Shown here: one piece after another, positions 1 through 64,000 of the stretch
Layout: each line of letters begins with the position of its first letter
Position numbering within the stretch: position 1 is the stretch's first letter
Assembly: GCA_003971905.1 (NCBI GenBank)
Contig: RSEE01000002.1
Location: forward strand, 1,178,001 to 1,242,000
From: Moniliella sp. 'wahieum'
Taxonomy: Eukaryota > Basidiomycota > Moniliellomycetes > Moniliellales > Moniliellaceae
Length of the DNA: 64,000 nt
Reading direction: 5' to 3'
The notes under the pieces: model-generated
Databases searched by the model: none
What the model was told of the DNA's origin: nothing
The model's input: the letters and a program-made list of their open reading frames with translations, nothing else
Translations under genes and position numbers: made by a program

Positions 1-1653
1 CCGTCCTAAGGACGTGGGCAAGTTCAAAGCCGAGACAGCGGCGGCGGCTGTGATCGAGATGAACCCAGATCTCAAGGGGAAAATTCAAGCGAGCGAGGAG
101 GGGTGGGGCCTGAATCGGAGGATGTATATGGGATAATGAGGGATGAGTTCTTTGCCCGTTGACGGGAGTGACGAATGCTTGGACAATGTCCAGGCGCGGC
201 AACATGGACCGTCGGGTGTGTACTACCAGAAACCGCTTCTTGATCGGGCACGTTGGGTACTCAAACTAACACTCAAGTTGTTGTTCCCCATTTGACGGAA
301 AGCTACTCCTCTTCGCAAGACCCGCCTGAGAAGTCTATCCCCATGTGTACCCTCAAGAACTTCCCCAACGCCATTGAACACACGATTGCTTGGGCGCGGG
401 AGAAGTTTGACGAGTTCTTTGTCAAGCCTGCGCAGAACGTGAACCAGTACCTCACGACACCAGACTATGTTAATTCGACCCTTCTTCACTCGGGCAGCGT
501 GATCAGCCAGAAGGAGCAAATTCCCAAATTAAGGCTTTCCTTGTGGACGAGAAGCCCATTTCGTTCGCAGCGTGCGTCAAGTGGGCCGGTTCAAGTTTGA
601 GGAGGATTATGCCAACACGATCAAGCAGCTTCTCTATTCTCTTCCCCCTGACGCTCGGACTAGCACGGGCCAATTGTTCTGGTCGGGCCCCAAACGTGCC
701 CCCAAGGCACTCCAGTTTGATCCGAACAATGATCTTCACATTGGCTACGTGATCGCCGCAGCCAATCTCCACGCAGAGAATTATGGCCTCAAGGGAGAGA
801 GGAACCCCGAGGGTTCAAGCGCATCTTGGCTGACGTGCATGTCCCCGCGTTTGAGCCAAAGAGCAACGTCAAGGTCCAGACGAGTGACAATGATCCGGCC
901 CCGTCAGCAGGGGGACGGGAGAGGATCCGACAGAAGAGGAGATTGTTGAAATCGCTATCCAACTTCCCTCTTCCGCTTCTTTGGCCGGCTACCGCCTGAC
1001 CCCCGCCGACTTTGAGAAGGATGTGGATGAGAACTTCCATATTGACTTCATCGCTGCAGCGGCCAATCTACGCGCCGAAAACTACAGTATCCCGATCGCA
1101 GACCGGCTCAAGATCAAGGGGATTGCTGGCAAGATCATCCCGGCTCTGATCACGAGCACCAGTGTAGCGTCGGGTCTGGTGTCGGTGGAGCTGTACAAGT
1201 TGATTGATGATGGGGTCGCTGATGATTCCTCGGACCCGCGCAAGCGCCGCCGTACCATTGAGGACTACAAGAACACGTTTGTCAACTTGGCCTTGCCCTT
1301 TGTCGCTTCCTCAGAGCCGATTGCGCCACCAAAGAACAAGTATTACGACAATGAGTGGACGCTGTGGGATCGGTTCACCATTCCCGGTAATCCTACCCTT
1401 CAACAGCTGATTGATGACTTTGAGAAGAAGGAGAAATTGGAGATCTCGATGGTGTCGTCGGGTGTGTCAATGCTGTTCTCTCCCTTTGCCAAGGACCGCA
1501 AAGAGCGGTTAGGGATGACGATGCGGCAGCTCATTGAGCACGTGTGAAGAAGCCCATCCCGCCTCACGTCCATTGGGTGGTTGTGGAGGTGATGGCCGAC
1601 GATGAGAATGGGGAGGACGTGGAGATCCCTTTCTGAATGTCCAAGTGGTGTAA
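1..1653 (+). CDS. UBA1: Ubiquitin-activating enzyme E1, 3' portion, frameshifted
   Basis: This enzyme activates ubiquitin with ATP and passes it to E2 enzymes in cytosol and nucleus. The window opens inside the gene; about 550 C-terminal residues of a protein of roughly 1,000 are present. Visible in order are [17 protein letters not shown], the catalytic-cysteine segment [15 protein letters not shown] (Cys codon 346-348), [49 protein letters not shown] and [14 protein letters not shown], followed by the ubiquitin-fold domain with GVSMLFSPF and a C-terminal GEDVEIPF. The frame changes near 112, in 140-250, near 520-545, 830, 950, 1548 and 1632. Restoring one base in the T run near 1632 would end the protein at the TAA of 1651-1653; without it a TGA lies at 1634-1636. 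No intron is needed. The identity is certain; the breaks are probably sequencing errors, because E1 is essential. Confidence 0.93.
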
Positions 1654-1834
1654 GATTGGGGGATGTGTGGTTTGAATCAATCACTCCTTTGAGTTTGATC
1701 ATTCTGATGCCAGGGGCTCCGTACTCCGTTCAGATCGTTCAGACACCTGTGGCGTTCGATGTGTCGGAGTTGGAGTGCAATTGGCTTGGCAGGAGCGACA
1801 GCGTTGACGCTTGGCGTGACGTGTGGTGACACGC

Positions 1835-1880
1835 TCTTGAAGCTTGAGACTTGAGAAGCTTGAAGCTTGAGATCTCTGAT
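1835..1880. repeat. AAGCTTG heptad array (degenerate)
   Basis: Four imperfect copies of CTTGAAG/AAGCTTGA run into GAGATCTCTGAT. The unit is the palindrome AAGCTT plus one base. The same motif recurs at 3338, 4292, 4708 and 8527. Confidence 0.75.
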
Positions 1881-2240
1881 AGGTGATTCTGGGATCTGAG
1901 ATCTTGAGATGATCAATCAGATTCAGAGGATCGATGAGATGATCAAATTTCAAACCTCGTATAGCAATCGTCTGTGGGAATGCAGGGCGCTCTGGGCCAG
2001 TGTTTGGCTGAACGGGGAACGTCGGCCGATGAGCTTCTCAGCGGTCAGCGCGCCAGCCTTGAAGAACCAGCGAGTCAAGGCACTGGAGAGGCTTTCCTTT
2101 ATCGTGCGCGTGTATTTTGGAAAAGGGGATGCGTTGATGGCGTTTGTGTGTGGGGATGTCTGTCAATGGCATGTGTGATACGTGGTGGCAGACTCGATGA
2201 CACGATGATGTTTTGAGACAGGCAGCGACAATATGATCAT

Positions 2241-2281
2241 CATGCATCATGCATCATGCATCATGCATCATGCATCATGCA
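2241..2281. repeat. ATGCATC heptad array
   Basis: Five full and one partial perfect copies of the 7-bp unit CATGCAT, that is the palindrome ATGCAT plus C. It is the longest perfect heptad array in the window. Confidence 0.95.
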
Positions 2282-2726
2282 GTATCCGTCAATTCAACAA
2301 CTCTAGATGACTATAGATGTGGATCTGTCCATGTAATTCCATCATGATAAGCGTGCCTGGCCGGGTCGGTTACATTGGCCAAGGCGCCTTAGGCAGTAGG
2401 CCTTGTTGATTATCACCATTTTCCCCTTATTTGTCCAATTTGGCCTCCAAAGCCTCAGGCCTCACGCCTATACTCCGTCGGCTTGTTCCAACACCACAGT
2501 CTCCTCTAGGGGCAAAAGGCTTTAGGCCTTGACAGCCCTCACCGCGATTGCATTGCCCTCTACATTTCCAGAGGTTCTCCACCGAAATCCTTGGGTCCCT
2601 ACGGTCGTAGAGCATTTTTTTTGGCGCGCACACCCTTTGCACGGTATTACGAACTCGTCTTGCTGTGTTGTGCGCGCAATATCTGTTCCACTCTCCAGCC
2701 AAAGAAAAACAGCATTGCAATATCAA

Positions 2727-2829
2727 CCCTGGCGCAATTGGGGGTCCATTGAAATTCTCAGATCTCAGATCTCAGAACCCCTGGCGCAATTGGGGGTCCA
2801 TTGAAATTCTCAGATCTCAGATCTCAGAG
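2727..2829. repeat. 52-bp tandem duplication
   Basis: Two adjacent, nearly identical copies (2727-2778 and 2779-2829) start with CCCTGGCGCAATTGGGGG and end in two AGATCTC heptads each. The near identity suggests a recent duplication. Confidence 0.95.
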
Positions 2830-3337
2830 CCTCTGGGGACCCTGCTCGCGAGGATCGGTCGCATGTGCATCACAATGCACAACCGATGACATTTTCTGTG
2901 GTGTGGTGTTTATTACGTGTACGTGTGCATACGCGTTACGCGCTTAACTACACTGTGATTACGCGTTTTCATCAAATGGCGCTGATGCAGGTCATCAGTC
3001 CTAACCAGCAACCCTAGTCCCACGAGGGACTACACACACGTGTGGCTGTTGTGAGGACTTTTGTAGGCATTGGGGTGGCTTGTGGGCTATACGACCTTCA
3101 CGGGCGCGTTGACTGTTCTCAAGTTTTTGGGCTATCCAGTTGTTTCATCGTTGATTTCCTCAACTCTCTGACTTTGGGGTGGAGGCACCGCGGTTATACC
3201 ATCCTTAGTTGGGGTCGCGCAACAAAACGCGCATTTTCCCACACCACACACAATGGGGTTGTCATTTGGGAGGCACACATATCTGGCACCCGCGGCGGGG
3301 TTAAACAATACATTTATGCGGCTCTCCTTGAAGACGC

Positions 3338-3365
3338 TTTTCAAGCTTCAAGCTTCAACGCTTCG
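3338..3365. repeat. AAGCTTC heptad array
   Basis: Two perfect AAGCTTC units followed by degenerate copies (CAACGCTTC). On the other strand this is the AAGCTTG motif. Confidence 0.85.
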
Positions 3366-3623
3366 AGGACGTCTTCGATCTCTCCAAAGGGCCCCACCCT
3401 CTGGTATCCTGGGAGTACTGATTACACACTGAGTTCAATACTGAGTATAGACTTTTTGACTATGCTGCCACCCACAACACCCGTCCGTGTCATTGAAAAA
3501 CCATGGAATGCCCCTCTGCGGTGTTGCCCTTCACACGGTAAAGATGAACTGGGCTTGAGCTTGAACTACGTTTGAACCTCGAACCAGTGGGTCTTCCAGG
3601 TCTTCCCCGCCGAGCTGCAGGGT

Positions 3624-3654
3624 GGCAGCCTGTGGTTTGTTGCCACAGGCTGCC
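3624..3654. repeat. Perfect 12-bp inverted repeat with 7-nt loop
   Basis: GGCAGCCTGTGG is followed by the loop TTTGTTG and its exact complement CCACAGGCTGCC. About 30 bp downstream lies a TATATATA tract (3685-3692). No gene is evident on either side, so the role is unknown. It could be a decayed promoter or part of a mobile element. Confidence 0.9.
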
Positions 3655-3947
3655 GCTGACCAGGGCGGAGGCCCGACCTCGTGCATATATATAGCCACCC
3701 ACAGCCCTCCCTGGTCTGAAACCTGCCCTGTTCACTACTGAGTAACTGAGTATTCAACTGAATACTGGCTGCATGACGTGCCACTGCGTACACTCAGTAG
3801 TCACTACCAGCGCTCCCTCCCCGCACGGGCAGCCCCACACGCCCATGCCCAATCGGGATCTCTTACTCCACATCACACATGCATCACAGTTCTGCTAGAA
3901 TGGCCTCATCTTTTCTCCACGGTTTTGCCACAAGCAGACCATGCACA

Positions 3948-4107
3948 GGTTATGCATTACGCTGGCCGTGTAGGTCATGCTGGTCGTGTACGTCTTGCTG
4001 ATCGTGTACGTCATGATGGTCGTGTAGGTCATGCTAGTCACTAGTCACATGACGCAGGTCATGCATGTCATGCAGGTCGGCCATGCTTGTCATGCCGGTC
4101 ATGCACA
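3948..4107. repeat. 15-bp-period minisatellite
   Basis: Diverged copies of a unit close to CATGCTGGTCGTGTA run for about 160 bp. The last third is a shorter GGTCATGC repeat. Read as codons, the first part gives a His-Ala-Gly-Arg-Val pentapeptide series, but no gene context supports translation. Confidence 0.8.
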
Positions 4108-4291
4108 CACGGCACTGATCTCAAGCGTATATCTAGGAGGGTGTGCTATATGCACTCTCGGCCAATGAGATCGATGACCTCTCTGACTGTGTGGCTTTCA
4201 GAGCGTCTCTGTGGGACCATTGATACGTTGTCGCGTTGTCCCCGTTGTACCTAGTTTATGATACGTTGTTGTTGAGACACACACACGAAGG

Positions 4292-4313
4292 ACTTGAAGC
4301 TTGAAGCTTGAAG
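4292..4313. repeat. AAGCTTG heptad array
   Basis: Two perfect AAGCTTG units flanked by partial copies (ACTTG and AAG). Confidence 0.9.
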
Positions 4314-4707
4314 TCGATGAGACATGGACCTTAGATCTCATCTGGCACGGAACCGGGTAACGGACTTTTTGGCTCTTCCAGGCTCTCTGTCTTGGATCTT
4401 GCACCTCTTTCTCCCGACACTATCCAAACCAACTGCTAAGTGAGCCTATTGGCCACGGCTCCTTGGTTTTCCCATCCATCCATGCATCCCGGGACGCTGA
4501 CGCTGACCACGGCTCACACATCGCATCGAGTGGCGCAGTGCGAGGTGAGAGGAAGTTCACTAAGGCCTGAGGAAGGCAGATACGCGATAGATGCACTACT
4601 GCGTATTAGATACCGCGGCGGCTATTATGCTCTCGCCGAGCGCTGACGCGTCACCGTGGCGCCGCGGCCCGAGAAAGAGATTGAAAGCTCAATGCACTGT
4701 TCCATTT

Positions 4708-4775
4708 GAAGCTTGGAGCTTCAAAGAGCGCATCATGCATCACCTACTTCAAGAGCTCCAAGCTTCAAGCCTTCA
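4708..4775. repeat. Diverged AAGCTT/ATGCAT repeat patch
   Basis: Scattered copies of AAGCTT with spacers, plus one CATCATGCATCA. It looks like an old, mutated heptad array. Confidence 0.5.
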
Positions 4776-5864
4776 GAAGGCTTTGCATGTTACAGTTCGT
4801 GGCCTGGCGCCGCACCCAAAAGCCCATCGGGTTTAGGTCGGGCAGCCGAGTTGCCGTCTGGCGCCTTCCTCGGTAAATCGGCGTTAGGCACCATATACAC
4901 GCGCTCGGTTTTAATAGAGCGCGTTTCTTTTTTCCCACCCTTAAAAGCTTTGTAAATGCAATGACCACAGCATATGATTAGCTAGTACGGTACTAAAACG
5001 CCATCTATTCGGTTCTCGTGGTGGATGAACGAGTCTGTTGGTCGAAGTGGTTCTCGTGTGCCCCTGCCTAATCGTAATCAGAGCTACAGATTTGAGTCGA
5101 GTTCGACGCGTTCGGAGGTATCTGGTCAAGATTCGCAATGTTTAATGGCGTGTCACTAGTCACTGGCAAGGAGAAGGATATCGCATCGCACCTGGCGGGT
5201 TTGAAACAAACGAGGTGTGGACTGCGTGGAGAGCTGGTCTCGGTTTTAATACCAACTACGACATTCGTGATCGATGGCAAAGACACACGCATCCTATTTC
5301 TCCTTGTTGGGAAGCGAGGAGTGGCATGTGGCGTTTAATTTTCCCGGGGAACTGCATAATGCGGGATGGTGAAGAATCATTTCCATGATATGCAGACGGT
5401 GCATAATTCCCGCCTGGTATCCGTGAGATGCATTTGGCGTATTTGACGGAGCGGGCGTGTCAATGGAAGGCAGTGTCAGCCATTGGGTTCTTCACGATGG
5501 CGCGGTGCACCGCGCTCGCGTGGCTGATGTTGGTCTCATTTCGAAAACAGCAGTCAGTAATGTCCAACGGTCCATGTCAAAAATGTCAACGAGCAGAAAA
5601 ATCAGAGGCAGGCCCGAGGCCTTCCAAACTCTACAACTGGGTCACCAGTCACCGGTCAGGGGCACGGGGCGACCGCAGCCATCCTGCTCTCATCTACCTG
5701 GCTGCCCCCTGCCGTCCGTGGGTTCCCCGGCCGGGATGTCAGCGGCAATGCCCAGCTCTTGCTCGCGGGCCGGGGGCATGGCCCACACGATGTGTGATGA
5801 CATGAACATGTGACGCGACTTTGGCCGAGGCCGTTCGTTCGTCACGCCGATGACCGAGAGCATC

Positions 5865-5898
5865 ATGATCGATGATCGAGGATGGATGATCGATGACC
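5865..5898. repeat. ATCGATG heptad array
   Basis: ATCGATG units with one divergent copy (GAGGATGG). The palindrome is ATCGAT. Confidence 0.8.
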
Positions 5899-6004
5899 GC
5901 GATGGCCACAGTGTTCGGCGTTCGAGGGCGGAGGACCGGTGCGTGTCCTGCCAGAGTCGCGAGCACGGCCGCGTGATGCGGGACGCGTGCCCAGATGGCC
6001 TCTT

Positions 6005-6030
6005 CGGTGACCGGTGACCAGTGACCGGAT
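6005..6030. repeat. ACCGGTG heptad array
   Basis: GGTGACC occurs twice, followed by AGTGACCGG. The unit is the palindrome ACCGGT plus G, with one mutated copy. Confidence 0.8.
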
Positions 6031-6643
6031 GATCGAAATGATCGGAGCAGCAGAGACGCATGACGCTCACCGGTGGGGCCGGTCAGGCTGACCGAGAACC
6101 AATGACCAATCAGTCATCACATTTGCCTCCTCCGAATCAGCGGTTGTGCATCACGCATGGGGCGCCTGATCCCGGTCAGGCGTCGTCTGTCGGCTGCCCA
6201 GGACACGCTGGGGCCTGACTGGTCCCGTGCCCCGCCGCCGGGTGGTCCACGGAGAGCGCGTGTGTGCCGGCCATATTTGGTGCTAACGAGGATAAGCTAC
6301 TCCCACGGGGTAGAAAACTGCATATATCGCAGCCCGCCCCACCCTCCCAGCCGCCGGCCGCCCCCACCTCCTGCCTCCCGTTCTGCTTCCCAGACGCTCC
6401 ACGAGAATTTCGTCGGGCCTGTGCTCATTGGATTGTCTCGCTTCCCTCCCTCTACACCCCTTCATCCGTGTCGCCCTCGCCCTCGCCCTCGCCCGCGCTA
6501 TTAGGCCATGTCTTGTTCCCCGTCCGTGCGCGCCACCCGCCGTCTCTGGCCCATCTCTCCACTCAACTTCACTCTGCCTCCAGCAGCTCCGACAGTCTAT
6601 CCACACCTGACACCCTTGCCAACGCATCCACTCCCCCACCTCG

Positions 6644-7745
6644 ATGGGCTGGCTCTCACCCCTCTCGGACCGCCTGCCGAATAAGGACCAGATTGGCTAC
6701 GCCTCGCCGCACTCCACCCCCGGCCTGTCCAGCTCCACTAGCCTGAGCAACATGAGCCCCGATTTGTTTGCCACGCTGCCCGACAACATGTCCCCGTCGC
6801 TCGGGGATGAAACATACATGCAAGCACCGACGACCACTTCGTCTTTCAACCCTTTCCTCCAATCCAACACCTCTTTCCTGCCCACCCCAACCAACCTTCC
6901 TCAGAATACCAATGCAAGCATGTTTGATTTACTGTTTGCCTATAATTCCGCCGTTCCATCAGTTGCTTTTCCCTCCGTGTCGATCAACTCTCCCCTGCCC
7001 TCGGCTTCGGCGAGTCGTGCGCTGCACCCCTTCGGCCTTTACCGTACCGCCCCTTTCGAGCAGTTGCTTCTCCCCGCTTACCGGTACAGCATTGAGCGAG
7101 TTGGCTGCTGTACGTTCTTGAGTGTCGTCTAGTGTTGTACACGACACGAAGCTGACCCTTTCTTTAGCCCTGGCAAGAGACGGTGGATGAATCTTCGGTT
7201 ACCACCATGACCCCTACCGGTGCCCTTCCCAGGCACATCGGACAATGCCTCCGTCTCAACCCTGAATCTCATCGAATCGCCTACGCAGGAGGAGGGGCTA
7301 GAGCCTTCTCTCTGTGAGAGTGGAGAGGATGCGACGGTCACGGCGGCGACGCCGAGCTTGACCGAGGGCAAATCGATTGCGCCCAGTAGTCCTGGCTCTA
7401 CAGGGGCGTACAAGGAGCGCAGCAACGAGCAAGGCAGCTGGGCTTGTCACGGCACGACGGAGCAAGGTGCGGCGTTCGCCCCCTCGGAGACGGAACCAGG
7501 ACGCACGCTTCCCATGCCCCAAGTGTGGCAAGGTGTTTACCCGCAACTACAACCGCCTGGCACATGAGACGGTCCATGAGCCCGACCATCCGCGGCCATT
7601 TGTTTGTCCCGATGCGTCGTGCCACAAGGCATTCGCACGCAAGTACGATGCCCGCAGACACTACCGTCTCCATATCATCCGTGAGGGTGCGCCTACGGAC
7701 TGGGTGGAACGGATCGTGGATGTCCGCCGCACAGCGAAGCCTTAA
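6644..7745 (+). CDS. C2H2 zinc-finger transcription factor, frameshifted
   Basis: A probable nuclear DNA-binding protein. The C-terminus carries two adjacent C2H2 fingers (about 7515-7672): CPKCGKVFTRNYNRLAHETVH (C-x2-C-x12-H-x3-H) and then CPDASC...HYRLH (C-x4-C-x12-H-x3-H). The second finger has the FARKYDARRH helix seen in Crz1-like and other fungal two-finger factors. The N-terminal part from MGWLSPLSDRL is rich in Ser, Thr, Pro and Asn, as in activation domains. The reading frame breaks near 7125 and again around 7440-7500, so at least two indels or an unrecognised intron separate the two parts. The start is the first ATG that opens the Ser/Thr-rich frame. The finger domain is certain; the extent, start and target genes are not. 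Confidence 0.75.
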
Positions 7746-8526
7746 GCCCGCCTCCTTGCTTTACCCATCTGGCTGCACCCCAATGCTCGCCAGGCTTATC
7801 TAGGTTTGTCATACAGTCGTGTTGTCCATGGCAAGCGCGAGGCCCAACCCTGTTTGTCCACTATTCCGCTATTCTCGTTGCCGTTGGTTGGAGCCTCACG
7901 GACTCGGGTCTGCGACGCAATTCCCCATGCATGCGCATCGTTTTGGGCACGGTCGCGCAATGAAGGGTGGAGGGAGCCGGCGGTCAGGCTGAAGCTGGTC
8001 CAACTGGTCAAGCGTCTAGGTTGTCAAAGAGCATCATAAACACGATATCTCTGAAGCCCCTTTCGATGCGTGCTGCGCCTGCCACCCTATGTCATGTGGA
8101 TCACCTCGTACCAAGCCGTTTGCTTTGGGTCCTCATCGATCATCGTTGGTCGGACTCTTTCCATTCCAACTAATAAGGCCAACCTTCCAGGGAACAAGGG
8201 AAGACCTGAGGCCAGATACCTGATACACTGATAGGATGGCTCCAGTTGTCCGCGTCACGAAAACGAACGAACCCGAGGAGACCTGTGTGGTCTCAATTCA
8301 AATTGTTCCCAGATCGATGATCTTGTACTTTTAGTGCTTCTTTGCCTACGACTAGATGCGTCTTCTCCACTTCTGATTTGATCCTGAGGCCTGATCGATT
8401 GATCCAAGTAGTTAGATAGATGCTGCTGGTTTGTTAGCCTCGGCGTTGCCGTTGTGGCTTAGTGCACCCCTTTCCATTCATCTTCGTGCGCCTCTTTTGG
8501 GCAATGTTGGCCTCAATGCTATTGAG

Positions 8527-8592
8527 CATCAAGCTTCAAGCTTCAAACAGTATGACATGTGACCTGTGACATGTGACATGGGACACGTGACA
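8527..8592. repeat. Adjacent AAGCTTC and ACATGTG heptad arrays
   Basis: AAGCTTC units (8527-8547) are followed within a few bases by a six-copy degenerate array of ACATGTG-like units (8553-8592). Both keep the 7-bp period. Confidence 0.9.
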
Positions 8593-8663
8593 GGGGCGCC
8601 AAGCATGCATATTGAGCACTGAGTCTCAGTACTTTTGTGCTTCCTGCCACCGGGATCAGCAGG

Positions 8664-8715
8664 CCTGAGCGCCTGAGCCAAGCCCTCCGGCCTCAGGCTG
8701 AGGTACCAGCCTGTT
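8664..8715. repeat. AGGCCTG/GCCTGAG heptad cluster
   Basis: AGGCCTGAGCGCCTGAGCC is followed by CGGCCTCAGGCTGAGG on the opposite strand sense. A very similar cluster recurs at 30222-30246, with related ones near 10044, 18701 and 34497. Confidence 0.7.
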
Positions 8716-8883
8716 GCTTGTCCCAGCGTGGGGCCTGTATATACACGTTGAACGTGACGCGTGAGCGTGAACTTTGAACTTGAACTGAACGTTGAATTGA
8801 ACCATTTGCTTTGGATTTGCAAGGCTTAGGATCTAAGATCTAACCCAGGTATAGGTCCGCACACTGATTTGGCATTAGTGCAT

Positions 8884-8902
8884 TACGCGTTACGCGTTAC
8901 GC
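8884..8902. repeat. ACGCGTT heptad array
   Basis: Two perfect ACGCGTT units and a partial third. The palindrome is ACGCGT. Confidence 0.9.
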
Positions 8903-8918
8903 CTCAGGCACCTGTCTC

Positions 8919-8936
8919 GGCGCCAAGCTTGGCGCC
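8919..8936. repeat. Perfect 18-bp palindrome
   Basis: GGCGCCAAGCTTGGCGCC is identical to its reverse complement. It nests the AAGCTT core of the heptad arrays between two GGCGCC palindromes. Confidence 0.95.
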
Positions 8937-10043
8937 AGGCGGGGCAACGGGCTCGTTGCTTCCCGCGGTACGCGGTGAGTCAGCTGGTCAGCCAACGCAT
9001 GTCATCGTGTCGTTGAGAGGTGTCATCGACGTCAGCGTCATTGATCATCTCAATCATCGGACCGACATGTATCATGACTAGTGACTCATGCAACTCACAC
9101 CATCAATATTCAATCGAATCAATCATGGACCATCCTCGTCGCCCTGTCGGCCACATGCAGAGAGAGAAGAGGCGGGGGCATGATCGATAATCGATACCAT
9201 GTAACAGCCAATCACGCTGCCAACCTGAGAGCTTCGCAGTCGACCCAACCAGCCGTCTCACGAATTTATATATCCCCCCATGCCCCGCCACCTCTGCTCT
9301 GCGACTGTCTTCTCTATTGCATCATGCATCATCCTTCAACTTTCAAGCCCACCCATCAAAGATCGACGTGTGCCGTATACTTAACCTGCCTCTCACGTGT
9401 GTGACCTGCGATACACAACAGTGTGAGGGGGAGAGAAGAGAGGCCAGGGCGTACAAGCAGTTTTTGGGGGGTGGCTATTACGTACCGGCCAAAACACACT
9501 CCGACCACCACCTGTTTGTGCATTGTAAAAGGCCATCCAATGGAAGGAACACACTGACAAAAAAATTAGGCGCAAGTATACAATCTCCTGTTGTGAAATG
9601 TGTGCGGGATGGTCTACAGGGAGGTCACGTTTTCAGCCCTGGCGCAGGGACGCTTGCTATTCACGTTATGCTAAATGACACTACCAATCAGCCAAGGCGT
9701 CTCGCGGGTACTACCCAGTTCAGACATGATACGAAGAAAGGAGCGGACGTTTAATACTGTTTAGGCTGCTGCTGCTCCCATGCTGGGATAAAGGTAGGTG
9801 GTACTCTGGGAGACAGCATCCACAGAACAATCAATCACGCAAGCAAGGGGGCCATCCGTTGTTTGCCTCACACAATTAGAGCTCGACAAGCTATTTCGGG
9901 AGATACAGGTACGAGAATCAACAATCTTAAACAGACAGGTATATCACAGTGGTGAACGAGTCTAAACGCACGGTCGAGGCGTGTGAATGATAGGGTAGGG
10001 GCGAAAGGGAGTCAAGAAGAGAGGTAGGAACAAAAGGAACTGT

Positions 10044-10090
10044 CTTATGAGGCCTGAGGTTCAGGCTCAAGCCTGATCGATAATCACCTG
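10044..10090. repeat. AGGCCTG and ATCGAT repeat patch
   Basis: GAGGCCTGAGGTTCAGGCT is followed by CAAGCCTGATCGATAATC. These are degenerate members of the AGGCCTG and ATCGAT families. Confidence 0.6.
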
Positions 10091-10201
10091 TTGAAGAGGA
10101 AGCTAAATTACGGTGCAACGATCCATCCTTAACGCTTCCACGGGATTTCTTGCCCTTCGTCCGCCAGACCCAGACGGTTCTTTCCCTTTTGGATGAACGG
10201 C

Positions 10202-12858
10202 TTAGGCCGGTATATGTAGGCGGTGGACCAGCCGTGGAGAGGGGATGCCAGGTCCATGTTCACCCCCATGATCTTCCGGGCCGACTTTAGTGGCTCTTGC
10301 TTCCTGCCGTAGCGCAGCCATCGAAAACGGCGAGGAGAGCGACCGTATTAGGCTGCGTTTTCTCCACTTGAGGTGTGTGACCCTGTTTCCGATGAAGCCA
10401 CAGTCGTCCGTGGGACTAATAGAGTCTAAATCTGGATGAGATGAGGACGTCAAGCAAACCGAAACCACTGCCTCCTCTGGGTGCTTAGTGCTGGCGAGCA
10501 CATAGTCGGGATGGCCCTCTTCAACTCCATTCTTGGTCATATGAACGCGTTTCTCTCGGCAGGCGAAGTGTGCAGCCCGACTTGGCGTGCATCAATCACC
10601 GTAGCAGTAGGGGTAAATACGTGGCCCACGCGCGACTCGACAGGGAAAATAAGGGTGCCCTCCAGTCCGTCTGTTTGCACCGGGCTGGTGGAGGGCCCAA
10701 TCCCGTTTACCATCTTCGATGAGAGGCAGGCGCTAGTCTCTTTTTGCGGCCTAACCCGTCGTTCACAAGGAACCAACGTACTCTTCCCACCACTTCCTCT
10801 GGTACAACTGTTGAGCCGACAGAGTGGGTGAGTTTTCGTTGTTGGAGCTCTGCTCCGTTTCCGGAGACGTAGTGGTGTAAAAGACGTATCAGACCGACAG
10901 TAGCTTGGTAATAGCGGGTGGAATCCCGCCATTCGTATGACCAACAAAAGGGGCCACCGCCGTTGGCGAGTCAGCCGCTGGAGCAAAATGGATGGATCAC
11001 CGCACAGTAACGAAATGGCATTGGGCCCTGCCCCATTAGCAGGAAGAGAGTCTTTCTTATGTCATTAGAAGAAGGGACAAAGGTCGGTTCTGTTTCCACC
11101 ATGGGTAGTAGTGAGGTAACGGCCAAAGAGCTTGCTTTCGTCGCATGTGCGTGTGACAGAGGAAGCAGGGGCAAGATCGTTCCTGTGCCATTGCAGAAGT
11201 TAAAGGGGTGATGCTGCAACTGGCCTGAAGACGTGCCAGATACCTTCATCTTCGCCTCGTAAGGGCTGCATTTCGATCTGGTTGCCTGCTTTCGTCATCG
11301 TAGGGATTCAGAAAGGGGAGATGAGGGAATTGTATGACTTGGACTGGACCCGAGGAGGGAAATTCGTCGTTTCAACCTGCTCAGCAGGTTCGGTCTTGCT
11401 GTGTATATACCCCCAAATCCGATCATCTTTACACCCAAAGGTACGCGAGGTGTCCAGTCCGTACGGCTGCTTCCTTCAGTCAAATGAGGGGTAAGGGGGG
11501 GGCGCATTCATCCGGTTTTTTGATCCTTCCATTTCTACCATACTTGAAGGAAGAGTGGCAGGATTGTCCTCAAGTAGTGACGACCCCGCACGCCCAAAGG
11601 GACGATTCTGCTGAATTTTATCACCACCTTCTTCCCCCGTCTGCTTCGTGATGGACGACAAGGTAGGAGGAAAAGATTGCTCTTCTTGTGTTTGCTCGTT
11701 TTGGTTCTGTGTGCCCTCTGGACCAGAGGACGCTAGTGAAACCGTTGGGATCGACCCCTGCTGCAATTGCATCACACCCACAGGCAAGGGGGCTCCTTGG
11801 AGGTGACGGAAGCACCTGAATTGGGGCTGGAATCCGCAACCAAGGTGTCGGAGGGGAGCGATTGGAAGCTTTTTCTTCTTGCTTTGGAGGGTCAAACCCA
11901 TCTTGGCCACATATTCGGCCGCTCGTTCCTCTGTGAACTTTGCCGGGAAAGCAAGGGAAGATGAAAGAACATTTGTGGCCAACCCGCCCTACTGGGGTGG
12001 ACGCGTGGGAGCCTCACTCCGAGTGTGATCGCGCACAAGGCCTCCAGTGCACTATGAACCAACCGAGTGAGGAGCCCCGGCTTCTGGATGCCCTCTCCAT
12101 TCGGACTAGGAGGGTGAACGGGCTGTCTTCAGCTTGGGGCAGCATACGGTCGGAAGGAAATGCCAAGGCATACAACGGACCCGGACTTGCGAACCAGGCC
12201 ACCACCCATCCAAGAGGAGAATGGGCGCTTGCATGGCCCATGCGCGCCATGGCTGTGACCCTCCCTGGTCCAGTGGGATAGAGCGGGAGGCCAAGTAGCA
12301 GCCGGGACCTGCTCCGTCCAGCGGGTGAGCACCGCGCCGTGCTCGTTTTCATTTGCTACTGGGGTCAAGTGTAAGGTTACGACACCTGGTAATGCCCACT
12401 CAACAAAAGGGAACCACCGCGGCCGGAGAAGGTGAATGGCTTGCTGTTGTACCACAATTGGTCTGGTGCTGCTGATCAGTCTCAAGTTCAAGGATCATAC
12501 GAGTATTACGTTCCTAAGGGGTACATACTGATGGATGGTGTTGGGGGGGAAAGTGGTTTGTGCATCCTGCACTTGCCCCCGAAAAGAGCGAGCTGGATGT
12601 CGGCACCCGTAGCCGGAGAGGAGCGAAGGACGAGCATGTCATGATGGAGGAAAAAGCGACAGAGGAACGGAACGCATTGAGCTGACAGCAGTTTGGCTCA
12701 TAAAGAGTACGTTCGAGCCGTCTGAGAAAGAGTCGACTGCTTGGAGTGAAAAGCTGATGTCGGATGCGATGCGCACCTGGACTGTCTCGGTTGGGTTCAG
12801 GGCGGAGGTTGTCAATGGGAATGGCCGCACAGACGGATCCCCACAGGAGAGGGGGCAT
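10202..12858 (-). CDS. Unidentified frameshifted protein-coding gene
   Basis: I do not recognise this protein. Coherent amino-acid sequence continues from frame to frame on the minus strand. It starts at an ATG (12858) about 103 bp after a TATATATA box. The first part reads IPIDNLRPEPN, then in another frame ETVQVRIASDISFSLQAVDS and LFMSQTAVSSMRSVPLS, then MLVLRSSPATGADIQLALF and NTIHQYVPL. Further on are AEYVAKMGLTLQSKKKKLPI (near 11,900), Gln/Glu/Ser-rich sequence, and MVNGIGPSTSPVQTDGLEGT (near 10,700). The composition is Ser/Pro/Gln-rich, as in regulatory or disordered proteins. The 3' end is uncertain and could lie anywhere between 10.1 and 11.5 kb. Alternatives are a decayed transposon or two separate genes. 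That the region is coding at all is an inference from frame-to-frame coherence. Confidence 0.35.
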
Positions 12859-13735
12859 GGAGCATAAGCAATGGTTCGGACGTCAAAGCCATGTTCAGCG
12901 TCGGGTGGGGGGAGGCGGTGTCGACAGAGCAGAGAGCGTGGAAGAAAAGAAGAACTCTAGTATATATAGTAACGGGGTGTGGGGCGTGCGCGCGGTAGTC
13001 TGAGCGGGAGAGGGAAGAGGGGCTAGCGTTGTGGTTGGAGAGACGAGACCGGGGCAAGCATGAGGGCGTGAGAGCGGCTGGTATTGAGGGTGTCTTTCAG
13101 GCGAGGCACATGACTAGATGCTGCTGTGGAAGGGTTATGTCCGCTGTTGTCACATGTCAACCGCATCAAATGCAAAATGCCGCTTAGTAGCTCACGCTGC
13201 ACAGATCCGTGTGATATGAGGCGGTAGCAAACACCTGGGCCGGGTCGGTCGAGCAGGCATATAGAAGTGGGTTAGATGGATGCGTAGACATTGTCATCAT
13301 TGGCACATTGTACTGAGTGCGGCATGCACAATGGCAGAGCCGTCAGTGTGGGTCTATACCAGGAGTAGCGCTTCGGGGGAAGCATATATAGCTGTGACCA
13401 AAGAGAGCAGGGGAAAGTAGATCCAGTCTACTACATACAAAACAGATGCTAGATCAGGGAAGAGACTGATGATGGCAGGGGACGTGGAGGGACACTTTTC
13501 TTTTGGGTGCATTCTCGGCCCTGTCACCTACCATGGGCTCCCACCTGGTTCGTACAACTGTTTTCCTTTGGCACAGAATGCTCACAGTGCACCTATACTC
13601 CATCTTCTCCTGGGATAGATAAGCCAAAAAATCGGTTCTTGTGCTCAAGCATTAACAGATCCTGGTAAATGTCTGTAAGCTGCTGTTTCGGCGGAGCTTT
13701 GGCAGCTGCTGAGCACTTGTTTAGCCAAGCATGGA
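12859..13735. other. Intergenic region between unidentified gene and hydrolase 3' end
   Basis: Apart from the TATA tract at 12961 and a second TATATA near 13384 I see no gene, RNA or clear repeat here. Confidence 0.5.
12961..12968 (-). promoter_or_regulatory. TATA box of the unidentified minus-strand gene
   Basis: A TATATATA tract lies 103 bp upstream of the ATG at 12858, a plausible TATA position for a fungal gene with a short leader. Confidence 0.4.
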
Positions 13736-15169
13736 TCAAGCGTAGTGGCGCACGGCCATGCTTCGCTCGGTAGGGAAGGAGTAAAAGTCATGCGGCATAC
13801 CAGGAGCGAGATGCTGCTCGATCGAGCCTTTGACTGATCTGACCTTGTCTGCCAAGCTCAGACCCTCATCAACAACAACTGCTCCACCGCCCATTACCAA
13901 TCCACAAGGGCGGTAACCGCGCCACCTCCTTCTCCGGAAGCAGCAGCGGGGAGACCCAAGCACTGCTCCCCACCTCGACCGGAACCGTTTTGCGAACACT
14001 CTCGTCTCCCAACCGCATGACACTAGCAACCAAGTAGTCGTGCGTCGCGGTCCGGCGGGACGGGAAGAGGACGCCGGTATCCCCAATGTGGAGACATGGG
14101 CTGAGGAGCAAGATGCCTGGCACGTTCACGTGGGGGTTAGAGCTAAGCAAGTGCCGGTCGGATTCAGCCTTGGCGTCAACTGCTGCCTTTGAGGCCATCG
14201 GGTCCAGAGCAAGGTAGGAGGAACTGGAAGGGACGTTGAGGTGGGGCCAAACGTCAGTCAAGTAGCGATGGAGGTGGAGGACGAGGAGACCACCAAAGCT
14301 ATCGCCCCCTAAAAAGATCTGGGACGGGTGGTAGCCTACCCGCAAGAGGTAGAGGTACGCTGCAAACAACTGCACAACCGCCGTTGGGTGGGTAGCAAAC
14401 GGCGCCACATCATAGTCCACCGAAAAAACGTCAATCCCAGCCTCTTGCGCCAACGTCCGCCCTAGCGTCCACCCCATAAACGGATCTCCGGCGGCAAAAA
14501 ACAACCCTGCGCCCCCGTGCGCATAGAGCATCACTGCCCGGGCTGGATTGGGCGGAAGGGTGGTGGAGCGAGACAAGTACCAATAGCACGCCACCTTGCG
14601 CCGGGCAAAGGCTGGCCGAACCAACGGTGGCCCCGAGTACAAGGGCGAAGTGACCCATTGCTCTTCTGCCGTTCGTGTGGGATCCCGAACGGTCAGGAAG
14701 CCCCGCATCCATTCTAACGGGGGCGGTTCGACCCATACCCGATCCCTTCGCGCGACGGGAATCAGGCCCCACGAAGTACTCCATAGTGGCCAACCGACAC
14801 TTCCCAACGTAATCAGGCGGAAGAAAGGCTCGAACCAGGCACCCAACAAGGTCGACGTCCACCCTTCATCTTCCTCGTAGGGCAGCGGGAAGAAGCGGCT
14901 CACGAGGAAGTAGGGCATCAAATGGCGGAGGAGCGCTGTTAGAACAGCTGTCTTGTAAGAAAACTCCTTGTGGCGCGCAGCGAGGGGACTGCATTGGAAA
15001 TCAAGGTCACGGGCAGCAGAAATGGCATCGTGATGAGGAAGAGGAGGTAGAGGGCCACAAGGCGCAAGAGGAAGGTGAGCAGATGGCGTGGCGGTTGCTT
15101 CGCCTCCTTCACCGCCTGGAAGACATAGTCCTGGACTGGTGAAAGCGACCCCGGCGGATCGGCGGACAT
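13736..15169 (-). CDS. Membrane-anchored alpha/beta hydrolase (HSL family, steryl acetylhydrolase-like)
   Basis: A carboxylester hydrolase of the hormone-sensitive-lipase type. The protein starts MSADPPGSLSPVQDYVFQA. A long hydrophobic segment follows (LLTFLLRLVALYLLFLITMP, residues about 30-50), probably an ER membrane anchor. After one frameshift near 14960 the catalytic domain runs in one frame: oxyanion motif YAHGGAGLFF, nucleophile GGDSFGG, SVDYDVAPFATHP, and PGILLLSPCLH. A second frameshift near 13890 leads into GLSLADKVRSVKG and the catalytic-His segment MPHDFYSF, ending HYA-stop. The layout (N-terminal anchor, then Abhydrolase_3 domain) matches fungal Say1-like sterol deacetylases, but the substrate is inferred only from this layout. 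An upstream ATG at 15275 is in a different frame from the membrane anchor, so I prefer 15169. Confidence 0.8.
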
Positions 15170-15330
15170 TGTTTCCGTTGGTGGTGGTGGGGAGGCAAGA
15201 GATGCGGTGGGACACTCGGCCTGTGGCCATGTGGTGAGCGTTTTGCCCAGCGGCTCCTGTAGTCTGGTGTGACATGTGACCTGTGACGCGGAGATCCGCC
15301 TCGCGCCGGCTGCCTGCGCCTTTGGGGCAT

Positions 15331-15337
15331 TTTTATA
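15331..15337 (-). promoter_or_regulatory. TATA box of the hydrolase gene
   Basis: TATAAAA on the minus strand, about 165 bp upstream of the chosen start codon. Confidence 0.4.
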
Positions 15338-15670
15338 CGTTCGCTTTTCCCTCTCATCTCTCCCAATCGATCCCGCGATCCCGCTTCGGCATTCCTCCGG
15401 AGGCCCTTCCTAGCTCTTTCAGCCAGTGGGCCACGGGACATGTGCCAGCTGAACTTGGACTTTTGACACTCTGCCAGCGGCTACGCATGGCGTAACGCTG
15501 CCTCGGTGCCTGCACCTGAACTCATACTACTCCCAGTAGTTAATAAGAACTACCCCACACGCAACTGAAGGGCGCCGCGTCTCATACGCCCCACACTTGC
15601 CCCTTTTGCTGCACACAGGATGCGTGGCGCGTGACACACGATTAATCCCACATCAGGGATCGCTCATAAG

Positions 15671-15712
15671 CGATGATCGATGATCGATGATCGATCTAAT
15701 CGATATTCATGG
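15671..15712. repeat. ATCGATG heptad array
   Basis: Three perfect ATCGAT units spaced by one base (GATGATCGATGATCGATG) and a further ATCGAT nearby. Confidence 0.9.
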
Positions 15713-16412
15713 ATCCATCCGCTTGTCCGACACGCTCTTCTCTGTGTCGATGCATGCGGTCGATGGCTCAATCTCACACATCGGTTTGCCCTTTCCGATT
15801 GACATGCTCCGATGTATTCACGAGCGAGACTGGCAACCTGGCCCCGCCCGCGTCCTGCCAGCCTGGTTGTGAGGACTTCCGTGCTAAACCGGCCTATAGA
15901 GCCTTCGTCCAGTCAAGGATATGTCGTTGCGGGGACTGTTCGTAAGGACAGTGCCAGAGTGATACAGGCTGTTTCTCCTATCCCGGCTCTCAACAGTGTA
16001 GTGCGGTTCCGCCTCTCTGGCCAAGAGGCGAAGCCACTGCATGGAGGGTTTGGTTCCGATTCCTGGCAGTCACTCTTTTCCGGGCCATTTCATCCGGGTA
16101 TAGCATTCTATCATCACAGAAGGGACTCATCCGTTCAGGTCCCCCTGGTCATGGTTGGGAAAGGACGAAAGGGTGTGTGCTGTTTCCAAGAAACGCACAA
16201 CTTGGTCCCCTCCAATTCAGTCGCGCGTCCTTCTTGGTAGACGGACAACTATACCAGTGGATGATCCACTTCTAGTGTTCGCCAAAGATATGGTGCCCAC
16301 CGGACCCACGTAGTGGTGGTGGGGATGCTTTCGTTATACGGCTAAAAGGGTGGCCCACAAGGGGTTCCCAAGCATGGTCAACATGAGCACATCGTATAGC
16401 ACAAAACGAGAA

Positions 16413-18096
16413 TTACAAGGGCGCCCAATGCGCAGGTAAGTGGTTGGCAGCCAGGGAGGAGGTGCGGCGGCGACGAACGTCGGTTGTAGGCCAATCGTAG
16501 TTTTGATTTTCGTATTTGAAACCGTACTTGGCGATCCAGTCGTTGAGTGCCTTGGGGCCCCTTGACCCGTACGCGTATGGCTCTGGCTTGATCTCACCCC
16601 GATCAATGGCATGAAGAAGCGGGGTAAAGATGGACCAACTGGCCTCTAGTTCGTCGTCCCTAACAAAGTTGCTGTGATCTCCTGCCAACGCATCGTAAAG
16701 CAAGGTTTCGTACGCCTCGGGGATGCGTACACCACTAAAACGGTCCTTGTACGTCAAGTTCAGCTCGGCACTGACCAGGTCATACGTCAGTCCTGGGGAT
16801 TTGGCGTTCACCTTGACATATACGGCTTCGCCTGGCTGGATCCGGAGGACAAGCTCATTGCGCATCAGCTCCTCCGCTTGGGGGCCAGAAAAAAGGTTGC
16901 TGTCGGGGTCCTTGTACTGCACACGGATCTCCACCTTGGCCTCGTTCAGTGCTTTGCCCGCCTTGAGGATAAACGGAACTCCTTGCCACCGTGTATTGTT
17001 CACCCACAATGCCACCGCTGCAAACGTAGGGCAATTGCTGTGGTCTGGCACGGTGGCGTCATCTAGGTACCCAGGTTTGCCCTGTGCCGCCACGTACTGC
17101 CCCAGCAGCGCATCTTGCTGTGTGACGGGCGGAATGTCGTGCAGGACGGCAACTTTGGCGTCCCGAATCGCCTTAGCGCTAAGCGAGCTGGGTTGTTCCA
17201 TGGCAAAGAGCGATAAGACTTGAGAGAGGTGGTTTTGTTGAATGTCGCGGATGATACCAAACTCATCAAAGTACCCACCCCGACCATCGGTGCCAAAGGG
17301 CTCTTTGAACGTGATCTGTACGTTGGAAACGTACTTGTTGTTGAGGGTCGCCTCGATGACGGGATTGGCAAAGCGAACAGTCATCAGGTTCTTGACCATC
17401 TCCTTACCCAGGTAGTGGTCAATACCTGATATAGGAGAGAGGTGTATAGCGCTGGTCAGTTCATGATAGGGTAGGCGGAAGGAGGGAAAATGCAGGAACG
17501 AGACCATCACCAAAAAGTGCGAACAAAATACGTACGAAATGTTTCGTCCTCTCTCCAGAGCGGCTTGAGTGCGCCCAGCATTGCCTGGCAGGACTCGAGG
17601 TCTTTTCCAAATGGCTTTTCGAGGATGATGTGGTTGGAGCCAGTAGGAGAGTAGTTGTTGTGTTTGAGGTGGCTTGCCACCTTGATGAACACGCTAGATG
17701 GAAGAGCCATGTAGAAGAGACGATGGGAACCTCCTTGGCTCACACCACGTTCGGCCTCAATGGCACGAATCTGCTGTTCCAGCACTTGAAATGCCGCATC
17801 GTCATCGTACGAGCCGGGAGTGTAGCTGGTGAGTTCGAGGAAGGCTTGGGCTGCCTTTTGCCCTTGGGGAGAACCGACGTTGGTGAAGCAGCTGGAAATG
17901 CGGTCGTGAAAGGCTTTCTGGTCAAGCCGGGTGCGAGCGTAACCAATGATGCTCGTGTTGGCAGGCAGCAGGCCCAAGCGGTACAGATTGAACAGGGCTG
18001 GGAATGTTTTTTTGCGCGCCAGATCGCCCGAGGCGCCGAGCACGACAATGACGACCTCGGATCCGAGCTTGCCAGGGAGTGGGATTGCTGGCTCAT
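16413..18096 (-). CDS. ZWF1: Glucose-6-phosphate 1-dehydrogenase
   Basis: The first, NADP-linked step of the oxidative pentose phosphate pathway, in the cytosol. The dinucleotide motif LGASGDLARKKTFPALF lies near the N-terminus. NHIILEKPFGKDLES carries the conserved EKPFG lysine. After splicing the active-site motif reads RIDHYLGKEMVKNL, and further conserved blocks are FKEPFGTDGRGGYFDEFGII, PFILKAGKALNEAKVEIRVQ and RIPEAYETLLYDALAGD. The C-terminus is KYGFKYENQNYDWPTT plus a basic extension. One GT-AG intron (17426-17535; GTACGT...ATATCAG) splits the codon after ETF. One frameshift lies between MSQ and the first beta strand near 18070. At about 524 residues it matches the family. Poly-G tracts just upstream (18110-18131) sit in the leader. 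Confidence 0.95.
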
Positions 18097-18175
18097 ATGA
18101 TAGTGGTGGTGGGGGGGTGAGGGGGGGGGGTGGTGAGGTTCAAGTGGGAAGACAAGGACGAGGATAAACAGGGCG

Positions 18176-18199
18176 AGGCCTAAGGCCTATAAGGCCTAC
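18176..18199. repeat. AGGCCTA heptad array
   Basis: Three AGGCCT palindromes spaced by one or two bases, in the ZWF1 upstream region. Confidence 0.85.
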
Positions 18200-18700
18200 G
18201 GTGAGGGACCGAGCAATCAGGGACGAGTTCATGGCGGGACCCATTTGCGGCCAAAGAGCGGCTGGGCGCAGTATGTCTTGCTGTTTCAGGCAGCGCGGGG
18301 GGGGCAACAGAGAAAACCGAGGTGGCAAGAGGGAACGATTCAGAATGCAGTTGAGGAATGAATTGCTGGGGCCCGCTGGCCTTCTGCGCTGGCTGCCTGT
18401 GGGGCTACTGTGTTTTAAGTGAGGGCGTGCAGGACGTTTTGATGCTGGTAATGACGCTGACGCTGACGATGATGAGACTGGGCGCTGTGAGGCGCTCAGC
18501 AGATGGGGCGCCGGGGGGCTGGTGCTCTATAATCCACTAGCCACTGCACCCAGTCGGCTCTCCTGTCGACCGCCGGCGATAGCGGTGGCCGCGGGCCGGC
18601 CTACCATGCAACACGCCAGTATACGAGGCGGTGGCGGGCGCACGGACGTCAGCGCCAAACACGAGCTGACCGGTGATGTACGGCGTTGGATGCATGATGC

Positions 18701-18836
18701 TCCCTGAGGCCTGAGGCTCAGCGAGGCGCTGCACCTGAGCGACTGAAGAGGCTCTTGGGGAAGTGGGCGCAAGGGGCGCAGCATGGGGACAGTGTACCCC
18801 AACCCAGGGTCCTCCATGCTGCATGCTGCATGCACG
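18701..18836. repeat. AGGCCTG and GCATGCT heptad patches
   Basis: CCTGAGGCCTGAGGCTCAG at about 18703-18721, and CATGCTGCATGCTGCATGC at 18815-18833. In both the unit is a palindromic hexamer (AGGCCT, GCATGC) plus one base. Confidence 0.75.
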
Positions 18837-19562
18837 CAGGCCAAATTGAATGTGATACTGCGCACAATGGTCCACTGCCGGGGATCTAAGGTGGGCTGTG
18901 CGGTGGGAAGCCGGTATGCGCGCCACCATCTCCAGAGCTAGGTATGTATTCGCAGCGCACCTGCGGAAGCTGCGAAGGCCCAGGACGATGCGGGCGTGGG
19001 CATCACCGAGACCATCATATACGAGACGGCATTGGCGAGTTTGACTTTTACTGATCCGAATAAGCAGGCGGTAGGCGAATGCCATGATGTGGTTGGCCGC
19101 AGCGCGTGCGAACAAGCGGGGGATATGGGATCGGACTGAATACACAAACCGGTGTCTGCGTCGGGGGCCTCAGCTTGTTATAGACACTGGGGTGACCAGG
19201 TAGACTGGTAGACCACAGCAGAGCAGCCACAGCACGCAGCAACCGGCAGGCGTGCCTCTCCAGTGGCGTTGATGCATGATGTATGATACCTTGTGTGTGA
19301 CGTCACGTGTCACATGTGTGTGAAAATACCCCCACTCTGACCAGATCTGGGGTAGAATCAACCTGTTGAAACGTTCACGCGGTTCTCCGATTCTGTGAAG
19401 CTATCCGGTGGATTCTACTTGGACTGCGACATGGTCTCTGTCTGAGGCCTCACCTGAGGCCCCTGAATATTGAATCCCCTGCCTTTCCCAAGAAGAAGAT
19501 TCGACGGGAGTCAGTTACACTGCCATCATTACTCAGTACTCATTCACCTCCACGCCTCCACA

Positions 19563-20876
19563 ATGCCTCGAGGTGTCTGTTGCGGGCTGGGTGCGTATCT
19601 CTGTGGGACCACAGTTGAACAGACAACAGGCGCTAACCTCTCTCCCCATCCTCTCTCATCGTATGGACCCATCTCGTCGCAGGTTCTTTTCTCATGTGCG
19701 CCGCCATGGTGCTCATGATCTTTGTCAATGTTGGCCAGATCGGCACCGGCCCAGTCGAGCGTCACATCTATCTCGCTCACCTCAATCTCACTGGGTTTGC
19801 TACCAGCCTTGGAGATTCCAACGAGATACGACAAATTTTTGCCTCCAATCAGTCTTCCCGCTCCTCGCCGGCAACGGAATACGGTACAACTATTGGTGGG
19901 GAATGTACAGCGTCTGCGGGAGCGATGCAGGCCTGGTAGCTCCAACCGATCTTGTTCTTCCAACGAGTTTGGCCACCCGCTCGAGCCAGCGCAGACGCTG
20001 GGTGCCGATGATGGGTCGAATGGCAGCTTGAGTACCGCCTTGGCCCTATCTTTTCGAATGAAGACTCATCCAATGTCACCAATCCGGGAAAGCTAACCAA
20101 ATTTACCAATCAACCTGGCTTGCCAACCTTTCTCGCGCTACTTTTACCTTTCTTTATTAGCACCATCTTGGCTGGCGTGTCCTGGGTCCTGAGTTTGCTC
20201 AACGGGGAGCGTTTGCTCTCTTTCTCTCTTCCTCGGTTGCCTCTTACTGTTGTGCTACTCGGCATCGGTGGACAATTTGGACGGCAATGGTGGGCATCCT
20301 TCGTGATGAGCTCAAATCCGCTCGGATTAACAAGCTGTTGATCTTGAGTACGGAAATGCCGTCTGGCTCAGCTGGGCTGCGTTTAGTTGTGCGCTTGTCA
20401 GCATCTTTCCTCTTCTTGTGGCCGCTTGCGAACCAGGCCGATCTTGCTATGGTCTTCGAAGGAGGAAGTACGAGCCTACCCCTCTCGATCCGGACTGGGA
20501 CGTCGAAGCACGACACGTTACCACACACTCTACTTCCCTTTCCACCCGGCCACCAACTCGGTCGGCAAGCCCTCCCCGGGAGCTATCAACGTGGAGAGGC
20601 GTATGATACTGCCTATGCCCAAACTGCTTACCCAGCCTCTACTCCTAGACCGGCTTCGCCTCCGCCTCCGCCTCCAAAGTCATTCCCTGCCCCGGTTGTG
20701 ACGCAGGCCTATGTTCCCGCCGGACCAATTCAGTCCGGTCGCAGACCAATGCAGTCTCAGCGTACACGCGGTACGAGGCGCGGGACGCGCGGGACGCGCA
20801 GGCCCAAAGTGCTCGATACGATCGTTATGATCGCCAAGATGTTCGCTATGATCCTCGGTTCGATGACAACTATTGA
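19563..20876 (+). CDS. SUR7/PalI-family cortical membrane protein, frameshifted
   Basis: A predicted four-span plasma-membrane protein of the SUR7/RIM9/PalI group, which acts in eisosomes or pH sensing. Exon 1 is tiny (19563-19590, MPRGVCCGL). A 92-bp intron (19591-19682, GTGCGT...GTCGCAG) follows. The first span, FLMCAAMVLMIFVNVGQIG, leads to an extracellular loop with GIRYNYWWGMYSVCG, typical of the family. Later spans are FLALLLPFFISTILAGVSWV, LPRLPLTVVLLGIGGQFG and, in a shifted frame, WLSWAAFSCALVSIFPLLVA. The cytoplasmic tail is Pro- and Tyr/Arg/Asp-rich and ends RYDRYDRQDVRYDPRFDDNY. At least four frame changes (near 19860, 19990, 20280 and 20350) break the gene. The choice between PalI and SUR7 cannot be made here. 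Confidence 0.75.
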
Positions 20877-22180
20877 ACCACACCCCCTCCTCCATGCCTC
20901 CCTGCCCATCTCGCATCCCGCTTTTTTCACAGTCAAACATCCACAACCCGATGCCCCTCTCGCCGTTCCTGTGTTCTTCGTATGCGCAGCAGAACCATTT
21001 GTGGCTTGTGGCCTGTGCTGGCCCGGATTGTCCCGGGCCTTCGTCGGCCCGCCATGTTAATACCTAAGTACCTTCCTCCCCGTCCATCCACTGCAGAGAG
21101 GACAAAACAAAAAATGGTGGCGGTTTTACTGTGGATACATGCATGTATCGTATCGTATTAAGATTGTGGTTTTCTCTCCTCGCACGCTTGCGGTGGCTTG
21201 CAGACAGTAGTACCTGGCACCCAAATGCGTCAACCCATCGGTTGCTTCTCTCACAGCTCTGAAAGTCTGCCTTCTGTCATTGATACACCCGCATGTATCT
21301 CCTGTTCTTCGGCCGGAGGCCTAGCGCCGTCAGCGCGTCAGCAACCGAAGGCTCTACAGTTCTCAGTTCCGCAGTAGCCTGTTGTGAACATCGCAGGCTC
21401 GGATGACGTCATCTGTAGACGCGGTGGCTGATGAATTCTGAGTTCCGATGCAAGACGGGCGGTGGCGTTACAACTTTCAACAATAGGACACGGACCAGGT
21501 GCGCTGTCTCTCTAGATCTCGATCTTAGATCTCAGACGATCAGATCATCTGCCAGACGGAGAATGGCCACCATAAACGGCCTAGCTGGGCTATCGAGAGT
21601 GACGACTACACACAAGCAGTGTGGTCTGTGCTTCGCCTCAGCGCACGGCAAGTAGTACGAGTAGTGCCACTGTCCATTGAATCTGGAAGCGTTTGAGGAG
21701 AGCCTTCTCTCGAGCTCGGGGTAGTCTCCCACCTATACTCAAGGTGAGAGCGTAAAATCCCCCCATCACCAGACTGCGCTTGCAGCGTCTCCTTCAACAG
21801 GCACGCAGCAAAAAGATGAGAAGACTTTTTGTCGAATCCACAGGTCTTTTCAGATCTTAAACCTCGGTCTATTGATGGTCCTCCCATGACAGACAGCTAC
21901 ATGGCTACTCCCAGCCATCGCGCCTTCTCAGCGGGTGTTGGGCCCGTGCACAGTTCATTGCCACAGGCGCCACTGCCCCAGGCCCTCCCACAGGTACTGT
22001 GGGTGCGCTCACAACATTCATTCATCAGGATAACTGGGGCAACTCTCATTGGGCAGCACTGCACCTACCCCCCCCCCCCCCGCCCCGGTTTTCCTAGCTT
22101 CATCATTTCTCTTTCCTCCTCCTTCCTTCCCCCACCCAAACACAAACCACCGTTCCATCCCTATCCCATCTATCACCACC
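20877..22180. other. Intergenic region
   Basis: 3' region of the SUR7-like gene and 5' region of the next one. A possible unassigned exon lies at 21886-22000: it reads MTDSYMATPSHRAFSAGVG and is followed by CAG|GTACTG, a good donor. I cannot join it to anything with confidence. A 14-C run lies at 22068-22081. A weak AGATCT repeat patch is at 21511-21545. Confidence 0.5.
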
Positions 22181-22808
22181 ATGACCTCTTCGGCCTCACC
22201 ACAAACGACCGGGCCCTCGGCTTCCACGCATCGGATGTTCCCTACGCAATGGCCCAGCATCCCACCGGCACGCTCGAACCAAGCACGACCCGGACGGCGG
22301 CACCCACGACCTCCGCGTCTGCCCCTTCTGCCTCTTTTCCCACTCCCAGCACCACCACGATGACCTACACGACCACCTGCCCCTCCTTCCCCAAGTAATC
22401 GATCGTGGGGACGAAGCGCAGCTGGTGCAAGAGGCCGAAAGAGATGCCACCTCCGCCGGATTGGCGGGCAGCACCAGGATCATCAAGCCCCTTCACGCGG
22501 GCCAAGCGGAAACAGGTAGGTCACCCTCCCTCCCTTGGTCATGTACCGTTTTGTGCCGCTATATAGATCTGGACGTGGCGCTGACTGCTCGTTCGTCCTT
22601 GTTCCGCTGCTGGGTACCAGTGGTCAACGATCCCATCATCCCTGCTAGTGCCAAGGAGGCGCCTTGGTTTGGCATTCCGCCCGTGAAAGGGTTGTCATTT
22701 GAAGAGCAAGTCAAAGCCAATGCGCTCTACTACCGCGGCAAGATTTTCCATGATACCGATAAGGTCCAACAAGCCGCGGCCGAGTTACGTGGCGACATTC
22801 GTCTCTAA
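22181..22808 (+). CDS. Small zinc-finger-like protein of unknown function
   Basis: Not recognised. From ATG 22181 the frame reads MTSSASPQTTGPSASTHRMF. After one indel near 22290 it continues as DLRVCPFCLFSHSQHHHDDL, which contains a Cys-x2-Cys followed by several His residues, and then AERDATSAGLAGSTRIIKPL. An intron of about 60 bp (donor GTAGGT at about 22514, acceptor TATATAG near 22567) leads to a well-formed C-terminal half: NDPIIPASAKEAPWFGIPPV, then FEEQVKANALYYRGKIFHD and the end ELRGDIRL-stop. The total is about 180 residues. A metal-binding role is inferred only from the Cys/His cluster. Confidence 0.5.
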
Positions 22809-23416
22809 CCCCCTTTCCTCCCCTAGCTGTGACAAACACGATAGAAGTGGGTCTGGTGAGCCCGTCCATTACACCACGACGGCTCCTTTTTTTCGATACA
22901 GCGTCTTCTACTCATCTACGTAACATTGACCGTGTACTACTCTCCATGTTGGGTGCATACACCCCCCTTTCTGTTGCATCTTGTGTTGTGCTACCCTAGT
23001 TAGTTGCTGTACTCTGCTGTTGATATCCAATGGATGTTTTGGTGCTGGACTCACCACCCCTTGGCCCCTTCAGCTGACCCCTTCCGCCGCATCTATCGCA
23101 CACACGAGAGAGAGCACTTGGACATTCTACTAGTATCCTTTTATTCTTGTGTTGCCCCCCTACCGACTCCCTCCACGTAGATCCAAAGAGGTAAGGGAAT
23201 GGGGCCGCATGCATGAGTAAATAAGTGTCTGTGTGGCGTTCTTGTGTGGTTGCAGGGCCTATAGGGTGTAGAAAGGATGCGAGTAAGAAAAAAAAAAGGG
23301 GTGACAAAAACAGCTAGGGGGTGGTATAAGGTACAAGGCAGGAGGATAAACGGGGCAGATGAGCCTTTGGTGGTTGGCAGGAGGCGAGGCGAGGGTGAGG
23401 GTGGGAGTGAGAAGGG
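22809..23416. other. Convergent intergenic region
   Basis: 3' regions of the small zinc-finger-like gene and of FKS. I see no gene or repeat here apart from a poly-A run near 23288. Confidence 0.6.
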
Positions 23417-26400
23417 TTAAATGTACTTAGTAAAGTCAAAGTTGACATGCAGCTTGGAGCTCAGCACAGGCGGCACGACGAGCAACGCCACTAAGAGAGT
23501 GAAACCAAAGAAGAACAGTGCACCGTACCGGACAACAACCGTGCGGCGTTGCTTCTCCTGGGTGCGGGAGAAGGAGGATCGGTGGTGAATTTGGTGTCCC
23601 GGGTGCAGCAGCCAGAAGAGGGCGATGGAATGGAGCGTGTTGACATAGGGCAAGAGCATGGGCAGCGCGAGGGTGAAGAGGATGAGGTGGCACAACAAAA
23701 AGTCACAGGAGTAGGCGCCCATCTCGGTGATCTTGACCACAAATTCGCGTAGCGGCTGGCTCCATGCGTGCCAGCCCAGGCCGCGCCCATACCACCGCCC
23801 CGACCACCACGCACGGTTCGTCTCGTCCACATGCATCTCTCGTGTCAAGAAGAGGGCAATGAGAAGCTTGAACAGTGCGCGCTGGATCGCAATCATTGCA
23901 ATCAGTCCCAGCACCGCGTGCGAGGCATCCCACATCTCTAGCAGCCACCAAAACTCCACAATTCCCACCAAGCCCAAGATGGAGAGAAAGTGAGCGACCG
24001 AGGCGATGATCGAGGGGAACTTGGTCCACTTGCTCAGCATCGGACCCACCGACACTGATAAGAAAACCCGTGATGAGCACCGCAGCGTTCCACCCAATCG
24101 GTGCGGCGGCAAGAAAGGCAACCCGAACAATCGCACCATGGGGGGGGGGTACTTGGTAGGGAAGGACTTGACGTATACATACGCAATTGTAAACACCACT
24201 GCCGTCCCAATCGGGAACAGACATTCGGCAAACAAGATGGTTCGCCACCCCGCGCGCGGAAGGTCGCCTGACAACTTGTCCCCCGACGCGCCCAACTGCG
24301 TTTTCTTGTACCCCGTCACTTTTGTTCGGCTCAGGCGACAGTAGCCTACCCAACTGTTGGCGTGGGCACGGCTGTTGCCACGACTCATCCAGCGGAGGAA
24401 CTCGCGGTAGTCGATAAAGAAGTCCCACATGGAGAACTGGTGCGGGTTGAACACGTAAGGGGCCAGCAACAAGGCCGTAATACTAATCCAGAAGCTATTG
24501 GGGCGAGAAAGAAACTGGCGTGTCAATATTCCTGAGGTGCACAAAAAAAGAAGAGAGAAAGGAGATGAGAGAGGAAGAAAGGGGACATACTAGATCAAGT
24601 GCCACATCCAAACAGTTAGCGTCACGTACACCAACAGCAAGGTGAGCCGAGCCCCAGTGTAGATGGATGGCCCGGCAAAACGGGAGAAGAGCAAGCTGAA
24701 GCTTTGTCGGCTTGTGGCGAACCCACGACCAGTGGCAATGTACCGTGCCCCACCAAAGGTCAAGTTCGAGATCAGGGAGTTGGAATAGATTTGAGTAGTG
24801 AACACCTCAAACAAGGGCGAGAGAGAGATGACCTGCTTGGATATACGGAGCATTGCGGATATGGCCCCACGCTCACACAGCTCCGTCATAAACAAAGGCA
24901 GAAAGGAAATGGCAAAGACCAGGAAGATGGATATGATGGTGCGTTTGACCCAGGCAAAAACAGGCTCAAGATAGTAGCACCCCACCGCTCCTATAACCTG
25001 TTGTCGCGAGTTGAGTTGACACACATCAATCGTGCTGTTGAGCGTTCCCAAAAAGACGAGAGAGAGGATGAGAAGTTGCATGCTGAAGATAACCATACAG
25101 TTGTTGAGCGTAAAGCCGGGGTGACCATAGTAAAACGTGAGGAAGCGGTCCATGGGCAATTGGGTTCCCATATGTAGTACTCGCGCGAGAGGAGTTGCTC
25201 TCCCATCCCATTTCCCAACTTGGTAGTAAAGTTGAGGATCGTACCAAAACCCAAATCACGCCCTTTTCCGCATTGGTAGTACTCACAGTGCTTGATCCTG
25301 CCTCCGCGCGAGAATGCGGTCATACCAGCGTAGATGTCTTCGTTGAGGTGCAAGCCTTTCTGGGCCTTGGACACGCCACCACGGGTGGTCATGAAGATGG
25401 CATTGAGGAAATCGGGATGCCCATAGTGAAGTTTTCCTCCGATATGGGCCAAGCCTCGACCAGTGAGGGTACCAAACGTCTGTTCCTTTCCCGCCGCATT
25501 GTCCCCCAACATGCCAATGTTTCAGAGTAGATATACTCGCGTGCTCCGAGGAAAGCGACTGGAGCCTGGGCATGCTCTTGGTGATTCACTCCGTAAGGAT
25601 CGACTTTGGGGACATTGAACGACTCAAACTCGCCCAGCACCGAACGAATCTTAAGGCACTCCTCGAGATAGTTGTCTGGTTGGCATCAATGCCTTGCAGG
25701 TACTCGCCACGATGAAAGATAATTGCATGGTTCTGATTGTCGGATTTGCCATCGCCTAGGATCGGATTTCCGGGGAGCTCGATCTTGAACTTGGGCTTCC
25801 GTTTTCCATTTTCGAGCTGCGGGCTGTACCCATCAATTAGGCAGCTGAACCAGCGTCCCTTCTTCCTTCCTTACCAGGTTCCTCCTCCAAGTAGGCAATC
25901 TGAAGGTCGGGGTAAGCGCGGAGGAGAAACTCTGCGTTTTCCCGTTCCTCCTTGTTGAACTTGGTGGTGTAGCGCTGCATGGTGATCACGTACTTGAACT
26001 TGCGCCGGCTGACTCGTTCCAACTCCCGTTCCAGTGCCTCAGGATCCGAAGCGTACTTTCCACAATGTCGGGATTTTCGACTCGATAAAGAAGCTTGATG
26101 GCCTTTGTGTAGTTCATGAATCCCGAAACCGTGCGGGTAAACCGTCTGAGCACGAAGTGAGGCCAGATCCGAGTCCGAAGTACGTACTCGGGCTTGGCCG
26201 ACTTGAACCCACCATGTAGAAGGGCAGATCGTCTTCGTTTTCCGCCTTGTTCTTGCTGAATCGTTTGCTGTGTGCTTGTCTCCGCCGCCCATGTTGGGAG
26301 TGGAATGAACTACCTCCTCGTCCTCATCTTCTGCTAGGAGCTTGGTGTCCGTCACAAAGTTGTCCCATTCCCGGGGATTCAGCTTCTTGAGATAATCAAT

Positions 26401-28974
26401 GAGAGTGATGTAGGTGCTCTCGTCCTCCACTCGGAGGATTTCCCGCAGAGACAGCAAAATCTTCTCGAATAGTGGGGGGTGAGACGGAGGTAAAAGTAGG
26501 CATGGCCGCCACAGGGATAGGGGGAGGCATGTCAATCAATAATGACTGAGCAAAAAAGCTGATCCGCCGATCCGCTTCCGATCTTGGGAAGAACTCTGGA
26601 GGGCGTCCGGCTTTGGGGTAAAAAAAGGAGGGAGGACTTAAGAGAAGCTGCCCGTGTCGGATTGGACTTGGCGGTTTAGAGCAGGTGTTGAACATGTTCG
26701 ATGCTCAGCAAGTGCTCGCGGTATAAGGATATGACGACCGCATTCCAAATTTGGGAGACAAGCACCTTTGGTTTGTACCCGGCTTCCTTCCCGGTGTGAC
26801 AGAGGAGTTTGGTGTAGATTCGCCCAGGCAGGCGATGGTACATCTCCTTCCAGGGCGTCCAAACAGAGATTCCCACACGGAAGGCCTGGGCAACACTAAA
26901 AACGGTGCTCCAGACGACATGCCATAGGAAAGTATCGAGAAAGAAAGGACAAGTCCATGAGGATCATAATGGCCAGGGTAAAGATGGGCTGGTTTTTGCA
27001 CAGTGCCTGGCCAAAGTATCGGTCGCGGCAGTTTTGCACCTGCATCCGCACCAGGATCGACAGGGACTCGCTAAAATTGAGGGCGAGGAAAAAGTACGAT
27101 TCGGTCAACTTGCAGCCAAAGATGAGAATCCAGGAGCGCAATTGTTGCTCGTCGGCCCGCAGGGAGCGAGGGGTTGGGGTAGGAAACGTTTGGCTAGCAA
27201 GATACTTGCGGGCTTTCCCACGTACCCGATCACCAAACATACGCCCACTGGGCACGATCGAGAGAAAGACGGTGATTGTGCCTGCCACAGCAATGTGAAC
27301 CAACCCAATGATGGTCGGTACCGTCCCTTTGTGAGAAAAGCCGAGGACATATACCGCGGGGGCGACTGTAAGCGCAAGGCAGACGAGCAAAAACAATGTC
27401 CGGGAGAGAAGGTGAGCATTGTTGTGATTGTTTCCTCCCACATACTCCCACTCAAAAAAGGTCGCAAGCAGCATCAGCATCACCGACACTGCCCCACCCA
27501 GTCCCGCAAACGTCAATTTTTGAGGAAGTGTGGGTGTATTATCAGCGGTGTAGATCCGGGGTGCGTTTGCTCTAACGGAAGGTGTGAGGTTGGTTAGATG
27601 GCAACACACGGAAAAGGGGACGGGAATGGAAGATAAAAATGAACATACGCTGTGTAATACCAAAAGGCCGACAAGTGGAAGATCCAAATGCGGTTGAAGT
27701 TGACGACAAGGTGTCCCCAAGAGCGGGACTCGCGGTAATTCTTGAAGAAGACAAGCTCCCAATTGATCTTGTCAAACTTCATGTATCGCTGCTGTGGGTC
27801 CACATCGACAAGGCGAGTTCCATCCCTGAGAACGATGCGGGAGATGCCTTCCGGGTACCAAAATAGTTGGTTGACATCGTCATACCCAATGATTTGGGCA
27901 TGGTCCTTTTCCTTTTTGACAAACTTGCCGTCAACCACCTCAAAGACCTGGTCGCGTAGGAACCGGTAGAGGGGACGCACTACAGCCCACAGAAAGAGGC
28001 CTTCGGGGACAGGCTCAAGACGCGCCTGGCACTCGGGGCTGCGATAGTAGTCATCAGCACATTTAAAGATAAAGCAGAGACACTCGGGAACAAAGCGAAC
28101 CTGACCGCCTTCGCCCCAGCAGAGAAGCCACAGGGCGATTTGACGGAGACGATCGTAATTGTTCATCCGACCCATGGCCTCGCGCCATCGATCCGACGCC
28201 GAGCCTAGGCTTTTGACTCGAGCCGTCGTGCGGGGTGCCATGGATACCGAAGTAGTGGGAATACGCATAGTCGTAGCTCGGCTCAAACCGGGGTTCTGCG
28301 CCTCGCCAATTGCATCGTCCAAGTCGAGCTGGGAGGCAAAGTACCATTTGCGATAGTTGGCGTGCTCGCCACCAATAAAGTCGGCGTGAAGGGTGGCCAG
28401 GGCCAGGTCCGGGCTCATCCGACTGGCGCGACTGTCGAGAAGAATCATAAGGTGGTCGTACATGTTGCGCATGGAGTCGCGCTGGAAGCCAAACTTGTTG
28501 ACGAGGTCAATGAAGATGTCCTCGACCTCTTCCTTGGATAGAGGGATGCCTTCTCAGGGGTCCAGGCAGCATACGTGTCCGGAGGGGGAGCGGAGGGGAT
28601 TGGATATGAGGAGTGGTCGACGTAGCCCGAGGAGACATCTGCGAAGCTGGCGTCTTCGAAGCTGGCGTCTGCTAAGCTGGTGGTGTAGTAGGTACTATCG
28701 GCCACAGAGGCATAGCGGATCTTAGACTTGCCCCCTGGATGGCGTCGTCGTCATCCGCATCGACATCGTCGTCATTATCGGGGTCATCGTTGGCGAATGG
28801 GTTGGGGAGATTGATTTGGGACAGGTCATCATCCAGCTTGTCCGTCAGCGTAAGGCGGGGACTGGCGTTGTTGTCATGGTCGCTGCCAGGGGCGCTGGGG
28901 AGGAAGGGCTGGTCTTCTTCAGGCTCGGGGGGGAGGGCGAGGGGGTGGGAGAAGGCGGGCGGGTCGTCAGGCAT
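23417..28974 (-). CDS. FKS1: 1,3-beta-glucan synthase catalytic subunit, frameshifted
   Basis: A plasma-membrane glucosyltransferase (GT48) that extrudes 1,3-beta-glucan from UDP-glucose into the wall, regulated by Rho1. The acidic N-terminus starts [20 protein letters not shown]. The Fks1 domain shows [40 protein letters not shown] and [20 protein letters not shown]. The first membrane block follows, then [15 protein letters not shown] at the start of the catalytic region. Catalytic blocks include [54 protein letters not shown] and [15 protein letters not shown]. The second membrane block ends [14 protein letters not shown]-stop. Introns are at 27572-27648 (GTATGT...GTTAG) and 24495-24590 (GTATGT...AATAG). 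There are about ten frame breaks (for example near 28740, 28555, 26900, 26500, 25850, 25560, 25180 and 24080). The expected length is about 1,795 residues, normal for FKS. Identity is certain. Confidence 0.96.
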
Positions 28975-29034
28975 GGTGGTGGTGTGCGCCCAGGGGGAGG
29001 CGGTGGGGGAGGGATATAGGGGGCGGGAAACATG

Positions 29035-29040
29035 TATATA
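29035..29040 (-). promoter_or_regulatory. TATA box of FKS
   Basis: TATATA about 61-66 bp upstream of the ATG at 28974. This supports that start rather than the in-frame ATG at 29052, which lies upstream of the box. Confidence 0.45.
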
Positions 29041-30221
29041 CGCGCAAGCCATGCTGAATGGCCGCCGACAGCAGGCAGCGCACAGCCAGCGCAGCCCAGC
29101 GCCCCGCCCCGATAGTGTGTATACCCGCTACATAGCGTCCACACTTTATCCTCGCCTCGCAAACGCATTGTATACCGAGTACCGACGGAGGCAGCCGCCT
29201 CTTCGATGCGCCGGCGGCTGCTCATCGCCTGCAGATGGATGATCAGCCACCTGGACTTACTGTGTCCATCTCAGAGCCCAGAGGGCATGCCGGAACTCCG
29301 GGGGTCTCGGTCAGCCGTGCTGTCGCTCTGCCGCTCGGCTGCTGGCACGGTGTGCGTCTCACACGTGCTTCCATAGCACCCCCGCTGCGGAAGCAGGCCG
29401 AGGGCAGCAACAACCTCGCAAGAGCCGCCCATGCGAACGCCATGCCATCCTCTCTTCCCTATCTCGAATCATCCATCTTCACCCTTCAATCCACCGCCTA
29501 CTACGTACTTGCAGACAGCCCCCCCCGCCTACGCGCACACAGACACAGTCCACCCCTGGCCACCCCCTCCCATCTCCTTTCGCTAGGAACGCGTGTTGCC
29601 TTTCGGTACATGTGTATACCACAGCCCGCACATGCGCCTCCGGCCGTCGCTCGCCAATCTCCATCGGATGGTGTCCATCATCCGGCACCCTCTCTTTGGG
29701 GGCTGCTTTTTTATTGTGCTTGATAGCAGAGAGACCCATCCGAGCCACACTCTCGCTAAACACACTCATCCTAGCTGTGTGGGAAGAGATATAAGGAGGA
29801 CCGAATGCAGGATGCGTATTGCATGGAGATCACCTTATCGCGTCTTTCCTGCTGCGATAGGTCAGGGCGATCAGGGTGGCTCTGCCCTCTGGGGCCGGAG
29901 ACAACCCCCGAACCTCTCCAAGGAATAAGAGACATCATAATGACGGATGCCTCCCTCCACTTGCGTTATAGTAAACGCCTTCGAAGCAATTTTATGGTGG
30001 GAACATGGGCGTTTCCGGCTGCATTCTTAATGACGCCTCCCTCCCATATAACTGCCCACAATCCTCGCTCTCCTCAGGCCTCAGACCTCATACTTCCTCA
30101 ATGACCCAAATCAAAGTAACTTCGCCTACAAAAACAGGTAGCAGTGAGTGCCGTGTGATCATGGTCGACCTCGCATTACGGTAACCAGTGCGCGCGTGAG
30201 CGTGAGGGTGAGCGCGCGAGC

Positions 30222-30246
30222 AGGCCTGAGCGCCTGAGCCTGAGCA
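30222..30246. repeat. GCCTGAG heptad array
   Basis: AGGCCTGAGCGCCTGAGCC plus TGAGC; almost the same sequence as at 8664. Confidence 0.8.
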
Positions 30247-30368
30247 CATCCATCACCCTAGTCACGCGAGTCACAGCTAAGCTAGACTGCTTCAGGAGCT
30301 GAGTAAAGGCTGGTTCCACAATGCTACTAAGTATGATTAAGTAAGGCCCTACGTAATCTATGCACTGC

Positions 30369-30402
30369 CGTGACGCGTGACGCGTGATCGATAATCGATG
30401 AT
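30369..30402. repeat. ACGCGTG and ATCGAT heptads side by side
   Basis: Two ACGCGTG units run straight into ATCGATAATCGATG. Two different heptad families share one continuous array. Confidence 0.9.
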
Positions 30403-30499
30403 CTGTCGAGCTGGCGAGCAGATACGTTGAGGTCACGGAGGCCACATGCAAATGGACGGCTAATAGCAACACGGTCCACGTCGGTAAAAGGGGTTCTTC

Positions 30500-30820
30500 G
30501 GGATTGTCTCGATTTGGCGATAATGCACAGTTCCAAGCGGTACGAGGCCATCTTGACCTCTTGGATGCGGTGGGGGTGGCTCAAGCCGATTTGGTTCGCT
30601 TGCGCTACTGGTCCTCGGCCAACACTGCCCGTGAGCAGCACCTCGTTGAGGTCATTGCCAACCGTTATTCCCCAAGTATGGCAAGTATGCCGACATTCTC
30701 AAAGAGGCAGGCATTTGGGATATGTATCCCAAGGAGGCGCTCGAGTTTCTTTGGGAGGCGGTCTTGAAAGTCCGCCAGGGTTCCTTGATCCTACTGCATA
30801 GAACGACGTGGTTGGGCTGA
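30500..30820 (+). pseudogene. Unidentified coding fragment, possibly 5' part of the copia remnant
   Basis: Coherent sequence continues across frames: HLDLLDAVGVAQADLVRLRY, SSANTAREQHLVEVIANRY and, after a shift, KYGKYADILKEAGIWDMYPK and LEFLWEAVLKVRQGSL. I cannot name the family. Its place upstream of, and in the same direction as, the copia integrase fragment suggests a gag-like region, but that is inference. Confidence 0.3.
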
Positions 30821-31489
30821 ACTCTGATTTGCTGTAGACCCTCTGTTTTTCCCTTTTGCATATATAATCGCACCTTTCTCCATCCGACTCAGCTCGCATG
30901 CCCCCCCCCCCCCTTTTCTCCGAGGTAAAGTTACCTCGCCTCCGACCGTTCCATTTGATGAATATCCATTGTCCTTCTCCCATCACCATCTCTCCTGATA
31001 CGCATGAGTTACCACACGACATGTTATGATGTGGGAACTTGATCTCCAGATGGAACTGCGCGCTTCTGTGCTGAACGAGCCAAGAGAAGCTCTTATCCAA
31101 CTACTGGGTTGACTGGATGCCATTGCCAATACTTTGACGATATTGGCGTTCGCCATCATCGCGTCATCGACGCCCAGTACAACATTTCTGGCGCTGGCCG
31201 CACCACCCAGTTCTGTACCGGACCACCAACACACTCGGCCACCTTCAGCCACCGTGACGACGGTAATTGAACCTGCGTCGGGCACCCAGACTCACATGCT
31301 TTCGTACCATATTTGGGAGGATTCGACCAATCGCAAACTGTGCACCGTCCTACACCATCCTCAAGGGCAACAACGCCCCAACATCATGGTCTTTGGCATG
31401 TTATTGGCCCTTCACACGTGTAACTCATCTCCTCTCTTCCTTGTTACACTTCTAACACTAGATTGCTTTTTGCGATGTGTCTGATTTCT
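30821..31489. other. Non-coding or decayed region before the integrase fragment
   Basis: A 14-C run lies at 30901-30914. Between 31040 and 31400 weak frame-to-frame coherence is visible but no motif. It may be the decayed middle of the same copia element. Confidence 0.35.
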
Positions 31490-32880
31490 CAACCTTTGGA
31501 TTGACTTTGGTGTGAGGCGTCGCTTTGCCCATGTAGCACGCCAGATAGGTAACAAAAAGGTCAATAATATCTTCCGAGGGACCACGGATCTCAGTTTACC
31601 ACAGCAAATAGTTAAGGCAATGTGAGCGAAGGAAATGAAGAGCATGAGTTGACTGCTCCATACACACCAGTTCTCAAAATTGCCGAGCTAAGCGAGTGCA
31701 GGGTACTTGATGGAAGTGTGCACAATACTTCCTCATTGGAGGTAAATTGCCCAAAAGTCTATGCCGGCGTATATTGGTTCGTACGGCGCGGTGTACCTGT
31801 ACAACTTGATTCCAACACCGGTGAGGTTGACTTCGGAGCTGGAGAAGGTGAATCTGAGGAACGGTGGTCTGAGAAGAGGGCTATGGTGGATTATCTTCGC
31901 GCGATTGTGTATTACTTGGGTGTGCGACTGGAGAGAGAGCAAGCCCGAAGCACGTGGTCTCCGGGGCGCTGTGTCGGATATGAGATAGTCGGATTTCCAA
32001 GATAGGGTTCCCTCTTTGGCACGTTTTGGTAAGTCGTCATGTTCTTTTCGACGAGTTTAGCCGTCTAGCGTATCCTTTCTGCGCTCCAGAAGAAGTTTGC
32101 TGTCATCCTCTCCGGTTTCCTCAGATCGCCCTCTCGGATTGCGCATCACGCATGACCGCACGGCTGGCATAGCATGCCTCGACCAGGAGGAGTATATCAG
32201 GATGTGGTTCAGCTCTCCGGCAAGGGCCAGGCGAAAGGACGTACCCTCAACATGGCCCAAGGAGCCTTCAATTCGGCCTTGCTTTCCAGCCATGCGGCCA
32301 AGGAGGAGAATGGTGGAGATGCGAGGGCCGTGGGGGAACGGCTCAAGTCGGTTTACTCTGCGGCGGTGGGGTCGATCTTGTACGCTGCGACGAATAAGCG
32401 CCCGGATGCGGCACATGCGTATCATGCCGTTTCTCGTAATAACTCGGCACTAATAGAGGTTGCTTTGGTCTGGGTAAAGGGGAACATTGCCTGCCTGAGG
32501 TGCACGTGTTCGGTCGCTTTGGTGTATCAGCGTGATGGTGCTGGACAGGTGGTTGTCTGGTCTGATGCAGACTTACAGAAAACGATGATGGTTCAAGCAT
32601 CTCTGGGGCTGTTTTTTCTTTTGCTGGAGGTGCCTTTTGTTAACACCCGGAAGCAGTAGATGGTGGCGGTCAAAACACTGGAGGGGATGAAGCGGACGAC
32701 GGAAGGAGGGGAGACGCGTTTTGCGAACATGTGGCTGTGTGAGGGCAAGGCAGTTGCACCGACAAGAACTTGCACTTGTAACTGTGGTTACCTGCTATAC
32801 AGAAACGACTTTTCTGACACTCTGATCCTCGGACGGACAATATGTGTTGCACGGTCGTAACTCTTTCGTTTCCGGGCAAG
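31490..32880 (+). mobile_element. Decayed Ty1/copia retrotransposon (integrase, RT and RNase H pieces)
   Basis: Three copia pieces lie in the order of an intact element. Near 31640 an integrase-core segment reads EHELTAPYTP, the region before the NGVAER-type motif. About 31760-31850 reads AVYLYNLIPTPVR, like the copia integrase C-terminal block. From 32090 the reverse transcriptase end and RNase H start are seen: GSILYAATNKRPDAAHAYHA, SVALVYQRDGAGQVVVWSDA and, after a stop, VAVKTLE. Several stops and shifts interrupt the frame, including a TAG right after NTRKQ. No flanking long terminal repeats were found by eye, so the borders are uncertain. This is an inactive relic. Confidence 0.75.
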
Positions 32881-33118
32881 AGAACGGAGTGCACGCGGCT
32901 GGCGGGTAGGAGGGGGGGGTCTTAAGCTGTGCTACCGGCGGAAAACTCGGTAAAAGAGGCCTGAGAACCGCCAATGCAGTACCAGGTAACGGGTAGCAGG
33001 TAACCGGTAAACGGGGTCACAGTGACGGTTAAACAGGTTCAATATGATTCAACGGCATTCAATATCCAACCTTAATTTGAAGCATTTTAGCGCACGCCGA
33101 CAGCGGCCTGTGGCCATT

Positions 33119-33149
33119 TAACGTTAACGTTTAACGTACGTTGAACGTG
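33119..33149. repeat. AACGTT heptad patch
   Basis: AACGTTAACGTTTAACGTACG followed by TTGAACGTG: AACGTT units with spacers T or A and diverged flanks. Confidence 0.75.
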
Positions 33150-33430
33150 TGCCACGAGAGTGTGTTGGATTTACTATGGGGTTGGTTCTTTCAGTACTTG
33201 GTGGCTGCTGTAGTGGCTAGGCGCGAACAAAGCAGACCCTTCATCACATGCATCGCGTGCATCGCACGGTTCATATCACACCGCAATCACATTGTATGTT
33301 GAGACATATCCATGCATTGTAGCTTTTGGAGTCGAAGGGTAGACCGTGCGTAGATTTTGGAAGCTGGATAGGGGATCTGCAGAGCAGCTTGCAGAGCAGG
33401 TTGTGACTGGAATCTACCTCCTGCGTAGCT

Positions 33431-33478
33431 ATCGTTAGCGCGTTAGACGCGTTAACGTTAACGTTTAACGTTCAACGC
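33431..33478. repeat. AACGTT/GTTAAC and ACGCGTT heptad array
   Basis: CGTTAGCGCGTTAGACGCGTT runs into AACGTTAACGTTTAACGTTC. The palindromes AACGTT, GTTAAC and ACGCGT overlap along the array. Confidence 0.8.
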
Positions 33479-33873
33479 CTGACGCGGCCTTATATTACGC
33501 GTTACTTGCGGGCAGGTGGCGGCGTGTTGACGCATGCGGTATGGGCTGGGATGGGCTGGGAGTGTTGAGCCACACTGTGGGTACCGCCAATATTCCTTCT
33601 GTCCCTCCTTAGCGAGACGCTTCTAGCAGTTCATTGTGTTCTCTTCGCTTATGTGTTTCCATGTTCTGCAGGGTGGGCGACTGTCTGTGTAGGTTTTTTA
33701 GACCGCCATCACAGCCACACTAGCGTAAATTCACCTTCGAGGACTGCATCAGGCCGACTCCATCATGTATCAGGTGCATCAGGATGGGCTGGAATGGGAT
33801 GCTAGCAGTATTGCCCTGTCCATGTCATCTTTCCATCTTCCCGGTTACAGGTTCCTCACATGCAATTGCCACG

Positions 33874-33917
33874 AGGTCACAGAGTCACAGAGTCACATGT
33901 GACAGTGACGGTCACCT
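33874..33917. repeat. GAGTCAC/ACATGTG heptad array
   Basis: GGTCACAGAGTCACAGAGTC, then ACATGTGACAGTGACGGTCA. The period is 7 but the palindrome is clear only in ACATGT and GGTCACC-like parts. Confidence 0.65.
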
Positions 33918-34008
33918 GACCAGCCACTCGGCTGCCACCCAAGTACGTACGCCCAATGTCACTGCATCACTTCGTCATTCATATTAGAGTTTCCTAGGTA
34001 GGCATCAC

Positions 34009-34036
34009 CATCACGCGTGTCGTCACGCGTCACGCG
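34009..34036. repeat. ACGCGTC heptad array
   Basis: CACGCGTGTCGTCACGCGTC followed by ACGCGC. The palindrome is ACGCGT, with spacer C. Confidence 0.8.
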
Positions 34037-34123
34037 CATTGGGTTCGTCGAACCCTTTTGCCCGACAGCGGCAAAACCATACGATACCATGTAACACTTA
34101 TAGAACAAGGTTACAGACGTTCA

Positions 34124-34150
34124 TTACCGGTTACCGGTTACCGGGTACCT
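34124..34150. repeat. ACCGGTT heptad array
   Basis: Two perfect ACCGGTT units, then ACCGGG. The palindrome is ACCGGT. Confidence 0.9.
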
Positions 34151-34159
34151 ACCACGTTC

Positions 34160-34179
34160 AACGTGTTGATCAACACGTT
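34160..34179. repeat. Perfect 20-bp palindrome
   Basis: AACGTGTTGATCAACACGTT is its own reverse complement, and lies ten bases after the ACCGGTT array. Confidence 0.95.
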
Positions 34180-34362
34180 CAACCAATTTCAATGTCCAAC
34201 CTCAACACCATTTTTTCAACACCTCCAAACGCCGACGTTAATCATTCGATGCTGTGAGGCTGCTGGGCACTGGCCTGTACCAAGAGCGGGTCTGGAGTGA
34301 GGCTGAGGCGGCCTGTGGCTGAGGATGACTTAGCATGGCCGATGATAAATGATTGATGAGTA

Positions 34363-34495
34363 CCAGCGCTGAGCGCTGACGCGCTGACCCATTATTAAAC
34401 CGCTCGTTGAGCGCAGCGTTCAACGTGTTGAACGTTGATTAACGATTAACGTTGAACGTTGAACGTTGAATGTACTTGAACGTTGAGACGTTGAG
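34363..34495. repeat. AGCGCTG and AACGTTG heptad arrays
   Basis: AGCGCTGAGCGCTGACGCGCT is at 34364-34384. From 34418 a longer AACGTTG array follows, with three perfect adjacent units near 34449 and degenerate units on both sides. Confidence 0.9.
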
Positions 34496-35167
34496 GCCAG
34501 CGGCCTGAGGGAGGTTGAACGTGTTGAGGACCTGAGGCCCTCCGGCATCAGCCGGAGGTCTCAGTATTGAGTACTAGTTACTGAAGGGCCTGTGGCCTCC
34601 GCGGGAGGAGAGAGGTATGCGATGGTTGAGACGACGTCTACGTATCCGTCGCGCCCGATGGACACGGCAGCCAACAATCATCTGAAGTATCACAGCGGAT
34701 GGGACATGCGCCGAGTGACGGTGACTGGTGACGCGTGACGACGGACTCGGTGACTGGAACGGTGGCGGGGAAGAGGAGGACAGGGAGCAGACAGGGAGAC
34801 GAGGGAGACTGGCGCTGTGCCTCTGTGCGCAGGCCGCGGTTAGCCAGGCACGCCCTGGCACGCCGTTGTAGCTCCGCTCGGCACTGCGGCAGAGGGCGAC
34901 TAGCTTCGCGTGGGCCGCATGTCACTCTTTCTTATAAGCAAGCCCGCCTTCTCTCGGCCCTCCCCGACCGCCCTTTCTTCCCCTTCCCCACCGTTTCACC
35001 TTCGACCGTCAACCCCCCACACCATCCCCACCACTGGTTGGTGCCCGAGAGCCGGCTATCTCCTCCCGTTCCTCCCATCACCTCTCTCCAGCCGGTCTGG
35101 CCTTCCTTCTCACCCCTTCATCCTCTGGCCTGGAGCCTATACGCCGGTCGTATTCCTCATCATCATC

Positions 35168-36881
35168 ATGCACCCTCGTCCGCTGGTCGGTTCTCTTCCT
35201 CCTGCTCCTCGCCCACCTTGGCGTTGGGGTCAGTGCACTGCCCATCCGTGTGCTTCATGCGCCTGCCAGTCCCACACGGCGCACCCTACTGCCTTGACGG
35301 CGGAGCCTAAAGCCTGCTCCATCCACGGGGCTTTACCCCTTCCCAAGCCGTGTCCAAAGCGCTTGCGCAAGCCGGCAACCAGGGAAATCCTCGTCGCGCT
35401 GCGTCCCCGGAGGTGCTGGCTCCTCTTCTTCCGCTTCCGCTCGCCCCACATCTGCCTCATCCTACTCTAGCTCGCACTCACTCGCCGACCTCGTCGGCTG
35501 GCTCGGGTTCCAACTCAGGCTCTGGCTCGGGCTGGTTCAGGCTCGGGTTCAGGCTCGGTACAGGCTCAGGTTCGGGTTCAGGTTCGGGTTCCTCAAGTTC
35601 GAAGAGCACTTCCCACGGTTCTGGCAGCTCAGCGGGTGCTGGCAGCTGTCCTGCCTGGGCTACGGGTGGGTACAACGGCCCCAAGACCAAGAGCATGAAT
35701 GTCCCCACCTCGTGCTTCCTCCCATCGTCTTCGTCAAGTCCTCGCTCCTCCGCGTCCAAGTTCCTCTCCTCGTCCAAGTCCACGGCGGCTTCAAGCACCA
35801 AGACTTCTTCCACGGTTTCCTCGACCAACACGCAATCCACCTCCAAGTCCATGTCGAGTACCCCACCTCCTCTAAGTCTTGGAGCTCGTCCAGCGTTACG
35901 TCGTCTACAGCAAGCCACAAGTCAACGTGCAAGCCCAAGAGTTCTTCTACGCGCAGCAGCAGCAGTGCTACTAGCACCTCAAGTTTCCTCCAGTAGTGCT
36001 TCCTCCGGCAGTTCTTTGCCGAGCAACCCCCTACTGGTACGTTGCCGCACGATGGGTACAGCAAGGCAGAGCTGAGCACGGATTTGCACAAGATCATGGC
36101 CTGGGCCGACGACTTGGAACAGCTGAAGGGTGGTTTGTTCAATGAAAATGTGGATGCCGTGTGGCACGCAGCGGCACGGTACTGGAATGAGATGCCTGCC
36201 CGTGTTGGCGGCGCGCTTCATCCTTGCTGACATTCGAGCCGAGTCTGACTTTGACAAAAGATGGTCGACGGTCCTGCCTGGGGCCTTCTCCAAGTCAGCC
36301 GGGTCAAGACAGCAACGATGACCTTGTTCAAGCAGCATGCACTGTCAAACACCACAAGGTATCGTGGCAAGCGGGTGGAATCAGTCAGGCGAAGGATCGG
36401 GTGCATGACGGACTACCAGTCTTCGGATCCGTTGGACTTGGCCAAGTTGACCAACCGGGATCTTCTCCGTCCGTGGATCAACATTCACGTCGCGTCCTGG
36501 ATCCAGTCCAATCTGGCCCGGTCGGGGAGCAACGATCCCTACGACTGGCAAGAGATGGCCCGTCTGTCCCATTCCGTCGCACACACCAGCAGCACGTCCA
36601 AGCGAACCCAAAGCCAAACCAAGTTGAACAAGTTCTTGCAGGCCACCCAGTTGCCATACACGTTCCAGACCGCTCTGGGGTCCTGGCTTGCCGGTCCCGC
36701 GACCGATGGTCCTGGGTCGTACAAGCAGACGGGCGATAACCGGTCAGGCCAGTACATCAACTCGGTTCTGGCTGGCGTCAAAGTTTTGTTTGGCAAGCCG
36801 AACTTGACGACCAACATTTTCAACAAGTGGTCGGTACACCCGGGATTGGTGGATTACAATATCCATGCTTTGTCTGTGTGA
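35168..36881 (+). CDS. Secreted lysozyme/SLT-like protein with Ser/Gly-rich linker, frameshifted
   Basis: A probable secreted enzyme. ATG 35168 is followed, after one indel, by the hydrophobic signal-like stretch VLFLLLLAHLGVGVSALPI. A long Ser/Gly-rich linker (about 35480-35990) follows, partly made of 6-bp GGCTCG/GGTTCA repeats. The C-terminal domain has SKAELSTDLHKIMAWADDLE, NVDAVWHAAARYWNEMPARV and FILADIRAESDF (Glu-Ser at 36241-36246). After one indel comes GPAWGLLQVSRVKTA (GLLQVS at 36282-36299). It continues LRPWINIHVASWIQSNLARS and TALGSWLAGPATDGPGSYKQ and ends DYNIHALSV-stop. The Glu-Ser plus GLLQ spacing is the hallmark of the lysozyme/lytic transglycosylase fold. Activity and substrate (peptidoglycan or chitin) are inference. 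At least four frame breaks occur. Confidence 0.5.
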
Positions 36882-38846
36882 GCTGTGCTCCGCTTCCATG
36901 ACTCGGTCGATTTTGTTTTCATTGGTCCCGCATGCTGGCTCCATTTGGTTTGGTTTGGCTACCTTGTCCGCGTCCCTGATACCCTCCGTATCCTATCCCT
37001 CGCGGCCCTCTTAGACAGTTCTGCTGAACTGTTGTCTTTTGCGTGACAACTCTGCTCTTAATCTTGTATTCTCTGCGTGCCCTCTCCCCGAATTTATCTC
37101 TACCTTTTCCCCATAAAACCATTTGCTACGATAGCGTTTCCGATTTTTGGCGTTTTGCCTAAGCTTGGAACGTGCTAGTTCTTGGAGATACAATGAGAAG
37201 TATCGTCGCCTAGACGAACAGAGGCGGGTCTTATCTCCGGTGCCACACTGGCGGTAGTTGCACCCCGGTAGCCCTCCTGTGCGGAGTCAGACGCAGAGAG
37301 GTGAACGTGAGGCAGAGGATGATGCTGAGTTGGAAGAGTGAAGCACAATCTCAACCAAGTCACTTTTACACTCCGGATACTCCGCATCAATCTTTAACCC
37401 TGATACGCTTACGGGGCTACACACCCCTCCGTTTGACACCTACACCCCTTGCACCCATCATTAACCCTCTACACCTGGCCAAATACACCCATACGTCAAC
37501 ACTCGGCACGTCAACACCCCATCCGTCGCTACTCCATCTACGGCTACTTCATCCGTGTTCATCACTCCACCTGACGAGGCCAGCCCATCAATCGGCACCC
37601 ATTCGGACCAGCACAACTTTTTAGATTAAGAATCTTGGCTGCTGGAACAAGCAGAGTGCGACAAGAACGTCAAGTACCAGGTACGCACTCAAGGGCCGTT
37701 TTTTCCCTTGGTTTGACGAAGCGAGGATATTATGGCACCAAGACAGCGGGCAAGATGTTTGCGCACGGAAGGATCTGACTATTGAATCTCAATGGAAATG
37801 GTTCCTCGTTCGGAAATGTCTACCACGTTCATCCGTGTTCACACGCGCTACCTCGGCTACGGGACCGAATGGCGAGCACCAGAGGGTCCTGATATCTGGC
37901 GGTTCCCCTGGTTTCTTAACAGTGGTGGCGCTACCAAGTAACACACGCAAGATGAACCGGTTGGTTTAGGCGTAGCGTTTCCCTGTCCTAGCCTTAAGCT
38001 CTGTCAATGATATGGATGCACCTTCAAGAATGCGTTCTCTGTGTGCGTTTTCTTGATTACTTTTCCTGGGTGATAATTTAGATAGAGATAGGCTACCACG
38101 TAGGAATACCCGATGCAACTATGCGCCCTTCCACTCTTCTTCCGGTTCTCTGAAAAAGCCTTACCTTGGACCTCGGAACCTCCTCAACAGCAGTGCTGTA
38201 TAGACTAAAAGATGGTGTTGGCACTAGAAGACTTGTGCTGGTTGAGCTGTTTGCAATAAGGTCCAGCAGACTCCTCGGGAAGCTACTCCTTCGCACCATA
38301 CACATACACCCAGTCCTAGGCCAAGATCACAATACAACATGGGATCGGATCTGAATTCTGGGACGTTTACTCACCCCGACGGCCCCAAACATGGAGCAGC
38401 CGAAACCCAGTCCTGGCCCTCGGCTTCGCTACAAGCTGCATGTCGATGTGGTGACAACGTTCCCTGACTCTGACGCTCTGGCGCCACTGCCGTGCCCCCA
38501 GCCTGTCCCTCACGATCACACCAGGCACTGCTTCGCGGATCCTGCGATGAGAAAGGACAAAAACGGTGCGGCTCTCTTCCAGAACCATATATCCTATCGC
38601 ACTATTAGAGGAGTGGCGCGTCCAGCACCAGGGATCCAAGGCGTCTCGGCTGGCCCACTCGGACCAGGGCACTGCGTTGGCCATTGGCCTCTCAGCAGGG
38701 AGGGGTATCGAATCGAGGGATGGGATGGAATTAGGGGATTGGACAAGACCATTAGTAGCGCGCGACAGGGCCGTGAAACGGCCCCAAGCGTTGAAGGCCA
38801 ACGCGAGAGGGTGGTGGGGGTCACCATGACCGGACAAGGAAGCCAC
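36882..38846. other. Intergenic region
   Basis: No gene recognised in about 2 kb. A C/T/A-rich stretch with many CACC and CATC words lies at 37370-37620. Open frames at 38367-38861 on both strands lack motifs and lie just past the riboflavin synthase stop. Confidence 0.5.
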
Positions 38847-39792
38847 CTACGGGAAGGATGAATTACTTGTGCTCGCCACGACCTTGCGCACAATGTGCTC
38901 CACCAACGTTCCAGCGCTGTGCCGGGCTCGTCCCCACCGGCTGCTGGGGCAGAGGCCAAGGCGCCCTGCACCGACCTGACCACATACTTGCCCGCCATAT
39001 CAAACTCGACATTGACCGCCTCGCCTGGGTGGAGGTTAGGGAGATCAATGATGGACTGGGTGTGAGCAATGAGCATGACGGTCAACTCGATCGTTTCCTT
39101 CTCCTCTGAAGGTGGGGGGAAGTCGCAAGTTGGCTTGGTATGCGTCGGGGGAGAGGTGGCGCTGCTGTGCGGTGAGCGCGCCACCCGAGGCAGGACTAAC
39201 ATCAATCAAGGTCAAGCTCGCTCCGTTGAGCGTGATGAACCCCTTGGGGATGAGGTACGGGGCGCACTGGGCGGAGTGGGAAGGCCGACGGCCGAGCGCA
39301 GACGCAACGTGAGCGTCAATGCGTTTCCCGTCGGCGCGAGAGACAAGGGGTGGCAACGGTATCGACGTGTCCTTGGACCTGGTGTCCTCCAAACCGCGTG
39401 TGCCCACTCATCGCTCGTTCGCAGTTGACTTTTTGGCCCGGCCGGACCGAGCCCAAGTTGTCCGCTGCAGCGTCTCGGGCGCGAGTCCGACTTTGAACCA
39501 TCCGCCCTTGTCCGTCTTGGAAAAGTCCGTGACAGTCAAGCATGCGCCTGCGAGGGAGGAGGAGAAGGTCAGTACGCCCAATCGAAAGCGGTGCCCCAGC
39601 AAGGCAGGCCAGGGGGGGGGGGGGGGGGGCAACTTACCTTGCACCGCAATGCTGTCTCCAATGTGGCAGTCGTCCAGCAATTGAGGCGGCATCACCAATG
39701 GTAAGGGAGAACCCGTTGCCTCCAGCTTCCGAGGGGTCATGGTTCTCCACTTGCAGAACGGGTGCGGAGATCTCGATCAGACCGGTGAACAT
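38847..39792 (-). CDS. RIB5: Riboflavin synthase
   Basis: Dismutates 6,7-dimethyl-8-ribityllumazine to riboflavin, the last step of vitamin B2 synthesis. The first lumazine-binding domain starts MFTGLIEISAPVLQVE and shows LLDDCHIGDSIAVQG, CLTVTDFSKTDKGGWFKVGL and RAMSGHTRFGGHQVQGHVDT. The second has YLIPKGFITLNGASLTLIDV and HPGEAVNVEFDMAGKYVVR. The start MFTG is diagnostic for the family. One intron (39548-39637, GTAAGT...CTCGCAG) contains an 18-base G run (C on the coding strand). Frame breaks occur near 39450, 39330, 39110 and 38930. The last shift would end the protein at the TAG of 38847-38849. The estimated length of about 285 residues exceeds the usual 230-240, so a second small intron in the middle is possible. 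Confidence 0.9.
39612..39629. repeat. 18-base G homopolymer in RIB5 intron
   Basis: An uninterrupted run of G on the plus strand, close to the 5' splice site of the RIB5 intron. Confidence 0.95.
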
Positions 39793-40028
39793 GGCGCCAA
39801 GGGTGGGGGTGGAGGAGGGAGTGGTGGCGGGGTGACCCGGTGACGGTGCTTAAAAGGCGCGTCGAAATACGCCCGAACCAACGGAAATAAGAAGGACCGG
39901 TTCCGAGTCTAAAGTACCACGACGCATGATCAGGAACATTGAACGTTTGAATACTTGCGTGACGTGTGACGCTTGACGGACTGTGATTGATGCTGGTCTG
40001 CCGAATCGGTACAACCTGGTATGGTACC

Positions 40029-40057
40029 CGTGATGCGGCACGTGCCGCATCACGTGA
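40029..40057. promoter_or_regulatory. 26-bp palindrome with paired CACGTG boxes
   Basis: Bases 40029-40054 form a perfect 26-bp inverted repeat centred on GCACGTGC. A second box, TCACGTGA, overlaps its right end (40050-40057), and a third CACGTG lies at 40098-40103. All sit in the 495-bp divergent promoter between RIB5 and the gene at 40288. CACGTG is the site of Cbf1/bHLH factors; binding here is inferred. Confidence 0.6.
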
Positions 40058-40287
40058 TGAGCTTGATGGTACGCGAACTGCAAGCGCTGGTTTTGGCCAC
40101 GTGACGCAGCGGAGTGGGACGCCAAACGCAAGCAAGCGCCGCGCCGTAGAGACCAACACCACAGCACAACTATCGCACAACTGGCCACCCGTCGCCTACC
40201 CCACCACCAGCACTCTCGTTCCCGCCTCGTCTACTCCCTTACACCGCCCAGTGCCTTTGCACTTCCTATTCCTGTCTTGTTGCATCC

Positions 40288-41233
40288 ATGAGCATACCTC
40301 CCACCAGCACCTACGCTCCCGTGCCCGATCCGACGCGCCATCACCACCAAGACAGCGTTTGGATGGCGTGGAGCTCGAGCGCATGGCGCAGATATGTGCA
40401 AAGCGCCTGCGGTACGCTCACTTCAAAGTCCAAAATGGCTGGGTGCGTCTCTTTGGGTTAATTGATTCCGGAATACCCCACTGACCTCGCTGTACCCAAT
40501 GCTTGCGCTGGTCCAGGCAAACAAACCCTCTCAGAGGTGGAGAATCTGTATTACAAGAAACAGCGCACCTACCGTGCTGCCACCACCCGCAGTGGTGATC
40601 TGTTCGGACCATCGCCCCAAGTACCCCTAATGCGGCCAAACACGAACACAAGGCGCTTGGCCCTTGGCCCCAAACCAGGACAAGGACAAGGACACGGACA
40701 CGGACAAGGACAAGGACAAGCAAACGTGTTGAGCACTACCACCGCATCCGTCAGCAACAGTGTATGGGAGGCGGCCTGTACCGACAGAGCGAACAAGTTC
40801 CGGCGCGGAGTGCTCTCGCGCGCGCCAGCCGGGGTACGACAATATGTCGTTGTTGGCGCAGGCATCGCTGATGCGCCGCCCGCCTCGACGCCGGCGCGCA
40901 AAGCCGCCCCGCGCACGCCTACCCGTCGCTCTGCCCCTTGAGCATCATTTCCCCATCTCCGGTTCGAGCGCGACGACCACGAAGCGTCCGGGGCCCCTCC
41001 CTGTTGTTTCTCCACCCCCGCACCGCGCCCCACGCCCTACCACGGTGATGGTGCGGGAGGGAAGGAAGCAGCTGTACCACCAACTATGCGGCCTTTTGGG
41101 CCCACGTTGGCTCCATGGGTGGTTTGGGCAGCTCGACCCCAACCGATCCAAGGAAGCGTTCCTCCCGGCCCTCCATCCCACTCCCGACGAGGCAGAAGTA
41201 CCAACGAAACGGGTGCGCGTGGCAGGCGTGTAG
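40288..41233 (+). CDS. Possible Nrm1/Whi5-like transcriptional corepressor, frameshifted
   Basis: The recognisable part is a short helical motif: ELERMAQICAKRLRYAHFKV, then QNGW, and after a probable intron (donor GTGCGT at 40442, acceptor GGTCCAG near 40518) KQTLSEVENLYYKKQRTYR. This resembles the GTB motif by which fungal Nrm1/Whi5 proteins bind G1/S transcription factors. The rest is low complexity, including a Gly-Gln/His repeat coded by GACAAG hexamers (about 40677-40722) and basic, Pro-rich sequence. A final segment reads VMVREGRKQLYHQLCGLLG. The start ATG 40288 (MSIPPTSTYAPVPDP) needs one shift to reach the motif frame. The true end could be 40941 or 41233. The family assignment is tentative. 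Confidence 0.4.
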
Positions 41234-42997
41234 CTTGCGATCCGGGGTGTTCGCGTTCGTGGAATGTGTGGCCGAGCGCGTTTTCCTCTCGGAATCGCAC
41301 CGCTCTTCATTTTTGCGTCGTGGGGGGGGATAAAAACCCTTTTTGGCGTGGCGTGTGGGGCGGATAAAACGGGTGCAGTCGCTCGATCGACTGTTGCCCC
41401 CCCCCTCACCTCTTTCTTCCACACACCTCATATTTGGGGCAGAGCATAAGACGTGGACGCGGCCACCTTCCATCCCGGCCCCCGTTACCGTCAACACACC
41501 AATGGCCGTTCGAAACCTACACTACTTTGTTTCCCCTCTGCATGCCCCTCTTTCACCCCCCCCCCCCCTCCGTTCTCCAATGATATGAAACCCACGTATG
41601 CGCGTCCCCCCCACCCATGTTGTAATCAATGTTGGTGCGACGGAGAAGTAGTCGGACGGTCCAAGGTGCAGGGGTGGCCGGTTGATGGGGAGTGTCTGTT
41701 GGATGTGTTGACGCGAAGGTCTGTAGCGGAGGGTGACCGTGGGGTACGCACGCAGGGGTGCGGGACGGGGCGGACGGTCAAGGATTTTCTCCCCAGCTGA
41801 CGCACTGATGAGAGCGGGAGAAAGGAGCGCCAGACAGCCACTATTCTCGCCACGATTGTCCCGGACGGGGGGTCGGAGTAGAGCGCAAGCACCTATCTCT
41901 GCATCAATGCATGTCCCCGTCGAGATGGACTGGGAGATGCTGGCCGCGTCTTGTGTGTTGCGTTGCGTTGCATGAATGACATGAGCATGAGGCCAACAAA
42001 GCATGGCTGGGCGGCCTGTGGGGGCTGCGGGTAGGGTTAGTCGGCGTGGGTGCGGGCGGGCGGTGGGCAGAGGCGCGGGCCGGGGGGAAGGTGAGTAGTG
42101 TGAATGGAAGGACACATGAAACAGCGTACGCTCTGGAGCGGCCAGAAACCGAGGGTGGGGGCTGGATGGTGGCCCTGTGCCCACTTGCGTTGCTGCGGCC
42201 CTGGCCTGCGCTGGCCGGGCTGGCTAGGCACCGCGACTCATGTACATGGCACGCACCAGGTACCATTGATTGGGTCACCGCATCCCGGCCGGCACCGGAC
42301 ATGAAGAATGAACGTTGGTTTTCGGCGCGTCCGGCCCAGGGCGTAGTAGGGCGTACCCGCAAAGCAGCGGGGGGCACTGGAGGGCTCGGGTGTGCGCGCT
42401 GGTTCGCCGTTTCTGTGGGGGCAGTGGCTGGGGCAGGACAAGCGCCACGCTGTGCTGCACGATGATCGATGAGTTCGGTCAACCGATGATCAATGAACAC
42501 ACGCCGAGAATGCATTCAATCTATCGACTATCGATGACCACATGCCGAATGCACGCCCGCCAGAGCGCTCTCCATGAAACTCGCCGAGAATGTGGCGCTT
42601 GGGGCCGTGGTCCGGTTGTCCGGTCTTGTCCGGTCCTGCTCCGTCCTGCCGTGCTGCTCCGGCCGGCTGCCCCCTGCCGACCCTGTCCCTGCAGCACCAC
42701 GTGGGTACCCGCAAAGATGCATCACATGATGCATGATGTTCGATGATCGATCGGTACGCTGACTAGGAGGAGTCGCTCGTGGGCGGCAGCCACAATACAC
42801 AGCCCCAGTGCCTGCCTCCCGCACCGCCCTGGTGCCTGGCTGGTGGCTGCAGGCGCATGCGAGCGTTCGTGTTAAAAAGTAGTGCGCAGCGTCGATGCCC
42901 GCCTTGCGCCCCGCCCACCTCCTTCTTCGTCCCCTCCACCACCTCCATCTTTCTTCTCGCTGTTTTTTTTTATCCTTCCCATCCCACGTCCCTCGCC
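41234..42997. other. Intergenic region with C-rich tracts
   Basis: No gene recognised. A 13-C run lies at 41556-41568. An ATGCATG/ATCGATG patch is at 42717-42752. Longer open frames on the minus strand (for example 41522-42184) are compositional, rich in Pro, Arg and Ala. Confidence 0.55.
42717..42752. repeat. ATGCATG and ATCGATG heptad patch
   Basis: GATGCATCACATGATGCATG is followed by ATGTTCGATGATCGATCGG. Confidence 0.7.
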
Positions 42998-44026
42998 ATG
43001 CCCGAGCTGTTAACGCTGCTGTTACCACCCCTGTCGATTACCAGGCCTTTGTTGCCAGCATGATGACCGAGCCCAAGCGCGACGACACGTTGACGCTTGC
43101 GCCCGATCTCTTTGCTCTGGATCCGCACCTGCCCAATGGCAACTACGCTTCGCTCAGCGATGCTTCCATCAGCTCTAGCCCTGTCCTATCCCCTCTCTCC
43201 TGGTGAATACGAAAGCAGCAACGCGTCGCTAGACGCGTCGCCCCCGCGGACCTGGCTCAATTTTTTATGGACATCTCGCCCTTTCGCAAGCCGACACGGT
43301 CTCGCCGACTGTGTCGACGGCCCCCACCCGGGTCTCTCCAATGAAGTGCAAGCCCGCCTGTTTGAGTTCGTGGGCCACACGTCAGCCACCTCAACTTCCG
43401 TGCCCCTGGCGCTATCCGAGTCGCAGGTTGCAGACACGCCCGCCACGGCCGACTCGAAAGACTCGGAGACCTGACGTACGAGTCGGTCTGTGCCAGCCTC
43501 AAGGAGATGGCTGCCAGCGATACCTCGGCCAAGGTGATGATGCAGTTCCTGAATCTGTCGCGTGCTGCGCTGCAACGCGGATCCCAGCGGAGATTGTGTT
43601 GCAAGGTCTGCTGGAACGGGAGACGCGCACGGCGGCGTCGCCGTTGTCAACAAGTTCGTCTGCCTCGGGCTTTGCGGCGCCCCGGCGTCCTCGTCAGTCG
43701 CTGCGCGAAGCGGCGAGCCCGTATGCCATCCCAGCTGGCCCGCGAATGTACCAGTGCGACCAGTGCCCGTTGGTGTTGACCGTGCGTACAATCTCAAGGA
43801 GCACCTCAAGACCCACGATCCCAACTGCAACAAGCGCTTCCCTTGCCCGCTGACCAAGTGCCGTCACGCGTCCCACCGCCGTGCCGACATGCACCGGCAC
43901 ATTAAAAATGTGCACATGAAGAAGGACGGTCTGTCCGAGACGGAGAAGACGATCGTCTGGCTGCCTACCCTGCGATGCGGGTCGAAATTTACCCTGAAGA
44001 GAGGAGGCTCGCCCCTCCGTCTCTGA
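42998..44026 (+). CDS. C2H2 zinc-finger protein, frameshifted
   Basis: A predicted nuclear DNA-binding protein. From ATG 42998, after one base is restored in the CCC run, the frame reads NAAVTTPVDYQAFVASMMTE and LFALDPHLPNGNYASLSDAS, a Ser-rich N-terminal region. Two C2H2 fingers lie at about 43746-43916: MYQCDQCPLVL, with a break inside, then RAYNLKEHLKTH, and CPLTKCRHASHRRADMHRHI with KNVH. An acidic and basic tail (KKDGLSETEKTIVW) follows. Breaks occur near 43010, 43205, 43475, 43620 and 43785. The tandem fingers are clear; target genes are unknown. It is not obviously paralogous to the finger protein at 6.6-7.7 kb outside the fingers. Confidence 0.7.
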
Positions 44027-44934
44027 TGGAGTTGCGGCCTGTTTTACGTTTAACCAATCACCACTCTGATCCTAGTGGCTCCGGCCGCTGGCTTCCGGAC
44101 CGACGACTCGATCGTCGATCCACCGTCCCCCTTGCCAGCGACGTCCGCTGCCGCCCCACTTACTCGAGAACCTCGAGCCCAGGCACCTCTTGTCTCTTGT
44201 GCTTGCCACGGAGCAAGAGGTTGGTTCCCCTAGCAACGTGGGTCATTAGTCTCCGCATTGTCGTTGAGCTGCCCCGTTGCGTGTTTGGGCAATTGCCTTT
44301 GCCTGTGTTTTCGTTCGCTCCCCTGGCTCCCCTGCACCTTACGGTGAGGGAGGGGCTGTCTTGGCTTTGGCTTTTCTCGTTCCTTTTGCGTGTTCTGTTT
44401 TGAATGTGTGGTCCACGTGTGTGCCATCTTTTTTCTTCTCTCGCTTTCCAAAGTAGCAATGGACTCAGTACTTCTCTTTGAACGGATGGCGGTGAGAGGT
44501 GCGATTTAGATGCGTTTAGTTGTAGGTAGACAGACGCACTGCTTGCCATCTCATCTGCTCTGCTGCCAGTCCGCCAGCATGCGTCGGAATCGCGCATGCA
44601 TGCCGTCCCAGTCCAGTCAGGGAGTGCAGCGACAAAGCCAGCGCCCAGGCGTGAACGTTGAAATGTCAATGTAGTCGTTGCCGCAGCACAGCTTCGATCC
44701 CAGCGGAACTGGCATTCCTCCGCCTGCCCGGCGTCGGAGCAGACCGGGGGCCAGTGAGCTGTGACCAGTGACGATTAGCTAAGCAGTGGACAGGGCGAGT
44801 GTAGAGCAGAGGCGCAGCAGGCGGCTGCTTTGAAATCAGCCTGCCTTCCCCCCGCCGCCCGCCGCCCTCCGCCCGCCAGCTTGACAGAGCACCCCAGCCT
44901 CGGCTTTTCCACCACCAGTCCCCGTTTGGCCAGC
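44027..44934. other. Intergenic region
   Basis: No gene, RNA or clear repeat recognised between the zinc-finger gene and QCR7. A 169-codon minus-strand frame (44160-44669) has no motif. Confidence 0.55.
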
Positions 44935-45524
44935 ATGTACACCGCGCTTCGTCGTCTGAGCACCCTCGGTGACCTCGTCAAGGCCAACCCGTGGGTCCAC
45001 CGCAAGCTCCAGCCCTTGGCCCGCTGGTACGTCGACAAGATGGGCTACCGCAAGCTCGGCCTCAAGTTCGACGACTTGTTGATCGAGGAGAGCGAGGTAA
45101 TGCAAAAGGTGCGCTGACTGTCGACCCCCTCCCCCCCACACCTACCCCATCTACGTGTCCCGCGTCGCTTCGTTCTGCGTGCCCCGTAGGGTCGGCGAGC
45201 GATGCACGACCGTCCCAAGCACGCGTTGGGACAGCGCAGCGCGACGGGGCATGGAAGTGGGTGGGGGATCTGCCATGGAGAGAAGCTAACTTGTTGGTTG
45301 CGTGTTGTTGTGCAGTCCATTGCTCGTCTTTCGCCTCGTGAGCAGCAAGACCGGATCTGGCGGATCCGTCGTGCGGTGCACCAGGACATGCTCCACCGCC
45401 CGCTGCCCAAGAGCGAGTGGACCAGCAGGAGGAGGATGCGCGGTACCTCACCCCGTTCGTCAAGCAGGTCGCGGCCGAGCTCGAGGAGCGTGCGGCCTAC
45501 GACAATGCCACCATCAAGAAGTAG
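44935..45524 (+). CDS. QCR7: Ubiquinol-cytochrome c reductase subunit 7 (14 kDa)
   Basis: A matrix-facing accessory subunit of respiratory complex III. Exon 1 (44935-45108) codes MYTALRRLSTLGDLVKANPW and YRKLGLKFDDLLIEESEVMQ plus K. An intron of 207 bp (45109-45315, GTGCGC...GTGCAG) follows. Exon 2 starts SIARLSPREQQDRIWRIRRA and shows HRPLPKSEWT. One missing C after TGGACC breaks the frame; beyond it the sequence is EEDARYLTPFVKQVAAELEE and ends ATIKK-stop. With that base restored the protein is 127 residues, the same length as yeast Qcr7. No cleavable presequence is expected in this family. Identity is secure. Confidence 0.93.
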
Positions 45525-46182
45525 GTGTAGTCATCGGTTCCACGTGGGACTTGCTCCCCGCGCGTTGCGCGCGAGTGGGCTCGACTGGGCCCCATGCAAT
45601 CCAATCCATCCTGATGCACACTCCCCTTGGCCATGGCGCGAGGCTTGTAGGTGAAGAGGGATGTCGATGACCACTGGTTGGGTCAGGAATCGGTCGCCGG
45701 CGGTTGACCTTTCGTAGCTGCGCCAATTTGCACGCCTGCGTGTGTGACTGACTGTATGGGACGAGAGGATGACTTTGCATGGCGTGTCAGCAGCAGCGGG
45801 GACAAGGGCGAGGGACAAGGACAGATCAAGGGGCGGGAACGGCGTAGCCGGGGGGTTAGCCGTTGTTGCACACAGCGATTCTGACACTGTTTCCAGTGGC
45901 TGGCAACGTCGACCCTGGTAGCGTGTGAGGCTGTCCATATATCCCAGTGGCCAGTGATCGATAGTGATCGTCTCCTCCACCCTGTGTTTCTCATGCCTTT
46001 TGCCCTTTACCCATTCCTATCGCCTGCGCGCGAATGAGCCCTATCAAGCTGGCTGCTTCATGTGCATTGCGACCACTCCCTAACCCAGAGCACAGAAGGT
46101 GGCTACTTCATTGGGAATTTTCAGTCGACGAGAGCTAAATAACGAAGGTACCATATTCTATGTTAATTCTATAACGTCACAA
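45525..46182. other. Intergenic region before tRNA-Arg
   Basis: No gene or repeat recognised. Confidence 0.6.
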
Positions 46183-46263
46183 GGACGGCTGGCGCAATGG
46201 TAGCGCGTCTGACTACGATTGGTTGTAATCAGGAGGTTGCAGGTTCGACCCCTGCGTCGTTCG
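46183..46263 (+). tRNA. tRNA-Arg (ACG) with 9-nt intron
   Basis: A full cloverleaf is visible. The acceptor GGACGGC pairs with GTCGTTC (two G-U pairs). The D arm is GCGC-AATGGTA-GCGC. The anticodon stem is TCTGA/TCAGG, with loop CT-ACG-A and then A. The T arm is GCAGG-TTCGACC-CCTGC. The A box is TGGCGCAATGG and the B box GGTTCGACC. Anticodon ACG is at 46215-46217. The nine bases TTGGTTGTA (46219-46227) sit exactly one base 3' of the anticodon, the standard eukaryotic intron site. The discriminator base is G. Confidence 0.9.
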
Positions 46264-46319
46264 ACCCGACAAGGGCGTCCTTTCTTTGTCACTGCCACCG
46301 GGCACGAGCGACTTCAGTG

Positions 46320-46329
46320 TTTTTTTTTT
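46320..46329 (+). terminator. Pol III T-run terminator of tRNA-Arg
   Basis: Ten consecutive T, the first T run longer than three after the tRNA, 57 nt past its 3' end. Confidence 0.7.
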
Positions 46330-46640
46330 GCACTTCGGGCTCCATTGATTGGTGTTATGTGCAGGAGGGCAATTGGACAGATGGAATCTAGCGGAGCCGC
46401 AAGAGGCAGGCCTGCGAGAGACACCAAGGGCCAGATTCAACTCGAACGTTGATGTGCGTTGGGACTGGTCAACAAGAGAGCCTGCTTGGTTTCGCCAAAG
46501 GTGCGCGGCACATGACCCCATGGCGGAATTGCGAGGGGCGGAACCCATGCGAGGCAGGCGAGGGCAGGGGCGCGCTTCCGGACGCCCAAGCCAGGGGGTA
46601 ACTCGAGTGGCCTAGCCGGCGGCTGTGCCAAGCGACGACC
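46330..46640. other. tRNA-PAT1 spacer
   Basis: No gene or repeat recognised. It should contain the PAT1 promoter; no TATA box is seen. Confidence 0.5.
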
Positions 46641-49640
46641 ATGTCCTTCTTTGGCTTCGACACGACCCTCCCGCGCGACCGGGCGGGTGGCCTGGCCGGA
46701 GGAGGTGCAGGTACTGGTTCTGATCTCAGCACGCCCCACGGCGCTCGTCCGATCGCCAGCGACGACGATGACCTCGACGCCAAGATCCGTGCTCACATGG
46801 GCAACAAGGAGGACATGGCCGTCTACACGGGGCGAGGAGGACTACGACGGCCTGGGCGACCAGCGGATGAAGAGGGCGATGCTTTCAATGACGATACCTT
46901 TGGCGGTGGCGTGGTGGGGTACGTAGGCTGTCCGCGTCCCGAATGCTACTGCTGTCCCCGCGCTAACCGTTTCTGCTAGGCAACGACTTTGACTTGGCAC
47001 GCGCCTAGCCTGCCACGCCGGCACCTCTGCCCGCGTGGGGCACCAAACAGGCCCACAAGCCGTCCAAGTTTTCCTCAGATCTGTCCGATTTTGACAGACA
47101 AGCGCGCAGTGCGTCTCGCAGCGATGCCGCGGCGCCGGGCAAGCCAGCCAAGTCGGTCCAGGAAATCGAGAGCGAACTGCAAGCTGCGTCTCTGTCTGAC
47201 CAGCCTCGCGCGCCCGCTCCGGCCAAGCATGCACTAACCATGGAGGAGGTGGAGGCGCAGATGCGACAGCAACGCGCTCCGATGCCTTCCTCGGTCCCCA
47301 GCCCGTTCCCCGTGCCTGGCGGCGCGGTCGCGGTGCCTCCGCCGGCTATGTACGCTGCTGCGGTGCCCCCCGCTGGGCCTATACCGCCTGCGGGGATGCC
47401 TGTCCCCCGCTTCCCGGCACGCCAGGAACCCCCTCCGGGGCTCCCGCCACGCCCAATGCGCTCCCTGCCCAGGCGGGCGGCGGCGTACCGCTTTTGGCGC
47501 ACATCATGCAGCAGGAGGCCCAGTTGCGGGAAGAGCGAGCCCGTGCCGCCCCAGTTCCCGCTTCTGCACCCGCTCTCGCTGCCGGCCCTGGAACTCCGGT
47601 GAGCCAGGCTCCGGCCGCGGTGCCGCCCTCTCAGGGGGAGACGCAAGCGATGCATTTTGCTCGGATGCGCGCGCTGCTCGGGTCGATGCCGGGGATCATC
47701 CAAGCTGCTATTCTGCGTCTCCCGCCTCCGATCCAATTTGAGGAGTTGGAATTTATTGCAGGGGCGTTTCCGCCGCTGGGGGCGCTGCGCACGCGGATGT
47801 GTCCAAGCCAGAGATTGCCTCGGCGGCTCAGCAGTTGGAGGCGGTGGCGATGAACGCGCTGTACCAGCACTCGCAGCCCAAGATCCAAGCGTGGCTTGCG
47901 AGCCAGGCGCGTGCCAAGCGGACCGAAGCCAAGCGGGCCGCGATGAGCAAGGACAATGGCTTGATGAGCAAGTCGGACAAGCAGTTTATCACGCGGATCC
48001 AGGTGAGTCAGTTGGTCACCTCGGACCCTTACACCGATGACTTTTACGCCCATATTACTTTACCCTGCGCGGCCGGAGCGGCGCCAATGCTCCCCTTTTG
48101 CCTTCGACCGAAAGCGTCACGACCGGCGTCGGGGAGCAAGTGACGCTGGACCGGCGCGGGGCGCAAACAACAGTCTCGTGTCTCTCGTCGCGAAACGGCC
48201 ATCCTGCGCATGCAACAGCAAGTCGAGCGCATCGTCCGCAATCGGATCGAGCGGTCGCAAAAGTCAGCATCGGGAGCTGCCTTGGAAGGGGCGCTGGGCA
48301 AGCTGAGCGCTAGCTCGACCAAAGGCATGCGCCAAACCCTTTCGCTGCCCGACTCGGGCCCAGCCACTACAGGTCCCACCGCGGCCGACTTGGCGGCCCA
48401 CGCGGCGGTGCGGACTGCCTTGGCCAACGATGTGGTCTTGGTGATGCAAGTGGGGTCACGAAGCGGGATCCCCTTACCGCCGCGAGGCGTTGGCGATCAT
48501 TGAAAACTTGTACGATACGGTCCTGGCCATTGAACAGTTGCGCCGGGATGGTGCGGTGGCTGGCACCCAGTCCTCTCCGCCTCCGCCCGAAGGGAGGAGC
48601 TGGTAGCACAGGCCCAGCAGGAGCGACGCGACCAGGAACGTGTGGCACTGACGTCTCAGCTGTGGAAGGAGCTGCGCGTGCTGAGCCGCTCGATATTTCC
48701 AATCCTCACCGTTTGTTTCGATTCTCGACAGCCTCAAGGGCCAACGGCTCGTTCCGCGGGCGATGCGGTTGTTGGGGGAGGACCAGCAGCTGACGACGAT
48801 GACTATGATTGTTGCCTCGTTTGATCAGCTCAATGTGGTTCGGCAAGCGCATGTGCTGGAAGAGGAAGGTGCTTTGCCGGGCTACGTGAATCGATTTGGG
48901 AGCAAACGGAGGCGTTCGCCAACACCATCATTCCATTTATGCTCCACCTCGTGACGGTGCACCGCTCAAGTACGTGGCGGGCATGCTCGCCATCTTCCTC
49001 GAGCGCAACGATGTCGTTCGCGTCGCCCGTTCCCGCCCGGGTGTACTGTTTTTCACCATCTTCCTGTCGCGCGCCGAGGCTCTGCGTCAACTGGGCGCCA
49101 ATGCGCCTCCGGCACGCCGGGAGCGCCGTCTGTGCAGGATGTGGCCACGTGGGCGCACTACTTTGGCCAGCTCTTCCAGCGTCTGTCGCAGCCGGGTGTG
49201 CTGCCGAGCCTGTTCCCGTCGACCCGGGCGCGTGCCCTGCTGCCCTTTGGCCCGGGCTACTACATTTCGGGTGCGTTTGGGGCGGCGCCGTTGCCGAGCA
49301 GTGGGGTGGACGGGGGGGCGGAGGGGCCGGTACCGCAACATTGACCACGAAGACGAGCCGTGTGGCGGTTCATGGCAGCGGTGGCGGTGGCGTGCACGAT
49401 GGAGCAGCAGCAAGTGCTGGTGGCGGGGCTGCGGGAGAAGATCCTGGAGAACGTGGCGAGCGCCAAGGAGTGGGCGTCGCAGCGGCGGCGTGCGCTGCAG
49501 ACGCTGCGGCCGGCGGCGGACGTGGAGGCTGAGCTGGCGGCGGTGGCGGCGGCGGGGCAGGACGGACCCGAGGCGCGCATCCGCAACGTCAACTGCTGCT
49601 CCATGCGCTCAACCTCGATGCGACCCAGATCACCATCTAG
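46641..49640 (+). CDS. PAT1: mRNA decay factor PAT1, frameshifted
   Basis: A P-body scaffold that links the Lsm1-7 ring, Dhh1 and decapping enzymes in deadenylation-dependent mRNA decay. It starts MSFFGFDTTLPRDRAGGLA, the characteristic N-terminus of fungal Pat1, followed by DAFNDDTFGG and NDFDLA across a 61-bp intron (46919-46979, ending TGCTAG). A Pro/Ala-rich middle follows, then SKSDKQFITRIQVSQLVTSD and PYTDDFYAHI, the core Pat1 motif. The helical C-terminal domain shows AIIENLYDTVLAIEQLRRDG, IVASFDQLNVVRQAHVLE and YVAGMLAIFLERNDVVRVAR, and ends NLDATQITI-stop in a shifted frame. At least ten frame breaks are spread along 3 kb. The length of about 980 residues is normal. Identity is firm. 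Confidence 0.9.
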
Positions 49641-49893
49641 CGTTGCACCGACGTCATAACCACAGGCGAATGCGATGCTTGCGTAACGCCTAGGCTCGCG
49701 CCCAGTAGTGCTCCTCCGGCAGCGTCTCTCGGCGGAAGCGGACTGTGCCGCCCCCGCCCACGTGATCGCCTGGCACATTCGTCCCACCCAACCCAACAAA
49801 CACCTCGCCCGCCGCCGCAGCCCCTGAGCACCCAGCTCGAGTTGGGCCAGGCCAGGTCTTGCGGCCTGAGCCCCCCCCCCCCACCACCCACCC

Positions 49894-50353
49894 ATGTCCT
49901 GGCAATCGTACGTCGACACCAACCTGCTCGGCACCGGCAAGGTCAGCCAGGCGGCCATCCTCGGCCTCAAGGGCGGCGTGTGGGCCACCTCGGCCGGCTT
50001 CAGCCTCAGCCCCACCGAACAGAAACAGCTGGTGGGCATGTTTGACAGCCCCGAGGCTGTCCAGGCGTCCGGCATCCACGCCGCCGGCAAGAAGTACTTT
50101 TGCCTCCGGGCCGACGACCGCTCGGTCTACGGCAAGTTGCAGGGCGATGGCCTGGTGTGCGTCAAGACGTCGCAGGCCGCGCTCATTGCGGCCTACCAGA
50201 GCCCCACCGTGCCTGGCGAAGCGGCCAAGGTGGTCGAGGGCTTGGGTACGTCCCCCCCTTTCTTTTCGGCCTGTGGCCTGTGGATGGAGGAGCACGAGAC
50301 TAACTCTGCTGTGCGCTTGTGTAGCCGACTACCTGATCGGGGTTGGGTTCTAA
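49894..50353 (+). CDS. PFY1: Profilin
   Basis: An actin-monomer-binding protein that feeds formin-driven filament growth and binds poly-proline and phosphoinositides. It starts MSWQSYVDTNLLGTGKVSQA, the classic profilin N-terminus (the Trp and Tyr take part in poly-proline binding), then VWATSAGFSLSPTEQKQL and GIHAAGKKYFCLRADDRSVY, and ends GLADYLIGVGF-stop. One intron (50246-50324, GTACGT...TGTGTAG) splits a codon near the 3' end. The spliced protein is 126 residues, equal to yeast profilin. It is the only gene here of the 17 well-identified ones without any frame break. A 12-C run lies just upstream in the leader (49871-49882). Confidence 0.97.
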
Positions 50354-50775
50354 GCTGGCTGGTTGGGTTTGGTGCGCACGGTGGCGCTGTTTGTTGTGCC
50401 AAGGCGGGCAGGGCTGCGTGGCGTGGGTGTGGATCTTCTTGTGCCCTGGCATCCGAATCGCATGCTCGACTCGCGCGTACCTCCGCACATGCCTCTGGGA
50501 GAAGATCATAGCCAGACAGCCAGTGAACATTTCAACGCGGGACTAGGGTTGGCACGGCCACTGCATGCTGCAGGCACCCGATTTGTAATGGGCAGGCGGG
50601 CAGTGCTCCCGGCGGTGCGGTGCGGCCGGTTGGTCAGCGGGGCGGCTGGGCGTGGACTGGACGAAATGCTCCGCTGGGCCGCTGGGCGCTGCTGCTCCTC
50701 CACCGCTTGGCCGCTGTGCGATGCTGCTGGCCTGCTGCTCCCGGTGCTCGCGCTGCGCTGCGCCTCGCCGCGCCG
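50354..50775. other. Spacer between profilin and NDUFV1
   Basis: No gene recognised. An alternative start with an Arg/Cys-rich presequence ([17 protein letters not shown], from 50722 in another frame) may belong to the next gene. Confidence 0.5.
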
Positions 50776-52256
50776 ATGCCGCCCACGCCCACGCCCACGA
50801 CGCTAGCCTACGCCCGCCACCTCGCCACCCAGGTCGGGCTCCCCCCCGTCACCACCCACGGCGGCCTGCGCGACCAGGACCGCATCTACACCAACCTCTA
50901 TCTCCAGCACTCGTACCACCTCAATGGCAAGGGCGGTGCGCTGGCCCGCGGCGACTGGCCCGCACCAAGGACATTGTGTCAAGGGCCACGAGTGGATCAT
51001 GACCAGATGAAAAAGTCGGGCATGCGCGGCCGCGGCGGCGCGGGCTTCCCCTCGGGGCTCAAGTGGAGCTTTATGAACAAGCGGTGGGAGAAGGACCCGC
51101 GTCCGCGTTACCTTGGATCACAATGCCGACGAAGGCGAGCCGGGCGTGCAAGGACCGTGAGATTATGCGCGGCGACCCGCACAAGCTCGTCGAGGGGTGT
51201 CTGATTGCCGGACGCGCCATGAACGCCAACGCGGCCTACATTTACATTCGCGGTGAATTCCATGTCGAGGCGGCGCACATGCAGGAGGCCATCAACGAGG
51301 CGTATGCCGCCGGCCTAATTGGCAAGAACGCGTGCGGGACCGGATACGACTTTGACGTGTATGTCCACAAGGGCGCCGGCGCGTACATTTGCGGCGAGGA
51401 GACGGCCCTGATCGAGTCGCTCGAGGGCAAGCAGGGCAAACCGCGTTTGAAGCCTCCGTTCCCGGCAGATGTGGGCTGTTTGGATGCCCGACAACGGTGA
51501 CCAACGTAGAGACCGTCGCTTCCTCCCCTACCATTCTCCGTCGTGGGCCCGAATGGTTTGCTTCCTTTGGCCGCGAGCGCAACAGCGGTGTCAAGCTCTT
51601 TGCCATCAGTGGCCACGTCAACACGCCCTGCGTCGTGGAGGAAGAATGAGCATCCCGCTCAAGGACCTGATCGAGAAGCACTGCGGTGGCGTGCGGGGCG
51701 GGTGGGACAACCTGCTGGGCATTGTGCCTGGCGGGTCGTCGGTTCCGGTGCTTCCCAAGAACCGGTGCGAGGAGGTGTTGATGGACTTTGATTCGCTCCG
51801 GGATGCCCAGTCGGCGTTGGGCACGGGTGCGGTGATCGTCATGAACAAGCAGACGGACATTATCAAGGCCATCGCCCGCTTCTCCAAGTTCTACAAGCAC
51901 GAGTCGTGTGGCCAATGCACGCCCTGCCGCGAGGGCACCACTTGGATCAACAACATGATGGAGCGCTTTGCCGAGGGCCGTGGCACGTGGCGCGAGATTG
52001 ACCTGATTGAAGACATTACCAAGCAGATGGAGGCCACACGATCTGCGCCTTGGCCGATGCTGCTGCCTGGCCCGTGCAGGGTCTGATTCGCCACTTCCGT
52101 GACCGTGTGGAGCAACGCATGGTCGACTATGAGCAAGCCCATGGCAAGGTCCTCTATGGCGGTCACCTGCTGAGTGAACAGGACCCCACCCTGGCCCTGC
52201 CGGGCAACCTGTCGCAGCCCAAGCCTTCGACCCCTGTCCCGCCCGCGGCGAGGTAA
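50776..52256 (+). CDS. NDUFV1: NADH:ubiquinone oxidoreductase 51-kDa subunit (complex I), frameshifted
   Basis: A matrix subunit of mitochondrial complex I that holds FMN, the NADH site and Fe-S cluster N3. [15 protein letters not shown] looks like the end of a mitochondrial presequence. FMN-site residues are in [13 protein letters not shown] and [18 protein letters not shown]. The NADH-binding loop is [21 protein letters not shown]3 cluster ligands are in [15 protein letters not shown] and, after a shift, in TICAL. The C-terminus is [20 protein letters not shown], then [20 protein letters not shown]. Breaks near 50965, 50990, 51105, 51140, 51475 and 52040 are single-base changes; for instance, one C is missing in GGGCTGTTT at 51475. 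The length of about 493 residues is normal. The start could also be 50722 if a frame break lies between. Confidence 0.94.
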
Positions 52257-52356
52257 ATCGGACGACCGACCCCCCTGTTTGGCAGAACCCATGCATCTTT
52301 TGGTCCATCCCCATCTTGCTTCTTTCCGCATACCCATAGACCTACACATTCATCAT

Positions 52357-52392
52357 GCTCAGGCTCAGGCTCAGGCTCAGGCTCCGGCTCAG
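52357..52392. repeat. GCTCAG hexamer repeat
   Basis: About five to six tandem copies of a 6-bp unit (CAGGCT). They lie between the convergent 3' ends of NDUFV1 and the methionine aminopeptidase and just touch the aminopeptidase stop codon (52389-52391). Confidence 0.9.
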
Positions 52393-53440
52393 TGTCTCCT
52401 TTCCTTTAGCCAGGCTTGGCGTCGCGCCGTGGTGTCGTACGTCTGGACGCCGCCTTGGGCCGTAAGGACCTCCACCCCCACCTCGGTGATCAGCAGCGTC
52501 TCTTCTGCCGCCGCCGACGGCTGGCCCGAAGCCGAAGCGACCGTCCAGCCATCGGGCCAGACGACCACCTTGGCCTGCTCGCCCCATACCAACATGGGTT
52601 CAATGGTAAAGATGTGTCCGGGCTGCATGATGCCGCGCGAGTGATTGGGTGGTGGTGGTAGACCCGCGGTGGGCCATGGAACTGGTCTTTCCCGATCCCA
52701 TGGCCCGTGTACGCCCGTACCACCGCACACCCATTCGCGCGCGCGTGCGGGTGGATCACCTGGCCAATCGCTGCATAGGGGATGCCGGGCCCGCAGAGGG
52801 CAATGGCCAGGTCGAGACACTCGCGTGCGGTGCGGATCAGGTGAGCACGGTCGCGCGAAACGGGCCCGACAGGATAGGTCATATTCACATCGCCATGGTA
52901 GCCTTGGTGGTACAGCGTCACATCCACATTGATCACATCCCCCGGCCGGAGCGCATACTGGTCCGGAATGCCGTGGCACACTACCTCGTTGACCGACGTG
53001 CACACGCTCTGGGGGAACCCATGGTAGCCCAAGGGCGAGGGATAGCATCCCCTCTCGGTCGCCATGGTAAAGCAAGCGCGATCCAGCTCAGCCAGGGTGG
53101 TGCCGACGGCGATGAGGGAGCCAAGCTGGTCCAGCACCTCCCTCGCCAGCGCACACGCCCGGCGCATCCCCTCTACATCTGTGCCGCTGTGCTGGCGGAT
53201 TCGAAAGGGGAACTGGGGTAGGAGACAAGCGTTGGCCAGTTAGCATCCGCCGGGACCAGGGCAGATGGGAAGGCACGCGTACGGCCTCGTGGAGGTACTC
53301 CCAGCCGTACTTGGGCTGCGCAATCGAGGGCGAGGGGGCGGCAGAGGCACAAGGGGGTACACGGCCCGGTGGGGACCAGTGTACTTGTACTTGGGGAATG
53401 GGTCGTAGGTGCTCTGCGAGCGGCTGGTTGCCTCGCCCAT
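52389..53440 (-). CDS. MAP1: Methionine aminopeptidase type 1
   Basis: Removes the initiator Met from nascent proteins. The N-terminal part reads STYDPFPKYKYTGPHRAVYP and KYGWEYLHEA. A 70-bp intron (53213-53282, GTACGC, branch GCTAAC, ACCCCAG) joins EA to FPFRIRQHSGTDVEGMRRAC. Metal ligands are visible: GDVINVDVTLYHQGYHGDVN (two Asp), YTGHGIGKDQFHG (His), GHIFTIEPML (Glu) and ITEVGVEVL (Glu). The C-terminus is WLKERRH-stop. One frameshift lies near 52645 and one near 53330. The chosen start MGEATSRSQSTYDPF gives about 327 residues. No N-terminal MYND-like zinc finger of the cytosolic form is visible upstream, so it may lie in an undetected exon, or this may be a single-domain form. The gene is convergent with NDUFV1, 132 bp apart. 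Confidence 0.9.
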
Positions 53441-55494
53441 TTGGTAGAACCCAACCGAGCCTCTCTGCCCGTGGGCACGCCGGCCCAAGCTACTTGCTTT
53501 ATGAGTCGCGGAGTGGTGCCAACCCTAGCACGCCCGCCCTATCCTCGACTCCCCTACGCTGCGACGCATCACATCCCAAATCCATCACGCCCAAGAGCGT
53601 GGGCCTGTATCGTGTGGGTTACTGTGCTCACCTGCCTCCCAGCCCAAGACGAGTCTGACTGGCCCCAATGTCCAGTGCCGTGCCTTTTTTCCCTCCTGAT
53701 TACCCCGGACTGGATGGCCCATCATCACCACTCCCCCTCGGGTACGGAGGACGCACCAAAAGCCCCGCTCTCGGTCTCCATTAGAGGGTACTGTTGAGTG
53801 CCTGATGCTCGCAGGGGCATCTCAACTGCGCGCTCTCCGTTGCCGGTACGCATCCCCCACACCAGCGCGGAATTCGGGGACGGTCCTGTCCATATGTACA
53901 AGTCAAGAGAGTGCTAGGGAAGGCATGCAGGGCATGGGCCAAACGCCACAGCGCCGTCCGAGGAACTATCCCAGTAACCACTAAGCCACCAGGTAAGGGC
54001 GAAGGGGGCGGGCCTGACAGACTAGCAGTCAGCCTGATCCCGAGTTGGGTTGTGAGGGTGGAAAGGAGAAGAAGGCAACGCAGCAAGCAGCCCCCAATGC
54101 CCCCCTTCCTACATGGTAGTCGTATCGTTTTCAGAGCTTAAGGCTAGGATGAAGACAGTTGCGCTTAAACTGATCTGCTCATCCGTCACGTATGGTCAAT
54201 ACTTGCTGGCGCCAAAACCATGTATAGGAAACCAGGGGAGCCGGCAGAAGGTCAAAAGACCCTCTGGCGCCGCTTCCCTTCCAAATCAGATGAGCGCACT
54301 TGGATACGAAGGAGCATGGCAGACATCGGGGCTCTGAACCATCTTCATTGAGGCTCATCAGTTAATCCTTTCTAGGGCTCAAACACCTTGCTCACCGTCT
54401 TGGTGGCGTCATAGTGTATATCCTCGCTTTTCGTCATTATAAGATGGGGAAGAAAGGTTCTTGGATGCATGGGTGGTACTTGGTGTTCTTGTCGCCTTCT
54501 GTCGCTTGTTCCAATACTTGAAGCACAGCTCCTTCTCCAGGCGTTCCAATGGCGTTGCCACCCTCCGGGACGCAGACGTCGTCTCCCGCCGTGTTCCCAG
54601 GAGTCCCACAATATGGTCCACCTGCAATCGTGATGCTCGGATGCTCCAGGTTTCAGTACCCGCGGGCGTCAGTACGCATCTCCTTCCTCCCCGCGCCTCG
54701 CCTCGTCCTCCTCCACGGTCGGCTGTTTGTGGGTATGTCCGTATCGGGGGATGGAGCGCACGAGCTGTATAGAGAATCGGCTCCTGCACCGCATCGTGCA
54801 ATGCACCAGACTTAGACCCTGCGTGCAGGTGCTATAAGCCCAGACGTGCTCAGGCGGAGCGTGGCACCACAATTGTACATGCTGCGCGTAGAACGGCACA
54901 GGGTACGCAGCTAGAGACCAATCTGAACAACCTGTTTGTCACGGTGAGCTCGAGGGACTTGGTTGCTGCAGTGGGATGGAGGAAAGCCACACGTGTTGGC
55001 ACTAGTTGAATTGCTACTCCACCACATTGCGTCTGTCGGCGACGTTGAGCTTCTTGAGCAGTTTCCTACCGACTCTTCTCTCACATCTCCCGACAGCGCG
55101 TGCGCTGCGCCGTAACTGCGTTTTTGTTATGCGTGCATCCAAGGGGGCAACAAGAGGGGTATCAATTGATCGTCGTTATTGATCTCTGCATGGTGGGTAT
55201 GTGTTCCAACAATGTGGATGGGCCCAGTGGGGGGGGGCAAGAACCCTCTTTGTCCTTGCGAAGGCACTTTGGTCCGGCCATTTGGAGGCTGGGGCTGTAG
55301 GGCACCCCATGGCCCCATCGATCCGACCCAGCCTAGACCCGGTGCGGGGCAAATGCGCAGGCGTGAAATCAAGCCAGAGCCCAACCAAGCGGCTTAGTTG
55401 CTTACGCTCAGCTCCCAAAAGGCGTACACATTTCACCGGCACCCCCCTCCTCCTCCTGCCGCCTCCACTACCACACCCTTGCCCGGCATCGACG
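53441..55494. other. Gene-poor region
   Basis: About 2 kb without a recognised gene. The stretch 54410-54800 has overlapping open frames in several phases, but no motif links them to a family. Confidence 0.5.
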
Positions 55495-56492
55495 ATGAGG
55501 CTGCCTTTCCTGTCCAGGCTCCAACGAGGCGTGGAGGAGGAGCAAGTCTCTTACGATATGATGGAGGTGGCCACACCCGACACCCGCGCTGCTCTTGCTC
55601 GCTTGGCTGCCTACACCCCCCCCCCGAGCCTGACGTGGTGGCCCAGATTCCCGCCTACCGCCGCGCCGCGGTGCTGGTCGGCCTCTTTGTCGGCAGGAGA
55701 GGCTCGCTGCATGTGATTCTCAGCCAGCGCTCTAGCTCGCTCCGGTCGCATGCTGGCGACACGGCTCTGCCCGGAGGGCGGTGCGAGTTGCTGGATCGCA
55801 CGCTGGAAGAGACAGCGCGGAGAGAGGCGTACGAGGAGTGTGGGTTGCCGATGGACCCGGAGCGGGTGAAGAAACTGTGCACCATGCCTCCTTTTCTCAG
55901 TGCCAACGAGCTGCTCGTCACGCCCGTTGTCTTTCTCATCACCGACACGAGCATCCAGCCCAAGCTCAATCCCAAGGAGGTAGAACAAATTTTTAGCCTG
56001 CCTCTGGAGGCCTTTCTCTTTCACAACCCTCCCGCGCACGTGCGCGACGCGATCCACTTGCCCCGCGCGCCTCTCCACCCCAGCCCATCCACTGCCTCTC
56101 CCCCGTCCGACTGGCACTCGTGCCGCGACGCGCAGTGGCTTGGCCTGCTCGTCCGAAGACACTACTTTATGGACACGCGCAACCCCGTCATGGGCCTGAC
56201 CAGTGACATTCTCATCCACGCCGCCATGCTGGCTTACGACGCTGTGCCACGCGACGCGCTCACCTTGCCCAATGGCGCCCCCAATCCCTCCCCCCCCCAC
56301 GGCCAGAGGATACTCGACTTTACCCTTCGAGCGCCGGGCCAACCTAGCTCCAATGACCAACTCATCACCCTCGCCTTTTCCAGCCCGCGCCGCGCCAAGC
56401 GCAAACGCGTCCGACCCCGCTTTGCCCTCTTGCCCTTACCCCCCTTGCCCCAGCCCCGAGACGAGCAGGAACACCTCGGGCCCGACGACGAA

Positions 56493-56532
<40 letters not shown>

Positions 56533-56669
56533 AAGACCACGATGGTCCCCCGGACAATCGACCACTGACCGGCTCGGCCACCCTCAACTCATTCCTCCAC
56601 GGCATGACCCAACCTTGGCCGCCAACGCCGTCAGATGCGCTGGCGTCACCGCCACCGAGCAAATTGTAA
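55495..56669 (+). CDS. Nudix hydrolase, CoA diphosphatase (Pcd1)-like, with acidic repeat tail
   Basis: Cleaves the diphosphate of CoA or oxidised CoA, typically in peroxisomes. It starts MRLPFLSRLQRGVEEEQVSY. A 10-C run (55616-55625) shifts the frame, after which EPDVVAQIPAYRRAAVLVGL follows. The CoA-diphosphatase signature VILSQRSSSLRSHAGDTALP is followed by the Nudix box GGRCELLDRTLEETARRE with AYEECGL, which fits the subfamily spacing with Asp in place of the first Glu. A helical core follows (NPVMGLTSDILIHAAMLAYD). The C-terminal 100 residues are basic, then a run of Asp-Pro dipeptides coded by CCCCGA hexamers (about 56495-56532), and the end is SPPPSKL-stop. SKL is a canonical type 1 peroxisomal signal, consistent with Pcd1-like function. 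Confidence 0.85.
56493..56535. repeat. CCCCGA hexamer repeat (Asp-Pro codons)
   Basis: Six to seven tandem CCCCGA units inside the Nudix gene, translated as alternating Asp-Pro. Confidence 0.9.
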
Positions 56670-56973
56670 GCGTAGGAAATACGCTGGCCCGCGCAGCCCC
56701 ATCATTATTACGTTACGAGCAATCCTGTGTGCCCGCTATGACCCGACTCTCGTACCACCTACTAGTAGCCATCCCATCCAGACAACAAAAACAAATAGCG
56801 CTAGCGCAGCATGAGAAATCATGGATTGCAAGCATTTTGAAAGGCAATGAAAAGCTCCCCTCATAGTCTACCCCCCCGGGCAAGCCCAAGGGGACGACTA
56901 CTGGGTGTAGCGTGCGACAGCCGTACGTCATTTTTCATGCCAACAGGGAAAAAGGAAAAGAAAGGCGAGCTGC
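56670..56973. other. Convergent 3' spacer
   Basis: 3' regions of the Nudix and RPL10A genes. No gene or repeat seen. Confidence 0.6.
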
Positions 56974-57622
56974 TTAGTACACGGAAGGGGTGGCCCATGG
57001 TCGACTTGACGTTGAGCGACTTGACGTTCTGCCAGTTCTTCTTGAGCAGCGAGATGAGGAAGTTGATGGCAAGCATCACGTTGGCCAGCAGCTCCTCGTC
57101 CGACATCTGCACGTGACCAATGGCCACACCGAGGCAGAGCACCTTCTTGAGCTGGAACTTGATCGTCGACTTGACCTCAATCGACTTCTTCTCCAGGTCG
57201 TCGGCGTGCGAGACGGGCGTGGGGAACTTGCCCGCCTTGGAAAGACCGGGGCCCAGCAGACGGGGGATCTGCTTGATGAGCGCCTCCGAGGCCAGGAACG
57301 CATCAAACTTCTTGGCCAGCTTCTTGACCAGCTTCTTGTTCTTGTTGAGCTTCTTGAGGTCCTCCACCGTCATAAAGTCAAGCCCAATCAGCTTGGCCTG
57401 GTCCACGTGCGCAGCATCCGCAAGAATGCACACCGTCATGCGCGGGCGCGGCACATGGGGCAGCTTGATCGTGCCGCTGAAACGCTTGTCACGCTGCGGG
57501 TCGTAGTTCTTGAGGCCAATCTGCAGCTCCACCGTCTCGTTGAAGTTACGGTGCTTCTCCTCGCTGGCCTTCAGCAGCTCCTGCAGCGAGGCGCGGACGG
57601 ACGAGACCTGGATCTTGGACAT
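56974..57622 (-). CDS. RPL10A: 60S ribosomal protein L10a (uL1)
   Basis: The L1-stalk protein of the large ribosomal subunit. The single uninterrupted frame starts [20 protein letters not shown]. It shows [78 protein letters not shown] and [20 protein letters not shown], then [11 protein letters not shown]. The family ends a few residues after this point with Tyr-stop, but the observed frame runs on. A one- or two-base indel near 56978 would give the expected TAA at 56974-56976. The length is then about 216 residues, as in other eukaryotes. No intron is present, unusual for a fungal ribosomal protein gene but not unknown. Confidence 0.96.
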
Positions 57623-58219
57623 CTTGGCAGTCGCACGCTTGGCAAGATGGCGGTGGAGAGAAAAAAAAGTATCCACGGCGGCTGTTCCTACGCTTTTGGC
57701 GGGTTGCGGGGGCGGGCCATCCTGACGAAAGCTGCGGCGCCCGCAATAAAATTGCACCATTAGGGTTGCCTGCCAGGGTTGCCCGGTGCTGATTTGCAAT
57801 TTTACCTGCCAAGCCCTCCACTCAGCTCAGGCGGCGCATGAGCATCACACGTCACGCGTCACGGTGACGAGTCGGCGACTGCAATCGCTGATCACATTGA
57901 ATACCGTTGGAGCGGCCGCTAACACTCACTGAGCGAGCGCAGCAGCCACTTGGCACTACGCAAAAGGCAAGAACAACTGGCATGTCCCCTGGCAAACCTC
58001 AGCTCAGCGCCCTCATTTTTCCAGCGCGCCAGGTAGACTGTCGGCTACCAGGTTGCCCCTCTGACGCTATGCACAATGATCTGAGTGCGTCTCAATCATG
58101 CCATCTCGTACATCCACCTTCTGCTGCCTCCGAAGTCCAGCAGCACCCAGCTCGGCCTTCCCCAGGCAGATGCTGCTGGCCGGGGGCGCGGACGGAGGAG
58201 GAATGCAGCGTATTACGCG
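57623..58219. other. RPL10A upstream region
   Basis: No gene recognised. A short ACGCGTC heptad patch lies at 57846-57872 (ACACGTCACGCGTCACGGTG). Confidence 0.55.
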
Positions 58220-58871
58220 TTACGGTTGCTTGCTGTGCACCGTTTCGGTAGGCGGGATGAGTTCCCGGGCGGCGGCATGGTACCCACAGCCCGAGCAGAT
58301 GCGAAGCTGGGGCTCCTCGTTCCATTGGGTAATGTGCGGCTTGAGTTGGGTGCCCAAGTCGGTGCAGTAGAAGCTGGCCTTGCGGATCAACGTGGGTTCC
58401 GCGTGCGCTTTCGTGTTGGGGCAGTACCACACGCAGCTCATCTGGGTTCATGGGGTTAGCCTTGGGCGGCTCGGGCGCTGGACCATCCAAGGGAGGTAGG
58501 GGGGAGGGGGGGGTTAGGCACGCACCGTTCTGTCCCTCGGGACGGGTGCGCTCGACGACGAGGCCAACGGTGTTTTCGAAGCGGATGGGCGAGTGGGCCG
58601 TGTTGGCCGGAAGCATAAACATCTCCCCTTCCTTAATTGGCACATCTTTGAACTTGCCATCCTCAATGATCTTGAGCAGCATGTCGCCCTGGACCTGGTA
58701 AAAGAACTCCTCGGTGGGCTGGAAGTGGTAGTCGCTGCGCTGGTTCGGCCCGCCAACGACCATGACCGTGTAGTCCTGCGAGCGGAAGAGGCAAAAGTTG
58801 CCCACCGGAGGCGCCAGACGCTCCTTGTTCTCCTCCACCCAGCGGGGGAAGTTGAGTGGCGGAATGACCAT
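58220..58871 (-). CDS. BNA1: 3-hydroxyanthranilate 3,4-dioxygenase
   Basis: Opens the ring of 3-hydroxyanthranilate in the kynurenine route to quinolinate and NAD. It starts MVIPPLNFPRWVEENKERL. The cupin shows NFCLFRSQDYTVMVVGGPNQ, then RSDYHFQPTEEFFYQVQGDM (iron ligands His and Glu), KEGEMFMLPANTAHSPIRFE and GLVVERTRPEGQN. An 84-bp intron (58442-58525, GTGCGT...ACCCAG, branch GGCTAAC) splits the Asp codon of DELR. One extra base near 58425 shifts the frame, after which WYCPNTKAHAEP, YCTDLGTQLKPHITQWNEEP and ICSGCGYHA supply the four-Cys rubredoxin-like site of fungal and bacterial forms. The end is TVHSKQP-stop. At about 189 residues it fits the family. Confidence 0.95.
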
Positions 58872-59669
58872 GGGTGCAGGTGAGGGCGAAGGGGGAGGTG
58901 GTACGGGGACAAGAAGGACGAGCGGCGACAAAGGACGACAGGCCCGGGGTTTATTTATGCTTGCCCGCTGATGTCGTCTCATCTTCGGCGGCCTGCGCAA
59001 GCAGCTCATATTGACCGCCCCGACATGCGACAGGCGCCTCTCGGATTCGGCCTTGGCTGGCGCCTACGCCGACCAGCGAGGTCACGTGTTTTTTGGTCTA
59101 CCAGTGCAACATGTAATCTCCGGTATGGGCAATCGGACGCGCTCTTCTTGCCGCTACAAGCAAGAAGCACGTGCGCTCGGACCACTTGTCGGATTTCGTG
59201 GAACGCTGCAGAAAAAGAAAGTCTCTTCGTCTTCGGCAACTGGTACCCAATGGACCAGACATCCGACTGCGTTGGCGCGCAGCCGCCCTTCCGCCTCCCC
59301 CAATAACGCCTCGTCTGGTGGCCACCAGACCAGGACGCAAAACAGCTGCATCGCGGCCCATATGGCGTGCATCGATACTTGGTTAGAGCGAAAGGAACTA
59401 CAATGCAGAGATTACGAGAACAGGGGTGTGTGTAAGCCGTTGAAGCAATGCAATGATGATGGGAAGGGGGAATCATGGTCCGGGGTGAACCGACATGTTG
59501 TTGTACACGCGTATCGAGATACATGGAAGTCGTTGAGACGAACAAGGGAAAGGACAGAAGTTACGAGGTGGGTGTCAGAGGTCGCAGAGGGGGGTGAGGG
59601 GGAGCGAGCAACGACAGGCAAGACCCGCTTGGAGTTGAACCAAGGGTGTGCAGGGTCGTGGGAAAAAAA
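58872..59669. other. BNA1 promoter and SAM synthetase 3' region
   Basis: No further gene or repeat recognised. Confidence 0.55.
58951..58960 (-). promoter_or_regulatory. TATA-like element of BNA1
   Basis: GCATAAATAA on the minus strand, about 80 bp upstream of the start codon. Confidence 0.35.
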
Positions 59670-60921
59670 TTAAAGCGTGAGCTTCTTGGGCTGCTCCCAG
59701 GTGAACTCGGGGCGGCCAAAGTGGCCATAAGAGGCAGTGGAGCGGTAAATGGGCTTTTGGAGCTCGAGGTGGTGCACAATCACACCCGGCTTGAGGGTTA
59801 AAGTTCTTGCGCACAATGTCCACCAGCTCGGCATCCGTCTTGGTCGAGGTGCGTACGACTCGACCAAGCCGACAGCGGTTCGGCCACACCAATCGCGTAC
59901 GAAAGCTGCACCAACGCCCGGCGGGCCAGACCGGCAGCAACGAGCGACTTGGCCACCCAACGCGCCGTGTAGGGCCGAGCGGTCCACCTTGGAAAAGTCC
60001 TTGCCCGAAAACGCACCACCACCGTGCGCGCCCCAGCCTCCGTACGTGTCGACAATGATCTTGCGGCCCGTCAGACCCGCATCGCCCTGAGGGCCGCCAA
60101 TCAAAGCGGCCGGAAGGCTGGATGTGGTAGATGGTGTGCTCGTCAATCAGGTTGGCAGGAATGACCTCCTTGATGATCTTCTCGAGAATCTCGGCGCGCA
60201 GGTGCTCCGTCGTAACCTCGTCCGAGTGCTGGGTCGAGACGACAACCGTGTCCACACGAACGGGCACCACCGCACCGCCATCCTTCTTGTACTGGACCGT
60301 GACCTGGGTCTTGGTGTCGGGACGCAGCCAGGGGAGCGCACCCGTCTTGCGTGCGACCGTCAGCGCACGGTTCAGCTTGTGGGCAAGGGTAAGCGTGAGC
60401 GGCATGAGCTCGGGCGTCTCATCCGTAGCATAGCCAAACATGATGCCCTGGTCGCCGGCACCATGGTCTTCCAACGAACCATGGTCCAGGCCCTGGGCAA
60501 TGTCCGGGCTCTGCTGCTCAATGGCAACCAGAACATTGCACGTCTTGTAGTCAAAGCCCTTGGCGCTGTCGTCGTACCCAATCTCCTTGATCGTGTCGCG
60601 AATGACCTTTTGGTAGTCAATCACCGCCTTGGTCGTGATCTCACCAAAGACCATCACCATGCCCGTCTTGGTCGCCGTCTCGCAAGCAACCTTCGAGTTG
60701 GGGTCCTGGGCGAGGCACGCGTCGAGGATGGCATCGGACACTTGGTCACAGATCTTGTCGGGGTGGCCCTCGCCGACCGACTCGCTAAGCGCAAGAAGGA
60801 ATGGGTTAGGCACGAGGAGAGGAGCGAGCCGGGGCCAGCGCGGGGAGGAAGCGTACGACGTGAAGAGGAAGTGCCCCTCGGGCAGCTTGTGGTTGTGGAA
60901 CGAAACACCGTTGGCAGCCAT
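59670..60921 (-). CDS. SAM2: S-adenosylmethionine synthetase
   Basis: Makes S-adenosylmethionine from methionine and ATP in the cytosol. Exon 1 codes [20 protein letters not shown] plus TS. A 72-bp intron (60785-60856, GTACGC...CGCTTAG) splits the following Ser codon. Exon 2 starts [20 protein letters not shown], which holds the catalytic His. Signature 1, [15 protein letters not shown], and signature 2, [14 protein letters not shown] (in a shifted frame), are intact. Other blocks are [36 protein letters not shown] and [11 protein letters not shown]. The end is [10 protein letters not shown]-stop. Frame breaks lie near 60120, 60010-59990, 59910, 59860 and 59800. The length of about 393 residues is typical. 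Confidence 0.96.
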
Positions 60922-62763
60922 GGCGCGGGCAGGCGGATGGGCGGGGGGGCGGGAGAGAAGGAGAGAGGGACGGGGGGGGAAGGAAGAGGAGAGAGGCGGT
61001 GAGAAGAAACGTGGGGGGGCTTTTAAAAGCGCCAATTTTTTTCGATTGGATCGCTGGCCACGTGCGGGCAGCTGCTGTGGTTTTTTGCTGCTGGGTGCCG
61101 GCCAGCCAAGCATCTATCCATCCCATCCCGGCCTCGCGCGCGCTCCCGCCACTGCCCCGGCCGCACCACGCCGCACCACGCCGCACCACGCCAGAGCTGC
61201 AACTTTCACCCTTCCGCCCGCCCCGCCGTCCGCCACTGGCCCTGTGCCCGGGGGCGCCCAACCGGCCCATTCCGCCCCTCTGCCCCCGACATCTCCGCGG
61301 CAACTTTCAATGGGAGGGCGCGGCGTTGCACCCGAGCAGGGCCGTGCCGTGCTTTCGGCCTAGGCGCCATGTGCGTCCAAATGGCGTGCTTGGGCATGCC
61401 CAGCAACCAGCAACCCTACCGCAAGCACGCGGGCAACGCGTGAATATTGAATGCCTGCCCGCCCCCCTTATCGGATGCACAGCCTACCCACCTGCCTACC
61501 CGCACCCCACACCCTTGCGGGCCTGCAGATTCAATGTTCAACGTGAACGTTCAACTCGGGCGTCAAATGTTCAAACGCACCCAGCGCAGCGCCGCTGTCT
61601 CCAACGAGGGGGGATGCAGGGTGGTTGGGTTGGCCGCCACAGCCGCCGGCCGCTCTGGCGGAGCAACGGGTGAAATGGACCAGCCCTCGACCAATCATTA
61701 ATCAGCGATCGATGAGCTCCAGTTTTGCCCTCGCAAGCTCAGAGCGGTCAGGTGACCGCCACCGCTCCGCCCCTTCCGCCTCGGCTGACCTGGTCACCCA
61801 GTCACGGCCAGCGCTCAGGCAGAGCCTGGCTGCGTCGGGATGTGGACGGTGTGGATGTCGCTGATGGATGACGCAGGCGGCGGGGGTGGGATGGGCGTGC
61901 GGGCGGGTGGGCACGCTGCGAGCGCAGCGCTCCGGGCAGCTCCCTGCGCCCGTTCCCAACAGCCCACACTGCCCCTGCCCAGCCCCAGCGCGTCAGTACT
62001 CAGTCGGAGCTCAGGCTCTCAGGCACGTGGCCGCGTCTGCGCACTGTGGCGCCCCGCCGGCCCCAGCCGTGCAGCGGAGCGGCGTGGAGCCACACTGGCG
62101 CCGTGCGGCTGCAGCTGCCCTCGGCTGCTCCCCACATTCAGGCTGGCAGGCTGCACGCTGCAAGCTCCAGATCGCAGAGCTTCAGGCTTCGCCCGGAGCC
62201 GGGCAAGCACTGGCGCAGCGCAGTGGCTAGTGGCTAGTGGTTCTGGCCAAGCGAGCGCGGCGCTGCCGGCAGACGGCGCTGGGCCACATTGTGCCCGCTC
62301 CCACGTCACACACCGCGCGGTGCCTGCGCGGTGCCTGCCAGGGCGCACCGCTGCGTGCCGGTCCGCTGCCGCGCCTCGGCACACGCGGGCACGGCGCCAG
62401 TGCAGCCAGGGGGCGGTGACATGTGGCAAGGCGCATGGCATGTGGCATGTGGCACGTGTGATGCAGGCGAGCAGTGTGATGCGTGACGGCCGCCTGACAG
62501 CGCGGCCTCCCCCGGTGAGCCAGTCCCAGTCGTGGCGTCGCGGCGACCGGCGGCTGCTCTGATCGGGATCGCTCAGCCGCTCCTCCCTTGGCGCCAGCGC
62601 CGCCAGGAGACCCCCGCCCGCGTTGGTGCGCGCCAGGCTGCCCAATTGAAACCAAGCCTGCCCGCCTCTCCCCGCTGCCCTTCCGTCTCCCTCGGCCGAC
62701 CCACCACCCGCGTCCTCCGCCCAACCCCCAACCCCCTGCCGCCGCCCGGCGTGAGATTGCACA
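60922..62763. other. GC-rich divergent intergenic region
   Basis: Between SAM2 and the YABBY-like gene. No gene recognised; the very long minus-strand open frame across 62019-63440 is an effect of high GC with Arg/Gly/Ala-rich translation. A triple CGCACCACGC repeat lies near 61166-61193, and an AACGTTC patch near 61534-61556. Confidence 0.55.
61021..61028 (-). promoter_or_regulatory. TATA-like element of SAM2
   Basis: TTTTAAAA, about 100 bp upstream of the SAM2 start, is the only A/T-rich element in a very G/C-rich leader. Confidence 0.35.
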
Positions 62764-63436
62764 TGTCCGGCTACCACGCGTACGCGCTGCCCCCCCACTA
62801 TCGCCGCCCCCCGCGCCCGCCGTCGGCCTCGCCACGCCCCACCTGGACGACTGTCTGCTGACCGACCCGCGCCTCGGCCCCTCCCTCCTCTCCTCCCAGC
62901 CCACCTACCGCTCTCTCCCCCCCTGGAGCTCCTCGCCCCCCTCGACCCCAACACCGCCTTTGCCCCCACCTCTGCCCTCGTGCCCCCTCCCCCACCCCAC
63001 CCGGACTGGGCCGCGTCGCCCCCCCCCCAGGCTCGACCTGCCGCGCCCGCGGAGCACATGCCCCCCTCTTCCACATCCCCTCCACCCATGCGCCGCCTGT
63101 CCCGGACGCGCCCCTGTTCGCCTCGCTCGCGCCCGATGTCGTTCCCGCCCCCGCGCCAGGTCCGCTCGCCCACCCGCCCGTCAAGCGAACGCGCACACCC
63201 AAAAGCGCTTGAACAATCCGGCCAAGCAGGACGAGTCTCCACCGCGGCGCAAGCGGCCTTGGTCCCCGTACAATGTGTACATGTCCAAGGCGGTCGCCTT
63301 GGTGCGCGCCCGCCGCGAAGGCATGACCCACAAAGAAGCGTTTGGCATCGCCGCCCATGAATGGCATTTCCACCCGACCAACCCCAAGAAGAAAGCCGAC
63401 GCAGAGGAGACGCCAGCGGCCAACACGTCTGCCTAG
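62764..63436 (+). CDS. YABBY/HMG-like domain protein, frameshifted
   Basis: The C-terminal 75 residues form a small domain: RKRPWSPYNVYMSKAVALVR, then GMTHKEAFGIAAHEWHFHP and NPKKK. This matches the compact HMG-like fold called YABBY-like in fungi (pattern PSxYNxYM, MxHKEAF, aromatic Trp, P-N). In plants YABBY proteins are DNA-binding developmental regulators; the role in fungi is not settled. The N-terminal region, from ATG 62764 (MSGYHAYALPPHYRRPP), is Pro/Ala-rich and crosses several frames (breaks near 62820, 62930 and 63160). A basic stretch VKRTRTPK just before the domain looks like a nuclear signal. The start is tentative; the domain is clear. Confidence 0.65.
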
Positions 63437-64000
63437 CCATCTAGCCATGCTGCTCTTCACCCCTCCCCCTCCGCATCCCTCCCTGCCCGCGCGGCCCCCG
63501 CCCCGTATCCTCTTTTTTGCTTCTTGCACACCCGTCGAACGTTGACCTTGAACGTTGACTTTACTCTCCCTCGCCTGGGTCCATCCCCCTCCTGCTCTGT
63601 TCCAGCCGTACATACTGTCTGTGTCCTCTTTGCCTCTTGATGTGGCTCCTGCTTGACCCCACTCATGCCCTATCCCATTGCTGCCGAGACGCTTCAGGCG
63701 GGCTGCACAGCGGGCTCAAGTGACTATACCTAGTCGCATCGTACTCGTACTGCCTTCATAGAGAGGGGCTGCTGGCCTGCCGGCGCAGCATGCATGCAGC
63801 TTTCCCATCCTCTCTCCCCCTCCCCCTGTTATTTGTCCTTGGTTTCGTTTCCCTTCTGCCTATGGAGAAGATCGAATGCGATGCCCATATGGCCCACGTA
63901 TTCCAGCTGTGATGGCTTTCTAAAAACGCGTGGTCTTGCCCAGGATGGCGGCGATAGGAGAACATGGACCCAGACAAAGGCAACCCGGTATAGCAAGTAT
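63437..64000. other. Window end, 3' of the YABBY-like gene
   Basis: No gene recognised. An AACGTTG heptad pair lies at 63537-63560 (GAACGTTGACCTTGAACGTT). The 75-codon minus-strand frame at 63756-63983 could be the end of a gene beyond the window, but no motif supports it. Confidence 0.5.

Follow-up and report, generated by a model that had tools for sequence, protein, structure and literature searches.

Several described systems come close to the arrays analysed here. When flap processing by FEN1/Rad27 fails, 'alternative duplications' arise, which are explained by a 3′ flap that folds back, is extended on itself and is then joined by ligation to the Okazaki fragment downstream (PMC13202174). 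In rad27-deletion yeast a nascent strand that folds back, uses itself as template and then rejoins the original one leaves an extended palindrome together with a duplication; 21 such fold-back events of variable size were found among 455 changes (PMC5677150). Small inverted triplications (DUP/IN/DUP), for which one proposed route is a fold-back that later returns to the original template, show duplications from 7 bp to more than 10 kb and reverse-complementary junctions of about 6 bp (PMC13334657). The four-point template-switch model allows point 2 to lie before point 1 as an intra-strand event (PMC7954356), and a related study of rRNA template switches filters at a copied length of at least 6 (PMC8794818).

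We analysed a stretch of 64 kb (the window) together with 24 stretches of 10 kb outside it (240 kb; 304 kb in all). By reading, the FKS1 domains of the genome look fungal, and no light-harvesting match was found; a conserved rRNA pattern and IFT46 each gave 0 hits, the IFT46 search having no working control. The smallest unit of the period-7 arrays found there is one-sided and reads pqTNA-q′p′-pqTNA, or as its mirror pq-TNArs-s′r′-TNArs, the primed letters being inverted copies; both forms count as a signature 12-mer, and long arrays are counted more than once. The copy order, direct, inverted, direct (pqTNA, q′p′, pqTNA), with a 3-nt TNA spacer between the direct and the inverted copy, is that of alternative duplications and small inverted triplications. 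As in alternative duplications, a duplicated segment (pqTNA) flanks internal sequence (q′p′); unlike them, the smallest duplicate measures 5 bp, with an internal piece of 2 bp and TNA as the loop, and the genome is studied as found, whereas alternative duplications are tied to failed FEN1/Rad27 (PMC13202174). Fold-back self-copying followed by return to the template, as proposed below, resembles the events in rad27-deletion yeast, but those start from palindromes or quasi-palindromes, for example a 15-bp palindrome giving a 66-bp insertion (PMC5677150). DUP/IN/DUP events share the direct, inverted, direct order with a spacer, but have medians of 148/160/148 bp with a 30-bp spacer and 6-bp junctions, against 2/2/2 bp and a 3-nt TNA spacer here (PMC13334657); with an inverted segment of 2 bp and, at the five near-exact empty sites described below, no prior complementarity beyond the T and A of TNA, the present units fall outside that class in size and junction. 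In the four-point model, likewise, a single event in which points 2, 3 and 4 precede point 1 would suffice, but the accessible part of that work describes no such fixed geometry or sequence requirement (PMC7954356). CAG/CTG hairpin repeats also have, by reading, a unit made of a self-complementary even core plus one base; they expand from existing repeats, whereas the present unit seems to arise where no repeat existed before (PMC11505666). In the literature searched, mostly outside subscription journals, no description was found of a TNA-directed 7-nt insertion, a TNA array rule or a fixed 2-3-2 geometry.

The original prediction of dispersed period-7 arrays, each built on a palindromic hexamer plus one base, was borne out both inside and outside the window. 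A palindromic hexamer is present in 22 of the window's 30 period-7 runs of at least 15 nt (a poly-G run was dropped as non-primitive). The same holds for 94 of 160 runs of at least 14 nt in a smaller sample, the window plus 20 stretches of 10 kb, where the controls, period 5 (98/410) and period 9 (2/28), lie near chance. Outside the window (240 kb, at least 14 nt) the count was 78 of 144, and not the approximately 11% that the prediction itself had calculated for random slippage. 'Near-total adherence', however, was an overstatement, as about half of the runs outside the window and about three quarters of those inside are palindromic. A constant rule does exist, but a narrower one than any palindromic hexamer: all 78 palindromic runs outside the window have hexamers of the form A....T, and the GCATGC array at 18815-18833 is the only other type among the 22 in the window. 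Inspection of the sequences also confirmed the joining of different families at 30369-30402, 8527-8592 and 34363-34495. Array density is uneven: palindromic sites reach 10-11 per kb at 2, 8 and 34 kb of the window and are absent from 39 of its 64 kb; the sample holds about 629 arrays per Mb. The features of the window are given below (unstranded; from the signature scan, except the GCATGC+T array, which comes from the period-7 runs; nine signature runs of 10-11 nt are omitted unless joined to a longer run).

1836-1847, one-sided unit CT-TGA-AG-CT-TGA (pqTNA q′p′ pqTNA)
1855-1870, array AAGCTT+G
1943-1954, unit TCA-AATT-TCA, with an AT-only stem, rare
2238-2281, array ATGCAT+C of 6.3 copies, the longest in the window
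2452-2464, unit AGGCCT+C
2756-2776, array AGATCT+C within a 52-bp tandem duplication
2808-2828, array AGATCT+C, second copy in the 52-bp duplication
3340-3358, array AAGCTT+C
4034-4048, array ACTAGT+C
4293-4313, array AAGCTT+G
4730-4742, unit ATGCAT+C
5152-5164, unit ACTAGT+C
5865-5896, ATCGAT+G, two adjoining arrays
6005-6019, array ACCGGT+G
8133-8145, unit ATCGAT+C
8383-8394, unit AGGCCT+G
8529-8546, array AAGCTT+C
8553-8592, array ACATGT+G, degenerate
8753-8764, unit ACGCGT+G
8830-8843, array AGATCT+A
8883-8902, array ACGCGT+T
9075-9086, unit ACTAGT+G
9103-9114, unit AATATT+C
9318-9332, array ATGCAT+C
10048-10059, unit AGGCCT+G
13148-13159, unit ACATGT+C
15268-15280, unit ACATGT+G
15671-15695, array ATCGAT+G
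18703-18717, array AGGCCT+G
18815-18833, array GCATGC+T, palindromic, an exception outside the TNA class
19270-19281, unit ATGCAT+G
19464-19475, unit AATATT+G
19530-19542, unit AGTACT+C
30072-30084, unit AGGCCT+C
30369-30402, ACGCGT+G then ATCGAT+A/G, joined families
32999-33010, unit ACCGGT+A
33124-33137, array AACGTT+T
33458-33472, array AACGTT+T
34021-34036, array ACGCGT+C
34124-34144, array ACCGGT+T
34365-34379, array AGCGCT+G
34427-34438, unit AACGTT+G
34448-34470, array AACGTT+G
34728-34740, unit ACGCGT+G
42460-42472, unit ATCGAT+G
42725-42738, unit ATGCAT+G
57850-57863, unit ACGCGT+C
58213-58224, unit ACGCGT+T
61441-61452, unit AATATT+G
61693-61704, unit ATTAAT+C
61993-62004, unit AGTACT+C

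What stays constant in the arrays is a T-N-A recurring at intervals of 7 bases, successive copies being separated by a 4-bp palindrome. For TNA-4-TNA (lag 7) the inner tetramer is palindromic in 329 of 824 cases, compared with 21/506, 104/1708 and 112/2138 for the control triplet classes ANT, CNG and GNC; TNA with inner lengths of 2, 6 and 8 gave 128/461, 13/619 and 3/461, near chance. At lag 7, TGA, TCA, TAA and TTA occur 3.3- to 6.9-fold above expectation and nine other tested triplets 0.9- to 1.7-fold. Signature 12-mers number 308 in 304 kb, whereas 10 order-3 Markov simulations yielded either none or one apiece; equivalents with control triplets number 4 (ANT), 5 (CNG) and 13 (GNC). Genome-wide counts of degenerate forms were made for three of the 16 palindromes; TNAAGCTTNA occurs 9833 times versus 204 for its reversal, in agreement with the sample. 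The genome count of AAGCTTGAAGCTTGAAGCTT is 1038, and that of its reversal TTCGAAG, also a palindromic-hexamer array, is 0. The N of TNA is nearly free (102-149 signatures per 10,000 TNA), and cores with different N are also in excess (59/314 palindromic). All-A/T dinucleotides are about six-fold less used per pqTNA (11/4080 versus 297/19172 for the rest), as a 2-bp stem predicts, though the GC dinucleotide, from which a strong stem is expected, is little used (40 per 10,000). At least 15 of 16 tetramer palindromes were seen among the 70 commonest same-N forms listed, with TATA scoring 0 in the dinucleotide-use count. Dispersed palindromic elements of the REP or HIP1 type have one conserved palindromic sequence, unlike this range of tetramers with a nearly free N. 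A stem of 2 with a loop of 3, together with its 3+1 reading, alone rose more than 1.5-fold over mirror and complement controls; other geometries (stems of 1, 3 and 4 bp; loops of 0-9 nt) did not reach that level and were rejected. No strong wider recognition motif emerged from 151 one-sided events compared with background, which gave weak shifts only, largest at -3 and -1.

One-sidedness is evident from the flanks. Palindromic equal-N units with (left, right) matched bases of (2,0) and (0,2) number 25 and 35, beside 7 for (1,0), 9 for (0,1), 5 for (1,1), 11 for (0,0) and 8 for (2,2). Among 510 same-N TNA-4-TNA, an inner palindrome is found with a left match only in 77, a right match only in 91, both in 70 and neither in 32; one flank is matched while inner pairing is absent in 28 and 28. 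By our estimate, decaying two-sided duplicates should leave many more unpaired one-flank cases than these 28 + 28.

Pre-insertion forms were sought among 22 copies of a dispersed repeat. A 7-nt-shorter form exists elsewhere, with at most 2 mismatches in 29, for 5 of 14 signatures. These five near-exact empty sites each have one TNA and no 7-bp odd palindrome, and the bases flanking TNA were not complementary beforehand, apart from the T and A of TNA itself; the five insertions, the clearest of the set, are absent from 11-15 other repeat copies. At a lax threshold of at most 6 mismatches an empty form was found for 8 of 14 signatures, to be read against a background of 187/1187 at that threshold only. 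The filled sites contain just 7 flank-derived nt, and no element was seen separating the TNA copies; they differ from the clean empty alleles by exactly what one transient inverted copy between two switches would produce, as in a four-point event. Insertions polarised by absence from at least five other copies comprised 2 of 6 nt, 24 of 7 nt and 5 of 8 nt; other sizes were common (1 nt, 24; 2 nt, 45; 3 nt, 21; 10 nt, 11; 18 nt, 12; 19 nt, 16). Exact signatures account for 7 of the 24 polarised 7-nt insertions, events that overlap and may share descent; the other 17 are not exact signatures, and 14 of these lie, by reading, in one TGAAGAG-rich stretch. In an unpolarised scan at up to 2 mismatches there were 37 events of 7 nt, beside 5 of 6 nt and 6 of 8 nt; a signature was present in 7 of the 37 (two in one array) and absent from 30. 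The polarised count replaces a raw gap list (10 of 70 seven-nt gaps obeying the rule) that mixed insertions with deletions among diverged copies.

An assembly artefact is an unlikely source of the arrays, as the same signatures recur in homologous contig copies. All 8 signatures of one FEN1-like locus (L053) recur in order in its homologous copy (L054), which has 11; in a further pair, 14 of 21 signatures of L057 recur, by reading, among the 25 of L058. Between these two contigs the length of one array changes by 7 nt and that of another by 14 nt, and there are also gaps of 3-6, 8, 9, 11 and 15 nt, some within arrays. The two FEN1-like copies are 95.6% identical over 3163 bases with 27 one-base gaps; their frames are interrupted and their NCBIfam scores fall below the curated cut-off. 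An XPG-like pair, named by its reading frames (L055/L056; 97.6% over 3086 bases, 52 one-base gaps), is also interrupted, while the frame of the G6PD C-terminal domain in the window runs unbroken through its 291 residues. The interruptions in the FEN1-like frames are probably due to assembly indels. Loss of FEN1 is not claimed as the cause of the arrays, the XPG-like frames being likewise interrupted and assembly indels the likelier explanation.

We consider it probable that each array starts from a single 7-nt insertion produced when DNA copies itself by fold-back, in effect a miniature form of the alternative duplications that are tied to faulty flap processing. A 3′ end with the sequence ...pqTNA would fold over the triplet TNA and copy its own p and q, giving ...pqTNAq′p′, a 7-nt mini-hairpin with a 2-bp stem. 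The strand could then be rejoined at the hairpin base in two ways: synthesis starts again at p of the template, or a 5′ end lying downstream, in which pqTNA is still present, is ligated to it. The predicted product is pqTNA-q′p′-pqTNA-rs, an event on the other strand giving pq-TNArs-s′r′-TNArs, and the join itself would create the A....T hexamer. The palindromic hexamer would then be a junction product and not the primary design, the constant being TNA plus fixed 2-nt copying. With two TNA sites per product, repeated events and ordinary slippage could lengthen arrays by 7. A gap or flap stage of lagging-strand synthesis would be the likeliest setting; the single-stranded intermediate, its form as a 3′ flap of 5 nt or a frayed end, and the participating enzymes are inferred. 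Neighbouring events within 1 kb showed no strand bias (44 same versus 49 different), so that a link to replication direction gains no support. Fold-back priming explains neither the choice of TNA over CNG, GNC and ANT nor the copying of exactly two bases.

These observations sort the interpretations first offered, namely cruciform spacers, sites of a protein family tolerant of hexamer sequence, or a templated mechanism. The last gains support from the palindrome reading as a copy of the two bases flanking TNA and from the empty sites in repeat copies. Functional sites under selection, whether cruciform spacers or protein-binding sites, are the least credible alternative. Arrays do cluster in parts of the window and many are common to homologous contigs, but the range of tetramers, the unrelated flanks, the lack of a strong motif and the five insertions absent from other copies speak against selection, and one array, when folded, was no better than its shuffles (z -1.04; 33/200 as good). 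Nor is function needed, since repetition of the insertion would give arrays; their scarcity in reading frames is likewise expected, since TNA every 7 bases tends to give stop codons in all frames. Ordinary 7-bp microsatellites, in which pre-existing odd palindromes are duplicated by slippage with a hairpin-favoured slipped loop as in CAG/CTG, would share that geometry of an even palindrome plus one base, and arrays of up to 6.3 copies and the 7- and 14-nt contig differences fit. They are nonetheless very improbable as the origin, as CNG and GNC, which should prevail if only stem strength mattered, are at chance, and neither the five near-exact empty sites nor the one-sided units have a new unit copied from an existing one. 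Odd palindromes standing singly outside arrays show no enrichment (TNA 1.08, ANT 1.02, CNG 0.98, GNC 0.90); with one-sided units and empty sites that are not odd palindromes, this also disfavours their two-sided duplication. Slippage probably lengthens arrays once formed.

A somewhat stronger, though still unlikely, alternative is a dimeric nuclease or transposase cutting at TNA with a stagger, followed by fill-in, hairpin opening (P nucleotides) and end joining; the duplicated 5-mer with its 2-nt palindromic addition would then be a footprint left by a mobile element, or by a domesticated transposase, with TNA target sites. The symmetry of TNA, the strong requirement for it and the lack of a strong wider motif resemble a short target-site duplication; mobile-element genes are present in the genome (71 RVT_1 matches), and a flank hairpin opened two bases in would yield the same letters. 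However, P nucleotides from either end should make pqTNA-TN′-pqTNA common, and TN′ tetramers are not prominent among the 70 commonest listed, except TGCA, which both models predict. The 7 nt inserted are flank-derived with no element seen between the TNA copies, and some 629 arrays per Mb would be very many footprints. A common element around the arrays was rejected, as the flanks of six AAGCTTG loci (six of 8, the other two overlapping these) do not align outside the arrays.

Beyond fold-back copying as the origin of each array, we suggest only tentatively, at somewhat less than even likelihood, a distinct mutation class: sequence-directed fold-back at a T-N-A 3′ end, tied to a lineage-specific enzyme activity, in which the copy is always two bases long and the insertion 7 nt, and from which microsatellites in their tens of thousands have been seeded in DNA that was not repetitive. 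How microsatellites are first formed where there was no repeat has long been asked, and here their birth has a readable signature in the new unit, its source letters and, in repeat copies, the empty site. The intermediate can be tested with short oligonucleotides and the signature searched for in other genomes. Fold-back copying is known from flap-processing mutants and cancer cells, mostly over tens to hundreds of bases; the present arrays suggest that fold-back on a two-base scale, under a strict sequence rule, can run in a natural genome.

In the window, 30 runs of period 7 reach 15 nt or more, and 22 of them hold a palindromic hexamer. In 24 stretches of 10 kb beyond it, the figure was 78 of 144 at a cut-off of ≥14 nt, all 78 belonging to the A....T class. 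Of periods 3 to 12, no other showed a comparable palindromic excess (window plus 20 stretches), numbers above period 9 being small. The density beyond the window, 151 arrays in 240 kb or ~629 per Mb, scales to ~44,000 arrays in the genome (69.5 Mb, 223 contigs, with the window on contig C2), which is only a rough figure because the stretches all lie on the first ten contigs and the assembly includes homologous copies of some contigs. An AGATCT array lies in both copies of a 52-bp tandem duplication at window 2727-2836. A perfect array of ~16 copies of GCACCAA (L009:9014-9123, another stretch of the same genome) has neither palindromic hexamer nor TNA rule; ordinary 7-bp repeats therefore occur too.

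The arrays can also be read as a palindromic tetramer between T-N-A cores spaced seven bases apart. The inner tetramer was palindromic in 329 of 824 TNA-4-TNA occurrences, as against 21/506, 104/1708 and 112/2138 for the equally symmetric control cores ANT, CNG and GNC. With inner lengths of 2, 6 and 8, TNA gave 128/461, 13/619 and 3/461, which is near chance. Genome-wide counts, with the reversed pattern as a built-in control, were 9833 vs 204 for TNAAGCTTNA, 6732 vs 275 for TNATGCATNA, 5091 vs 657 for TNACGCGTNA and 1038 vs 0 for AAGCTTG x3, agreeing with the TNA rule for all three palindromes tried. The N is nearly free.

Duplication of whole 7-bp odd palindromes predicts that both flanks are matched in the shortest arrays, and this is disfavoured since most of them are not matched on both sides. 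When palindromic units of equal N were sorted by how many flanking bases match (left,right), the peaks were (0,2) with 35 and (2,0) with 25; the lesser classes were (0,1) 9, (1,0) 7, (1,1) 5, (0,0) 11 and (2,2) 8. Since matches are mostly one-sided, the usual starting unit is pqTNA-q'p'-pqTNA or its mirror TNArs-s'r'-TNArs, primes denoting complements. In 304 kb this 12-mer signature was counted 308 times (more than once within a long array), as compared with 0 or 1 in each of 10 order-3 Markov simulations and 4, 5 and 13 for ANT, CNG and GNC. Single odd palindromes outside arrays were not enriched (TNA 1.08 vs ANT 1.02). Around 151 one-sided events no strong wider motif was found, and strand use was about equal (70 and 81).

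A dispersed repeat of ~550 bp, with at least 53 genome matches, was sampled in 22 copies (L009:2468-3011, L024:5939-6560 and the 20 copies L033-L052), many of which end near CCCATAACA. Five of the 14 signatures within them had a near-exact empty form, 7 nt shorter with a single TNA, in another copy (≤2 mismatches of 29), and the same five had it in 11-15 other copies at ≤6 mismatches. At ≤6 mismatches, a lax test with a background of 187/1187, 8 of 14 had an empty form. In the five near-exact empty sites, the two bases before TNA are not complementary to the two after. Requiring the empty form in at least five other copies, we counted 2, 24 and 5 polarised insertions of 6, 7 and 8 nt, events which are not independent because they overlap and may be inherited in common. 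Exact signatures made up 7 of the 24 insertions of 7 nt and one more had a single mismatch; 14 of the remainder sit, by eye, in one TGAAGAG-rich stretch. Other sizes were not rare: insertions of 1, 2 and 3 nt numbered 24, 45 and 21, and those of 10, 18 and 19 nt numbered 11, 12 and 16. Several 2- and 3-nt insertions are simple triplet duplications.

We propose that a 3' strand end ...pqTNA could fold over TNA, with p and q copied to give ...pqTNAq'p', a 7-nt hairpin that would be flush with the duplex. Rejoining, by resumed synthesis on the template or by ligation to a 5' end still bearing pqTNA, would yield the exact product observed. In their dinucleotide use, the copied bases act as a short stem would: dinucleotides of A and T alone were used in 11 of 4080 chances and the others in 297 of 19172, although GC, contrary to this pattern, was little used (40 per 10,000). 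Beyond the fold-back itself, the requirement for T and A and the exact two-base copy point to a putative enzyme of fixed geometry, for example one whose substrate is a 3' end frayed or flapped over 5 nt.

Relatives are known. Fold-back template-switch insertions arise from palindromes and quasi-palindromes in yeast without Rad27 (PMC5677150), and FEN1/XPF work describes self-extended 3' flaps that are ligated downstream to give 'alternative duplications', in which the duplicated units enclose an internal sequence (PMC13202174). Small inverted triplications share the order of parts seen here but measure ~150 bp (PMC13334657), and a four-point template-switch model formally covers the product (PMC7954356). 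From all of these, as described there, the present arrays differ in size, fixed geometry, TNA rule and genome-wide abundance. The evidence for the TNA rule comes from one genome, and a search of the open-licence literature found no description of 7-nt arrays obeying it.

The window's genes include, by Pfam, FKS1 glucan synthase domains, 3-hydroxyanthranilate dioxygenase and a YABBY-type domain, and by our own reading they look fungal. The YABBY C-terminal domain lies in a reading frame at window 62519-63433 (30.4 bits); the rest of the genome is fungal-looking. Reverse transcriptase (RVT_1) has at least 71 matches genome-wide, several scoring identically.

Three homologous contig pairs were compared. 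L053/L054 (95.6% identical) and L055/L056 (97.6%) show many one-base gaps and interrupted reading frames, FEN1-like in the former and XPG-like by our own reading in the latter, the interruptions being probably due to assembly errors or diverged haplotypes. L057 and L058 share 97.9% identity across 2406 aligned bases, within which there are 54 one-base indels. Indels of this kind are very frequent among the homologous contigs and suggest one-base assembly errors; such errors do not account for 7-nt arrays common to both contigs. Two of the arrays differ in length between L057 and L058, one by 7 nt and the other by 14 nt, and gaps of several other sizes also separate these contigs. Array length is therefore still changing. 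As a natural archive of small insertions, the ~550-bp repeat family is useful.
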